A DNA stretch of 64,000 nt from Odiellus spinosus (lineage: Eukaryota; Arthropoda; Arachnida; Opiliones; Phalangiidae). The notes under the pieces were generated by a model, which had not been told where the DNA came from, searched no databases, and was given only the letters and a program-made list of their open reading frames with translations. The first letter of the stretch is position 1; every line of letters begins with the position of its first letter. The DNA lies in assembly GCA_963920705.1 (NCBI GenBank), contig OY987237.1:16088601-16152600 (forward strand). Reading direction: 5' to 3'. Position numbers and translations under genes: made by a program. Below, in pieces: positions 1 through 64,000 of this stretch.

Positions 1-110
1 TACAAGGCCTCTATGGGGAACTCAAGTAACCTTCTTTTCTAGCTTAGCAGACGACGTTGTCCGTATCAAATTGTACAGTCAAAGCTAGGCTGCACGCGTA
101 AGAGTATTTT
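1..110. repeat. Fragment of dispersed AGACGACGTTGT element
   Basis: The stretch carries TTCTTTTCTAGCTTAGCAGA, then CGACGTTGT, then TTGTACAGTCAAAGCTAGGC. The same words recur, in either orientation, at about 4420-4500, 16255-16445, 20195-20300, 42345-42450 and 55850-55935. It lies in the intron upstream of the first acyltransferase exon of the window. Confidence 0.6.
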
Positions 111-248
111 ACAGGGGTAAATTATCCACTCAGTTCTCTATCTTTCATAGATCAAATGCTCTCGCAGTGAAGTCTATGGCTTCCTCAAATCTACCCCCTA
201 CTATATGAAAAATATAAGATTTAAAGGTTAATTTGTTATTCTTTTTAG

Positions 249-3200
249 GTTGACGCCCACTTACGCGTTCGTAGTAATGCTTTACGCCACTCTTTTAGAG
301 TTTACGCTAGATGGGCCTTTTAGGCAAGAAGTCGATAATATTCGCGCGTGTTCGACTACGTGGTTTTATAACTTGCTCTACATTTCCAATTTTGCAAAAT
401 TAAACCAACCGGTATTTTTTCTATTATTACTTCCGCGAAAGTAAACAACGCTCCGTAGCTTAGACGATATAGCCAAGCGCGGCCCGCCTAAATTCCCTCT
501 CTCCAGACTCAAAATATCGAGGAAGAGTCTAAATTGCTCGAGCCAGACAGGGGTGATGACTTTTTTGGCTATTTTTAAGTGATGATGAAAAACTGGACCT
601 TACGGGGCGTTGTTTACTTTTATGAGATAAAGTGATGGACTTTTGCTACAAACTATATAAAAAACTCTAAGAGATTGAATCCAGTTTTAACCAGAAGCCG
701 ATGAAACCCTCCTTTGAAGTCTACTACTCCAATGTTCCATATAGCGCTCCTCTCTGTATGGGTAAAATCCACAATTTTACGAGATCGGAGGGGTCCTACT
801 TCATACCCCCTGTCTACGGAAAATTGGAAATTCTCTCTCTCCACAATCGACGACGTTTTTTTGACGTTCTCCAAGGCTGCTAGAGATATTCGCTCGACGA
901 ACTCCCGCTCCGAAAATATCTACCGTTAGGAGGCGTACGAATCGCTCTTTTTGAGAATAACCCATACAGAGAGGGGTTGACAAGACCAGGGAGTAATAGA
1001 CTTCAAAGGAGGGTTTCATCGGCTTCTGTTTTAACGAAAATATTTTTCTTATAGTGTATGGGTTGGGGTTGGTACCTTTCCGTGGATTTCCAATTTTTTC
1101 TGATCAGTCCTACATTCTTGATTTTCCTCAAACGGTAAGAAATTTTTAGCGATTTAAAGGCAAACGTACAAATATATTGAAACGCGTGTAATATGGTCTA
1201 AAAAGCGCCTGTAAAAATAATCACCCAAAAATATTCCACCGTTTTCTCGCAAAGAGGGTTGTAAATTTGCAGAAAAATTTACGTCATTGTCTTCGTCAAA
1301 TGTCTATTACTTAACAAGTTGAACAAGCTATATATATTTACCGTTATATAGTTTTATATAGTTATATTTCCTGTTATATAGCAACCAATCTTCGAGAGAA
1401 AAATGGCGCGAAAATCTCAATTACATTCATTTTAATAAAAGCGCGCGAAAAAAACGTGGTTATATTGAAAAATAACGAATTTTCAGGAGTAAATGATAAA
1501 ACTATAATAGTAAACCCCCGGTTTTTTCTGCTCCATGCTATAATGGTGCATTTTAAATTGTATTGAGCAAAATTTGTTAAAATATTAACAATTTCTAAGC
1601 TGCCATTTAAACTAGTACTCGCGCACTGTTCTAGAAAAAAAGCAGTTTTAGGGCTGGTGGTACTGTTTGCTATCTTTGGCGCGTGCGCGGCCGTCTCTGG
1701 TTGGCAATCATACACGGAGGACATCATGCCGTCGTTGGACAACGCGGGTAACGATATCGAAAACGCTGAGAAGTAAGATTAAACAGACTACTGGACAAGT
1801 ATTGGCGAAAACTCCCTACATACGTATCAGTCAGTTACCCCCAAATAGGTCTGGTTGAGTAATCTACCCCATTAAGAAGGCCCGAAGACAGAAATATCCA
1901 GAACCTAACCCTAAACCTTCGTATATATTTAAATATTATTATAATCTTTTGGAAATTTACTCCAAGGTGACAAAAATTAATAAAAATGAGCTGAACATTG
2001 AGGTTGATAAGGAAATTTCGGCCCAAGCCTGGTTCCTAAAACTATATTGGTGTAGCGAGAACTAATTCAAGCATTTGGACGGGAAATCATCACCCGGGGC
2101 ATTAGATACACTTTCGTTATAAACAATGCCAAAAATACCGAGTATTTGATACGAGTTTCGCCAATTACACCAAAAATTCACGATTAAAATTAAATCTCTG
2201 GTAATTTTCTTCGTACAGAAATTTCAATGACTGGGCGACATACTACGCCCTTACATACACTAGGATCGGACCATTTTTGGTCGGATGCCTATTGGCTTTC
2301 GTTTTTCTTCGTATTCCTAGCGAATTTAAATTGAAAAAGGTACAGTAGCCAAAATATTTAGCAGAGGCAAAGCCGAGGGAAATATGTCGTACCAACCTTT
2401 TTCCAGTTTATTTAGAAATAATTTGCAAACAAAAGTTTATGACTTTATTGCGTAAAAGTAAACAACGCCCCGTAGCTTAATAATATCAGTATTGGTCCGG
2501 GTTTTACGTAAGCGATGGGCTATGAAGTAAAACCATAGTATTAAGCTACGTGGCGTTGTCATAGACTTTTGTCCATAAGCATTCTAGGAGGAAATAAATA
2601 AATGGTGACTGTCTCACGTTAAATTTCTATTTACGTAGATATATTTAGTGATTGGTTGGATTATGGCGGCAGTGTTGAATGTAACGGTGGTTTACGGACT
2701 ATTGAACAAAGAGATTGATCGAACAGGTCGGGCTTTTTATAACACTTTCGCTCGCACTGCATTCGCTACGTCAGTCGCCTGGCTCATATTCGTCTGCGCA
2801 GAAGGATTAGGGGGTAATACGCTCGTTTAACAAATAATTTACAAATTACAGCTCAATTTCTATCAGTGGCGGAATAATCTTTAACGAGTGGCTCGTGTCA
2901 ATTTTATTGTTTTAAATTAATCTAGGGAATGTCTTCTTTCTAATGGCGCAATCGGTTTATGCCTAGGTGTTAGTAAAGAAAAGTTACGGCCATTTTATGA
3001 TAGGGGTCATATTTGCTCTATTTCTATCAGTGGCGAAATAATCTTTAACGAGCTGCTCGTGTCAATTTTATTATTTTAAATTCTTATGCCTTATTTCTCA
3101 ACCAATGGGGCCCAATTTTAACGACCTGTAGGTATTAAAATGATGTTTCTTTCCTATAGGTAAAGTGAATGATATATTATCTTGGAAAATGTGGATTCCG

Positions 3201-4255
3201 CTGGCTCGTTTGTCATTCGGAAGTTACTTGCTGCACCCTTTAATATTACACATTTACTTCGGAACACTAAGATCCCCATTTTATTTTACACTATTTATGA
3301 TGGTAAGTTAATGAAAGTAGACACGGAATCCGCCACTCGATTCAGGGACACTCAGTCTCTCTCCAAAATTGTCCCAAAAAGACTAGTTGATATATTATAA
3401 AATAACCTTGGAAACAGCCAAAAGAGACGTTAAAAAGCACCCGTTTCTATTGAAGATGTTGCCTTTTTTCAAGGTTGGGTCAAAGTATAGGATTATATAT
3501 ACTTTTGACAACCTTGAAAGCAACAAAAAGAGCCGTTAAATATAACAGGGTTGCCACAGATTTTTCATACAAAATTCCCTGACTTTTCCATGTTTTCCCT
3601 GACACCGTTTTTCCTTGACCAATTTAAAGGTTAAAATATAGGTGTTATTTTAGACAGTATACTGTGAGAAAGTATTCATAAAAAACGTGCTTTTCTCAAT
3701 AGGGACTTTCCATAAATGTTTTGAAGGCTCAGACCCCGTATAATAATTTTTACACATATTTATGGAAGCCTCCCTGATCTAACTGAATCCATACTATGAG
3801 ATTAAAAATTTTATTTTTGGATAATATGAAAATTACGAGTTTTCCCTGACTTTTTAGACCAATTTTGAAATTCCCTGACTTTTCCAGGCCTGTCGCAACC
3901 CTGTTATTTCTAGTTTAATAATTGTTATTAATTTTTACTGTTGAATTAGGCCTATTTAAACGATAAGGAATCGATAAAAAAAACCACTTGTTGTTAGGCT
4001 GCATTATCCCTTTAAATTTGCTAACTTAGCGGGAAATCAAGGCCATTTTTGAATCGAGTCAGGTTGCGTGTATACTTTAAAGTCAGGATTATTAATGCTA
4101 AAAGTGACGTTATTTTTCAGGTTCCAATATTTCTGGGCGTCTCTTTTTTATCATACATTCTCTCTGTGGTACTATATTGTCTGGTTGAATACCCGTTTTC
4201 TAGACTACAAAAAAAGCTTCATAATGTCATTGCCAGCTACACAGGTTCCAAATAA
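249..4255 (+). CDS. NRF-6-like acyltransferase 3 family protein, C-terminal seven exons (gene runs off the left edge)
   Basis: This is the C-terminal 317 residues of a multi-pass membrane protein of the acyltransferase-3 family, of the kind typified by nematode nrf-6 (nose resistant to fluoxetine) and its arthropod relatives. Exons by splice site and phase: 249-411, 1055-1134, 1635-1772, 2219-2339, 2639-2813, 3160-3302 and 4121-4255, ending in TAA; every junction is GT-AG and keeps frame. Family-like blocks, in order, are LTPTYAFVVMLYATL, NLLYISNF, CMGWGWYLSVDFQFFLISP, TRIGPFLVGCLLAF, IGWIMAAVLN, ARTAFATSVAWLIF, WIPLARLSFGSYLLHPL and LSYILSVVLYCLVEYP. Hydrophobic segments alternate as expected of several membrane helices. 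The N-terminal half, including the extracellular NRF domain, would lie left of the window. Family members are thought to move lipids or acyl groups at membranes; the substrate here is unknown. Several introns contain MITEs. Confidence 0.88.
425..648. mobile_element. MITE family A copy in acyltransferase intron
   Basis: The left end reads AAAGTAAACAACGCTCCGTAG and the right end GGGGCGTTGTTTACTTTTAT followed by a GATGGACTTTTG tail, forming terminal inverted repeats. Related copies are at 2428-2576, 18619-18910, 23809-24104, about 36348-36555 and 59045-60310. The shared internal word GCGCGGCCCGCCTAAATT helps recognise the family. No transposase is present. Confidence 0.65.
691..1030. mobile_element. 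MITE with long terminal inverted repeats just upstream of an exon
   Basis: CAGAAGCCGATGAAACCCTC at the left recurs as its reverse complement at the right, and the arms continue through CTCTCTGTATGGGT. Because of the inverted repeat, the open frames at 701 (+) and 1019 (-) both begin with MKPSFEVYYS; these are not genes. The right end lies about 25 bp before the exon that starts at 1055. Confidence 0.7.
2428..2576. mobile_element. MITE family A, short copy
   Basis: This is a short palindromic copy. AAAAGTAAACAACGCCCCGT and AGCTTAAT at the left are mirrored by ATTAAGCTACGTGGCGTTGT and ATAGACTTTTG at the right. It sits in the intron between the acyltransferase exons ending at 2339 and starting at 2639. 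Confidence 0.6.
3402..3545. repeat. Dispersed AACCTTGGAAACAGC repeat
   Basis: The segment contains AACCTTGGAAACAGCCAAAA, AGCACCCGTTTCTATTGAAG and CTTTTTTCAAGGTTGG. The same arrangement recurs at about 48297-48480. The halves are imperfect inverted repeats of each other (CAAGGTTGG versus CCAACCTT), so a small MITE is likely. Confidence 0.5.
3546..3903. mobile_element. CAGGGTT...AACCCTG element (family D) in last acyltransferase intron
   Basis: It begins CAGGGTTGCC and ends GCAACCCTG. Just inside each end are repeats of TTCCCTGACTTTTCC. Similar elements are at 24428-24785, 38929-39536 and 59165-60074. No coding capacity is seen. Confidence 0.65.
3945..4020. repeat. Solo end of MITE family B
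   Basis: AGGCCTATTTAAACGATAAG followed by TTGTTGTTAGGCTGCATTAT and CCCTTTAAA matches the right end of the TTAA MITE family seen complete at 37954-38358. Confidence 0.5.
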
Positions 4256-5648
4256 ACATTGGTAGAATTTAAAAGAAGAATAATATGCCTAAAATTACGG
4301 GTGACTCCTTAGAAGTTCAAATTAAAATTATGAAAACTTATTTACATTAAAAATGCGAAAGGTTTGACGGCTAACTGGTTTTCCCAGTTGTGATACCATA
4401 AGTTAAAGCGATTTTTAAAACCCCTTTAAAGTCGACTTCTTTTCTAGCTTAGCAGACGACGTTATAAGGGTAACAAATTTCGATTTTAGGCCAAATTACA
4501 ATCAATAAAATGTTAGGAACATCTCCAAATTAGGCCTTAACTTATTTTTGTGAAAATTCTGTCAGATAAGATAGCTAGCATCTGATTATCTTGAATTTTA
4601 ATTATATCTAAGACGTATAGTTTGAACTTTGACTGGCTTTCAACATTGACAAATAAAACTATTGAATTACCTTTGGTAGAGCCAATACGGGGAGAAGAAC
4701 TTAGGCTTCTTAGCATGATCACATTCTTAATTCAAATGAAAACACAGATTCTAATGCTATCCTCTTCATTTGTTCTTTGTTAAAAAAAATCCACTTTTAG
4801 GCCTTCTATCATTAATTTTGATTGAACTTGATTGTGATTCGAACTCCGGGGGTCATTCCGTTTACAAAATATTATTCCAACAAAAGAAATCGTTGACTCA
4901 CAACTTTGATATTCGAGGTATACACTATCCTTTTTGGTTAGGCTTAAAATTTAACTCAAGAGTTGAGAGCGCGAAACCGTTTTTTCCGTCGTTCCTTTTT
5001 ATAACGCGACCATATTATCTAAACCTCAGTAACAAAGGTGTGTCAGCGTCCAAAATTCACATTACTTCGTTCGCGAAAACCGAAAACTTAAAATTGGCGC
5101 TAGACTAACACCATAATGGTGGAAACATTTTCAGTCTGAACTTTCAACTTTAACCTCTTGATCACGAGCGCGTAGTCGAGTAGGCTCAAGGTTAGTAGAA
5201 ATCCGCTATATAGGAGTAGGCTATGGTAACACACAGAAGGGTTGTACCGGAGACGGAAATTGGTGACCCAGAATAAGCCGGTTTACAGGTTTACAGGTTT
5301 ATTGGTTGCCGTATTAAGTACACCCTTTTTTAACAGGGCGGCTCACCACTATGGGTGGGAGCGCAGCAAAAAAATACAAATAAATAAAAGAAAAGAAAAT
5401 AAAAATAAAGTTTACGGATATACCGAAAGTGATCATATTAATTATTTAACTACACTTAACTATATTGATATTGAACTATATTGATATTGATATCCGCCAT
5501 TAATTAGCCTGTCTCACTGTCTATCAAGTTCTTAACTTTAGGCATACTTATAGTCAATTAATTATAGATGTTAGCCCAACTATTCACAAAATACACAGTA
5601 CTCAGTATACCACTCAGGAGGCCTATAGAAAAACACTATATGGTATAA
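4256..5648. other. No convincing gene; intergenic between acyltransferase gene and LINE
   Basis: It holds a fragment of the AGACGACGTTGT repeat (about 4420-4500), an A-rich stretch near 5370-5410 and a short direct repeat of CTATATTGATATTGA near 5460-5490. An open frame of 112 codons at 4770-5108 resembles nothing I recognise and has no splice or composition support. The repeats near 5460 may mark the 3' end of the LINE, but I could not fix its boundary. Confidence 0.5.
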
Positions 5649-8600
5649 TCATGAGCGAAGAGCATTCTTCTTTTTCTTCCAGGTAGACAGCACCCTCTTC
5701 ACTTCATTTGGGCACCAAGGTTGGTCAGTCAGGCCCAGAATTTCCGGGATTGAGAGATGGGCGACACTATTCCTCCACACGATGATAGAAGGCTCTTCCA
5801 GCGACGAACATTCCAGGAGTATATGCGCTATGTTCTCAACCGGTGCACCGCATAAGCGGCATCTAGGATCAATGCCAATGAGTTGTTCCTGGCGCGCGCC
5901 GGTTAGGAGCGAGCCAGATCTAGCTTGAAACAAAAGGCCACTATCCCAAGAGCCATCATAGCAGAGTTCGACTGCCGGGGTCAACTTTGCGCTATAATGA
6001 CTAAGGCTGCGCTTTTGTAATACCATGGCATGCCAATTTACTGTCGCTGCCTTATTCACTTCACGTGTGACCTTATTTGCCCAATCCACGTAGGAAGTTG
6101 CGCTACCTCTAGCAGATCCTCGTCCGTACGCTCGATCGAGTTGAGCGACACGCCTAGTCCACTCCGTACTTATTCCACATTCGCGTATATATTGGTAGAG
6201 TCTCCTAGTTAGGTTACGAGGCGGCAGGAACTTCAGCCAACCCAGGTAGCATAATTTGCTTCGAGCCTCTCGAGTTCTTAGAGACGACCAGCCCATTTCT
6301 CCATCTACTGCTATGTTGGCCGCGAACGGGCCCGCGTTAAGTGCCGTTCTCCCCACTGTCCTCTGACTTCTCTCCAATATATCTATAGTGGGTTGCGAGA
6401 AGGCCAAAACTTCATTTGCGTAGGTAATGACCGGAACCCCAATAGATTTCCATAATGTTCGACCCACCGTGTATTTATTGTAAGAATTTTCCGCCATGTT
6501 ACGCACCGCCCACCGAAGATTCACGCTTTTACGTTTTATGATTTTCTCCATTTCGCTTAGATGATGATCTGTCGACGTGAAAGTTACTCCAAGGTAGCAA
6601 AACGATTCAGTAGGACTAAGTTTGCCTCCTTGCAAAGTATACACGGAGGAGTGGTAAGGGCTGTGAAACGACATGGAGTGGGATTTTTCCACACTAAAAA
6701 CCAGTTTCCTATTGTTACCAAATTCTGAACATATGTCCAGCATCCTTTGGAGGGTTGCCTCATTATTAGCGAATAAAACTATATCATCCGCATAGAGAAG
6801 ACAAGGTATTGTTAGTTTCAACTCGGCGGTAATGGGCCCCCTCAGTTCAGCCCCTACTCCAGCTTGCTCAATCTCCCACGCTAGGTCGTCAATGAACGTT
6901 ACAAAAAGCAACGGCGATAAGGGGCACCCCTGGCGCAGGCCCACATAGCTTTGCACCACCGGGCAAGTGACGTCGTTCAACTGGAATCTGTACTCACAGG
7001 TGGAGTACAATTCCTTAATATCGGCTATCAGACAGAGTGGAATCTCTTTCTGTCTCATGACGTCCCAAAGTAGTCCCCTATCCACACTGTCATAAGCTTT
7101 CTTTATATCCAGAAACGCTACTTCAAGCCGGGTACACTGCTTATTGGCGAGTTCAATTAGGTGACTTATTATAAACAGGTGATCAGCTATTCGTCGGTTT
7201 GGTCGGAACCCTCCCTGCGCCTCGTGTAGAGTAGAGTTCAATTCAAGATGCATCGATAACCTGTTCTTTAAGAGCATAGAGTAGAGTTTGTACATGGTAG
7301 AAGTGACAGCAATAGGGCGGAACGAGTCTAACTCAGACTCGTCCTTACCCTTGCCTTTATAGATCAGGGAGACCCGTGCCATGAGCCAATCGCGTGGGAT
7401 ATCATTCCTTTCTTTGATATCATTAAAAATGGCGCAAAGACATTGGCGAGCTTTAGGACCCAGACATTTCAGAGATTCACCAAAAATATCATCTAGGCCG
7501 CCTGCCTTACCTAATTTAAGCTTACTAAGACCCTGTTGTAACTCTTCCACCAGGAAAGGCTCTGACCCATCTGCATCCTCAGGGTGAACTAAACTGGGCT
7601 GGAACGTTTTGGTGGATTTGTCAATTGAACTCGCCGACGCTGGGGGGTTAAGCAGTTCGTATTCCAAGTCTCGTACATACTCAACAATTCTGTCGGCTAT
7701 GGCCTGCCGGGTCAAAAGAAGCCGACCATCTCTATCACGGACACCCTTAGGCTGACGAACCAATTGCTGCCCTTTCTTCCGCAGGTGCTTGAGGAATCTC
7801 CAAAACTTTCGGCCTTTATCTTTAGCTGACTTTGTAATGCTGGCCTCAATTTGACGATTGTGTATACGCGTTTTTTTTGAAATAAGTATCTTTACCGCAG
7901 TTTTAGCAGCTAGATAGGCCCGCCACTTCTCTTTAACCTGGTCTGGGCTTTCCCTACGCATTATGGAATGACGATGTTCCTTATTTGCTATTTTCCGTTG
8001 CCGGATGCCTTCCTTAATCTCGTCATCCCACCATGGTTTGGGTTTGAAGCCCCCCCTTATCGGGCCCCCTACGACTTTAGTTTTTACGTTTCGCTTTAGA
8101 ATCTCATACATAGTTGCAACAAAATCAGCGTAAGACTGCACCCCTTCCATACTTTTCTCCATTTCCGCGGAGTACCTCTGCAGAGCTTCGTCATCGTCAA
8201 ATCGCCAACAGACTCTTTTGTTTCTAATCTGAATAGGGTTGGGACTCTGTGGACTCGTTACGGGCGTTTTTATTGCAACAAAAATACTAGCATGGTCACT
8301 AGCCACACTTCGTACTCGATCTTCGTCAATCTGGATATTAATTAGGGAATCCACTAAAGGCTCTGCGAGGAGCACATAATCAATAGCAGATTGCGAAGAA
8401 GGTCCCCTCCATGTATACACACCCTCACACTGCGGGAGCAGGTTACCAATAGCCAGATTATGTGTATCGGAAAATTCCTTAAAACGCCTGCCACTGTAGT
8501 CCTCAGTGCCAGTCTCGGCAATATGAGCATTGAAATCTCCCATGATACATACATTTGCGCCCTTCTCGCAGAGGGTCACCATATCCTTTGCCATACATTT

Positions 8601-9449
8601 GTATATGGTTTCAGTGCGAGCCTTGGCCGCAGCAGACTCGCCCGCAGCACAATAAATCAACGCAAATACTACGTTCGCTACACCATCTACCGTAAACCAC
8701 ATATGATCCCGACAGTTCAAGAGCGGCGTTACCTTAGTGGTTTCAGGAAAAAGCACCCCAATACCACCCCCTTTAGTATCCTTATCAATCCTATTGACAC
8801 CAACCCAGCAAAATCCATCAGGGATAGTTGGAGTCTCCCCTCCCCTTAGGTGGGTCTCGGTCATCCCAAAGAAATGTAGCTTCTGGTCCGTCATTATACT
8901 AGCCAATTCTTCCCATTTGGCCTGGGATCGGGCACCTTGGACATTACCAAAACCAAACTGTAGGGTGCTGGGGGACTTCGCCTTCTGGCTGGTACGTTTG
9001 CCTCTTCGGCAAGATTTCCTCAAGGTACCCCCCGCGGGTGGAGACAATGGGTCACAGTTATCCCCCACTTTACTACTGACGTGTTCAGGGCACGGGGCGG
9101 ACTCCAACAGGCGTAGAGCAATATTGTATTCTGGACACATTTCTTTATTAATAGTAGGATTATTATAATTAATGGGACATTCTGTATTTCGCATAATATC
9201 AGGATCACGATCCAACAAATTCCCAGAAGAAGGTAGGTCATAATCATCTCGTTGAACATGAGAGTACACTCTGGACTCTAAAGGGCTTAATTCAGAAGAG
9301 AACTGGAGTGGCTCCTGTCGAAGGACGCTAGTCCGAATTTCACCCTTAATGGTCCTACTTACATTAGGACCCAGCAAGTTCTGAGAAAACGTTAGATCGG
9401 AATTGACAGTTTGTTCATCATCAAAATTTAAAGTTATTAAAGTACTCAT
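5649..9449 (-). CDS. LINE ORF2: endonuclease-reverse transcriptase, 1266 aa
   Basis: This is the enzyme that nicks target DNA and copies the element RNA into it. Residues about 165-395 form the APE endonuclease, with NVQG (169-172), TETHL (197-201), GDFNAH (304-309), IDYVL (356-360) and SDHA (384-387). Reverse transcriptase spans about 640-920, with FLDIKKAYDSVD (779-790), LRQGCPLSPLLF (838-849) and the catalytic YADDI (886-890). A CX2C...HX4C knuckle (CRLCGAPVENIAHILLEC) sits near the C-terminus. The start chosen is the ATG that overlaps the ORF1 stop. The first 160 residues are low-similarity and rich in Ser and Pro. It is uninterrupted, which is unusual for a random LINE copy. Confidence 0.93.
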   Translation of the reverse strand: MSTLITLNFDDEQTVNSDLTFSQNLLGPNVSRTIKGEIRTSVLRQEPLQFSSELSPLESRVYSHVQRDDYDLPSSGNLLDRDPDIMRNTECPINYNNPTINKEMCPEYNIALRLLESAPCPEHVSSKVGDNCDPLSPPAGGTLRKSCRRGKRTSQKAKSPSTLQFGFGNVQGARSQAKWEELASIMTDQKLHFFGMTETHLRGGETPTIPDGFCWVGVNRIDKDTKGGGIGVLFPETTKVTPLLNCRDHMWFTVDGVANVVFALIYCAAGESAAAKARTETIYKCMAKDMVTLCEKGANVCIMGDFNAHIAETGTEDYSGRRFKEFSDTHNLAIGNLLPQCEGVYTWRGPSSQSAIDYVLLAEPLVDSLINIQIDEDRVRSVASDHASIFVAIKTPVTSPQSPNPIQIRNKRVCWRFDDDEALQRYSAEMEKSMEGVQSYADFVATMYEILKRNVKTKVVGGPIRGGFKPKPWWDDEIKEGIRQRKIANKEHRHSIMRRESPDQVKEKWRAYLAAKTAVKILISKKTRIHNRQIEASITKSAKDKGRKFWRFLKHLRKKGQQLVRQPKGVRDRDGRLLLTRQAIADRIVEYVRDLEYELLNPPASASSIDKSTKTFQPSLVHPEDADGSEPFLVEELQQGLSKLKLGKAGGLDDIFGESLKCLGPKARQCLCAIFNDIKERNDIPRDWLMARVSLIYKGKGKDESELDSFRPIAVTSTMYKLYSMLLKNRLSMHLELNSTLHEAQGGFRPNRRIADHLFIISHLIELANKQCTRLEVAFLDIKKAYDSVDRGLLWDVMRQKEIPLCLIADIKELYSTCEYRFQLNDVTCPVVQSYVGLRQGCPLSPLLFVTFIDDLAWEIEQAGVGAELRGPITAELKLTIPCLLYADDIVLFANNEATLQRMLDICSEFGNNRKLVFSVEKSHSMSFHSPYHSSVYTLQGGKLSPTESFCYLGVTFTSTDHHLSEMEKIIKRKSVNLRWAVRNMAENSYNKYTVGRTLWKSIGVPVITYANEVLAFSQPTIDILERSQRTVGRTALNAGPFAANIAVDGEMGWSSLRTREARSKLCYLGWLKFLPPRNLTRRLYQYIRECGISTEWTRRVAQLDRAYGRGSARGSATSYVDWANKVTREVNKAATVNWHAMVLQKRSLSHYSAKLTPAVELCYDGSWDSGLLFQARSGSLLTGARQEQLIGIDPRCRLCGAPVENIAHILLECSSLEEPSIIVWRNSVAHLSIPEILGLTDQPWCPNEVKRVLSTWKKKKNALRS

Positions 9450-10696
9450 TGGTTGGAGCGGGTCGTCTCTGGACGACCCCCCTTCCCGTTTTTTGAGCGT
9501 TCACTAGAGTTTTGAGCGATATTTTGTTCTTGTATCTGCGATGGGGCCTGACCATCTATTTGACTTGGTCGGAAAGTACGGCCCTTCCCCCTAAACGACT
9601 GTCGGCGTAGTTGGTAGCTTAGCCTCTGGATAAGGGGCCGGTCTGGCGCCAGATATCCTTCATGGCGATCCTCCGGTCTCGAGGCTCGTAAGTTACGGAC
9701 TTCCTGGAGGATACGGTTTCGAGATTCGACGGAGTCTAGTTTGAGTTTTAATGGGCATCGTTTCAAGGTCTTACTGCGCCCCACCCGGCATATTTCAAGC
9801 ACTTTGAACTCAGACTCTATGGCATAATGAGTGCGTATCCATTCCTCGGCCTGGTCTGTATTATCAATGACATCGTTAACGCCAAAGGCCATGAGATTTT
9901 GTGAAAGGTCCTCAATATGGTTATCCCTCGTGGGTTGGGTTTGAAGGGCTAGGAGCTTTTCTTTTTGGTCCTCTAGTTGGAGTTGAAGAGAGCTCATATT
10001 TTCAGTGAAAATGGCCAAACTTTGATGAATCTCTCTCGTAGTAGAACTACTCAGCGCCTGCTCAGATTCAATGTCCTCCAGTCGGCGCGAAATAACTGCA
10101 TCGCGGTGGTCTAAGTCTGTATTTATCTTAGCTTGGAATTTAATCAAACATTGCTCCATATTATCCCGAATAGCGTTATTTAGAGATTCAAATTTGGCAA
10201 ACACTTCGGTCTGTTGGGCACCTAATTTACGATCAATAACCATTTCAAGAGCAGACATCATAGTAGCGAGCGTAAAGCCCTGTGGCGGGGAGTCATTATC
10301 CTCTATACGGCGAGATAGCTCTAGTTGTGAACCGCTCTGCGCAACACTCGAAGGAACCATATGAGTTTCTTTCATTACCACTGAAGATGCGGGAGATTCC
10401 GTATTGGCACAGGCACTGCAGTGAAATGTGGTGGTAATTTGTTTTGATAACTTCCTACCTGCGCCATCCCCCTCCGGTTTTATACCAACGCATTCCACAT
10501 GGAACCAAAACCCGCAGTGGTTACACTGAATCCACAAATTTGGGATATTCGAACCCTTATTAGCTGGGCAGTCTTCCTCCTTGCACTTAGCACAGAGATT
10601 ATCATCGTGAACAAGTTTACCATGTCGACGGCCTGTTGAAGCAAGCTTCTGAGACATCACACACACTTTCCCGCCAACACCGCGCGTGGCAAACAA
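9446..10696 (-). CDS. LINE ORF1: PHD-finger/coiled-coil nucleic-acid-binding protein, 416 aa
   Basis: This is the likely RNA-binding, particle-forming protein of the element. A PHD-like zinc finger lies near residues 35-97, with the ligand pattern CAKC, CNHC, WFHVEC and CSAC. A Glu/Gln/Leu-rich stretch around 195-265 looks like a coiled coil. It is followed by an RRM-like segment around 270-350 (ending KLKLDSVESRNRILQEVRN) and a basic C-terminus rich in Arg, Gln and Gly. PHD-type fingers in ORF1 are known from some CR1-, L2- and I-like LINEs. The stop is TGA inside the ATGA shared with ORF2, which suggests termination-reinitiation for ORF2 translation. Confidence 0.88.
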   Translation of the reverse strand: MFATRGVGGKVCVMSQKLASTGRRHGKLVHDDNLCAKCKEEDCPANKGSNIPNLWIQCNHCGFWFHVECVGIKPEGDGAGRKLSKQITTTFHCSACANTESPASSVVMKETHMVPSSVAQSGSQLELSRRIEDNDSPPQGFTLATMMSALEMVIDRKLGAQQTEVFAKFESLNNAIRDNMEQCLIKFQAKINTDLDHRDAVISRRLEDIESEQALSSSTTREIHQSLAIFTENMSSLQLQLEDQKEKLLALQTQPTRDNHIEDLSQNLMAFGVNDVIDNTDQAEEWIRTHYAIESEFKVLEICRVGRSKTLKRCPLKLKLDSVESRNRILQEVRNLRASRPEDRHEGYLAPDRPLIQRLSYQLRRQSFRGKGRTFRPSQIDGQAPSQIQEQNIAQNSSERSKNGKGGRPETTRSNQ

Positions 10697-12020
10697 AGAG
10701 ACTTAGCGTTGGGTATGGAAGCGTACACAAAACTTACACAAGACAAGACAGAGGCTTTCTGAATCTGACCTAGGCTTAACGTGGAACGTTATAATTCGAA
10801 AAGTTAGAACTTAGAAGCAACTGGTCGATAAAATAACAAATCCATTAAGGCCCTGTGAACGGTGCACCTCTATGAGGGTGGGTCCGGATATGTCAAAGTT
10901 ATACAATCAGTTAACCTCAAAATAACCTAATTAAAAACCTAATTTCTTCAGAGGTAATTTCCTTCCAGGGTTCGTTTTTTCATTACGGGGTAAATGTGGT
11001 GGGGTATTCAGGGTATGTTTTCTGGGGTACGCCTTGTAATATGAATACTGTAAAGATACGTTCACACTACGCACTTTGAAATTCAAATAAACTTTACAAA
11101 CGGTACCAAAATTTTAAAATTAAACTAAATAGGGCCTAATTTTCAATGAAAATGGATCCTTGCACCCATAAACTTCTGGCAACAATGAAAAGGAAATATG
11201 GGAAAGAGGGGTGAAACTTTCTATTGCCTATTTATCGATACAAGGTCTTTAAATAAATTAAGTCTATGGGGAATTTTGAACAATAGACACCAGTCGCAAT
11301 TTTATTTAATCCTTGCGTGCTAACAATATTTTTGGTACAAAAACTATCCAACTTAGTTTAGTTGGAATTTAATAAAATATGACTAGAAATCACATTACGA
11401 CACTGTACCGTTGAGATCTGTTTGCTTGCTTGTATATGGCACTCGAAAAAATAAACATAGCACACACAAAATGGCAGGGTTAGATTTAAAGGTGTGGAGG
11501 CTGTGGGGCAACAAATTCAAGCTAATTCACGTCTTTGGCAAGAGTTTAATTTGTCGAGCCCCAAAATGAGACCGGTTGCGTGTCTACTTTAAAATGTTAC
11601 TCATTTCAAAGTTAAAAATGAGATGGTGAAACTTTTACACGTTGTACTCTAACACTTCGTATATTTATATAACATTGAGAGATGAATATTACTTTCGTAA
11701 AGATTTTGAGCTAATAAGTTCAACGAAGGAAATTATTTCCGCACAATTAACCCCCAACATCATCACTGGGTTTCAGTATAGATACTTTATACAATGCGTT
11801 AATAGCGTAATCGGACATTCTCTCCGCTTGTTTGAAAATAAAAATCCAGTAAGCCAAGGCTTAATCGCGATTCAACTTCACCACAAATACGCGGTTGTAT
11901 TTTCCATCTAAAATTTCTTGACAAATGCTTTCACATATATAATGAAAAAAGACTGTCAGTCTTCGAAGAAACATCATCCCACTCTGAATTGGGTTTTTCA
12001 ATATTTCCCTGCATCGACTG
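10697..12020. other. LINE 5' flank and intergenic DNA, no gene seen
   Basis: The first 150-200 bp above 10697 are less AT-rich and probably belong to the LINE 5' UTR; the boundary is unclear. The remainder is AT-rich. An open frame of 89 codons at 11642-11911 has no recognisable motif. Confidence 0.45.
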
Positions 12021-14628
12021 TTAACCCTTTTTGGTTTTTTTATTAACAACCCAACCAAATTTTTGGATAACAGGCTCTATTTTACTAATTGAATACGGTT
12101 GCATATAGTTGGCGATACGTTTCCGCACCCACCAATGACCTCGTTTCGCTCGTTCACTCGTGGCTGGAGCGAATTTGTACAGATAGTGTTCCGCCCTTAT
12201 GAACCTTTGTTTCGTAAAAAAAACCAATTTCAGCAACTATCAATCGCGAAAAATAGGTTTCCATTACTTTGGTGGTTTCTTTCCTTTAAACGGGTTATGA
12301 GCAATCAACTCAGTCGCTATAGGATCGTTAACTAATAATTTGGCAACAAGATGAATGAGCCACGGATTTTGCTGATATTCCTATTCAAATTTTATCAAGG
12401 TTCTTTTGAAATAAGAAACTTTTACGGAAAACAACGATTGTCGGGTTAAATTCTTCTATTTAATTAGACAGGAAATTCCGCTTAAAATGTATACAAGTTC
12501 CTGCCACATCAAATAGGAAGAATTCTCATCTATTTCTCTCAATATAACCTTAACTATTAAAAGGGTGCGTACCTCGGATCCTCGACAGGTCTGTGGGTTT
12601 GGAAGAGGGAAAAAAAACCCAAGGTCGGTGGCCCACCCAAGCGTAACAACTTATTTACAACATATTTGGCTAAATTTATAAAAAAAGGGGGCGAGTATTT
12701 TACCTGAAAAGCGGCGAACCACATTAACCAATCCAGTCGATAATGGTAAGGGGAAATAACGCAAGGTCTTCTCGTCACGTTACCCGGTTTACACTTGAAT
12801 TCGTATTCAAACCAGTTCGCGGCAGGGTCGTTGGGATCGTTGCTGTACGTTCCTTGTAAGATTACTTCCATTCTCACCTTGGTTACGCTGCGAAATAGTT
12901 TTATAATTATTAATTGTCTCTAAATAAGATATAAAGAAATTGTTTATACCTTCCAAAAGCTCCGTAGGTATTGACAATCCTGAGCGGCTCGAAGGAAGTA
13001 TTCATCATTTGAGAGGACGAAGCCAAATTAATGACGACGGGAATACTCAAATAAGTGATGGCCAAAGCCAAAGAAATGTTGGTAATCCTTCTAGATCTCG
13101 CTGTTATTAAAACATCGGAACTTGGGCAAAGAGTACGAATTAATTTTTCCAGCAAGAACATCTTACGAGTTTCGATCTCGCCTCGACTCTCTTCAGCTTG
13201 TAGCAGAACGAGTTTCCGCCTCGCGGCTGAGTTTTTAACGGCGAATATCGGGGCCAGGGCTTTGTCGTCGAAATACGGGATAGCGGGTAATATAGTTAAC
13301 CAATTTAAAAAACTCAAATTACCGCTTAAAATCAAGACGCATTGAAAGGCGATCTGAATCAGGCCGCAAACCAAACGAAAAGGTCGACCAGCGAATAAAC
13401 ACCAAGGTATGAAGAGCTCGATCAAATGATTACTAAACGTTTCAAATCGGTGGACGATACGAGGAGTTTGATGCAAAAAGAAACTCAGTGGATTCGGAAC
13501 CGGTTGAGTCTGAATAAAAATATGTTAATCGAGATCTGAATACCGTCATTTCCCCCTCAAAAATAACGAACCTCGTAATGATAATCCATACACGTTAAAT
13601 CGAACCAACAAGAATCCCCTCGAAGCTTTATAAGCCCCTGGAAAAAAAGTTGGAATTAATTTAAGGCAAATATAATCTAAAAAGGATTGAAATAGTGAAA
13701 AAGATCTTAACTGCGCCGAGCATAATTCGAAACAACAGCCATCTGTAGCCCCAGATGACGACCCACGAAGGAGGAGTGTTCCTCGGCATTTGCTCCCAAG
13801 ATAGAGCTGGACAAAAGAAAATTGCTAAGAACCCAGTTTCCAGCAATTGAGACTCCCAACCTAGATGAAAACAAAATTAGAATGTACGTTGAGACAGAGA
13901 GTTAAACTTTTATACTTACCGAAAGAATACCTTTAGAACAATTATGAGATTACGTTTTAAGATTAATATAATTAAAAATGTCTGAAAAAAACTTTACCAT
14001 GTTTGGCCAATATTGACGAAGGAATGATATAAAACCCAAAGGGTAAACATGGCCAAAGCGTTAGCGGATCCCGTAAGGAGAATGGCGAGGGAGATAGCCA
14101 ACCCAAAATACGCAAATATATCGAGGTAAAAATCAAGATTTTTCGGATCAATAAGCCATAATAAAGTAGGCACTAGTAGCGTCGAGCTTAGACCTTGTTC
14201 AGAAACCTTACAAACAATTTAAATTTAGATAAGAAATTAATAATACTTAGGTTTTAACTTCAATACCTTTTCTAAATACTTATCAGCTGGTAGAAGACCC
14301 TTGCTGCCAATTAGCTGCTTGTTTTGATTCGCAGCAACAAGGAACGCAACGGCTGTAGCAATAAACTTACCATGTACTAAATTACATTACGAATTGACTT
14401 TAATTTGACCAACTTACCGTATATAAAGCCTAAACTTCGAAGAAATACTATCCTAGTTAACCAATATGTGCCAGACTTTATAACATTGTCAAATTCTTTC
14501 ACCGCTTCCCTTTCTTTGGGTTGGCTAAGGCTTTCAAGATTTGATTTTTTGGGTTTATCACTAACTTTGCTTTCCGAGGAATTTTTATGACGTCTTCGGA
14601 CTTTGTTTTCGATTTCCTTGCTACCCAT
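12021..14628 (-). CDS. LMF1: Lipase maturation factor, LMF1-like, complete ten-exon gene, 590 aa
   Basis: This is a multi-pass ER membrane protein that, in vertebrates, is needed for folding and assembly of secreted dimeric lipases. Exons in transcript order: 14418-14628, 14267-14352, 13998-14206, 13920-13930 (11 nt), 13712-13860, 13572-13637, 12950-13509, 12704-12887, 12268-12380 and 12021-12204. The exon lengths sum to 1773 nt, or 590 codons plus TGA, close to human LMF1 (567 aa). Family blocks in order: GTYWLTRIVFLRSL, VAFLVAANQNKQLIG, LALAMFTLWVLYHS-like segments ending NIGQTW, WYSFGWESQLLETGF, RWLLFRIMLGAGLIKLRGD, LHQTPR, LSGNLSFLNWLTILP, NTYGAFGS, RLDWLMWFAAFQ, NPWLIHLVAKLL, AHNPFKGKKPPKFIRAEHY and GHWWVRKRIANY. 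The last block matches LMF1 better than LMF2. All introns are GT-AG. The N-terminus is basic and rich in Ser and Lys. The start is the first in-frame Met. Confidence 0.92.
13920..13930 (-). other. LMF1: 11-nt coding microexon of LMF1
   Basis: The exon reads GTATTCTTTCG between an acceptor ending CTAAAG and a donor GTAAGT. It completes the Trp codon left as TG by the exon ending at 13998, encodes Tyr-Ser-Phe, and gives the first base of the Gly codon finished by the exon starting at 13860. The result is WYSFGWE, the conserved family sequence. Without it the reading frame breaks. Confidence 0.85.
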
Positions 14629-15171
14629 GTTACTTTTAATTATTAAGGGTAATTATATAAGTTAATTTTGTTAAACCATAACGCCGTTCCTTTATTTGAT
14701 TCCGATGATTTTCTAAAATTTTAATTAGCAGACGCCAGTTCAGTTCAGTCCCGTTTGAAGGAGGGAGGCTACTTACTCCGCGATCGGGAATCAAAAGTAG
14801 CAGAAGCGGCACCCCATGTTATTTCCCATAGACCATTAATACGTGGTGCTATTACTTTAAAGGAATGCAAGACCGGGAACGCATGCGCGAGAAAATCATG
14901 TTTTAACGATGTGATTGGCCTACTCTTCAGAACGGCGGGAATTTCCAATATTAAAATTATAAAAATAGATTTGTTACTTAACGAAGATACCACTTCATTT
15001 TTAAACCAATAATCCTGAAATCTTTAAAAATCACTCAAATTTGTTTATTGTTGTGGCCAGAAACAATTAAATTGGTTGGCACAAGCGTAATAATTTCCAC
15101 AAAATGTTGGGTAAAGTTGTAAATATGGTTGAAAAATAAATATTGTCTTACGTTTCTTTGTTTTGAATTGG
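14629..15171. other. Gap between LMF1 and FAM136A
   Basis: Both neighbours are on the minus strand, so this holds the LMF1 promoter region and the FAM136A 3' end. An 85-codon open frame on the plus strand (14755-15012) and a 74-codon frame opposite it show no family resemblance and are treated as chance. Confidence 0.5.
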
Positions 15172-15177
15172 TTTATT
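15172..15177 (-). terminator. Probable FAM136A polyadenylation signal
   Basis: TTTATT on the plus strand reads AATAAA on the gene strand, about 65 bp past the stop codon. Confidence 0.4.
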
Positions 15178-15239
15178 TCCTAAGTATAGATTAAATCATA
15201 ACTAAAACAATTGAAAAGTGTTCTTTTTTAAACACAGAC

Positions 15240-15939
15240 TCAGGTGTAAGTGTATCTCAGTAACGCTTCTGAAATGCGCTTTTTCATAATTGGAATGGCT
15301 TTTATATTAGTATCAGCGCATTGAACTAAACATCCTTCAAACGCTATTCTCATTTTTTCCGTCTCAGCTTCGCTAGTGTTACTCGTCATTCTGTCCGCGA
15401 TTCTATCTTTGCAATCCATCGAACATCTCATAATTCGATCCTTCAACGATTAAGTTACGAGTTAAATCGATTTCTTTTAAAAGATGTACGCAAAAATAAG
15501 TTTCAGAGTTTGCAGTTTGTTCACCTGATAATTTCCTAGTTCATTTTGAAGAAGGTTTTGAGCTTCATTCATATTTTGGGAACATTTCTCTATACAATTA
15601 TGAGTCTCTTCCATGGAAGTGGATAGATTATCGCAACATTGCGCTGCGCATTTGTGCATATTTGACTGCAAAGAAGTCAAAGAATTACGTTATAGATTGT
15701 CTTTTAAACTACTAAGTTACGGAATTAGAGATTAAAAAATAAAATCAAGATTCAATAACAAGACAAAACCACGAAAACTTGTCTCTCTCAGACTCTAGCT
15801 ACTAGCTGTGTGAAAGTGAGAATGTCAAAGGCTTAGCGCGAATAAGACATACTTGCATTTTCCTCATTAATGTGGTGTCAATATCTCTCACTAAGTCTTC
15901 AATCGCGTTACGAACACGTGTTTGAGCGATTTCAGCCAT
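15240..15939 (-). CDS. FAM136A: FAM136A family protein, three exons, 142 aa
   Basis: This is a small helical, cysteine-rich protein of the FAM136 (DUF842) family, reported as mitochondrial in animals; its biochemical role is not settled. Exons are 15853-15939, 15525-15665 and 15240-15440; all junctions fall between codons, and the total is 142 codons plus TGA (the human protein is 138 aa). The defining paired CX3C cysteines are present: CAAQC then CIEKC in exon 2, and CSMDC then CLVQC in exon 3, as expected of a twin CX3C intermembrane-space-type fold. The N-terminus is MAEIAQTRVRNAIEDLVRDI. The C-terminus, IPIMKKRISEALL, parallels the vertebrate end. It is divergent from the TBP-like gene, whose ATG is 1378 bp away. 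Confidence 0.93.
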
Positions 15940-17316
15940 GTTAAATTTGATTTAATATAAACTTATTAAGTTTCCACAGTGGAATTAGTGAGCTACGTTT
16001 ACGGTCTAGCACGACTCTGCACGAGTGGCGAGTGCCTAGTTTACCGACCAATGCGACCATTCCACAGAGACGTTAGCCAATGAAAAGCGCCCAATGACTT
16101 GTTTCCTCAATTTTGTTTATGCCTACACTCCCATTTGACGAATATAATGCAATACACCCTAATGTATTTCCAAGTTTTCCGTAACATTTAAGTTTCTTCT
16201 AACTTTTCGAAAGTTTAACTTTTTAAAGGTCCTATCTGCTCTGAAATATGTCCCTTTAAATTGCTCTTCCCTTATGCACACAGTCTAGCTTTGACTGTAC
16301 AGTTTGTTATGTACAACGTCGTCTGCTAAGCTAGAAAAGAAGGCGACTTTAAAGGGGATTTAAAAACACAGTCCCTTTAAACTTTAAAGGGACAAATTGT
16401 ACAGTCAAAGCTAGGCTGCGGGCGTAAGGGAAGAGCACTTTAAAGGGGCAAGTTTAAAAGGGAAGATGAACGGTAAAAATTAAGTTCAAGAATTAATACT
16501 TTTGATTTAGTGAAAGACAAAAAATTTAAAGTTAGGTACACAAATTAGGGAACTGGAACATTCAGGAAAAGTTAAGAATAAATTAGTTTTTGGAACAATA
16601 AATTAAAAATTAAATTGAGTACATCAAATTAACATTCGGAATTTTAAATTTAGGGTCAGCAAAATAACATAGTGAAGTTAAATAACTTAACTTCACTTTC
16701 TAATCATAACATTAGAGTTTTTTTTGTGTTTTTTTGGCTCCAGTAATTTGACAGTCAGTCGGGGAAGAAGGGGGAGGTAGGTGGGAGGTCAGTAGTAAAA
16801 CTACCAAAACGTAACTCGTTTTAGGCCTAGGATTTCCCGCCAATTTACAATAGAATTTTTAATACTAAACGTTCTAATGAATGCCAAGTTTTAATTTTTT
16901 AAAGCCGATAAACTACCGAAAGTTTAAAAAAACGTTTTGGGAGGGTTTGGTTTTTAATTGGGCGAGAGTTTTATTATTGAAGTGTTAATAATAGCCCCCT
17001 AGTGGGGAAAACACAACTATTATAGCATATTGACATTTGCCTTCTCAAGAATATAATTTTAATTTAATCAAAGATGTTTTTACTTACGGTCCTGAGACGG
17101 TTCCTTCCTTCTACGGGACTGAGTTTTTTTAGAAAATGGTTAAGATTGTTAAAACGGTTCGGTGAAAATTAGCCCTTACAGTTAAAAAATTAAAATAGCA
17201 TCGCCAATAGATAAAAACAATCAAATGGGTATAAATTTGTTACCTCATTGTAAGACGAAACTAGTTAAACTAACGAGATCGAGTTAGTTAAGAAGCCAGT
17301 ATAATTACAAATTGAA
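15940..17316. promoter_or_regulatory. Shared divergent upstream region of FAM136A and the TBP paralogue
   Basis: No gene was found in this region. It includes a palindromic copy of the AGACGACGTTGT repeat (16255-16445), two arms of which read AGTCTAGCTTTGACTGTACA and TGTACAGTCAAAGCTAGGCT. Promoter elements cannot be placed with confidence. Confidence 0.4.
16255..16445. mobile_element. Palindromic copy of the AGACGACGTTGT element
   Basis: CTAGCTTTGACTGTACAGTT is mirrored by AATTGTACAGTCAAAGCTAG about 110 bp later. Between them lie ACGTCGTCTGCTAAGCTAGA and runs of TTTAAAGGG. It is probably a MITE. Confidence 0.6.
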
Positions 17317-18271
17317 ATGGATTTGGGAAAAAGTTTCGAACCGAGTCAAGACGAAGGTTACGCCACTTTAAGTTCGCAATCAACCTCGGCTTCGCAATTC
17401 AGTCAAGCTGTGTTTAATTTAAGCCAACCAACTTTCGAAGATAGCCAAGAGGCGACATCATCTTCCCAACACGCTCGTCCATCGGTCGAACAGCGTCAAC
17501 CTACTCAACCATCGACATCCCAGGCTCCACCATCAACAGAAGGTAAAACAAACCGCATTTAATCGTCAAAACGGTAACCGTAGTTGGCTAATTTCGGTTG
17601 AAAAGGTAATTAATTTAGAACTAGTGTTAAAGAGTGTATTCAATTTCGTTTCAGAGTCCATTCCAACAAGTGTTTCTAGCCCAATTCCTTGTAGCAAGTA
17701 TGGATTAAGTCTGACGATTCACAACATACACGCTATCGTCAACTTGGCTTGCGAATTAGACCTTGAGCGTCTTTGTACGCGCATCAGAACGGCGGAATGG
17801 ATACCTGAAAGGTCAATAGGCATGACCATCAAACTTTTGGAACCCGTAGCCACGGCAATCGTTTCCAGAAGCGGCAAGATGATTTGCCTGAGAACGACTA
17901 CCGTCGAAGATTGCAATTTGGCCACCAGAAAATTTGCTAGGATAATTCAAAGATGCGGATATCCTCAAGTTCGGTTTATAGGGTTTAGAATTTGCAACAT
18001 CTTGGCCTACTGCGACCTTAAATTCCCCATCAACTGCGACGAATTCTTGCGCGTTCATGGTCAGTTCGCCACTCACAGCTATGAAATATTCCCAGGAATA
18101 TTTTATCGAATGATCAGGCCGAGAGTAATGGTCAACATTTTCGTCAATGGGTCAATCGTGTTGAGCGGAGCTGCCAATTTGAAGGATCTCTACAAGGCGC
18201 TCGATAATATTTATGAAATCTTAATCGACTTCAAGAAGAAATCTCATATAGATGACGCGCCGGTTCGATAA
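17317..18271 (+). CDS. Divergent TATA-binding protein paralogue (TBP/TRF family), 280 aa
   Basis: This belongs to the TBP family of core promoter factors. Exons are 17317-17542 and 17655-18271, joined in frame through a GT-AG intron of 112 bp. Residues 1-90 form a Ser/Gln/Pro-rich tail with no similarity. Residues about 91-270 form the two-lobed saddle. The two Asn that contact TATA DNA are kept (N99, N190), and so are the second-lobe intercalating Phe (F221 in EIFPGIFYRM, F238 in NIFVNG). The matching Phe of the first lobe are replaced by Ser (S129 in PERSIG, S146 in AIVSRSGK). SGKMI, RKFARIIQ and CDLKFPI are typical TBP words. It is more diverged than a canonical animal TBP, so it is more likely a paralogue (TRF-type) than the general factor. 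It converges on FUOM. Confidence 0.9.
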
Positions 18272-18507
18272 TTAATCAACTTTAATATAATATTAGTTTT
18301 TTTTTAAGCCCAATTTTCGATCTAAAGACAAGATCCATGTTATTATAATATAATATTATTGAAGTTGTAAAATTATTACAAAATTAAATCTGTTTATTCA
18401 TTATGTTTGGTGTTTTATTTTATTATCATTAAAAATTATTGAAAAATAGTTGAATTTTATTATTTTACTTGAAAATATATTTTTGTTTTTAAGTGTTTAG
18501 CAAATGT
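18272..18507. terminator. Convergent 3' ends of the TBP paralogue and FUOM
   Basis: This is 236 bp of very AT-rich DNA between two opposing stop codons. TTTATT near 18392 reads AATAAA on the FUOM strand, about 110 bp past its stop, a plausible poly-A signal. The transcripts may overlap. Confidence 0.45.
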
Positions 18508-20091
18508 TCACCCATCGTATTCCACCAGACCCTTCTTCAAAATTATATTACCATACTTGCTCTTTTCACTAGAAAAATCACGGTTTACGTAAATTATTCC
18601 AGGGAAATTAAATTCTCAACTTTATATCAAAAGTTAATTCCATAAAAAGTAAACAACGCCCCGTAAATATTCCGTCAGATTCTGATTTGAGATACTCTAG
18701 CGGCCGGGAAGAAATTCCACCAGAGTTGGGAAGCGCGGCCCGCCTAAATTCCAACACTTCCTCTTCCCCCCGACTTAAAATATCGCGCTGAAGAAGTCAA
18801 ACCACTCGAGGCAGTCGGTGGCTAGTAGTTTACAAGCCCCTTTCATGATAGCATTAAGATATGAGGCGTCGTTTACTTTTATGGAATGAAGTCATAGACT
18901 TCTGATAAAAATTTAAACGGATGTTATAGGGCTTTGAAATTGTGATTATTACCCGGTGTGAACAATGGCGTAACATTTAGCGGCTTCCTCGTAAAATTCG
19001 AATCTTTCGACTTCGGCAAATCGAACCTGTAATTGGCAAATTCAATAATCATCTACTTAATTAATTTTACAGTGATCTTTGTAAATTATTTCAGGGTGCG
19101 GACGGAAACCAGTCGATATAGACGAACTTTTGTTAAAAAATGAATAACCAACAACAGGGGCAGTATAGTCTCCATGATTTTAAACAAATTGATCTTACGG
19201 TCTGTTTTTCGGCATCATTGATAATTTTCCTATACGTTTCCCATACTTCCGGTTCGCTGGCTTGGTCATCCTTGTCCCTTTGAGCCAATTCCATCACTTT
19301 GACCGGCGTGAAGCAGTACTTGTCCAACGGAAGCAACGCGAGGATTGCTTTCAACAAATCAGGGATGCTTAAACCTAATCAAAATTTATAAAATGGATAA
19401 ACAGGGGCTCAAGTTCTAAAGCTTGGTTCAGTCGGGGGGGATATAAATAAATTTCGATTCTTCGGGAGTAATTAGGAAAACTATTTGGGTTAATTAGGAC
19501 CAGGGTGACTACCAAAAAAGATTTTTGGTCAAATCGGCACGAAGCTCGTCGAATTACGATTGACCAATTGGTAAATAGCAGAGGTATATAATAACCCCCT
19601 TCGGGGGGAAGTATGAAAGCCCCTATACTACCAATGCTAAAAATGACGAACAACAAGAGCCCGCCGCTGACTATCTAGGCCACTATCTCGCGCTGGACTT
19701 CTCAATGTCGCTACTCTAGTAAATGGTCTTTGTATAAACAAGACGGCTCGATTTGTGTTTAGAACTTCCGGTCTCGGGAGTCAGGCTGTCTGTTAAAATG
19801 GAGTCGAAGGTTGACTTCGGCTCGCGAGTTCCGGAAGCGCGCGTAGGGAAAATTTAGTGAGGTTCAAAATGGTGTAACTATTTTTTGGGAGTAAAGCGGT
19901 GTGTCGATCCGCCGCGATTTACGCCGGGCACTCGTTGTTCGTCGATTTTGCCTACCTTTCATACTTCCCCCGAAGGGGTTTATTATATACCTCTGTAAAT
20001 AGTGATAGAAAATGCGTACCGTCAGCTCGGATTTCAACAGCGTGTCCTTTTTTACAGAGACCACTTGTTGGAAAATGAATATCAGCTAAAA
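18508..20091 (-). CDS. FUOM: Fucose mutarotase, exons 2-5 (residues 28-154)
   Basis: Fucose mutarotase (FucU/RbsD family) interconverts alpha- and beta-L-fucose, feeding the salvage pathway to GDP-fucose. Exons in transcript order are 20020-20091, 19199-19374, 18953-19026 and 18508-18568, ending in TGA; every junction is GT-AG and in phase. Together with exon 1 (51344-51425) they total 465 nt, or 154 aa, equal to the human protein length. Blocks include VLADIHFPTS, AVEIRADG, LLKAILALLPLDKY, VMELAQRDK, VERFEFYEEA, AIVHTGE and YGNIILKKG; Y140 and N142 match the Tyr/Asn pair used for sugar binding in the family. Exon 2 starts with TT and needs a preceding G, which exon 1 supplies. The intron at 19375-20019 holds a hAT-like MITE and the one at 18569-18952 a family A MITE. 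Confidence 0.93.
18619..18910. mobile_element. MITE family A copy in FUOM intron 4
   Basis: AAAAGTAAACAACGCCCCGT at the left and GGCGTCGTTTACTTTTATGG at the right are inverted repeats, with the internal word GCGCGGCCCGCCTAAATT. It makes up most of the 384-bp intron. Confidence 0.65.
19579..19994. mobile_element. hAT-like MITE with 8-bp target duplication, copy 1
   Basis: It is 416 bp long. The left end reads CAGAGGTATATAATAACCCC and the right end GGGTTTATTATATACCTCT, giving terminal inverted repeats of nearly 40 bp. GTAAATAG occurs directly before (19571-19578) and after (19995-20002), an 8-bp duplication as made by hAT transposases. It is almost identical to the copy at 28194-28610. The open frame at 19864-20064 runs from the adjoining exon into the element and is not a gene. 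Confidence 0.85.
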
Positions 20092-20194
20092 CTGAAACGA
20101 CAAAAAATATATAATAATGAGCTCGGGAAATAAAATAAATCTGACAAATTTTGATTTAAAAAGGCGCTTTAAAATTTGCCAATTTAAAATTATC

Positions 20195-20300
20195 TTCCTT
20201 TAAGCACGCAGCCTAGCTTTGACTGTTATGGTCAACGTCGTCTGCTAGCAAAAAAAGAAGTTGGCTATAAAAATCCGGATTGCCCCTTTAAATTTATGAC
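20195..20300. repeat. AGACGACGTTGT-family fragment
   Basis: CACGCAGCCTAGCTTTGACT followed by CAACGTCGTCTGCTAG, in the orientation opposite to the copy at 1-110. Confidence 0.5.
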
Positions 20301-20329
20301 ATTAAGGTCAAACTAGTAATAATCTCGTC

Positions 20330-20460
20330 AATACTACGTCATCATGGCACTATGGTCACGTGATTTTTCTATTGTAGAGCCTACAGATGATTCATCACGA
20401 GTGATAAAGTCGTTTTCGCGCGGTCTCTTTCGTAAAAGTACTTGATCCAGATCCCATAAA
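20330..20460. repeat. Dispersed repeat with TATGGTCACGTGATTT core, copy 1
   Basis: TACGTCATCATGG, TATGGTCACGTGATTTTTCT, TTTTCGCGCGGTC and GTAAAAGTACTT occur in the same order at about 37395-37515. No terminal repeats were defined. Confidence 0.5.
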
Positions 20461-22617
20461 TAAATTACGTCATATATTTTAACAAAAATGGTATACATAT
20501 TTTTAAAAATTTTAATTTTAAAGTCCTTATTTCACATGTCAAGCCAGAGTTATAAAATTTTTAATTTGACATATTAATTCTATGATAAAACAACCATAAA
20601 AATAAATTATATCAAAGAACAACTTCACTTTAAATAATTTTGGCATCCATATAACCAATTTAAAACTATGTTTGGTTTTCAAGGTTTATTAAATTGAATA
20701 AAGTCCGTAGTAATATGACTCGTATTCCTAGAAATGTCCAGTCAAGAAGTTAAACAAAAAAATGACCAAGGAAAGGATGAGATGTCAGCTCTCGAAATCA
20801 CGGTTTCGCCTTAAAAATTTATGTACTTTTTCGGAGATTTTTTCTTTACAACTTTTTTTTGTTTTTGTTTTGTTTTGTTTGTTTTGGGCAACAGCCGCTT
20901 TTACTAGGAAATTTTGGAGAACTTCGCGAGTATCTAGCGAGTAAAGTTTATACAGATCGACTCTAAAGATTTTAAAAGATTAAAAACTAGACATCTTGAC
21001 GCGTCATTTTGAAATACAAAATAATTTAAGACGGGGAGCATTTGTTTTCACAGATTTCGGGAAATTTACGAACATATTTTAGGTATGGAGTATGGAATAT
21101 CTTATTTACAGACGTATTTTTTAGGTCTCCGTACTTTTCATTCTATTGTAATTTTGCAAACCAAAAAAATATAAACAAAATCTGTTGTTTAAGATAAAAC
21201 ATTAAACAAATTCTAAGAAAATCGGTTAAAAATTTATAATATCAAGTATAGTATAAATCGCGGTAATGGTAATTCGCTTCATTACCGCGATTTACTCTGG
21301 TTAAATTACCAAAATGCAACACGTCACTTAGGCCACATGATGTAGGCCCATGTTTTAAATTGTTTTCATTTTATTAAGCCCCTAATTCTTGACCTTTGGA
21401 TTGACGCGTATTTAAGACGGTTAAAAAGTCAAAAATATTTAATCTCGAGTTAGGTTTTACGTCTTTGTTATATATTATTATTAATTTTTCTAAAGAAGGA
21501 GAAAGGATTACGGGGCTTCGATGTTGTTCGTTAGAATGGGATTAGTGTGGGAGGTTAAGGATTAAACCGGATTATTACCAAGAATATTAGAAGTTACAAC
21601 ACTAAAGATTAATTTATTTTTCTAAGAAAGAACTATGAATCTTGTTAAAGCGCTGTATAAAGGTTAATCTTTCATTTTCATAAATTCTTCATATATTATT
21701 AGTATGGTAACTGAAGTAATTTTTAAAAATTAGACTAAAAAATGTATCAAATACGAACAAATGTATTTCATGATGGTGTCGAATCTCGATACAGATCTCT
21801 CATTACGATTCCTACGCCCACATCATTAATATTACGAGGCGGCTTCCTTAATTTAAAGACAAAGAAACTTTCAGTCTTAAAGGGAGACAGACGACAAAAT
21901 GAATTTCCAGATTTTCGCGCCATTTTTATCTCGCGCCAAAATTGTAGACTGTAGTTCTATATGTTTCGAGAAAAGCGCGCGAATTTCTGCGCGCGCCATT
22001 CTCGATTACGAAAGCGCGGGAAAAATCTCGCGATTTTAAAAGATTTTAAACTTGTGGTTAAGCCTAAATTTGAAATTTATATTTTGTTGTCATTGTTATG
22101 GCTATAAAACCAGTTTTAAACGTACTAAAACTATAATTAATTACATTTTGATTTGTTTTATCTATCTTTTGAGGATAAAAACTGTTTATATTTGTATTTA
22201 ACAGCGTGTTAACCTTTAATATATATTAAAAGAGATGACCTAACTATTATGGCCTCTTCACCCTCGCAAATTGTTGGAAAAAAAAAAAAACGATTAAGGC
22301 CGCGCGATGAAAGAAAAGGAAACGCGTTTAAAAGGAAGGGCAGACACGAGATTAGAAAAAAAAAAAAACATTAAGAACAGCGCACCGACGAGAAAAAGAA
22401 GCTGATTGGGTGTCAACTGAAAGGATGATCTCACATCCGTATACTCCCGCGGTGGGTCCTCTAAAAACAAACCACATTGCTATCATATCCAGCAGGCTGC
22501 AAAACATGACGTATTTCTATGGTTTTTAATTATCAGATTGAGAAATATACATTTTAGGCAAAGAACGCGTTCATTTGTTCGAAGTGACATTCAACCGAAA
22601 CGAACGAAAATTTAAAA

Positions 22618-22910
22618 CCCGGAAAATAGGCTTAGCTAGATTCATGGAGATCCTGAATTTCTACAAACTAAAGGGTCATCGACCAATGACAAAGGCCCGT
22701 CGTTAAGCCTAATATCTCTATAAAACGTCCAATAACATTCGATTGTTCTCTGACCCTTTAACGCTAAGAAATTCAGCTGATATTTATGAATCGAGCTAAG
22801 CCTATTTTCCGGGTAGTTTATAATTTGTCCGTAAATTTTGTTTACCGTTGGATTAGGCCTATTTAAAGGATAATTCACCCGTTGTTAGGTTGCATTCTCC
22901 ATTTAATTAA
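22618..22910. mobile_element. MITE family B copy
   Basis: AAATAGGCTTAGCTAGATTC at the left is mirrored by GAATCGAGCTAAGCCTATTT. The right portion carries TTAGGCCTATTTAAAGGATA and GTTGTTAGGTTGCATTCTCC, the family right end. The open frame of 78 codons here is not a gene. Confidence 0.6.
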
Positions 22911-23454
22911 TTAACATTAAAAAAAAATTATGAAGCCGAAATTTGCATCCGGGTGTATTCAAAACCCCCAATTATTAAATAAAACCTTAGAACACCGTCC
23001 GGTCTCAACACCCACTATATTAAAGATGATATTTACCCAAAATAGAGACGTAAAAACAAGACGGGTCGCACGCCACCTTAGTTACGCAACTTGATCACAT
23101 TTTCGGGGTTAAAGTTTAAGTTCTTAATTAAAAACATGAATGAAGTTAAGTTTTTCGAGTGAAATTTCGCTCGTTTAGTTGTTTTTGCGGTTGATTTGAA
23201 TCTAAAAATCTGGGTTTTACAAATAAATCTAGGGTTAGTAGGGATAATCACGCGAAAAGCATGGTGTTATTTAACAACAATTTTGTCCCTTGTCTGCTAC
23301 GGGTACAAAATGTTAGAATTGGGACAACCTGACTTAATTAAGGGTTTCATGATAATTTATTATTAATCATACTCAAAATACGCGGAGAAACTGAATTTTT
23401 AGGCGAATATTTTCAGCCGAAAATAATTATTTAATTACTATGGTAATCATTCCT

Positions 23455-23545
23455 TCGACCTGTACTGAAATGTTTGATTTCCCTGACCTTTTTTGGGCTT
23501 ATTTTTAAATTCCCTGACTTTTACGGGCTTTCTAGGTCGTGAACG
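23455..23545. repeat. Degenerate family D fragment
   Basis: TTCCCTGACCTTTTTTGGGC and AAATTCCCTGACTTTTACGG precede GTCGTGAACGACCCC, resembling a decayed right end of the CAGGGTT...AACCCTG family. Confidence 0.45.
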
Positions 23546-23808
23546 ACCCCATGGCTGCTTTTGAGAACTTAAGCGCGAACGCTTAAGAGACAAGAAACTA
23601 GTTTCGCGTAACTAAAAAGAAGAGCATCAAGAGGAAAGTTTTTTCACACGACTTATCATCGTGTGTGTTCGAAGGAGCAAGTTTTATCTTCATCCATCGA
23701 AATGCTCCTAGAAATATATTTATTTTCTTCCCTATAAAGATTTTTAACGACGAAAGCCGCCTTCGCGAACGAGCAGAGAACTTTTCGCTGTCTAATACAT
23801 TGCTATCA

Positions 23809-24104
23809 AAAGTCAATGATATTATTCCTTAGAAGTAAACAACTCTGTCATCAACCCCGTCTGCCTAGAGTGGTTTAGACTATAGCTCGATATTTTGAGT
23901 CGGAATTTAGGCGGGCCGCGCTTGCCTATCTCATCTTTCTTCCCAATTCCTGTATTTGTCCGTGAAGAGTGTCACTTCCTCCGTTCACTTATTTACACTA
24001 GCGACCCCTAGAGTGTCTCGAATCTTGCAGAATTAGGACCTTTACTGATAGTATAAGCTACGAGATGTTTACTTTTAAAGAATAAAACGATGGACTTTTG
24101 TTGG
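23809..24104. mobile_element. MITE family A copy
   Basis: ATCAAAAGTCAATGATATTA then AGAAGTAAACAACTC at the left, and GATGTTTACTTTTAAAGAAT then GATGGACTTTTGTT at the right, with GGCGGGCCGCGCTTG inside. Confidence 0.6.
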
Positions 24105-24427
24105 TAGATAAGTACCAGCTCTCCCCTCCTTCGCGAATGGGGTTTAGGAAGTAGGCGGAAAAATCTGAAAGATCTAGACTGGTTTATAACTCTTTTGGCA
24201 ACAAAGAGAGGCGCCGACAGATCACAGTCTGGGTTCTTAACAGCACCAACGCCCTCAACCTCTTACAAAAGATATTTCAAAGTAGATCAAAATTACTTGA
24301 CGTTTACGATTCATTATTCGGGCGTATACGGGAAGGATCTCACTTAATCGTAAGAAGGAATGAAATGGATCCTTCTAGGTTCTACGCATGCGCATTATGT
24401 TAAGACATTACAATCTTTGAACTAAAA

Positions 24428-24785
24428 CAGGGTTGCCACAGTTTTTTTCAGATTCAAATTCCCTGACTTTTCCACGTTTTTCCCTGACCTTTTTCAATTA
24501 TTTTCCCTGACCGTTTCAACTAATACTAACCAATTTTTAAGCTTTTATTTTTTATATAATCGCGTTCGCCAAACTTTGTTGCAGGCGTGTCTTTGTTCTA
24601 ATCTATACAACTGACACGCCGTCAGCTGAGAATCTTTTCCGCGGATAATGATTGCAATTTCCTGGCTTCTCGAAAGATCTTTAAATTCCCTGACTTTTTA
24701 AAATATCTCAAAATTCCCTGACTTTTTTGGTTCATTTTCAAATTCCCTGACTTTTCCCTGTTTTCCCTGACCTGTGTCAACCCTG
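24428..24785. mobile_element. CAGGGTT...AACCCTG element (family D)
   Basis: It starts CAGGGTTGCCACAG and ends TCAACCCTG, with several TTCCCTGACTTTTCC words at both sides. It is close in layout and length to the copy at 3546-3903. Confidence 0.6.
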
Positions 24786-26974
24786 CTTTAAAATAATTTT
24801 CAAGAAACGACTGTTTATCACAAAACCTAAAACCTTTTCCTTCCAGCTTAAAGTAAAGGCGCTAAATGGCAGAGCTTAATTTCTCCTCTATTGCTCCAAA
24901 TTCACCGAAAATAAATCGTGAAAATTGCACACCAGGAAACTGTCTATTTTCCTTACACAATAACTGACATCAGAGCGAAATTATTCAAAATATTTTTGTA
25001 GTAAAAAAACAATTAACTCTCCCACTATTACACGCGTATACGCGCGGTATTTTGGGTTTCCCCATGACGTCGATAACTCTATTGTAATGCCCGTAAAGAT
25101 TCCATCAATATAAAATGGGTTATTTTATTTTACTGTATTTAGAATGAATAAAGATTATAGACACGACCTTTACGCAAATTCTAATGACTATTAAATTAAA
25201 ATATTTACTTTATATACGCAAGATTTCGATTAAAATTATTTTTCATTATCTTCCGTTATTCGTATATTTTCAGATGTTTTATTTTCGGATAAATTTAAAT
25301 GTAACTAAAAAATTTGTATATTCGTATAATTTTTAAATGGTTTACCCGAAGATAAGCGTTTGGCGCTTTATCTATCTACAAATTATTCGTATTCAAACGT
25401 ATAACGATGGATAAGAAACATTCGCGTTTCCAGAATTAGTCGAAAATATAAGAAAAAATTTCCAAATTGACTTTTAATTCGAAGAATAGAAATAAAACGA
25501 TAAGATTTTAAATCATCTTTTTATTCGTTATTTTTCACGAAAATAAATTTTGAATTAAATTTTTATCCGAACGTATAACGCGTCGGATAATATTCTAAGA
25601 TAAGTTGCCATTTTTGGATAAAAACGGATATGGATTACGTTTTTTTACTTTATCTTGGAATAAGTTAACTCGAATTAAAAATAAGTTTATTTTTAATCAG
25701 ATAATATACATCAGAATTTAGTAGATTTTATCCAATTAATAAAATTATACGAATTCCGAGCTCTAGAGATGTACACATTTTTTTTAATTGGTAGGCCAAT
25801 ATTTATTCAAGGAAGCGAACAATTTAACATAGCTAAGACACGCGCCAATTAAAAATTAGTAGAGATTTTGTTAATTGAATAAGATCATCGTGAATGTCAA
25901 TCAAACTGTTATCCGCGTATATATTTCAATACAAAATATATGGAAGGTTCCCCAATTTCACTTAATTTGTTACAGTTTTCAACAAACCCGGATTTTTAAA
26001 GAAACATCGTCACTAAGCCTCGTCTAACGAGCGTAAAACTAGCGAAGAAATACTATAAAATTCCAATTTATCGCCGTGTCAAGAAAAATATACAGCCGAG
26101 AAGAAAAAAAAATTCCCACGGTTTTCATTCATCCACTTCATCCTTCACTTTATAGAGGCTCGACCCCCAAGTTGTTTAGGAACCTTTGTCGGCTACCGCG
26201 CTGGCATTCCACGAATAACTACCCGAGTTTTATCAGGACGGGTGCGCCTTAGATCTCCTCCTGGTACCCTACCTACCACGCACTCCGAGAATGCCAGTTT
26301 CAGAATGAAAATTGTATTTAAAATTGATAGTTTTTTACGCTTATTTGGGGGCCCGCTTATTACTGGACGATGCCTCTATTCGAAACGTCTGATTAGAAGA
26401 ACTAAAGTCTCATCTCGAATTTAAAGTCACTGTGTCACATTTTTTTTTATTTTATTTTTTTTCCCCAAGGACCTAAGGTCCGTTCGGATAAAGGTTGCGG
26501 GCAATTTATAATTCCTATAAAATCCTACGAATTCATTTAATTTCGCAGTTTGTTTTTGCTGGCGAAGGACCCTTCGTATGTTTATGGTGAGTGGCGATTT
26601 ACACGCTTCAAGCTTGATTGAGATGTCGCGGGGGCGTTGGATTCTTTAACTTGTTTATTCTTCAACGCTTTACATTTGAAGAGGAGTCTTTTAGGGATAT
26701 CGGGTTTCGGCAATACATTTCAATTATAGGCCTATCACCCGTATTTAGGGTACTGTATAAGGACCATGTCTTTATCGCCTATATACATTATAGCGGAAAG
26801 ATTGAGATAGCTTCGGTGTATTATAGGTATTTGTTTAAAATCGAATTTTGTTCGGATTTATTTATAGATGTTTAAATATTTAGAGTAAGTAGATAATAAT
26901 TTTATGAACTTCCAAACGTCTTTCCCTTTTATAGGCGAAGCAAAGACTAAATTCCTCGAAATTTACGGTCAATT

Positions 26975-27415
26975 TCCAAATTCCCCGACTATTCCCTGAC
27001 CTTTTGGGCTCATTTTCAATTTCCATGACCTTAATAGTCAATTTCCCTGACTATATAGTCCATTTTCATGACCTTAAGGGCCAATTTTCAAATTTTCCGA
27101 CTATTCCCTGACCTTTTGGGCAAATTTCGAAATTCCCCGACTATTCCCTGACCTTTTTTGCTCATTTTCAATTTCCCTGACCTCATGAGTCAATTTCCAT
27201 GATCTTACGAGTCAATTTCCATAACCTTATGGGTCAATTTCCAAATTCCCAAATTCCCCGACTATTCCCTGACCTTTTGGGTAAATTTCACAATTTTCCG
27301 ACTTGTCCCTGACCTTTTGGGCTCATTTTCAATTTCCCTGACCTTATGAGTCAATTTCCCTGATCATATGGATCAATTTCCAAATTCCCTGACCTTATGG
27401 GTCGTATACAAACCC
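26975..27415. repeat. Degenerate tandem array of the TTCCCTGACC motif
   Basis: Units of roughly 30 bp vary around CAATTTCCAAATTCCCCGAC, TATTCCCTGACCTTTTGGG and CTCATTTTCAATTTCCCTGA. They resemble the family D minisatellite core but are much more diverged. Confidence 0.65.
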
Positions 27416-28034
27416 AGAGGGAGTAACATATTTAGTTTGCGCTTCGAGATGGTCAGCAAAATTATATAACAATTAAAATTTCTATTTTATGGACAGTCTA
27501 AGCGCATCCACACATCGGCGTCTGATAAAAGTAAACGGTCAGAGACCCCTTTGCCCCGCTGACATTACGGTAAATCTTTCGAGTCCCTGTAGTAAATTTT
27601 AAAGCCCCCAAAAGTCATTCATAAATGCCATTGAGGGATCGGCGATGTCGGTCCAATCACTAAGAAAAGTCGGCACTGGCCATCGGAATGGAAAATCTAC
27701 TTAAGACATTTTGTAAACCTTTTTGCTAGACGCTATTTTTGCGCGATAACGCCAACATAAAGACGACCCGAGTTGGTAGTCGTGTCGAGGAGTGAAGGGC
27801 CATATTTAGCTCCCCTCGTGGATGGGAAAATCAATCACTGGCCCTCCAATTCTCATGGGTCGGAAATGTTGACAAGGGAATGAACCAAACCCCGCTGATT
27901 ATCCAAACAAGGTACGCGTTGTACTTTGCATTCGTTGCCACCTTAACTTGAAAAAGAGATTGAGAGGAACCTAGGAGGGGAAGGAATTGGACGTAGAGCG
28001 CGTCTTCATTGCTGAATTCAAATGGGCAGTAATA

Positions 28035-28185
28035 CCCTTTTCAAACGAGGCGTAACTAGCCGGTTTAATCAGATTTAACCGAGGTTTAATCACAATTAAC
28101 CGAGGTTAATTGAACTGTGAAGACTATGTAAACCTAGGTTAAATCTGATTAAACCACGGCTAAATAAGCCTCGTCTGAAGAGCTA
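28035..28185. mobile_element. Small palindromic element, GGTTTAATCAGATTTAACC type
   Basis: ACGAGGCGTAACTAGCCGGT and TTAATCAGATTTAACC are mirrored by GGTTAAATCTGATTAAACCA and GGCTAAATAAGCCTCGTC. A related half is at about 48655-48730. Confidence 0.55.
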
Positions 28186-28193
28186 GGTATTAG

Positions 28194-28610
28194 CAGAAGT
28201 ATATAATAACCCCCTTCGGGGGGAAGTATGAAAGCCCCTATACTACCAATGCTAAAAATCACGAACAACGAGAGCCCGCTGCTGACTATCTAGGCCACTA
28301 GCTCGCGCTGGACTTCTCAATGTCGCTACTCTAGTAAATGGTCTTTGTATAAACAAGACGGCTCGATTTGTGTTTAGAACTTCCTGTCTCGGGAGTCAGG
28401 CTGTCTGTTAAAATGGAGTCGAAGGTTGACTTCGGCTCGCGAGTTCCGGAAGCGCGCGTAGGGAAAATTTAGTGAGGTTCAAAATGGTGTAACTATTTTT
28501 TGGGAGTAAAGCGGTGTGTCGATCCGCCGCGATTTACGCCGGGCACTCGTTGTTCGTCGATTTTGCCTACCTTTCATACTTCCCCCCGAAGGGAGTTATT
28601 ATATACCTCT
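28194..28610. mobile_element. hAT-like MITE with 8-bp target duplication, copy 2
   Basis: It is 417 bp long and nearly identical to 19579-19994. It is flanked by GGTATTAG on both sides (28186-28193 and 28611-28618). The ends are CAGAAGTATATAATAACCCC and GGGAGTTATTATATACCTCT. It lies in FUOM intron 1. Confidence 0.85.
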
Positions 28611-30519
28611 GGTATTAGCCACAAAATTTCCATTTATACGCGCGAAAATAAATCCAAAAGCTCCTAGTTTCCCTTTAACTGATCTACAGTCCATGTTTTT
28701 TATCTCGCCTCTGAATACGCCAAAAAAACGTGAAAACGCGCCTACAGCACCAGCCTATAAGTAAGAAATTACGCTAGCCCACCTCCCCTAACCAAAAAAA
28801 AAAAAAAAATTAATCTCCTTTAAAAGCGTAACACTGACAGGTTTTAAAAGATTCGGAAAATGAGATCTTCATTCGCGAATCGCGAGGTTAGAATCAGAAA
28901 AATATATCCACCAACTCTTGTGAAGTGACCGCCCGCTTCGAAAAAGAATTTTTCGATACGATCTCACGATGATGGGTCAAAGAGGTCAATATCACGGTGG
29001 TCGGACAGTTTTTTCTTCATTTTCATCTTTGATTTTTTTTCCTTCGACGCTAACAATTATCAGAGCCGCCTGGTGAGGAATTCGAGTACCCTCGAGCCAT
29101 TTCGGAAATCGAGATTTTTTTTACGATCTTTGCTCTAAATCGAGCTCGCTCTTATACTAACAAGAAGACCACCCTTTGGGTTAAGATATTTCAGAGTCTA
29201 ATAAACAATGTAGTAAATGACAGAGCGGTCTACAACGTCTCTCTCCCTCTTTATTATCTAGGGTACGACCTCCTAACTCGGTACACTTTTTGAAAAGTGG
29301 TATTTTAGATCTTAAGCCTATTCTTTATTCCACCAAAATCCACAAAATTCGATTTTCTAAATTCGCCTAAATTTGAATATTTGGAAGGTGGGCTAATTAG
29401 CGTCGTAACTTCGACAAATATTTTTTTTATAATATCGAAGTTATTTTTACCGAATAGTCCAATATTTAATCTACAAAATGAGCCCGACTAACCTTAATTC
29501 GAGCCAATCAAACTAAAGTTACGAATTTTTAAAGAAAAGTGTACCAAGTTAGAAGTATGTACCAAGTTAGGGGCTCCAAGCGTATGTTTGCCTACATAAT
29601 TATGTATAAGGGAACATTGGGATGGCTTTATACGACCGGTTTTCCACATAATATGTTCGTGAACCTTTAATTTAGGTCTACGCGATGAAAAATGGTTTAA
29701 ATATGGATGAGTTTTTAGGTTTTCGGGAGATATTCATAGGTAAAAGTCGGTGTTTACGCGTAATACACGCTTATCTTGATAACTGAGGCATTACAGTCAG
29801 TTTCGGCGCCTTGTTCATACGAATGAGGCACTCATTAATGATCTTCCAATATTTACATTCATTTACATATTTTTGACGTAGAAATATCATTTAAAATGTT
29901 AAATTAAAGTTTAAATTTATAATGTAAAGGGTTAATGAAATGATCTGGATGCTTTTACGGAGCAGACAACTAAGACTAACCTTTGACATAATCCTTTTCT
30001 ATCATATTTAGGCATAGGAGATGGTTAAAAAATAAAATTTGGTATTTTTCTTAGGTTTTTCGATAACGTAGATTCGGAAAAACGTAAAATTAAGAAAGTG
30101 ATACGTTTCATTTACCCTTTAAAGGGCAAAAATAAATTCAAAAACCTATTGAAATTGATGTAATATGGCTTAAAAACTCGCGTACAAATATTATACTAAT
30201 TTCTCAAAGAATTATTAACACGAAAAGTTAATTTAAAGATTCAAAATGCTTTAAAAATAGTGTGAACGCAGCTTCTTAGAGCTCCCGTTACATAATGGAT
30301 GGCGTGACGGTCGCGGTTATAACAAAAATATCATAGAGTTTCGAGTATATCTAAGACTACGAAATATCACGCGGAATTGTGGGTTCCTCTCTAAGATAGG
30401 TTACGTTCATGATTCGAAGTTTAGTTGGAATAAAAATAAACTAATTAAAAGTGTACAGAATCATAAAATTAAATATTATACTTCAATTACTTATGACGCT
30501 TATCTACTATTTATCTTTA

Positions 30520-30690
30520 TAAATCGTTTATCATAGCTTCGTCTATCGGTTGTTGAAACTTCCGAATCTGTACGAAACTGGTTCCCGAAGCAATTTCGAC
30601 AAATTCAATCAAATCGATTCGTAAATAGACGGTTTTCCGTTCACACGACTCTAGAAAAACGTTTAAATCGATTCCAAGGTATATTATGAA
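30520..30690 (-). repeat. GTTCATACTAGGCCTTGGAA family (family E) copy, reverse orientation
   Basis: TACGAAACTGGTTCCCGAAG, AATCAAATCGATTCGT and AAACGTTTAAATCGATTCCA are the reverse complement of the family seen at 45645-45890, 47630-47830, 49360-49560 and 63622-64000. The open frame at 30517-30846 largely reflects it. Confidence 0.6.
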
Positions 30691-31144
30691 CGCGACTGAC
30701 GATTCCATCCCATATCTAACCCGCGGGCCATCTCCATCCTCCTCTTGGAGAAGAGAAGAGAGGCAATTAGGGCTACAGATCCCCCGATCTAGGAGCTTTA
30801 AAGCTCTCATCCCCAGCCTCTTCCACAGCGTATCTTGAATCTTCATAGCCAGGCTGTCGCGTTAACCCCCCCCCCCCCCTTTCGTTCGGATGAGTCACCC
30901 TTAACCTCGGACACCACATCGCGGAAGATCCAATGAGTGACCACCCCAACCTCACTCCTGAATAAAGACGCCGTGAAAACTTATTTACAATTCAGTACGA
31001 AAATAAAAATATTAGGTGGAAAAAATTTGTTTTCAAAGAGTTTTTTTTTTTTTTTTTCATAATAATATCGCGTTAGTTATTTATTTTAAATTAAAAATTA
31101 ATTTTTACATTCCAATTAAATTTAGTTTTACTTTACCTAAATTA

Positions 31145-31620
31145 AAATTCCCCTGGCATGGCCTATTTTACCTATTCCCGTGACATTTGGCCTATTTTAC
31201 CTAATCACTTGACATTTGGCCTATTTTATTCATTCTACTGTAATTTTGGCCTACTTTACAAATTCCCTCGATACATATTGGCCTATTTTACAAATTCCCT
31301 CGATATGTTGGCCTATTTTTTCATTCTATTGTCAATTTTGGCCTATTTTCGCCATTCCCTCGATGTTTAGATCTAATTTAAAATGAGTTAGCCTAATTCC
31401 CTATTCATTTGACATTTAAAGTCTATTTCCCTCATGCCTTTTAACATTTTAGCCTATTTTCTATATTTAATGGACAATTTTAGATCTAATTTTCCTATTC
31501 CTTCGGACATTTTCGCTTATTTCCCCCATTTGTCGGATATATTAGCCTATTTTCTATATTTCCTGGACATTTTAGGTCAAATTTTCCCCATTCTTTCGAC
31601 ATTTTAGACCAAAATGTTAT
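31145..31620. repeat. Degenerate minisatellite, ~31-bp TTGGCCTATTTTAC unit
   Basis: About 14 imperfect units of TTGGCCTATTTTACCTATTC plus a variable tail such as CCTCGACATT. Divergence increases towards the right end. Confidence 0.7.
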
Positions 31621-32507
31621 TTTAAGGACTGAATATATATTCGGGGGAACACGCAGTCGATAATCGTAACCTATTCACGTTACCTTTAAGACATTATCAA
31701 AATCAAAGATTCAAAGATTTTAGTAGGTTTGAATTAGCGTGCGCTTATCCCGATAAAGTTACGGAATTAGAACGAATAGAGATCATTACTAAATTAAATG
31801 AGATGAGATGACGAAGGAGAGAGATATAGACGATTGTATTAGTGGATAGAAACATAATTTCATCGCGCATGCTCATTGTTCTAGACCAAAGAAACGGAGA
31901 ACAAAAAAAAATGTTAAAATTCGCCCCTAGATTTCCGCGAAACACAAAATGATTTGGAGTCCTTATAGATGATATCTTTATTCCAAAAGTAACGAGGCGG
32001 TACTTTTATTTTATCGGAGGAAGTCGCGATTATCATCCGACTGCCGCGTTAATCCGTTAATCCGTTAAAACAAACGGATTTATTTCTTCGCCAATTACTG
32101 GTTCGGACACGAACTTAAAACACCTATATGTATAAAGAGTTTCCAATCGTCGCCGGAATTTCTTGGACTATTAATAATTATGGGTTGGTCGTGCGCGAAA
32201 TTACCGGACAATTACCTCCGCGTTAAGAATAAAAAGTTTTATCAACGAGTAACGAAATCGCAACCGCAACAAGTTTCTCAGAGTCGCGCTACAACTCACG
32301 TTACCTGCAAGTTACAATTTAAAGGTAATTAACTAAGTTTATTTTGATTTTTCGTGGTATTCGTACCGAAATTAATTTTTACCCTGATTCATTGTAATTA
32401 AATATAACCCCCCGAATTTTTTCACAATTTTTAAAAAATTATTTCGGCACGCATTCATTTTTTAAAACTTCGTTAGGCTTAGCTATATGGGAGCGGATTT
32501 TTAAACT

Positions 32508-33022
32508 GTTGCCAAGAGGCCAATTAGAGCGCTTCTAAGAATGTTTAAGAATAGTAAGCAACGGTTATGCCAGGTTTAACATGGCCTATCACTACGAGCT
32601 AGCTATTACACCATTGCTTACTAGCCTAAACCATAGCGTCCTCGATCACGCGCTTCGGCGGCGCTCGCGCTAATTTTCAAATCTCGTGAAACTTCAAATT
32701 ACGCGGGAGATTCGGACAAGGCTTAGGTTTTCAATGGGGATATCGAATCCTACTCAAATTATCCGCCTTAAAATTACCTATACGTTTAAAAATAAAAAGA
32801 ACGCGAACAAACTAACAGGCGACGCATTAAGAAATTGATCCCAAAATTACGGGACACGGCTAGTCTTCGTAAAGATCGGGTAAAACATAATATTGATTGT
32901 CGCTAAAATGATTAACCCTAATCTTCGGTGAAACGCTCGACTAGACTACATCGCAATTACGTAAAAAACTCGTGATAGTGGCCGTCTTTTTCACGTCTGC
33001 TGATTGGCCTCTTGGCAACAGT
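32508..33022. mobile_element. Element with CTGTTGCCAAGAGGCCAAT inverted ends
   Basis: CTGTTGCCAAGAGGCCAAT at the left and ATTGGCCTCTTGGCAACAG at the right are perfect 19-bp inverted repeats 515 bp apart overall. There is no coding capacity. No target duplication was established. Confidence 0.65.
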
Positions 33023-34019
33023 GAGAAATTCAAACGCATACTTCATTTCAGCTAATAGTATCCCTTTAATGTAGCGCTTTTTAGGGTCAAATTGTTCCAA
33101 GGGTCAAATGCTAGAAAGATTTCCGCAATTGAACCCTCGCAAACCTCAGAAATTTCACAAATCTCATTCCATTTCTACTTATCTTCGAGCGGAATTTGTT
33201 TATGACAAATCTCTAACTTTAAAAAAAGTATTTGTATTGACTTTTTGGGGCAACACCCCCGTTTATCTCTCGTTTGATCCCTTTAAAGGGAGGTAAAAAT
33301 GGAGGTTGGCGCTTAGAACTTAGCTTCCTCGTTTATTGTAAATGGAAATTATCGCGTGTTATAATCCCTTTAAAAGAAAGATTTTAAAAACCCTTAAAAC
33401 TAAAAACTAAAAAACACTTTAATTTTTAACTATCTCTGATAAATTTCCTAAACATTCCAATCATATCAATTTTAACCCAAAATTTCATATTTTCAATAAA
33501 AGCAAACATTGTGGAAACTCTTTCCGCACGCGGGTTAAGGAAATTGGCGGGAAAAACTAGCTTCCACAACTTTCCGTACCATTTAAAAGCTATAGCTCCG
33601 CCCCTGGCCAAGGATTCTTCTAACCTTTGTCACGTTAATGGGATATAATTGGTATAGTGCCTGATAGAAAACTTAATTAATTATGTGAAATATTCGCAGC
33701 CTCCTTTTCAACGTGGTTTACTTTTTAGGGCTTACAAATATTTTCGTTTACTCTAGATTAAAAATCCAACAGCTAAATGCGCTTTCATCGCAAATGGGTG
33801 GATTTCAGAAATTAATCAAGCTAGAAAGTCACTTTGTCTTATTAATCAACTCACGCTGAGTGTATGGCTATTTCTGGGGATAATTAAAAGATAGGTCAAT
33901 TACGAAAGGTACTAAATAAATCATTTTCCACATCAATTTTCAAAAACTTAATTGACAATTAAGTTTTCGACGCGAATTATTAATCAATAAATTTGACAAA
34001 TTTTGGACAGGTATAACAA

Positions 34020-34345
34020 ACTAGCCAATCAAAAACTATCCAATCAAATTGTCGATATAATATCAAAAACTATCCAATCAAATTGTGGATTAAATATCTA
34101 AAACTAACCAATCAAATTGTCGATATAATATCAAAAACTATCCAATCAAATTGTCGATATAAATATCAAAAATTATCCAATAAAATTGTCGATATAAATA
34201 TCAAAAACTATCCAATCAAATTGTCGATATAAATATCAAAAACTATCCAATCAAATTGTCGATATAAATATCAAAAACTATCCAATAAAATTGTCGATAT
34301 AATATCTAAAACTATCCAATCAAATTGTCGATATAAATATCAATA
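34020..34345. repeat. Tandem array, ~36-bp AACTATCCAATCAAATTGTC unit
   Basis: About nine units of AACTATCCAATCAAATTGTC plus GATATAAATATCAAA, differing by single bases and small length changes (34-37 bp). It lies directly beside a family B MITE. Confidence 0.8.
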
Positions 34346-34367
34346 TACGGTACCAATAATAGTTAAT

Positions 34368-34674
34368 TCTTTTTAAATTAGAAATAAATTATTGGCTTAA
34401 TTGTTGATCCTTAATTTCTTCGCATTGAAGGGAGTTATCAACCAATAAACAAAGGCCCGTTGATAATAACATTCTGATTGGTTGATGACGTAGAAATTCA
34501 GTTAATCACCATGAATCCAGCTAAGCCTATTTTGATCTTAAGTTTTAAATTTATTTCTAATTTAATATTTGTTTGTTAATTTTGTTTAATTGTTGGATTA
34601 GGCAGTTATTTAAACAATAAGGAGCCGATAAAAAATTGTTATTAGGTTTCATTATCCCTTTAATAAAGCTTATT
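34368..34674. mobile_element. MITE family B copy, left end decayed
   Basis: ATGAATCCAGCTAAGCCTAT, AATTTATTTCTAATTTAATA and TTATTAGGTTTCATTATCCC then TTTAA form the family right end. The internal part includes CAACCAATAAACAAAGGCCC. Confidence 0.6.
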
Positions 34675-35084
34675 ATAAGTTTAAGCTTTAACAAGGGCAA
34701 TATCAAGCAACCGATCAGCGGGAATTAAAAGCCAAGAGCGTGAGTGGCGATCCTTGATTGGAAACACGATCTCGTAAGGGAGACACAAAATTCTAATAAT
34801 ATAAAATCGACAAAAAAAGCTCATTATTTTTTGGAGTAAAAAAAGAATAATCCTCCAATTTGTAATCCAAATCTCTTCCGAACTGAACACTCGCCAAATC
34901 TGTGGCTGATATTATTATACGGGCTCATTATTTATTGCCATTCTGGTTTAATCTTCTGTCGTCAAGGGCCGCGATGAATAAAATTACGAATTTTAATAAA
35001 TTAAAATTGTTTAATTTCTTTTAATTTTACTCTTAATTACGCTAATAGATTAATTAATAGAATTAATTAATACAAAATTACAAA

Positions 35085-35235
35085 CAAATATTAAACTAAT
35101 TTAAAACTTACTAACAAAATAGGCTTAGCAGGATTCCTGGAGATAATGAAAATTAGCATTGAAGAGTCAGTTACCAATCAGTGACGTAGATCTTAACAAC
35201 GGGCCTTTGCTTATTGGTTGAAGACTCCTTGAAAA
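35085..35235. mobile_element. MITE family B fragment, left half
   Basis: CAAATATTAAACTAATTTAA, then AAAATAGGCTTAGCAGGATT and CCTGGAGAT, then CGGGCCTTTGCTTATTGGTT match the family in the opposite orientation to the copy at 34368. Confidence 0.5.
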
Positions 35236-36347
35236 AATTAAGGATCTTTCGAGAAAATTTCAAATTTATTTATTTAAAATAATTTCTGCATTTATTATTT
35301 CTGTTCTATTTGTTGCCGCGGGAACAAGCAGCGAATAAGGATCGTAAGAGGACACTAGGAGAAAGATGTATATTTTTAGAGCAGCTATAGAAACCGAACA
35401 ACGATTCCTTTAAGTCATTTATTGCTTAGTTATTTCAATTTTTTTTTGTCTTCATTTTTTGTCTTCATCTCTAATTTCTAACAAAGGAAACGAGATATCC
35501 CTATTTTGAAACGAAAACTTGGAAATCGTTACGGTTTTATTTAAAAGATGACTTCAATGCCGAAATTGAACTTTTCTCTCGAGATTTCTCGTCTGAGAAA
35601 GGTATAATTTTGACGAATATCAAATCGTAACATCGCTAAGCCTTTGTAATTAAATTTAGGCTTAATTTTTGGTTTCTCGTTTGTTAAACAAACCAAATTA
35701 TAAACGGTTAACGCATTTTTGTAAAAACAATAACTTAGAGAAGATGTTTCTGGTGGATTTTACGCTAAGCCTAATTAGGGCCTAATTCAAGTTGAAAATA
35801 AAACAAATATTGGCGCGCGCGATTTTGGCGCGAGCGTTGTCATGGTTACGCTCTAACGGAGAGGCGCGAATCTTTAACTGGTGATTGGTTATTTAATTGC
35901 TTTGAAATGTTGATGCGTAAATATTGATATTTCGAACTAACTTAAATAAATTATGAATAATTAGACATTTGGACAAGTTTATTGGTCCATTTAAAAGGAC
36001 GCTTTTAGGAATACTTTATAAGTAGTATCGTGCCAAAAAAAAGTTTTAATCAAACCATATTTCATCCGGGCATTCTCGGTAAAGTCATCATCCCAACCCC
36101 AAGAACACCGCGTCAAAGACGGCAAAAAAAAATTTAACAAAAAGAAACCGCATTTTTCCATCGAATACCGACATAGACCAAACTCTTTCGGACCTTCCGG
36201 CACGCGTTCCCAACAAGAAGGTCAGTACTACAACAACTCCATCGAGTTCTATTTCGGCAATTTAGCCAGATAATTTACTCGGGGAATGGTAATTTAGGGT
36301 TAGCTACTGGTAAAGTTACAAAAATTAATTGAGGTCAAAGTTTACGT

Positions 36348-36555
36348 CCGCGCTTGCCTACATCGTCTTCCCCCAAACCCAACTCGGCGGAATTTCTCCT
36401 TGAAGAGTGGCGCTTCCTCCGTCCACTATTTACACGCGAATACGGCCCCTAGAGTGTCTCAAAACCAGCAGAATCCGCCGGTACATTTACCCGGGCCAAT
36501 AACGATAGTAACTAACGGGCGCTGTTTACTTTTATGGAACCAACACGACAATGTT
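36348..36555. mobile_element. MITE family A copy, left end missing
   Basis: TGTTTACTTTTATGGAACCA at the right and the internal GTCCGCGCTTGCCTACATCG and CTAGAGTGTCTC are shared with the copy at 23809-24104. Confidence 0.5.
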
Positions 36556-37394
36556 CGCGATAACGTCAGTTTCGTAAGAGATTAAAGATTTTGTCCGAGA
36601 CTGAAAAACTAAAGAGGAAAAGTTTTAGTTTCTAGGCAATGTCATCCAAAACTGTCTCGAACGGCGCCAGAAAGTCGGCTATCCCGCCAACTCCGGAGCC
36701 TCCGCGGAGAAGAGATAGTCACGGTATAGAAACAATTTATAGCCAAGTCAGGGTTTCAAAATACTAGCGTTATTCGTTTCAACAGAAGAACGTCTATTCC
36801 ACCCAGCTTTTAACAATAAGGAGTAGCGAGAATTAATGATAAAATATTATAGTATTTGAAGCAAATGATATTCCAAAGAATTTCGGGGGTTTATGGGGCG
36901 GGGATAATATTTAAGATGTTCCTCGTAACAAGCTACGGAATTAAATCGTTAAAATGTAGCTAATATCATTGTAGTGTTATCATAAAAAACACTATGCCTA
37001 AAAAAATGGTTTTAATAACTCGCTCGCACTTTAGTAGGCGAGATAAGAATTTAATAAATAAACATAAGAGGTTTCATCTATTCTTTTATCTGTAATAGTT
37101 AGCAGAGTAAATCATGTGCTTGAACAATAAACTTAGTAAACCCAGCGTGCCGTGTAGTATTCATTTAAATTAGTCTTAGCTAAGTACGGAAAGCCTAAGA
37201 ACAATACACATTTTCATATGAAAAGATATTAAAAAGAGGTTGTAACAGATTTTCAACGAGCTCCAATTGGAAATTGAGTCATATTTTCGGGTTGATCGTT
37301 AAAAAACGAATCAAAATATATATACATATGTCATAGAACAAAATTACAGCGACTGATTCTATAATCACCATTTTAAAATAAAAATTCCCCGCAA

Positions 37395-37515
37395 TCTACG
37401 TCATCACTATGGTCACGTGATTTCGCTATTGTATCGAGCGCCTACAGTTAATTATTGCACCAGGAGTGATAAGATCGCTTTCGCGCGGTCGTTTTCGTAA
37501 AAGTACTTAGTCCCA
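37395..37515. repeat. Dispersed repeat with TATGGTCACGTGATTT core, copy 2
   Basis: It follows the same order of blocks as 20330-20460, with a few substitutions and small gaps. The conserved centre contains the palindrome TCACGTGA. Confidence 0.5.
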
Positions 37516-37953
37516 AAAAAGTTTATTATCGCGTATAAATCCGCTAATATAGCGCTAGTTTCCGGCCGCCAGACAGACAGTCAGACATTGTTACATCGTG
37601 CTATAGCTATAGTATTATTCGCAAGTCGCGATAACTCCATCGGACTCACTTTCTCAATATCTTCAATTCTCGCTAAAATAAATAAATAAATTCTTGGTGC
37701 ACCGTAAACAAATCTAAAAATAAAATGGCCTTTAAGTACGTATACCGGTTTTGTAAAGGTATTTGACGCTTTTTTAATGACGCGGTCATTATTATTCAAT
37801 CAAGAAAAAGGGGGTTGCGAGGTCGGAAAGGAATTTGCCAATTTCATTTGCATATTGAAGTGGAGGTAAAAATATAGCGTGAAAACAAGAGCTAATATTT
37901 GCGATGATACGACGAAAAAAAATTTAATGAACTTGTAATTAAGGGGAGAAAAA

Positions 37954-38358
37954 TTAAAGGGAGAATGAAACCTAATTTATTATCGACTCCTTATCGTTTA
38001 AATAAGCCTTAATTCACCAGTCAACAAATTTACAAACAAATATTAAACTAGAAATAAATTTACAAACTTCACATCAAAATAGGCTTAGCTTGATTGATAG
38101 ACATCCTTAATTTCTACGTATTGAAGGGTCATCAACCAATGAACAAAGGATCCTCTCGTTAGGACGAGATCTCCGTGAGACTTACAATAACATTCGATTG
38201 GTCGCTGATCCTTCAATGGGAAGAAATTCCCATTTCCCTGAATCCAGCTAAGCCTATTTTTCAATTTATTTCTAGTTTAATATTTGTGTGTAATTTTGTT
38301 TACTGGTGGGTTAGGCTTATTTAAATCTAATTGTTGTTAGGTTGCATCCACCCTTTAA
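37954..38358. mobile_element. MITE family B, most complete copy, TTAA-flanked
   Basis: It starts TTAAAGGGAGAATGAAACCT and ends TTGTTAGGTTGCATCCACCC then TTTAA, consistent with TTAA target duplication. Inner arms: ACAAACAAATATTAAACTAG and AATAGGCTTAGCTTGATTGA against AATCCAGCTAAGCCTATTTT and CTAGTTTAATATTTG. TTAA targeting is typical of piggyBac-like elements. Confidence 0.7.
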
Positions 38359-38928
38359 AAGAATACTAGACAATTAAATGAGGAAGAACTTGTAAAACGT
38401 GTTTCCTGTATGGTCCCTTTAAAACATTGGATTATTCATTAACTAACCGTACCTTTTGGCCCGAGACCAAAATCAACAAAACCACTATATTTTACACACG
38501 GTATTTGAATCTGTAGGGAGTCAATAATGGAGACATTGATACGTCAGAGGTTTCTATCTCTGACCTCGGTGTCAACCCCCTTAGTGAGGGAGTTACAGTA
38601 GTAGCCATTACAAACGCTCCCCCAATAAGGGGGTTCCATGACGTCAGGCTTTCTTTCGCCTTTTGCTCGATCATGACTGGGTTAAAATTGTAATGATAAA
38701 AACATCTCACTATCCCAGGTTTTCCCGTATTCATAAATTATTTATTTTTCAGAATATTTAACTCAATTTAACAGATACAAAAAAATCTAGCGTCAAAAGA
38801 AATTAAATTTTGACGTTGAATGTTAAAATAAATTAATTTTGAAATGGCACCTATATTTTCATGTCCATTTTGTCCCTATATTTTATATTTTGACTGACCT
38901 TTTATTACACGTTTAACCGACACTTAAA

Positions 38929-39536
38929 CAGGGTTCGTACAAAAATTTGGAAGTTAATTTCCCTGACTTTTCCAGGTTTTCCCTGACCATTTCTAAATAA
39001 TTTCCCTGACCCATTTTAATATTTTTTTCACGAATATATTCTTACGAGCGAGCTGCTGGCAATTCAGACATTTTATTTGACATCGGGGTCAGCTGATAGT
39101 TTACTCAGAATATGAGAAACAATTTGAATCTTTAGGCAAATATTTTCAGTTTATAATAATTACGTTACAACTGATTGGTAAACCAATCATAAACAGTTCC
39201 TTGATACGTATCAAAATATTTATTTTCTCTAACCATTTGGGCTATTTTCAAATTCCCTGACTTTTCCCTGACCTTTGGGGCCACTTTCCAAATTTCCTGA
39301 CTTTTCCCTGACGTTTTTGGGCTAATTTCCAAATTCCCTGACTTTTCCCTGACCTTTGGGGCCACTTTCCAAATTTCCTGACTTTTCCCTGACCTTTGGA
39401 GCCACTTTCCAAATTTCCTGACTTTTCCCTGACCTTTGGAGCCACTTTCCAAATTCCCTGACTTTTCCCTGACTTTTTGGGCTAATATCCAAATTCCCTG
39501 ACTTTTCCAGTTTTTCCAGGTCGTGTACGAACCCTG
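38929..39536. mobile_element. CAGGGTT...AACCCTG element (family D) with 5-bp target duplication and internal array
   Basis: It starts CAGGGTTCGTACAAAAATTT and ends GTCGTGTACGAACCCTG, flanked by TTAAA on both sides (38924-38928 and 39537-39541). At 39240-39500 are about six units of AAATTCCCTGACTTTTCCCT plus GACCTTTGGGGCCACTTTCC. The open frames here only reflect the repeat. Confidence 0.8.
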
Positions 39537-41089
39537 TTAAAGGGTTTCATTCCCTCTTTAACAAAGCGTAACCTATTTGTAGAGCAAGGTCCAATTTTAT
39601 TGTACCAAGGCCAAAACATGTAATAGTTTAAATTATTCAGATCCGAGTCTTTAACTTTATCGAGTTTGAATGGACGAAGCCCGTGGAAATAAAAGTCGGT
39701 CGATAAAAAAGCAATTTTTTAGCCAGCATTCAACCACCCGTGAATTATATTGTAAACGGTGCCTTTCCGAGAGATAATCCGCGGGTGCCAGATTAAATAC
39801 GAGCGACTCTTAAAATAAAATGATTAAGGGCGCTACCCTTAAATTGTAATAATTATCATCAGAAACAAATAATGAACAAGAAACTCTGGAGCTGGGTCTA
39901 AAGAAATTTGTTGGATTAGGAGCTCTTAATCCGTTGTTATCTGTTTCGAGTATCAGATAATGCGCAAATAAGTTGTTTATGTAAATAACTTTCTAAAGAA
40001 GTATATTTTAGTCAGATAAAAAAAATCAATTTATCCGATATAACCAGTTTTATCTGTTGACAGATCTTTTGTCACAAGTACCTCTGCAAAGAGCAGTAAA
40101 ATATACACTAAGGACCCGAAAATTGCTTAAATTGTCCCCTTGGAGAGAATTGAAAAAAAAAAAATTGGTTTTTTCTCTAAAAATAAAAAAGACACGTTGA
40201 TTTTAACCGGTTTAGATAGACCAATTAAAACCACCTGTATATTAAAACTTATAAAGCGCCAGAAACATTGTAATCATTATGTATTTTTCGATAGGGATAA
40301 GCAAATAAATAATATTATCAACGTATAATAATTTACAATATCCTCGCGCGTGTATGTAAAGGTGCAATAGGTTGGGCTTCACCCCGCACACCGGAGCGCG
40401 AAGGTTGGAACACTTTTACAGGCGCTTAACTAATTTATATTATTGACGCTATCATCCAGTGACTTTTCACGTTTTTTTTGCTAATTATTATTATTATTAC
40501 AATTTCAAAGTGCTAAGAGTTAGTGTTTATACGTGTCGCTTGTTAAGGCACCCTAAAAATAGCGAATCTAACTATAGTACCAAACCATATATCGACTTTT
40601 TTATTTTTTTTGACCGATGTTTGGGCAGCTGGCGGAAACTATAGATTCCTGGTTATGACTGACTATAAGAAAATTCTCTATAAAATATTCCAACGGTATA
40701 TAATTATAAGCGTATGTTATGGATTATTTCGTGGCTCTGTCGTCGACAATGCCGTACAATACCTTTAGAGGCGAGTTCGCGAAAAACAAATTACTATAAT
40801 TTAGGGACAAATTAGGGACGATAATCTTAGTTTGACAAAGAAAAACTATTTGCTAGAAAAATTAAAATATTAAAAATGATATCGAGAAATGATATTAAAA
40901 GGGTTAAAACCGATTCGTGTAGTTTTTTTTTTACCGTTTTTAGAAGTTTAGTAAAGGTTTTTTTATCTTAAACACTCGTTTAAATTTCGTTACAGTGATT
41001 TCTCGTCCAATCAGCGGTCGCGTTAAAAGACAACGTATTTAGTATAGAAATTAATAAATTTCCAAGACTTTTTTAAATTTCAATTTCTG

Positions 41090-41335
41090 CAATTTAAAAA
41101 TTTGGCTTAGCTCAAATAAGGCAATTTATTTCTATTAAATTTCAAATTTAGGCTTAGCGCAAATGATGCCATTACTACAATTTCAAAATTAGGCTTAGCG
41201 CAAATGAGGCCATTTCTACAATTTCAAAATTAGGCTTAGCGTAATTATAAGGCCATATCTATAACTTTAAAATTAGGCCTAGCGCAAATGAGGTCATTTC
41301 TACAATTTTAAAATTAGGCTTAGCGCAAAATCCTG
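41090..41335. repeat. Tandem array, ~43-bp TTAGGCTTAGCGCAAATGAG unit
   Basis: About five units of AAAATTAGGCTTAGCGCAAA plus TGAGGCCATTTCTACAATTT. Units differ by a few bases each. Confidence 0.7.
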
Positions 41336-42344
41336 GTTATTACACAAACTGGACCTTTAAAATCTTCGCGATGTCGAGAAACAATCTCATCCATTCTCTT
41401 TTCAAAAACATATCGAGGGATAGACTCTAGCATCTGATTGGTTACCTTTCATTCCCTCATGGCCCACCAGAGACGCGAATATTACAATGAGACGGTAATG
41501 TTTGAACTATGACGCGATTAGAGGGTAAATTACGGCACTCGCCCTTACAAACCTTCCATTATTTTGGCAGTTCGCCCTATTCTATATAAGTATTAAGTAA
41601 ATACTTCAAGGGGATGATGCTATCTTCATAAACACACGCCTAAGATATCTCCGGAGGTAAAGTGTTTTGAAAGCGTCTGATGAATGGACATTAGGATCCA
41701 TTGTCTGTAAATATAAGTTATATTTCGTCTACACCTAATGATAAACAATACAACGAGAAACTAACCCAACCCGACAAAGTTGACGATATTAGAAATCCAT
41801 AAACATAAACCGGCCCATAGATTGTGTTTTTCCTCAAGGTCTTAGCGGAAAAAAAGGGAAGTCTTCGAGCGTGGAAAAAGGGTAGAAATAAACTACACGA
41901 AGAGGGGATAATATCGCGTAAGCAACTTCCAAGTCAAACAAGATGGTTTCAGTTGGGTTTCACGCTTGTTTCGCGACGTCACAACTTGTTTTCAAGGACA
42001 AATGAAGAACCATTGAATAAACTAACCCCTTGGAACGGCCGATTGAATAGTCGAACCGTATTGACATCGTCTTCTCTATTTTTCGGTCGAACCAAAAGTG
42101 TTAACTGCGCATTGTTGGTGCGCAGTCACGTGACGTTGCGACATCCCGTACGCGTCTTTATCAGGTCAAATTACAAGGGGCTAAATTATAAAAATTGGGC
42201 ACTCTTCCATTTTGGTTCTTTCATGGAAGGGCGTGGCCAAAGTTACCAGTTGCGTGAAAGTGGCGCATGTCATCTAATAATCCCTAATCCATGATTTTAA
42301 GCCTTGTTCTTCCTTTGTTATAACACCTTAAAATCATTTTCCCT

Positions 42345-42450
42345 TATACGAACACAGCCTAGATTTAACTGTACAATGTCTTACGTTCAACTAACAAGTT
42401 CTGCTAAGCTAGAAAAGATGGCGACTTTAAAGGGGCTTTAAAAATCGTGG
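42345..42450. repeat. AGACGACGTTGT-family fragment
   Basis: CACAGCCTAGATTTAACTGT, then TCTGCTAAGCTAGAAAAGAT and GGCGACTTTAAAGGGGCTTT, in the orientation of the copy at 16255. Confidence 0.5.
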
Positions 42451-44784
42451 TTATTCCATTTACGTAACTTCTCTCTGACGAACGAAGCGTATTTATTGGC
42501 TCTAGACCGCTACCTCTTGACAATGGACATGCGCGTGATCGCTATAGCGACTCAAAAACTAGTTTGGCGTAACTAAAAAGATGAAGTTAAAAAAAAATTG
42601 CGTCTGTAAGCGTGCCGGGTACTACGTAATAAGTCTTTGAAAGGAGACTCCGGCATTCGCGTGATTATACCGGGTATGGCGTGTAAGGGAGGGTCGCTAT
42701 GATATCGTTCCCCCCTTTCCCTAGCCTTTTCGCGACTCCTCCCAGCATAGAGAAACTTCCCAGGGGAAAATAAAACGCGATTTTTCCGAGTAACGGAGAG
42801 ACGACACTCCGAAACAGTCCACCCTGTCCTGTTCGCGAGAATTTTGGACCTTTTCTTCATCTAGAACTTTGAAAAAGTTAACAAATTAACTAATATCGAT
42901 TATTACGAAGAGAAATAAAAATAAATCTACTAAAGCTTCTTAATCGTCGATTAGCAGCGTGAGTATGTTTTGCGATTCTAAGCTTTTAAATGGGATTAGA
43001 GCCGCGGCTACCTTTTTAAAGAGCTTAGTATATAAGCGTACGATTACGTGTCGGAGACTCTCATTCAATAACAAATAACATTCACGGGTGGCGAAAACGA
43101 CCCCATTTCCGAGTCTTGTAATATTTTAAAACGCGAACGAAAAGTCATAAGCTTAATTTAGAATTAATTTTGATTAAAATGGTGTATTAGAATTAATAAT
43201 TTCAATCTAAAACATCTAAGGTTTGGTCTGATCGAAATTATTTAAAGGAATTAGATGGAAGAGTTTCCGGTTTCATATACGGAAGTAAAATTATTTTAAA
43301 ATTAAGTTTTAATTAGGAAACATTTTGTACCTTGAAATTTTATATTGTTTGGTTATTTATATTAAAATATAAAATAATCCTTTTTATTATAGAGTTATTT
43401 TTAAAATCTAGGTCACATTTGGTTTTTTCCATAAAGTCTAAAAAACATAATATCGAAACGAGATATTCCCATAGGATCTAAGATATATCATTTAAATGAT
43501 TGTGTTTAAGTAAATTTTGAACGATACCCGATATCAATTAAGTTTAAATGGTATTAAGTTTTAAATGAGTAAGAAATAAAACTTGCAGGAAAATATTTCC
43601 GGTAGATTCTATACAGAGAAATAATGTTTCGCTAGCTTAGAGAACAACTTCTTTGCTAAAAACACTTAATCTTAATTAAATTTAGTACTTAAATTAAATA
43701 AATTTATAGAATACGATGTTTTTATAATTTAATTTCACTTAGAAATTAACAAACGCGGTTAAATAAACTTCTTTCAACGCATTTTTCAAAAATATTAATT
43801 TAAAAAGCTTCCAATAATTAAAAAAACTGCGAGCGAATTTAATGTTAATTAGTATTAAATATTAAATTTAAAATATTTAACAATAATTAAATATTAATAT
43901 TTCAGGCAGGTAATTAAACGAAAACTAAAAATGCTTTTGAACTTATTTTCATAATTTTTTCATAATTATTAAATTAATTAATTTAAAGTTAAGTAAAATT
44001 TGAATAAAAGTAGATATAAATTTCGACCAATCATATTTCAGCCTTCAAAAGCGCTTATAATATATTGTCTCATCATTAAAAGGCCGATATTTGATGACCA
44101 AGATCTTGGGTATCAAAAGCCGGCGTATTCTTTTAATGTTAAGACATTACAAGGCCCTGATTGGTCCGTTTTTTGGCGGATATTCAAAATTTCATTTTTA
44201 GCTCCAAGTTTTATTTTTAATTCTTAAGATTCAAGCTGCTGTTTGAAAGAGGTCAGAATCAAAAGTGTCGAGAAACATCGGCGGGTCTGGCTTTTTAAAG
44301 AGTGTAAATACAGGAGGGGGGTCGAGGGCTTTACCCTTTCCTAGAATCTCCTCCGTCAAATGTAATAATCTATTACAATCCCGAGAAAAAAGGCCCAGGA
44401 ATATTCTAATTGTTTCCATAATTTGACATCTCAAAATAAAAAAAGAGAGAGAGAAAGCGAAAGGTAATACTTGGAAAAAACCTCATATCTCCCCCCTCTT
44501 GAGTCTTGACTTTCATTAACCCCGATTGAGTTCGCTTTTTTTTTAAGTTACATCGCTAAGATTAGAAAATGAGATATCATTTATATCTCTTCGCAAACAC
44601 TACTTGCCATCAATATAAGATTTAACATCGTTTATTAATCCGCGTTATGTTTGGATATAGTTTGCTAACATTTAAGTGTGTTAACCATATCGCGAACGAG
44701 GTCGAAGGAGCATCTAAAACCTAGATCAAGACTCTGTTTTCTTCTTAATTTCAAAATAATTTTTATGGCAAATTAATTAGGCTT

Positions 44785-45205
44785 AATTGCTAATTGAAAT
44801 TAGGCTTAATCGAGGTTTGAAATTAGGCTTAATCGAGGTTTGAAATTAGGCTTAATATACGTTTGAAATTAGGCGTAATCGATGTTTGAAATTAGGCGTA
44901 ATCGACGTTTGAAATTAGGTTTAATCGACGTTTCAAATTAGGCTTAATCGACGTTTCAAATTAGGCTTAATCGAGGTTTGAAATTAGGCTTAATCGAGGT
45001 TTGAAATTAGGCTTAATCGAGGTTTGAAATTAGGCTTAATCAAGGTTTGAAATTAGGCTTAATCAAGGTTTGAAATTAGGCTTAATCAAGGTTTGAAATT
45101 AGGCGTAATCGATGTTTGAAATTAGGCTTAATCGAGGTTTGAAATTAGGCTTAATCGAGGTTTGAAATTAGGCTTAATCGACGTTTGAAATTAGGCTTAA
45201 TCGCG
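44785..45205. repeat. Tandem array, 23-bp GAAATTAGGCTTAATCGAGG unit
   Basis: About 18 units of GAAATTAGGCTTAATCGAGG plus TTT. Sub-variants (TCGACG, TCAAGG, GCGTAATCGATG) are clustered, suggesting local duplication in blocks. Confidence 0.85.
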
Positions 45206-45644
45206 TACTTATATATAATTGATTAGAAGCCCTTTACTAGCTTGCCCACGTGGTGAAACTACCCCTTTACGAGCCTAGTCCATGCCACAAGGTAAAAATT
45301 ATAATTAATTGTAAAAGGGGGGCGTACGAAAAGAGTGGTAAAGGTACGACTAGATTGGATTGCTTTCCCCGGCGTATTTTGGCCCCTTTCCTTGTTGGAT
45401 GTTGTCAAAAAGGCTCCCAATGTGGGAAGATACGCTAATTTGTCTTGACGCGAGCAGCGCGGGGCCGAGCAGACGCCTATTTACCTGGAATCCCAATTAT
45501 GGAATCGAAGTTTACACCCCCATTTTTTTTTCTTAAATAATAGAAAAACAGCCGGAATTTTTACCAGATTAGGTTCTTTATAATTAAAGGGAGAGTGAAG
45601 AAGAATATTAATTGCCTTTTTAATCGATTCTACAAATAAAACTA

Positions 45645-45893
45645 AAGCCGCGTTCATACTAGGCCTTGGAATCGATTTAAACCGATTCAGAATGTTTCGA
45701 TTTCTCGAAACTGCTTCGGGAACCAGTTTCGTACCGATTTGGTTTCAACATCCGATAGATAAAGCTACGATAAATCGATTTATGAAGATAAAGCGTGAAC
45801 GCGTGACGCTTACAACGATTCCTCGCGATTCAAATATCGGTTTGATTTTACATTTTCAAATCGATTTGGAACTTCTAGCGTGACCGTAGCTTA
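45645..45893 (+). repeat. Family E copy
   Basis: GCGTTCATACTAGGCCTTGG, then AATCGATTTAAACCGATTC, GCTTCGGGAACCAGTTTCGT and AAATCGATTT. The 63-codon open frame at 45692 lies within it. Confidence 0.6.
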
Positions 45894-46977
45894 AAATTCA
45901 TTCGCTTGGATTAAAACATTCTGGAAATGAAAATATTCTGATTTTGGTATTGAATGAAAAGGAGAACCTCCGACCAATCAAAACACTCCCGTTATACCTT
46001 GCGCTAGAAACGCCCTATTGCGAATCAAAAATTAGATTCAAAGAGTGTATGCCTCAGCGCGTGTCGCGGGAATTTTATTAAGGAAAAGGTACAACCCTGG
46101 CGTCTTTTGATTGGTTCCAGGTTCTCATTTTAATTCAATGCTAAAAATCATAATTTTTTGTACAATTCAGAGACACTGAAATACGTCTAATTTTAAGAAT
46201 CAACATTAATTCTATTAATTTTCTTGTTCATCCTATCTTTAAGGGTGCAACGAACAAACGTTTAACTAGAAATCGCAGTTTCACAAAATATTTCGAAGGT
46301 TTTTCAAAAGAAATTTCGCGGTATTCGAATATCAGTTACAAAATTATATTTTTTGAATTTTTAAGCCGTTTTACGTGGAATTAAGAGATTAAAAAAGTTG
46401 GGAAATAGGGTATACTCCTAACATTGATACTATGATGACCCCAAAGATGGAAAATTAACCTATCGGAAAATATTAAATGGGAATTTTACTGGTGATTTAA
46501 AGTTTCAAATTTTCAGGAATAAAAATAATTTTATATAAATTTATTCAAACTTGGTTTTTAATCGTTCGCTGTTAATTTACCGGTTAAATTAATCGATATT
46601 TGGTAATTTGCGGTTATTTTAATGGTAAAATAATTGCATTTCAATATCGTCCAATCAATTTCCGAGCCTAATTAAAAATTAATTTATTTGGACCATTACT
46701 CAATTAAATATTCGATAAGTTATGGTTATTGTTTATTTTTAATTAAATAACTAAAATTAACTGGTAAGAGGATGTCCTTTTAATGACTCTTTAAAATCAC
46801 GTGACTAAAGACGAGTTTTCAATTAAGTTTTGTGTCATAAGTTCATATCTAAAGTAAATTTCTAGAGTCACCCTGTCCAGTCATTAGAGATACAGAGTTG
46901 ATTTTCAAAATAACCTTAACTACTTTTATTTTTTAATCACTTTTGGACAGCTCCATTAATGACCCGAAAAAATGTTT

Positions 46978-47364
46978 CCAGGGTGACCACTGAAAATCCT
47001 ATATAGGAAATTTCTTTGCGAAATATAGGAAAATATAGGAAGAATTTTATGTAAAATATATGATAAAATAGGAATATAATTAATTAAAAGTAGGAAGCAT
47101 GTTTATTATCGCGTCACAACTCTCGCCACCGGTTTAAACACGGTATTAATAAGATCCAATTGCTTAAATAGTATGGAATTTTACAGACTATTTTAACTGG
47201 AAAATGTACGGTTAAGCTAAAATAATCTTATACAGCCACGGCTGACAGGATGATTTAGAACTTTACCCTTAACTAGAGATTTTGAGTAGAAATATAGGAG
47301 ATTATAGGAATTGACATTAAATTATAGGAGAAAATAGGAAATATAGGAAAAGTGGTCATCCTGG
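46978..47364. mobile_element. TATAGG-rich element with CCAGGGTGACCACT ends
   Basis: CCAGGGTGACCACT at the left and AGTGGTCATCCTGG at the right are near-perfect inverted ends, with GTTT directly outside both (possible 4-bp duplication). The interior is rich in AAATATAGGAAAATATAGGA. Similar words occur near 50070-50210 and 56350-56570. Confidence 0.6.
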
Positions 47365-47629
47365 GTTTCATACATTTTTTTTTCGCTATTTTCTACCCTA
47401 AAAATTATTTAACTCGAAATTGTGTAGCCCAGATTTCCTGTTCGTTTTATAAGATGTCCAATGTTATTATATGAAGTGGCATACTTATAAGAATCCCGTT
47501 ATTTATGGTTAATATAATATTTCACGATGTTCACGAAGTTTGAAAGAAATTTACCCGAATTTTTAAAAACATCTGCATATTTTAAATTTTAAAAATTTGT
47601 ACCGGAAACGATTGTCCCGACTTTCGACT

Positions 47630-47830
47630 AAAGCCGCGTTCATACTAGGTCTTGGAATCGATTTGAAGTCGCGTGAACGGTAAATCGCCTCCTATCGAAT
47701 CGATAGAACTGCTTCGGGAACCAGTTTCGTACCGATTCAGTTTTAACAACCGATAAATGAAGCTACGATAAATCGATTCTTGGCGGCCGATTTTAAATAT
47801 CGGTTCGATTTTGCCGTTTAAGACCTTAGC
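47630..47830 (+). repeat. Family E copy
   Basis: AAGCCGCGTTCATACTAGGT, CTGCTTCGGGAACCAGTTTC and GAAGCTACGATAAATCGATT in the order of the other copies. Confidence 0.6.
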
Positions 47831-48296
47831 AGTTAGTTACGAACATTGTTTAACATTAATAAGATTAAAATTAGAAGTTTTGTACAATTCATCATTGATT
47901 TCCGAGAAATTGAGCGTTCTTCTGGCAGTGGTGTATAAGAATAATTTAAATCTATATTCGGGGCTGTACTCTTGTCGTGGGTAGCGAGTGGGAAAAAAAA
48001 TTACAGACAGAGATGCGGACTATAATTAAACCTAGAATTTGTGGATATTTTGGCGCCGTCCTTGAGCTTGCCACCATCTGCCTTGTCTATTTTTTCCCCA
48101 TGCAGCCGCGGGTTTATTCTATATAGGCGGAAATATTTCCAATGATTGACCAAGCGCTAAGATATTTAGAAAAACATGGGAATTTTTTTGTCTAACAGTA
48201 AAATAAACCCGTACAGGAAAAATTAAAAACTTTTCTGCTATTTAACTTCCGGTGTATCGGCGTATATGACAGAGAACTATACGCGCCGTTATAATC

Positions 48297-48480
48297 AACC
48301 TTGGAACCAGCAAAAAGAACCGTTAGAAAGCACCCGTTTCTATCGAAGATTTAGCCTTTTTGCAAGGTTGGATCAAAGTGTAGGATTATATGTACTTTAG
48401 CCAACCTTTAAACCAACAAAAAGAGACGTTAAATAGAACCATTTTGTTCTAAGATGTTGCCTTTTTTCAAGGTTGGGACG
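48297..48480. repeat. Dispersed AACCTTGGAACCAGC repeat, second copy
   Basis: AACCTTGGAACCAGCAAAAA, AGCACCCGTTTCTATCGAAG and TTTTTTCAAGGTTGGG parallel the segment at 3402-3545. Confidence 0.5.
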
Positions 48481-49359
48481 ACAAAGATCGAGAGAAACGG
48501 ACCTTGGGCAGTAACTTTTCAGTTTTGAGAAGGGGGGGTCACTGAACATTTGTCCAATAAGATGTCCAAATTTGTAAAGGGGGGGGGGGGCTAATCTTGG
48601 ATAGACCAATTGAAGGGTGCAAATGATTGTCTAAATATGGCGTCAGTAAAGTTTCTTCAGACGAGGCTTAGTTAACCGATCTTTAATTAAAGTTAATGGA
48701 GGTTTAATCTGATTAAACCGGTTGGCCAAAAACCAAAACAAATCAAGCTTCAAGTTGATCAGGCTTCGAGTGACTGAAAAAGCGGATTTCAATTGGTTAA
48801 AGCCGAAGCTTGAAAAACTTGATTACTCTGGCTTCCTACACTTTACGTACCACGCACCAATACACCCACCACTCATTATCCACCTTTAAAGTACCGCTGT
48901 TACCATTATTCAAGTTTTAAGGCACCTTTGAATCATATTTTTAAATATTTTCATACCCTTATAAAGTTCAACATTTTTGACGAAAAATCAGTGACAACTT
49001 GACTTTACAACTTCGAACTCCCACTAAACTCTAAACGTACCTAACAAAACCCGCGTTCAAATGACCAAAAAGTTATTTCTAACCCGGACCTAGAATCAAA
49101 AATACATTTTCAGTACTAGGCATAGCTAGCGCCCAGAAAACCCATTCATATTTTAAGAGATCTATGATTGAGGTTGATGCGATTGGTAAGAACTAAAATT
49201 CAAAGACAACAGACGACAGAATTACTCGGGTAAGAGACAGATCTTTCAAAACTATTGTCTAGAAGTAAATTATCCCGAAGTACCCAAGCGTAGTCTAGCG
49301 GGGGGCTAAAATATCCAACAAAAATAGCATTTTGATTCCAAAATAAAGGAACAGTAAAG

Positions 49360-49560
49360 TCGCGTTCATATTAGGCCTTGGAATCGATTTAAACCTTTTC
49401 AAAATATTTCGTTAGAGTCACGTGAACGGGAAACCCTCTTTTCTCCTATCGATTTGATTGGATTTCTCGAAACTGCTTCGGGAACCAGTTTCGTACCAAT
49501 TAGGTTCAACAATCGATTTCTGCACCTGCTTTGGGAACTAGTTACAAATCCTAAAAATTG
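49360..49560 (+). repeat. Family E copy
   Basis: CGCGTTCATATTAGGCCTTG, GAATCGATTTAAACC and CTGCTTCGGGAACCAGTTTC, then a partial second block. Confidence 0.55.
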
Positions 49561-51343
49561 GATTCAAATGAATTCTAAAATGGTGACAGCGTCACTTTGA
49601 AATTTTACGATATCAAAAACATCACGCGTCAGGTTAACTTGAAACTATTGATCGAGGAATGATAAAGCGACATCTACCCGGAAACAAATGGTTTTAAAAA
49701 AATCATAAGACCCGGGAGATTAGGTGGAGGATTAAACACTCCAAAGACTTCCTACATAATCCACTATAGTACAGTACTTTAGATTTTATCAAATCTTTCT
49801 GTTTTAAATTACACCTACGCCGATAATAAAATGCTCTTTATACCGCGTTTGATTTGATTCATTTTAAACAAGATCGTGACGTCATAGCATTGTCAATATC
49901 TTTGCGTTTGAATTCTAGCTAATATTTTGAGAATCAAGTTGTCAAACATTTCGTACAAAAATTAATTTTCAGTATATTTCCAAGTTTTTTGTTCAATTTT
50001 TAACCCAAGAGAGAGTGTAACCTATCAGAGTGATTTTTTATCGATTGCCAGGGTTTCAATTCGTCAATAGAATATTTATAGGAAAAATAGAATTCCTATG
50101 GCCAAATTTTAGGACTTTAAAGGACCTTTTTCTACGATATTATAGGATTATATAGGACACTTAGGATTTATTGGAATTATGGGACTGGCATAAATGTTAC
50201 GGTAAATTTGCATTTTAAAAGGCCTCATTTTGGCGGGAAAAAGAGCTTATATCTCTTACCACGGCGCTGACGTCACCTCCCTTAGCTCCTCCCCCAAACA
50301 ATAGCACCCTATATTAAATTTACAGATTAACCTAATCAGGTTTGTTTTTCCCCAACGATGCTGAATGTTAATGTTTGTTTACAAAATATACAAAACAGAA
50401 AACCACGTGTTTAGAGTCTTTGACTAAGCCTCGGCTTCCTAAACTTCTCACGAAGGTATTTACACGCGAACCCATTTGAAAGGTATAAAGGCCTTGATGG
50501 AACGACAGCACGACATTTCTACGAAAAATGTAGATGATCTTTCGATCAGTATCGCTCGCCTGTTGTCCATGCCAAATACAAAGGACACGAAAAATGCATT
50601 CCCAGTTAGAACAAAAGCTCAGGAAAAAAAAAAAAAGAGGGGGGCAGTGAAATTAGGTTAGTGTAGAATATAAATTATAGGCTTTTTCTTTTTGGGTGGA
50701 TTTAATGGTTTAGAAATACGGGCCCGGGAATTCCGAGAATTTACACACTATAGAATATATCAACAAGTATTCTCTTCACTCGATAGCTTTGAAAAATATT
50801 AAAATAAAATAAAATTGAGAAACGTATCATCTAAAAGGAATATTGGATTTAACCGGTGTCGCTTCCAGGGAAATTAAAGAAAAATTTCAAATTAAGCTTG
50901 ACAATTTATCCTAATTGTTTAAGACGTTGCGCGAAATTAACTTTGTCATTAGTAAAACGAGAGCTTTTTTTTTTAAACGTTGTCTCTTTTATATTATTAT
51001 TCTCACCTTTCTTAGAATCTTTAAATAGTCCCGGGCTTTCATTTTTAATTGCTAGGATGAGACATAACGCTAGTTACGAAATGAGAGTTAGTTTCGTTAC
51101 GGTTCGGGCTATTTAATTTGTACTCGGAATATATCTGGGCTTTGTTTAAACACGTGATTATTACAATAAATGTATTAGACATTTTAATTTGCTGAAACAA
51201 TTCTCCCCCTAACTACCACAGCCTCTGTTTCACTTATCAGTCCAACTGTTGCGTAACGAGATATTACGATACGAGTGACGAGGCTTAGCAATAAACGCTT
51301 TTTTATACATCATATAAGGTCAAAAAATGAAAAACAAACATAC

Positions 51344-51425
51344 CTATTTCATCTCCGTGTCCCATTGTAGCTAATGCGTGCAATAAATCTGGCGAAATAA
51401 CTGGAGAAATTCCTTTTAATCCCAT
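51344..51425 (-). CDS. FUOM: Fucose mutarotase exon 1 (residues 1-28)
   Basis: It encodes MGLKGISPVISPDLLHALAT followed by MGHGDEI and the first base of Val28, then a GTATGT donor. GHGDE carries the family His (H23) thought to take part in mutarotation. The animal proteins begin with a near-identical segment and continue VLAD, exactly what exon 2 at 20091 supplies in matching phase. The exon is 31.3 kb from its partner, with no other copy of either half seen in the window, so the simplest reading is one gene with one very long first intron. A trans-spliced or misjoined arrangement is the alternative. Confidence 0.85.
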
Positions 51426-52530
51426 GTTTTGTATCGTAAACGAGGTAAACACTAATCGAAGGATTATCCACTCGATGTCAAAAATGTTATAAATTGGAAC
51501 GAAAAAACACACCTAACCTACGATTGTTTATAAAAGTTAGTGCGAAAGGTTGTTAACTAACAAATATCTGCTAAACCGATAATCAAACGTCGTTAATTAC
51601 TTCAAAATTAGTAATAATTAGTCCACGATGAACGTTAAACTTCTTCAAAAAACAGTATAGCAGACGGCACACGGAACCGGATACCGGAAACTTTTTTTTT
51701 TTGTAGAATTTGCGTTTCGACCTTGACTCCCTCCCTTGGCGTTCTTTCTCGTTGCTCTCTCCCCGTCTCCCGCTTGGAGTACCCGAGGTTATTTTTGAAT
51801 TTTGTAAGGTCGTTTTTTTAAGATTTTTGAAGACATTTTGTGCAAGATGAAATACTTTCAGAGTTAGGAGAGTTATCAGTGAACTTTCGCGATACCGTTT
51901 AAAGTAGTTAGCCGCTAAATACGGACGTATTTCAGTGTTCAATAATCCAGGATTCAAACCAACTTATTTAGCCAAGCTCCGGGCCTCAAGGTAAAAACCA
52001 TTTTTACAATTTTTGGTAGGGACGGGGGGTTGATACGTAGGTAGGGGTACGGTTCCTACGTTGCCTACCTTAAACACGTACGATATTAAGCCTCGTTTCC
52101 AAAATGCCCGTATAATACGAAAGGTTTTTTACGACCCTTGGCCAATTTAAGCTATCCGGCTTGTGCTAAATGCGTTATTATGGGTTTTGAAAGAGTCTAA
52201 AAGTTAGTTTATAAATAGTGTACTGACGTTTTTGTTGCAATTTAAATACGCTTAATTACTTTAAAATACACCTTTATATGAAATATTTGATAGGGTTAAA
52301 AGGTTTTAAAAGCTAATATCTCATCATATTAGTTCAATTCGTTAATGAGAGCTTGTGTAAGATCTAAGAGCAGTTATACGACGCTGTGACGTCAGAATCA
52401 CTCACGAACCAATTATAAATAAGCATATATCATCAGTATAAATAAACTTCCGACATTATTAATTAAATAATCTGTTTTTAACTCGTTTTTGAAACTAATT
52501 AAAAAAGGTTTAGAGTTTGATTTTAACTTG
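51426..52530. promoter_or_regulatory. Upstream region of FUOM; no gene recognised
   Basis: The DNA directly above the FUOM ATG should hold its promoter, but no clear TATA box or initiator stands out. An open frame of 124 codons on the minus strand (51583-51957) is rich in Lys, Arg and Ser and unlike any family I know. Confidence 0.35.
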
Positions 52531-52534
52531 TTAC

Positions 52535-54415
52535 CTGGTTGTTTTCTCGTTAAAAGACATTTAAACGATATAATTATAATTAAGGTAACTAATTACGAGG
52601 AAAAACCAGGTCAAAATCAACGAAATACTCCAAATAATACATTTTTTCCTCCCTATGGAGAATTACATGGCGAAATTTAATTTTAAAATATTTAATTTTG
52701 ACAAAACTGATTAACCTATTGACCTCAACTCGCTTTAATGGAAATAGGACCCCAAAAGCAACCTATAACCACCAAAAAAAGTTCCAGATTCGAAACTTTA
52801 TTTTTGCTCATTTTCGAAAAAACCAAAAAAGGGAAAATGAAGTTTTGAAATTTCGCGGATTTCCAAAATGTCAAAAATAAAGTTTCGAATCTGGAACTTT
52901 TTTTGGTGGATTTCGGTTGCTTTTGGGGTCCTATTTCCATTAAAGCGAGTTGAGCCCAATCCGTTAATCAGTTTTGTCAAAATAAAATATTTAAAATCCA
53001 GATTCGCCATGCAAAATCCCATAGGGGGCGGATAAGGTATAATTTTCAATATTTGGTTGATTTTGACGCGGTTTTTGGTCGTAATTAGTTACCTTAATTA
53101 TAATTATATCGTTTAAATGTATTTTAACGCGAAAAAAACCCGGTTAAAAACAACCAAATACTCAAAATAAAACATTATTTTGGTCCTATGGAGATTAGCA
53201 TGGCGAAATATGATTTTAAAAATATTTTATTTTGACAAAACTGATTAACGGATTGGGCTCAACTCGCTTTAATGGAAATAGGACCCCAAAAGCAACCGAA
53301 ATCCACCAAAACAAGTTCCAGATTCGAAACTTTATTTTTGCTCATTTCCGAAAAAACCAAAAAAGGGAAAATGAAGTTTTGAAATTTTCGCGGATTTCCA
53401 AAATGTCAAAAATAAAGTTTCGAATCTGGAACTTTTTTTGGTGGATTTCGGTTGCTTTTGGGGTCCTATTTCCATTAAAGCGAGTTGAGCCCAATCCGTT
53501 AATCAGTTTTGTCAAAATAAAATATTTAAAATCCAGATTCGCCATGCAAAATCCCATAGGGGGCGGATAAAGTATAATTTTCAATATTTGCTTGATTCTG
53601 ACGCGGTTTTTGGTCGTAATTAGTTACCTTAATTATAATTATATCGTTTAAATGTATTTTAACGCGAAAAAAACCCGGTTAAAAACAACCAAATACTCAA
53701 AATAAAACATTATTTTGGTCCTATGGAGATTAGCATGGCGAAATATGATTTTTAAAATATTTTATTTTGACAAAACTGATTAACGGATTGGGCTCAACTC
53801 GCTTTAATGGAAATAGGACCCCAAAAGCAACCTATAACCACCAAAAAAAGTTCCAGATTCGAAACTTTATTTTTGCTCATTTTCGAAAAAACCAAAAAAG
53901 GGAAAATGAAGTTTTGAAATTTTCGCGGATTTGAAAAATGTCAAAAATAAAGTTTCGAATTTGGAACTTTTTTTGGTGGTTATCGGTTGCTTTTGGGGTC
54001 CTATTTCCATTAAAGCGAGTTGAGCCCAATCCGTTAATCAGTTTTGTCAAAATAAAATATTTAAAATCCAGATTCGCCATGCAAAATCCCATAGGGGGCG
54101 GATATTGTATAATTTTCAGTATTTGGTTGATTTTGACCTTTTTTTTCCCGTAATTAATTACCTTATTTATAATTATATACATAGTTTTCACTAAAGGGGG
54201 TAAGTGCCGTTCCCCCCATGTTGCCAACCACTTGTGAGTGCAGAGGGAAAGGCTAGAGTTCAGTTTTGAAACTGATCTGTTCTGAACTGCACTCACAAGC
54301 TCCTGGCAACCTGGCAATGAAAGCAAAGCTGGGTAAGATGGGTGGAATTATCTTTTGCCCCTTTACTGAAAACTATGTATCGTTTAAATATCTTTTAACG
54401 AGAAAAAACAAGTTT
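52535..54415. repeat. Palindromic ~535-bp tandem repeat, three units
   Basis: GACAAAACTGATTAAC recurs at 52700, 53234 and 53769, giving a period of about 535 bp. Each unit is itself an inverted repeat: CGCTTTAATGGAAATAGGAC...AAGTTCCAGATTCGAAACTT on one arm and the reverse complement on the other around AATGTCAAAAATAAAG. The outer ends (CTCGTTAAAAGACATTTAAA at the left, TTTAAATATCTTTTAACGAG at the right) are also inverted, so the whole block looks like one internally amplified MITE. The 60-149 codon open frames inside are by-products. Confidence 0.85.
54178..54377. mobile_element. Nested MITE with CATAGTTTTCA ends at a TA site
   Basis: ACATAGTTTTCACTAAAGGG at the left and CCCTTTACTGAAAACTATG at the right are inverted ends. 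Inner arms include TTGTGAGTGCAG and CTGCACTCACAA. It interrupts the right end of the 535-bp repeat block; the surrounding sequence rejoins at a TA, as for Tc1/mariner-type insertion. Confidence 0.75.
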
Positions 54416-54989
54416 CACCGTTAAAATTAATCGCCAATCGGAGGGAATAACGATGGCTATTGGCTAATTGTAACCTGGGGAGGTTCCATAGATCCTGTAC
54501 GAATTAGCCAGTCATTATAGTTCCCGCCAATTTGGTTATTTTAAGCATCTATTTTAGGCTTAATGAGCTTCGTATTTCCGTAATAAGTAGGCTGCAAGGT
54601 CACCCAATTAAATCCCTGGACATCTAACAAAACCCCGCCGTTTTACGTAAATTAAGAATCTTTTAAATTATAATTGTAATTTAAGCGGTTCTCGGCGACC
54701 TTAACTAGGAAGGGGAGGTGGGTAATTGGTTAGAATTACCAACGGGGTATTTCCCAAACGTATTTTTAACCGGTAGTACATAATTTGGAAAAACGGATTG
54801 CCCCATTGTGATATGATCGCCGCCACACTATCACTAGTTTTTTAAGCCGAAAATGCCAATATGGGTAGAGATACGTAACAATGACTGAATTTTCCTAAAG
54901 TTATTTTTTTATTATTTTATAATTTTAAAGAGTTAGTTACACGCGTATTTTGTTTAAAGGTTTACAGGTTTATTGAATTTAGGAGCTCG

Positions 54990-55820
54990 GGAGAATGCAA
55001 CCCAAAAACAAGTGATTAAAAACAAATATTAAACTAGAAAACGTACCATCAAAATAGCCTTAGCTGGATTCATTGAGATCATGCCCCAATTCCCCAAGGC
55101 CCTTCTTATATATGGGATCTCCATGAATCAATGTCATTGATGGCTAGTCTTTAAACCCCCGGGGAGTTCACGTGATCTTCATGAGTCCCGGGGAGTTCAC
55201 GTGATCTCCATGAGTCCCGGGGAGTTCACGTGATCTCCATGAGTCCCGGGGAGTTCACGTGATCTCCATGAGTCCCGGGGAGTTCACGTGATCTCCATGA
55301 GTCCCGGGGAGTTCACGTGATCTCCATGAGTCCCGGGGAGTTCACGTGATCTTCATGAGTCCCGGGGAGTTCACGTGATCTCCATGAGTCCCGGGGAGTT
55401 CACGTGATCTCCATGAGTCCCGGGGAGTTCACGTGATCTCCATGAGTCCCGGGGAGTTCACGTGATCTCCATGAGTCCCGGGGAGTTCACGTGATCTCCA
55501 TGAGTCCCGGGGAGTTCACGTGATCTCCATGAGTCCCGGGGAGTTCACGTGATCTCCATGAGTCCCGGGGAGTTCACGTGATCTCCATGAGTCCCGGGGA
55601 GTTCACGTGATCTCCATGAGTCCCGGGGAGTTCACGTGATCTCCATGAGTCCCGGGGAGTTCACGTGATCTCCATGAGTCCCGGGGAGTTCACGTGATCT
55701 CCATGAATCCCGGGGAGTTCACGTGATCTCCATAAATCCCGCTAAGCCTATTTTGATGGTAAGTTTTAAATTCACTTCTAGTTTAATATTTGTTTGTTGG
55801 ATTAGGTCTTTTTAAACGAT
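54990..55820. mobile_element. MITE family B copy expanded by an internal minisatellite
   Basis: The left arm has ACAAATATTAAACTAGAAAA and AAATAGCCTTAGCTGGATTC; the right arm has AATCCCGCTAAGCCTATTTT and CTTCTAGTTTAATATTTGTT. Between them lies the 29-bp array. The array unit contains GATCTCCATGA, which is the inner edge of the family B arm, so the array grew from the MITE itself. Confidence 0.75.
55157..55737. repeat. 29-bp minisatellite with CACGTG and CCCGGG in each unit, ~20 copies
   Basis: The unit is CACGTGATCTCCATGAGTCC plus CGGGGAGTT. Nearly all copies are identical; occasional units have CTTCATG or CATGAATC. Homogeneity implies very recent expansion or ongoing homogenisation. Confidence 0.9.
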
Positions 55821-55849
55821 AATGCTCCTATCTTCTCTGACATTTGACC

Positions 55850-55935
55850 CTTTAAAATCATCTTCCCTTGTTATGGTAAACGTCGTCTGCTTAGTTTCTA
55901 AAAGAAGGCGACTTTAAAGGGGTTTTAAAAATCAC
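55850..55935. repeat. AGACGACGTTGT-family fragment
   Basis: AAACGTCGTCTGCTTAGTTT, then AGAAGGCGACTTTAAAGGGG. It adjoins the right end of the expanded MITE. Confidence 0.5.
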
Positions 55936-56033
55936 GGATACTCCCATTAAAGATAAAATTTCACTCCGAAATATGCGAAATTTCCCCTTTTTTAAGCGAA
56001 AGGCCAAGGACATGATATGGCTATAACAATGGA

Positions 56034-56270
56034 GTGTGTTTAATAATAATAGCCGTGATATTACAAACACCGACGTTGATATTTGGCATTTTGAAACCGG
56101 AGCCTCTTCGTTTAGTGATGGGTATTTTCAGCAGATCCACTGTGTCGGACTTGTTCTGGGTTTTCTGGGGTCTCGTATTGGGTATTTTTTTAACTCCGTT
56201 CGTTTCGTGTGGGTGTAATTGTATGGTTTTGGTCAAGAAACTTTCGGGGCTTTTACCGCGACGCGTTTAA
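56034..56270 (+). CDS. Possible small membrane protein or terminal exon, unrecognised
   Basis: This is a 78-codon frame without an ATG at its left edge. It is strongly hydrophobic in two blocks (CLIIIAVILQTPTLIFGIL and WVFWGLVLGIFLTPFVSC), with a CGCNC cluster and a basic end (KKLSGLLPRRV). It could be a last exon of a membrane protein. I recognise no family, no acceptor is convincing, and an equally long frame lies opposite it, so chance is a real possibility. Confidence 0.18.
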   Translation: MCLIIIAVILQTPTLIFGILKPEPLRLVMGIFSRSTVSDLFWVFWGLVLGIFLTPFVSCGCNCMVLVKKLSGLLPRRV

Positions 56271-56349
56271 ACGCTATTTAAGTGTTTAACATCCAATATT
56301 TCGACATTTAATCTTGATATTAATCTTTAAAGGGAAACTTGGAGCTAGA

Positions 56350-56485
56350 AATTTTCCTATATAATCGTGTAATTTCATAGAAATATTCCTATATTCTCGT
56401 ATAATTTCATAGAAATATTCCTATATTCTCGTATAATTTCATAGAAATTTTCCTATATACTCGTATAATTTAATAGAAATGTTCC
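56350..56485. repeat. Short tandem array, ~35-bp TCCTATATTCTCGTATAATT unit
   Basis: About four units of ATTCCTATATTCTCGTATAA plus TTTCATAGAAAT, followed by two copies of TCCAGGTGGTCCTATAACAT at 56500-56560. The second motif resembles the CCAGGGTGACC end of the element at 46978. Confidence 0.7.
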
Positions 56486-56579
56486 TATCAAATATTCTAA
56501 TTGGTCCAGGTGGTCCTATAACATCCTATAATTTATCCAGGTGGTCCTATAACATTCTATAATATAAATACCTATTTTT

Positions 56580-59044
56580 ATGTTGGTTAAATTGCACCGA
56601 GGTAGTATAAAAAGGCCCATGCTAATTTTTGTTCATGAAAGCTCGGTTAAAAGCTACACATTAGTTTTTAACTTTTCAATAAAAAAAACTCCGAATTTCT
56701 CAACAGGTCAGGGAATTTTAATATTGTCCAAAATGTACGGGAAATCAGCTTTACCGTTCCATATATTATTTTTATAAAATTTGGAGTGACCTTTAGAGGG
56801 TTTTAAAACTGTCCATCTTTTTAATCCGTCACGAGTCTGGCTACACAATTTCCAAAACTTGGGTAGAGTCACTGTAGTCTCCTTGTTATTGTAAGCGCTT
56901 CGTTCGCTGCAGTTTAGTCCGGTTTTTAAAGTGTTTCCCGCGGTTTTAAAGTCTAATTTAACGTTAATCGGTAATATTAAGAGTAAGTTACGTCTAATTA
57001 TAATCAGTTTGTGTCATAATATTCGTTGAACTATCGCGAAATGATCGAAACAAATGAATCTAACCGTTTTTGATGTGACGTTGAATTGGCGGGATAACTT
57101 GGCTGTACTCGTGACGGGATTAAGCGCTATGAAATTTTGGAACGCTACCTATGTCCCTTAGGCCTATTTGGTGAGTGAATTTTAATTTTAACATTACTTT
57201 AGATATTCGAATAATTATAGCGTGCACTAGTATCAATTTCAATTGTATAAATAATTTGGAAAGTAGGCTTAACTGTAGAGATGGTATGATTTGAAAGTGT
57301 TGGATTCTGGTCCAGGCTCCGACACTTTTGCATAGTACTCTTTCCAGCAAGACGGTCTTGGCCCACTGTCTTGTTTAATTTGTACTAAAATTGTTAAAAC
57401 TGAATATTAAGTAACTAAAGTTAAACAGTCTTGACTGTTCAAAAAGGACCAAGTACAAAACTTCAATATTGAGTTGGGAGCCCTGTTTTAATAGTCGCGT
57501 CGCTTTACTCCAGATGTCGCTTTAATCTTCAGTGTAGATTTGAGAGTTGAGAAAAATCTATATACCCAATTTCACCTCGAGTTTGCAGCGTACTCGAAAC
57601 TGGGGCTTTACGGGCTATCTTAGTGAGTTATTGACTGGGAAATAATGTAACAAGGTTTTCCGTGTACTGTCAATTCACTATGGATTTAAACTATTACGAG
57701 TTCTAATCGGGGATAAAGAGGAAAACGACTTATTTCACAAATTAAGCGTTCTGCTCCGCGAATAAATAAATAAACCATATGTATTACTGTTACGCGTGCT
57801 GTCAAGACAGCAACGGAACTTTTTTTAAAGGAATAGTACACTGCTACTTGATTTCGCGAACCTTATTTTAAGTTTTGATTGTAAATATCGTGACGTAATA
57901 GCATTGTCTTATAGATTTCTCAAGGAAATTATTGATTATTTTGGATCAATCAAACGCTATTAATTTCCAATGGAAAATTTCTATTCACGAATTTTCAGCA
58001 GTTTATGTCACGTGATTTTTCACGAGTTTACGCTAGTTTGAAATATATAATTTCATAGATACGTCCGTCTGTCCGTGAGGAACGATAAAATGTATAAGCA
58101 AAGCTAGACGCGATATTTTTAAAATTCATCGCAATCTGATTGGCTGGTATTCCCTTTTTAAAATGGTGGGCGATTTAAAAATAAATTATTGGATTAAAGG
58201 TTCTGTTTTTATCAACAAAATAGGGCTTTGGCTGTTTACATTCATGTTCTCTTTAAATTGAAAACAAGGGCTGAAATTGTGCTTCATAATTGCTTAAAAC
58301 ACTCGTGTAGCGTTTCCTATAATACTATAATTTAACTTTTTATTTTTTTTGACAAGAAATTCCTCTTAAACCTCATTAGATTTTAATTAACTTAATCGTA
58401 ATTTGTAAGGCGGGGCTATATTTCATTAAAAGGGCTTTCGTACGAACGTTTCTCGGGAGTGGGAAAAAAAAACTTAACAAAATCAGTTTCGCTATAAAAA
58501 CATAAATTTTTGGGGGAAATTAAAATCTTAAATATCAAAGGAAGCGACTTCTGTTAAAGCATTTAATTTCTTAAGAATAATAAATAATCAAATACTAACT
58601 TTATCGAGGGTGAAGAAAGTTAGGCAATTATTAGGAGGGGCCCAAATTGATTCCCTTCTAATAGACGTAGACGTCTGGTCTGTGAACTTAGCGTAAATAT
58701 TTCTTTTGACTTTTTTTTCGCAATAATAATTATTTTTCGCGTATTTAATAATTATCGAGAATTACGTTAACTTCGCAACCTTGAAAGGAACCTTAATTTC
58801 CATTGGAAAACCTGTTATTTTCTATTAATTTAGGAGCTTTCTAACGTTGTAATTGTTATAAGAGTGGTTGAAAAGGGATATTATTATCGGTTGTCTAAAA
58901 TGTCGAAGCCAAAATCATTTTTTGATTTCTTTCATTTTTCTTTCGGGCTTCAGACAACAATTGATTTATGTGTTTGGGGGTGGCTTCGGTCGCGTTAATT
59001 TTTAAAGCGTCTGTGACATTGATTTCTCACCGAAAATGTGTAAT
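56580..59044. other. No gene or clear repeat recognised
   Basis: AT-rich DNA with short frames only (the longest are about 65-76 codons) and no family resemblance on either strand. Confidence 0.5.
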
Positions 59045-59164
59045 TTTTATCAAAAGTCTATATCTTTATTCCACGAAAGTAAGCAACTCCTACAGTTTTA
59101 ATTCATATCACATCGCTTAAAAATATACAAGAAAGTCATCACCCCTGTGTGGTTCGAGTGATTT

Positions 59165-60074
59165 CAGGGTTCTACACCACCTGGAAAACCTGGAAAAGTC
59201 AGGGAATTTGGAAATTGGCCCAAAAAGTCAGGGAAAAGTCAGGGAATTTGGAAATTGGCCCAAAAAGTCAGGGAATTTGGAAATTGGCCCAAAAAGTCAG
59301 GGAATTTGGAAATTGGCCCAAAAAGTCAGGGAATTTGGAAATTGGCCCAAAAAGTCAGGGAATTTGGAAATTGGCCCAAAAAGTCAGGGAATTTGGAAAT
59401 TGGCCCAAAAAGTCAGGGAATTTGGAAATTGGCCCAAAAAGCCAGGGAATTTGGAAATTGGCCCAAAAAGCCAGGGAAAAGTCAGGGAATTTGGAAATTG
59501 GCCCAAAAAGTCAGGGAATTTGGAAATTGGCCCAAAAAGTCAGGGAATTTGGAAATTGGCCCAAAAAGTCAGGGAATTTGGAAATTGGCCCAAAAAGTCA
59601 GGGAATTTGGAAATTGGCCCAAAAAGTCAGGGAATTTGGAAATTGGCCCAAAAAGTCAGGGAATTTGGAAATTGGCCCAAAAAGTCAGGGAATTTGGAAA
59701 TTGGCCCAAAAAGTCAGGGAATTTGGAAATTGGCCCAAAAAGTCAGGGAATTTGAAAATAGCCCAAATGGTCAGAGAAAATAAATATTTTCGTACGTGTC
59801 AAGGAATTGTTTACGATTGGTTTACCAATCAGTTGTAACGTAATTATTATAAACTGAAAATATTTGCATAAAGATTAAAATTGTTTCTCATATTCCGAGT
59901 AAACTATCAGCTGACCCCGATGTCAAATAAAATGTGGGAATTGCCAGCGGCTCGCTCGTAAGAATATATTCGTGAAAAAAGTATTAAAATTGGTCAGGGA
60001 AATTATTTGGAAATGGTCAGGGAAAACCTGGAAAAGTCAGGGAAATTAACTTCCAAAATTTTGTACGACCCCTG
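59165..60074. mobile_element. CAGGGTT...ACCCCTG element (family D), 910 bp, with 5-bp target duplication
   Basis: It starts CAGGGTTCTACACC and ends TTGTACGACCCCTG, flanked by GATTT on both sides (59160-59164 and 60075-60079). Beyond the array its right part (GTTTACGATTGGTTTACCAA, AAACTATCAGCTGACCCCGA) is the reverse complement of the left part of the copy at 38929-39536. Confidence 0.82.
59190..59757. repeat. 29-bp minisatellite inside family D element, ~20 copies
   Basis: The unit is GTCAGGGAATTTGGAAATTG plus GCCCAAAAA. Copies are almost identical; two have GCCAGGG and two positions carry an extra GGGAAAAGTCA. Since 29 is not a multiple of three and the unit has no stop in any plus frame, all three plus frames stay open (166-229 codons) and encode the same cyclic 29-residue peptide. 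Confidence 0.92.
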
Positions 60075-60310
60075 GATTTGGATTCTTCAGCTCGATATTT
60101 TAAGTCGGGAAGACAGAGTGTTGGAATTTAGGCGGGCCACGCTTGTCTATATCGTCTTCGCTCCAACTCCTAAATTTTTCCGCACAATTCCTCCGTTCAC
60201 TATTTTCACTCTGCCGGAATCTATGGGTTCATTTATCCGGAACTTTGCTTATAGTATTAAGCTAAGGGGTGTTGTTTACTTTATTGGAATAAAATGACGG
60301 ATTTTTGATA

Positions 60311-60709
60311 TTAATTATAATTGGAAATATATAATTGTTTAAAATAAATGTTCGTTAAATTGATAATTATTTTTCGTGTCACTGACGCTTAAATTGTTTT
60401 GTTTCTTTTAATCTAAGTTTGTGTGGTGGTGGGTTGTTTGAACCCGGGCTCTGATGGCCAGATTCGATTTTGACATTTGTGTAGGTTTTTGTTGTCTGGG
60501 TTAATTGTATATATTTTTAGTTCGTGATTTCATTAACCCTTCGATGACGCTTTCGTATAAGAGTTCATTGTTATTCGACTTTATATTATTATTATATTTT
60601 AAATATACGTAAACTAATTTTAGTTTGGGATTTTTCACTAACTCCAAATAGAAATTGAGTAGCATTTTCGGAAAGATAGTTAAAAAACAATTCAATATAT
60701 ATATATATA

Positions 60710-60744
<35 letters not shown>

Positions 60745-62627
60745 ATATATACATGTGCCACGTTAACCTCGTTTATGTAGGAACCCTATTAGGCTGGTCG
60801 CGTCAGGCTAAAATGACATCGTTAGTTCAATGGGGCATCACGGCATAATTAGCGTTTTAATTATAAGAAATCTAATTAAAATATCAGTCCCATCCAGTTT
60901 CGATGGATGTTTTACACAGTTTTAGAATAAAACTGTCGAAAAACATTTCCAATTTGGTCCGTGATTGGTTAATTTTCCACAACAGAAACGATAAGCATTA
61001 TGGTGTAAAGAATCATTCTGACTAGAGGGTTTTTCCTCAAACAAAATTGGGATACACCTTTTTTTTTGTACAAATAAATGTGAAAGCCAAAGTTGTACAA
61101 CTTTTTCTAATTCAACATCGACATATTTGTACAACTAAAATTGTACAGCAAAAGTTGGGCCAGGGTTTTCAGCAAAAATTTAATTAATTATATAGTTTAA
61201 ATGAACCTTAATGGCACACCTCACTAAATCACAATTAAGTAGCGTTTCTGTCCAATTGAGAGAGGATCTCTTTTTAATACTATAATAATTAAAAATCTAA
61301 ATATCTTCCCATCAAATTAACTTCGAATGGTGTCTTTAATGTAGCTAGTTTTTTTTCTCTTGGTGCGTTTCGCGTTTTTCTACCCACCTTCGCGGACATA
61401 GAAAGAGAATAGTCGGGAATTCCTGGAATAGCTGAGATTCTTTCCGACCTTATCGGCCGGAAGGGCTAGTTTCTGCCCCCCTTAGAACCCCCCGATGAAT
61501 GGGCTCTTCTAGATGGGGAAGAGTGGTTGCCACTATCATCATCGTGCCTCTATGCTTGTAAAGTAGATAATTTATATCGGGTAATGGATCTGGCGGTTTC
61601 TTTCTACCCTTCTACCCATCGCCCGCACCCACTCCGCAATTCTTTTGTATTTTCACTTAATTTTCCTATCCTTATCTTTAAAAATAACTCAATTTTCTTG
61701 TAAAAATTTAAAGTTGAAAATCGAATTTTAAATTAACAGATTAAGATAGTGTTTTTTTTTCCATTGGATAAGAAAATAAGTCAAATATTTATAAACAATG
61801 GTACTAATTAGACCTACTTCGTGTCCGTAAAGGCGCTTTTTCAGAAGATATTTTATATGGGATTTTTTCATTGGCTCTCTCTTTTTTGGGGACTCTCTTA
61901 TTGGCTCCAAGAATGGAAACTAGACAATGTCCTTTATATTTTCCAAATGTCCCATAACTTTTTTTCGAGAGGAATTGGACATTTGTCCGATAAGAAAAAC
62001 TACTGGGCCATCTCTGATAATTTTTTAATGAAGTTCCTGCGTGATTGGCTATCTCATTGGTGGATCAATTATCTTATTGGACACTCTCAAGATATATTTT
62101 AAATTATATAACAAATTTAAAAATTCTAAATATTAAATTTAAATTTATGTTTTTAAGTTATTTAATTATGATTAGGACTGTGTTTAAAACTAATATAATA
62201 TATTTTTAACGTTATAACTTGTGTTACGGTTATTCTCAGCTCGAGATAAACAATAGCCAATGATAATGACAGTTCGTTAATTGAGTCATAAAAATTTCGT
62301 AAGATTATTGTTCAGAGTTTAGCGAAAGGTATCCAGAGTAAGTTTAGAATATGACCAGCAAATTTCAACGCTTATAATATTATTTAATTGCCCTGTAGTT
62401 TAATTGGCTACGTCTATACCATAATTTCTTGCCCGTAATAGGTGACTAATTACCAACTCGTTTAACCTAAATTAGGGTTACTTGTTTGTTTCGTTATTTA
62501 CTTTGAATTTTCTAAAGTTTAAGTTTACATCGCACCTGTACGATAATTACTCCAGTATACGCTAAAACAATTAGAGTATTATTAATACCTCAAATTTAAT
62601 TATTAGGAGATAGTGTTTTAATTAGAC
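60311..62627. other. No gene recognised; contains a TA-rich microsatellite
   Basis: AT-rich DNA. A 93-codon plus-strand frame at 61821-62102 is rich in Trp, Phe and His and probably reflects repeated CTCTTATTGG-like words rather than a gene. Confidence 0.45.
60694..60756. repeat. (TA)n / (TATATG)n microsatellite
   Basis: A run of TA repeats, then several TATATG units, then TA repeats again. Confidence 0.9.
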
Positions 62628-63066
62628 TTAAAGGGAGAATGAAAGGCCAAAAACAAAAGCTATTTTTAATCGATTAAGAATGCTAAAATAATGAGGAAAA
62701 ACAATAATATAACTCGCCAAAAATATTTCCTTATTTTATAATCAATTTCCAAAGTTCCGATGCTAAGCCTTGGCTGCCTAGCTCGGCGAATTAGACGAGC
62801 ACGAGACGTATTTTTTTTTTTTTTTTAATATTCCCGTCTGATCTAGTCGCCAATCACGAGCGAGTACGCGTATTTTTAAAATACGCGTACACGCGCGTGA
62901 TTGGCTAGTTCACCGAGCTAGGCAGCCTAGGCTTAGCATCGGAACTTTGGAAATTGATTATAAAATAAGGAAATATTTTTGGTGCGTTATATTATTGTTT
63001 TTCTCATTATTTTATTTTCTTAATCGATTAAAAATAGGTTGTTTCGGCCTTTCATTCTCCCTTTAA
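62628..63066. mobile_element. Long palindromic MITE flanked by TTAA
   Basis: Left TTAAAGGGAGAATGAAAGGC and right GCCTTTCATTCTCCCTTTAA are inverted. The arms run about 165 bp each, through TTTTTAATCGATTAAGAA, ATTTCCTTATTTTATAATCA and GATGCTAAGCC. The spacer holds a T-run and a second small palindrome (TACGCGTATTTTTAAAATAC then GCGTA). TTAA flanks suggest a piggyBac-like origin. Confidence 0.82.
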
Positions 63067-63409
63067 TAATATTTTAAACTGAAAAATCCAAAAATAGTTT
63101 TGGCCTATTTTTTGAGATTGTAAAATTTCAATTAACGCAACACGAAGTATAGATTGGCCCTTTTAATTTGTCCGAATTTAGAAAATTCTTGGAAGCAATT
63201 CTATATTTAGAAGGGTTTTATGATATTTAATAGGCGATTCAGCTTTTATTGGTCCAAGAGCGGACCCTTGTCTATTTTTGGGAAGAAAATTGGGTCCTTG
63301 ATAATGACATCTAAACGTATACAATGGCGTACTACGACCACGTGTTACACGCCTTCCGCATTTTTCCAAGATTACGGACTTGACATTTCCAGTCGACTTC
63401 CTTGTACAT

Positions 63410-63620
63410 TAGACAAATATTAAACTAGAAATAAATTTAAAACTTAGGCTTAGCTGGATTGAATTTCTTCGCCATTGATTGGTCAGCGTCCAATTATATG
63501 TTATTGAAAATCTCACGGAGATCTCGCCTTAACGACGGGCCCTCGCTTATTGGCCGCTGACCCATCAATACGAAGAAAATTGAGGCTGAGCTGATCTCCA
63601 TGAATCCAGCTAAGCCTATT
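63410..63620. mobile_element. MITE family B, internal copy
   Basis: AAATATTAAACTAGAAATAA and CTTAGGCTTAGCTGGATTGA at the left; GATCTCCATGAATCCAGCTA and AGCCTATTTC at the right. It abuts a family E element. Confidence 0.6.
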
Positions 63621-63621
63621 T

Positions 63622-64000
63622 CAAGCCGCGTTCATACTAGGCCTTGGAATCGATTTAAAGCGCTTCGAAACGTTTTTCTAGAGTCGTGTGAACGGGAAAC
63701 CGTATCGATTTCTCGAAACTGCTTCGGGAACCAGTTTCGTACCGATTCGGCTGGTTTCAACAACCGATAGATGAAGCTACGATAAATCGATTTATAAAGA
63801 TAACGCGTGAACAGTTGGTACTTAAAACGATTTCTATCCTATTTCTATGATTTGAATATCGGTTTGATTTTATCGTTTCAAATCGATCGCGTTTTCTTTA
63901 TAAATCGATTTATCGTGACTTCATCCATCGGTTTTTAAAAAGCGAATCGGTACGAAACTGGTTCCCGAAGCAGTTTCGAGAAATCGAATCAAATCGATTC
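63622..64000. mobile_element. Family E element, palindromic, cut by the window edge
   Basis: It starts AAGCCGCGTTCATACTAGGC. CTGCTTCGGGAACCAGTTTC near 63720 is mirrored by GAAACTGGTTCCCGAAGCAG near 63960, so the family has long inverted arms and the other copies in the window are single arms or decayed. Confidence 0.65.

Follow-up and report, generated by a model that had tools for sequence, protein, structure and literature searches.

A 31-kb first coding intron in an apparently intact fucose mutarotase gene of Odiellus spinosus

Introduction

Eukaryotic genes in general tend to have longer first introns (Bradnam and Korf 2008; PMC2518113). Recursively spliced long introns are reported from Drosophila (PMC8605326). 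The insect literature found on fucose mutarotase, judged by titles and the beginnings of abstracts, holds no account of the structure of the FUOM gene.

Here we describe a fucose mutarotase gene of Odiellus spinosus (Opiliones) whose first coding exon is set far apart from the other four. The window, by which we mean the whole stretch of 64,000 nucleotides that was analysed (C15:16088601-16152600), belongs to an assembly of 443 Mb in 286 contigs. An earlier sequence-only reading had assembled the gene from this window and had suggested that transposons drove the growth of its first intron; we return to both claims below.

Results

Five exons on the minus strand of the window make up the coding sequence, with one long and three short introns between them. 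Their coordinates are as follows.

51344-51425, minus strand: FUOM coding exon 1, 82 nt, residues 1-27 and the first base of codon 28
20092-51343, minus strand: FUOM intron 1, 31,252 bp, GT-AG, phase 1
20020-20091, minus strand: FUOM exon 2, 72 nt, from the joined exons and the genome protein search
19199-19374, minus strand: FUOM exon 3, 176 nt, from the same two sources
18953-19026, minus strand: FUOM exon 4, 74 nt, from the same two sources
18508-18568, minus strand: FUOM exon 5, 61 nt including the stop, from the same two sources

When re-derived from the sequence, the exons join in phase into 465 nt, or 154 codons and a stop. This reproduces the sequence-only reading, which had joined exon 1 to exons 2-5 in exact phase to give 154 residues, and the introns are GT-AG throughout. 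Exon 1 begins with an ATG and is followed by a GTATGT donor. The borders of introns 1-4 read GTATGT...TTTCAG, GTACGC...GATTAG, GTAAGA...TTACAG and GTAATA...TTCTAG; all four thus have the GT donor and AG acceptor of spliceosomal introns, with phase kept. Introns 2-4 measure 645, 172 and 384 bp. These values fit the range of 60-1,200 bp given earlier for the other introns of the window, and beside them the 31,252 bp of intron 1 bear out the claim of a very long first coding intron.

The predicted protein matches the RbsD_FucU family (PF05025) over residues 4-149 with an E-value of 2.8e-41 and a score of 141.6 bits (cut-off 25), and the match runs over positions 1-137 of the 138 in the profile, that is, the whole domain. 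Its residues 2-150 align with 2wcu, a FUCU homologue of solved structure (E 2.2e-46); the alignment begins at query residue 2 and so includes the residues of exon 1. By E-value it stands nearer to FucU/FUOM than to RbsD (2wcu, 2.2e-46; L-fucose mutarotase 2wcv, 3.3e-32; RbsD 1ogc, 6.3e-4). The N-terminal GHGDEI region is encoded by exon 1, where it is intact and aligned with 2wcu, and the histidine of GHGDE is presumably the catalytic residue of the enzyme. Because exon 1 carries this region, the domain is complete only with this short exon, 31 kb distant from the rest.

Searching the 443-Mb assembly with the protein gave six matches, of which five are the exons of this locus and the sixth is noise (E 2.9). 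Exon 1 was the sole exon-1 match in that search, and no second copy of FUOM was found in it. Nor did a simple motif scan along the sense strand of the intron reveal an exon 1 closer to exon 2; it returned one chance match (GHG at 27030). Of the three findings named earlier as fatal to the proposal of a single gene, two, a complete exon 1 near 20.1 kb (motif scan) and a second copy supplying the missing exons (protein search), were looked for and did not appear. An alternative start at exon 2 was considered and rejected: the frame upstream of exon 2 closes at a stop at 20158 with no in-frame ATG.

Two explanations would make the distance between exon 1 and exon 2 an artefact or a defect. The exons could have been placed at the wrong distance on one contig by misassembly, and the dispersed repeats within intron 1 described below are possible points for a misjoin. 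We regard this as extremely unlikely, since the exons lie on the same contig and strand in the right order, the window contains no N, and the genome search placed each exon at a single site. Alternatively, a rearrangement could have split off exon 1 and left a broken gene making no full protein. The large distance between the exons invites this explanation, but the five exons are open, in phase and bordered by GT-AG introns, conservation with the family is strong in exon 1 as elsewhere, and the frame of exon 2 has no ATG ahead of its upstream stop. A broken gene is accordingly most improbable. As far as sequence can tell, this eukaryotic fucose mutarotase gene is apparently intact and present in one copy, and we infer that it is transcribed and that exon 1 is joined to exon 2 at the predicted junction.

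We then compared intron 1 with gaps between chained profile matches in other gene families of the assembly, a partial, hand-selected sampling in which pairing is biased to near partners. CCT genes gave 33 exon gaps, from 42 of 45 match rows, with a median of 77 bp and a maximum of 2,195. P450 genes gave 19 gaps, from 37 of 110 rows and with no fewer than four other close pairs (255, 48, 66 and 36 bp) omitted, with a median of 81 and a maximum of 515. For Ras-family genes, 35 first-exon gaps hand-picked from 143 rows had a median of 237 and a maximum of 13,614 bp; five Ras matches each spanned almost the full domain as a single segment and so yielded no gap. All lengths are distances between the ends of profile matches rather than exact splice sites (7 and 34, in the Ras set, cannot be real introns at that length), a few gaps span a missing small exon, and the first matched exon is not necessarily the first of its gene. 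When the 87 CCT, P450 and Ras gaps are pooled, the median is 123 bp, the 95th percentile 2,142 and the maximum 13.6 kb. FUOM intron 1 is longer than every one of these selected gaps, and for a small enzyme gene that makes it a genuine outlier.

Ras N-terminal matches with no assignable partner were dropped from the sample (C4:7211322, C2:23083832, C5:11960152 and C5:17942175). These four matches could conceal longer introns.

A different picture came from nicotinic-type receptor genes. Here 30 of the 149 PF02931 rows, those chaining into classical nicotinic-type genes, gave 21 gaps, whose median of 1,621 bp is not representative because the other 119 rows are unchained. Nine gaps are longer than 3 kb, two of them measuring 42.3 and 43.7 kb. 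The 42.3-kb gap contains a 45-nt exon, in frame and with AG and GT borders, which by its motif we take to be the third exon of the receptor; it divides the gap into introns of 30,788 and 11,535 bp. By exon order, the 30,788-bp intron is presumably an internal one. The 43.7-kb gap may likewise hold a small exon. An intron of about 31 kb is thus not unique in this assembly, and the notion that size sets FUOM intron 1 apart from the whole genome is not supported. Among the enzyme genes of this genome, such a length is nonetheless rare.

The content of intron 1 was examined by self-comparison and by searching the genome with each half of the intron, which produced 25,086 and 25,895 first-look candidates; 39 were scored per half. 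The best of the scored candidates are four multi-copy elements (28194-28611, 25244-25768, 32365-33069 and 38924-39540), listed here with a related element of intron 2 and two tandem arrays, all unstranded.

19579-19995: 417-bp terminal-inverted-repeat MITE in FUOM intron 2, with ends CAGAGGTATATAATAA and a flanking 7-bp duplication, TAAATAG
28194-28611: copy of the intron 2 MITE, in FUOM intron 1, with a flanking 7-bp duplication, GTATTAG
25244-25768: dispersed repeat (query 5153-5677), copies among the matches listed 87-93% identical
32365-33069: dispersed repeat (query 12274-12978), main copies among the matches listed 86-93% identical
38924-39540: dispersed element with an internal 40-bp minisatellite, main copies among the matches listed 83-95% identical
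34028-34343: 35-bp minisatellite, 9.1 copies
44775-45203: 23-bp minisatellite, 18.7 copies

The intron 2 MITE is 98% identical over 300 nt to positions 28191-28490. Its counterpart in intron 1 (query 8093-8530) has 47-bp inverted ends and is 95-99% identical to the genome copies among those listed. Each of the two is surrounded by a 7-bp duplication of its own, and both are therefore true insertions. The element at 38924-39540 has 12-bp inverted ends, CAGGGTTCGTAC at 38929 and GTACGAACCCTG ending at 39536, with TTAAA on both sides. Because this element is related to an array at about 59.2-60.1 kb, some of the 'arrays' are carried inside dispersed elements. Tandem arrays make up 7.6% of intron 1, and direct repeats, minisatellites and dispersed elements all occur within it, so that the many interspersed repeats and tandem arrays reported from the sequence are indeed present.

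Repeat cover was measured against 20 stretches of 10 kb (200 kb), taken at round coordinates on C1-C6 only and hence not random; a sample of this size misses most families under roughly two thousand copies. It matched 15.3% of intron 1, in 27 segments. The cover of the sampled stretches themselves has a median of 9.5% and a mean of 19.0%, or 10.1% once two wholly covered, satellite-like stretches are removed, and four of the 20 lie above intron 1. The flanks of the gene have 7.0% (1-18507) and 27.0% (51426-64000), and the 30,788-bp receptor intron has 3.6%. GC content is 34.9% in intron 1 and 35.0% in the sample. With a cover inside the spread of the 20 stretches, intron 1 looks like ordinary genomic DNA with MITEs and minisatellites, slightly above the median in cover.

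These figures bear directly on the idea that bursts of MITE and minisatellite-element insertion expanded the intron. The intron contains no fewer than four multi-copy elements, 27 segments match the sample, the cover exceeds that of 16 of the 20 stretches, and the 417-bp MITE with its 7-bp target duplication enlarged intron 2 as well. Against this, the cover falls inside the range of the sampled genomic stretches, about 85% of intron 1 is unmatched (in a sample blind to the less numerous families), and a receptor intron of like length has far less cover. Since the sample sees very abundant families only, rarer transposons may still have made the intron grow. We consider transposon-driven expansion unlikely on balance, if deserving of serious thought, and the earlier suggestion that the content of the intron points specifically to it is not supported (15.3% against a median of 9.5%).

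Finally, we asked what else the intron might contain. It has 198 open reading frames of 45 aa or more; 30 of the 38 longest were scanned against Pfam, the other eight mostly overlapping others or lying in tandem repeats. None of the 30 gave a match over the cut-off, and two matched weakly below it (RuvA_C, 0.033, from a minisatellite reading frame, and Pox_F15, 0.012). No Rfam family and no tRNA was found in the window. This bears on the suggestion that function keeps the intron long, through enhancers, a nested non-coding RNA or a delay in transcript production. For an enzyme gene, intron 1 is an outlier in length, and in human first introns conserved regions are reported to be linked to regulatory signals (PMC4085337); the absence of Pfam matches over the cut-off from the 30 scanned reading frames, and of Rfam and tRNA matches, speaks against such a role, which we judge improbable. 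That selection holds the intron at about 31 kb, whether for regulatory DNA, for a non-coding RNA yet to be annotated or for delayed transcription, is very improbable. If it did, a small metabolic gene would be behaving like a neural or developmental one.

A scan for canonical ratchet points (a pyrimidine tract followed by AG/GTRAG) found none in intron 1. The 31,252 sense-strand bases contain one AGGTRAG site, at 51008, about 335 bp from exon 1, and the tract upstream of it is 45% pyrimidine. Standing alone and lacking a pyrimidine tract, this site is not a convincing recursive-splicing point, and recursive splicing of the intron through canonical points was rejected as a candidate.

Discussion

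We think it very probable that this is an intact, single-copy FUOM gene, with ordinary GT-AG splicing, whose first intron became long through neutral accumulation. DNA of ordinary composition, including MITEs, minisatellite-bearing repeats and unique DNA, would have piled up in the intron and not been removed, and neutral growth of this kind may account for its length. Conventional GT-AG splicing would then join exon 1 to exons 2-5, probably as a single step.

Two observations sit less easily with this account. With a value higher than the sampled median and than 16 of the 20 stretches, the repeat cover of the intron leans slightly towards the transposon explanation. In addition, the 35 Ras gaps reach 13.6 kb at most, and the 52 CCT and P450 gaps do not exceed 2.2 kb.

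The locus also has a practical side. A reading of raw sequence alone can correctly join exons 31 kb apart. An annotation pipeline working with a short intron limit would miss exon 1, and so also the conserved GHGDE region that it encodes.

In its protein, the gene resembles the eukaryotic fucose mutarotase (FUOM/FUCU homologue, 2wcu, PF05025) in the match over residues 2-150, the length of 154 residues and the GHGDEI region, and may differ in gene layout alone, by its 31-kb intron 1. A close likeness in size comes from the same assembly, where the nicotinic-type (Cys-loop) receptor intron (C4:15010709-15041496, 30,788 bp) is almost equal in length but belongs to a receptor gene and has a repeat cover of 3.6%. 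The recursively spliced introns reported from Drosophila (PMC8605326) are likewise long, whereas FUOM intron 1 has no convincing ratchet point. Compared with the long-first-intron trend (PMC2518113), FUOM is alike in having a first coding intron far longer than introns 2-4, although this intron is extreme against the gaps sampled in its genome. It is one more long first intron, and biologically ordinary.

Repeated elements in and around FUOM

Two copies of a single MITE family lie within introns of the fucose mutarotase gene (FUOM), among the following features of the window:

5649-10702, minus strand: long retrotransposon of non-LTR type, two open frames (ORF1 and ORF2)
12910-13524, minus strand: open frame containing a portion of a gene for lipase maturation factor (LMF1)
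17423-18271, plus strand: TBP-like open frame without interruptions, matching both of the TBP repeats (E 7e-38)
19579-19995: MITE, FUOM intron 2
28194-28611: MITE of the same family, FUOM intron 1
38924-39540: dispersed element with 12-bp inverted ends and an internal 40-bp minisatellite
55158-55741: 29-bp minisatellite lying upstream of FUOM exon 1 (20.1 copies, 99% match)
about 59165-60074: minisatellite array related to the dispersed element at 38924-39540

The two MITE copies are 98% identical across 300 nt, and each is flanked by its own separate 7-bp duplication. Because the genome copies among the matches listed are 95–99% identical, the sequences suggest that this family was active recently. 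The dispersed element at 38924-39540 carries a CCCTGACTTTTCC-type minisatellite unit of 40 bp; among the matches listed, its main genome copies show 83–95% identity, and several contain extra array copies. ORF1 of the retrotransposon has PHD matches slightly below the Pfam cut-offs and ORF2 encodes an endonuclease and reverse transcriptase. Comparison of the element with a 200-kb genome sample gave zero matches.

A TBP-like frame facing FUOM

The FUOM stop lies ~240 bp from the end of the TBP-like frame, the two facing each other. The assembly also has a higher-scoring, multi-exon TBP gene, on the strand and contig of this frame at a distance of ~156 kb; another contig, C3, carries a further TBP-type gene, the third. 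The TBP-like frame appears to be a TBP paralogue that has diverged, and it may be a retrocopy.

Cys-loop receptors across the assembly

Scoring 150 out of 187 candidates gave at least 149 matches in the assembly to the ligand-binding domain of Cys-loop receptors. Many are clustered, apart from the classical nicotinic-type genes, for example at C13:13002669-13066245, C12:10977388-11089976 and C2:6494072-6919546 (contig:positions). These clusters possibly represent a large lineage-specific expansion.
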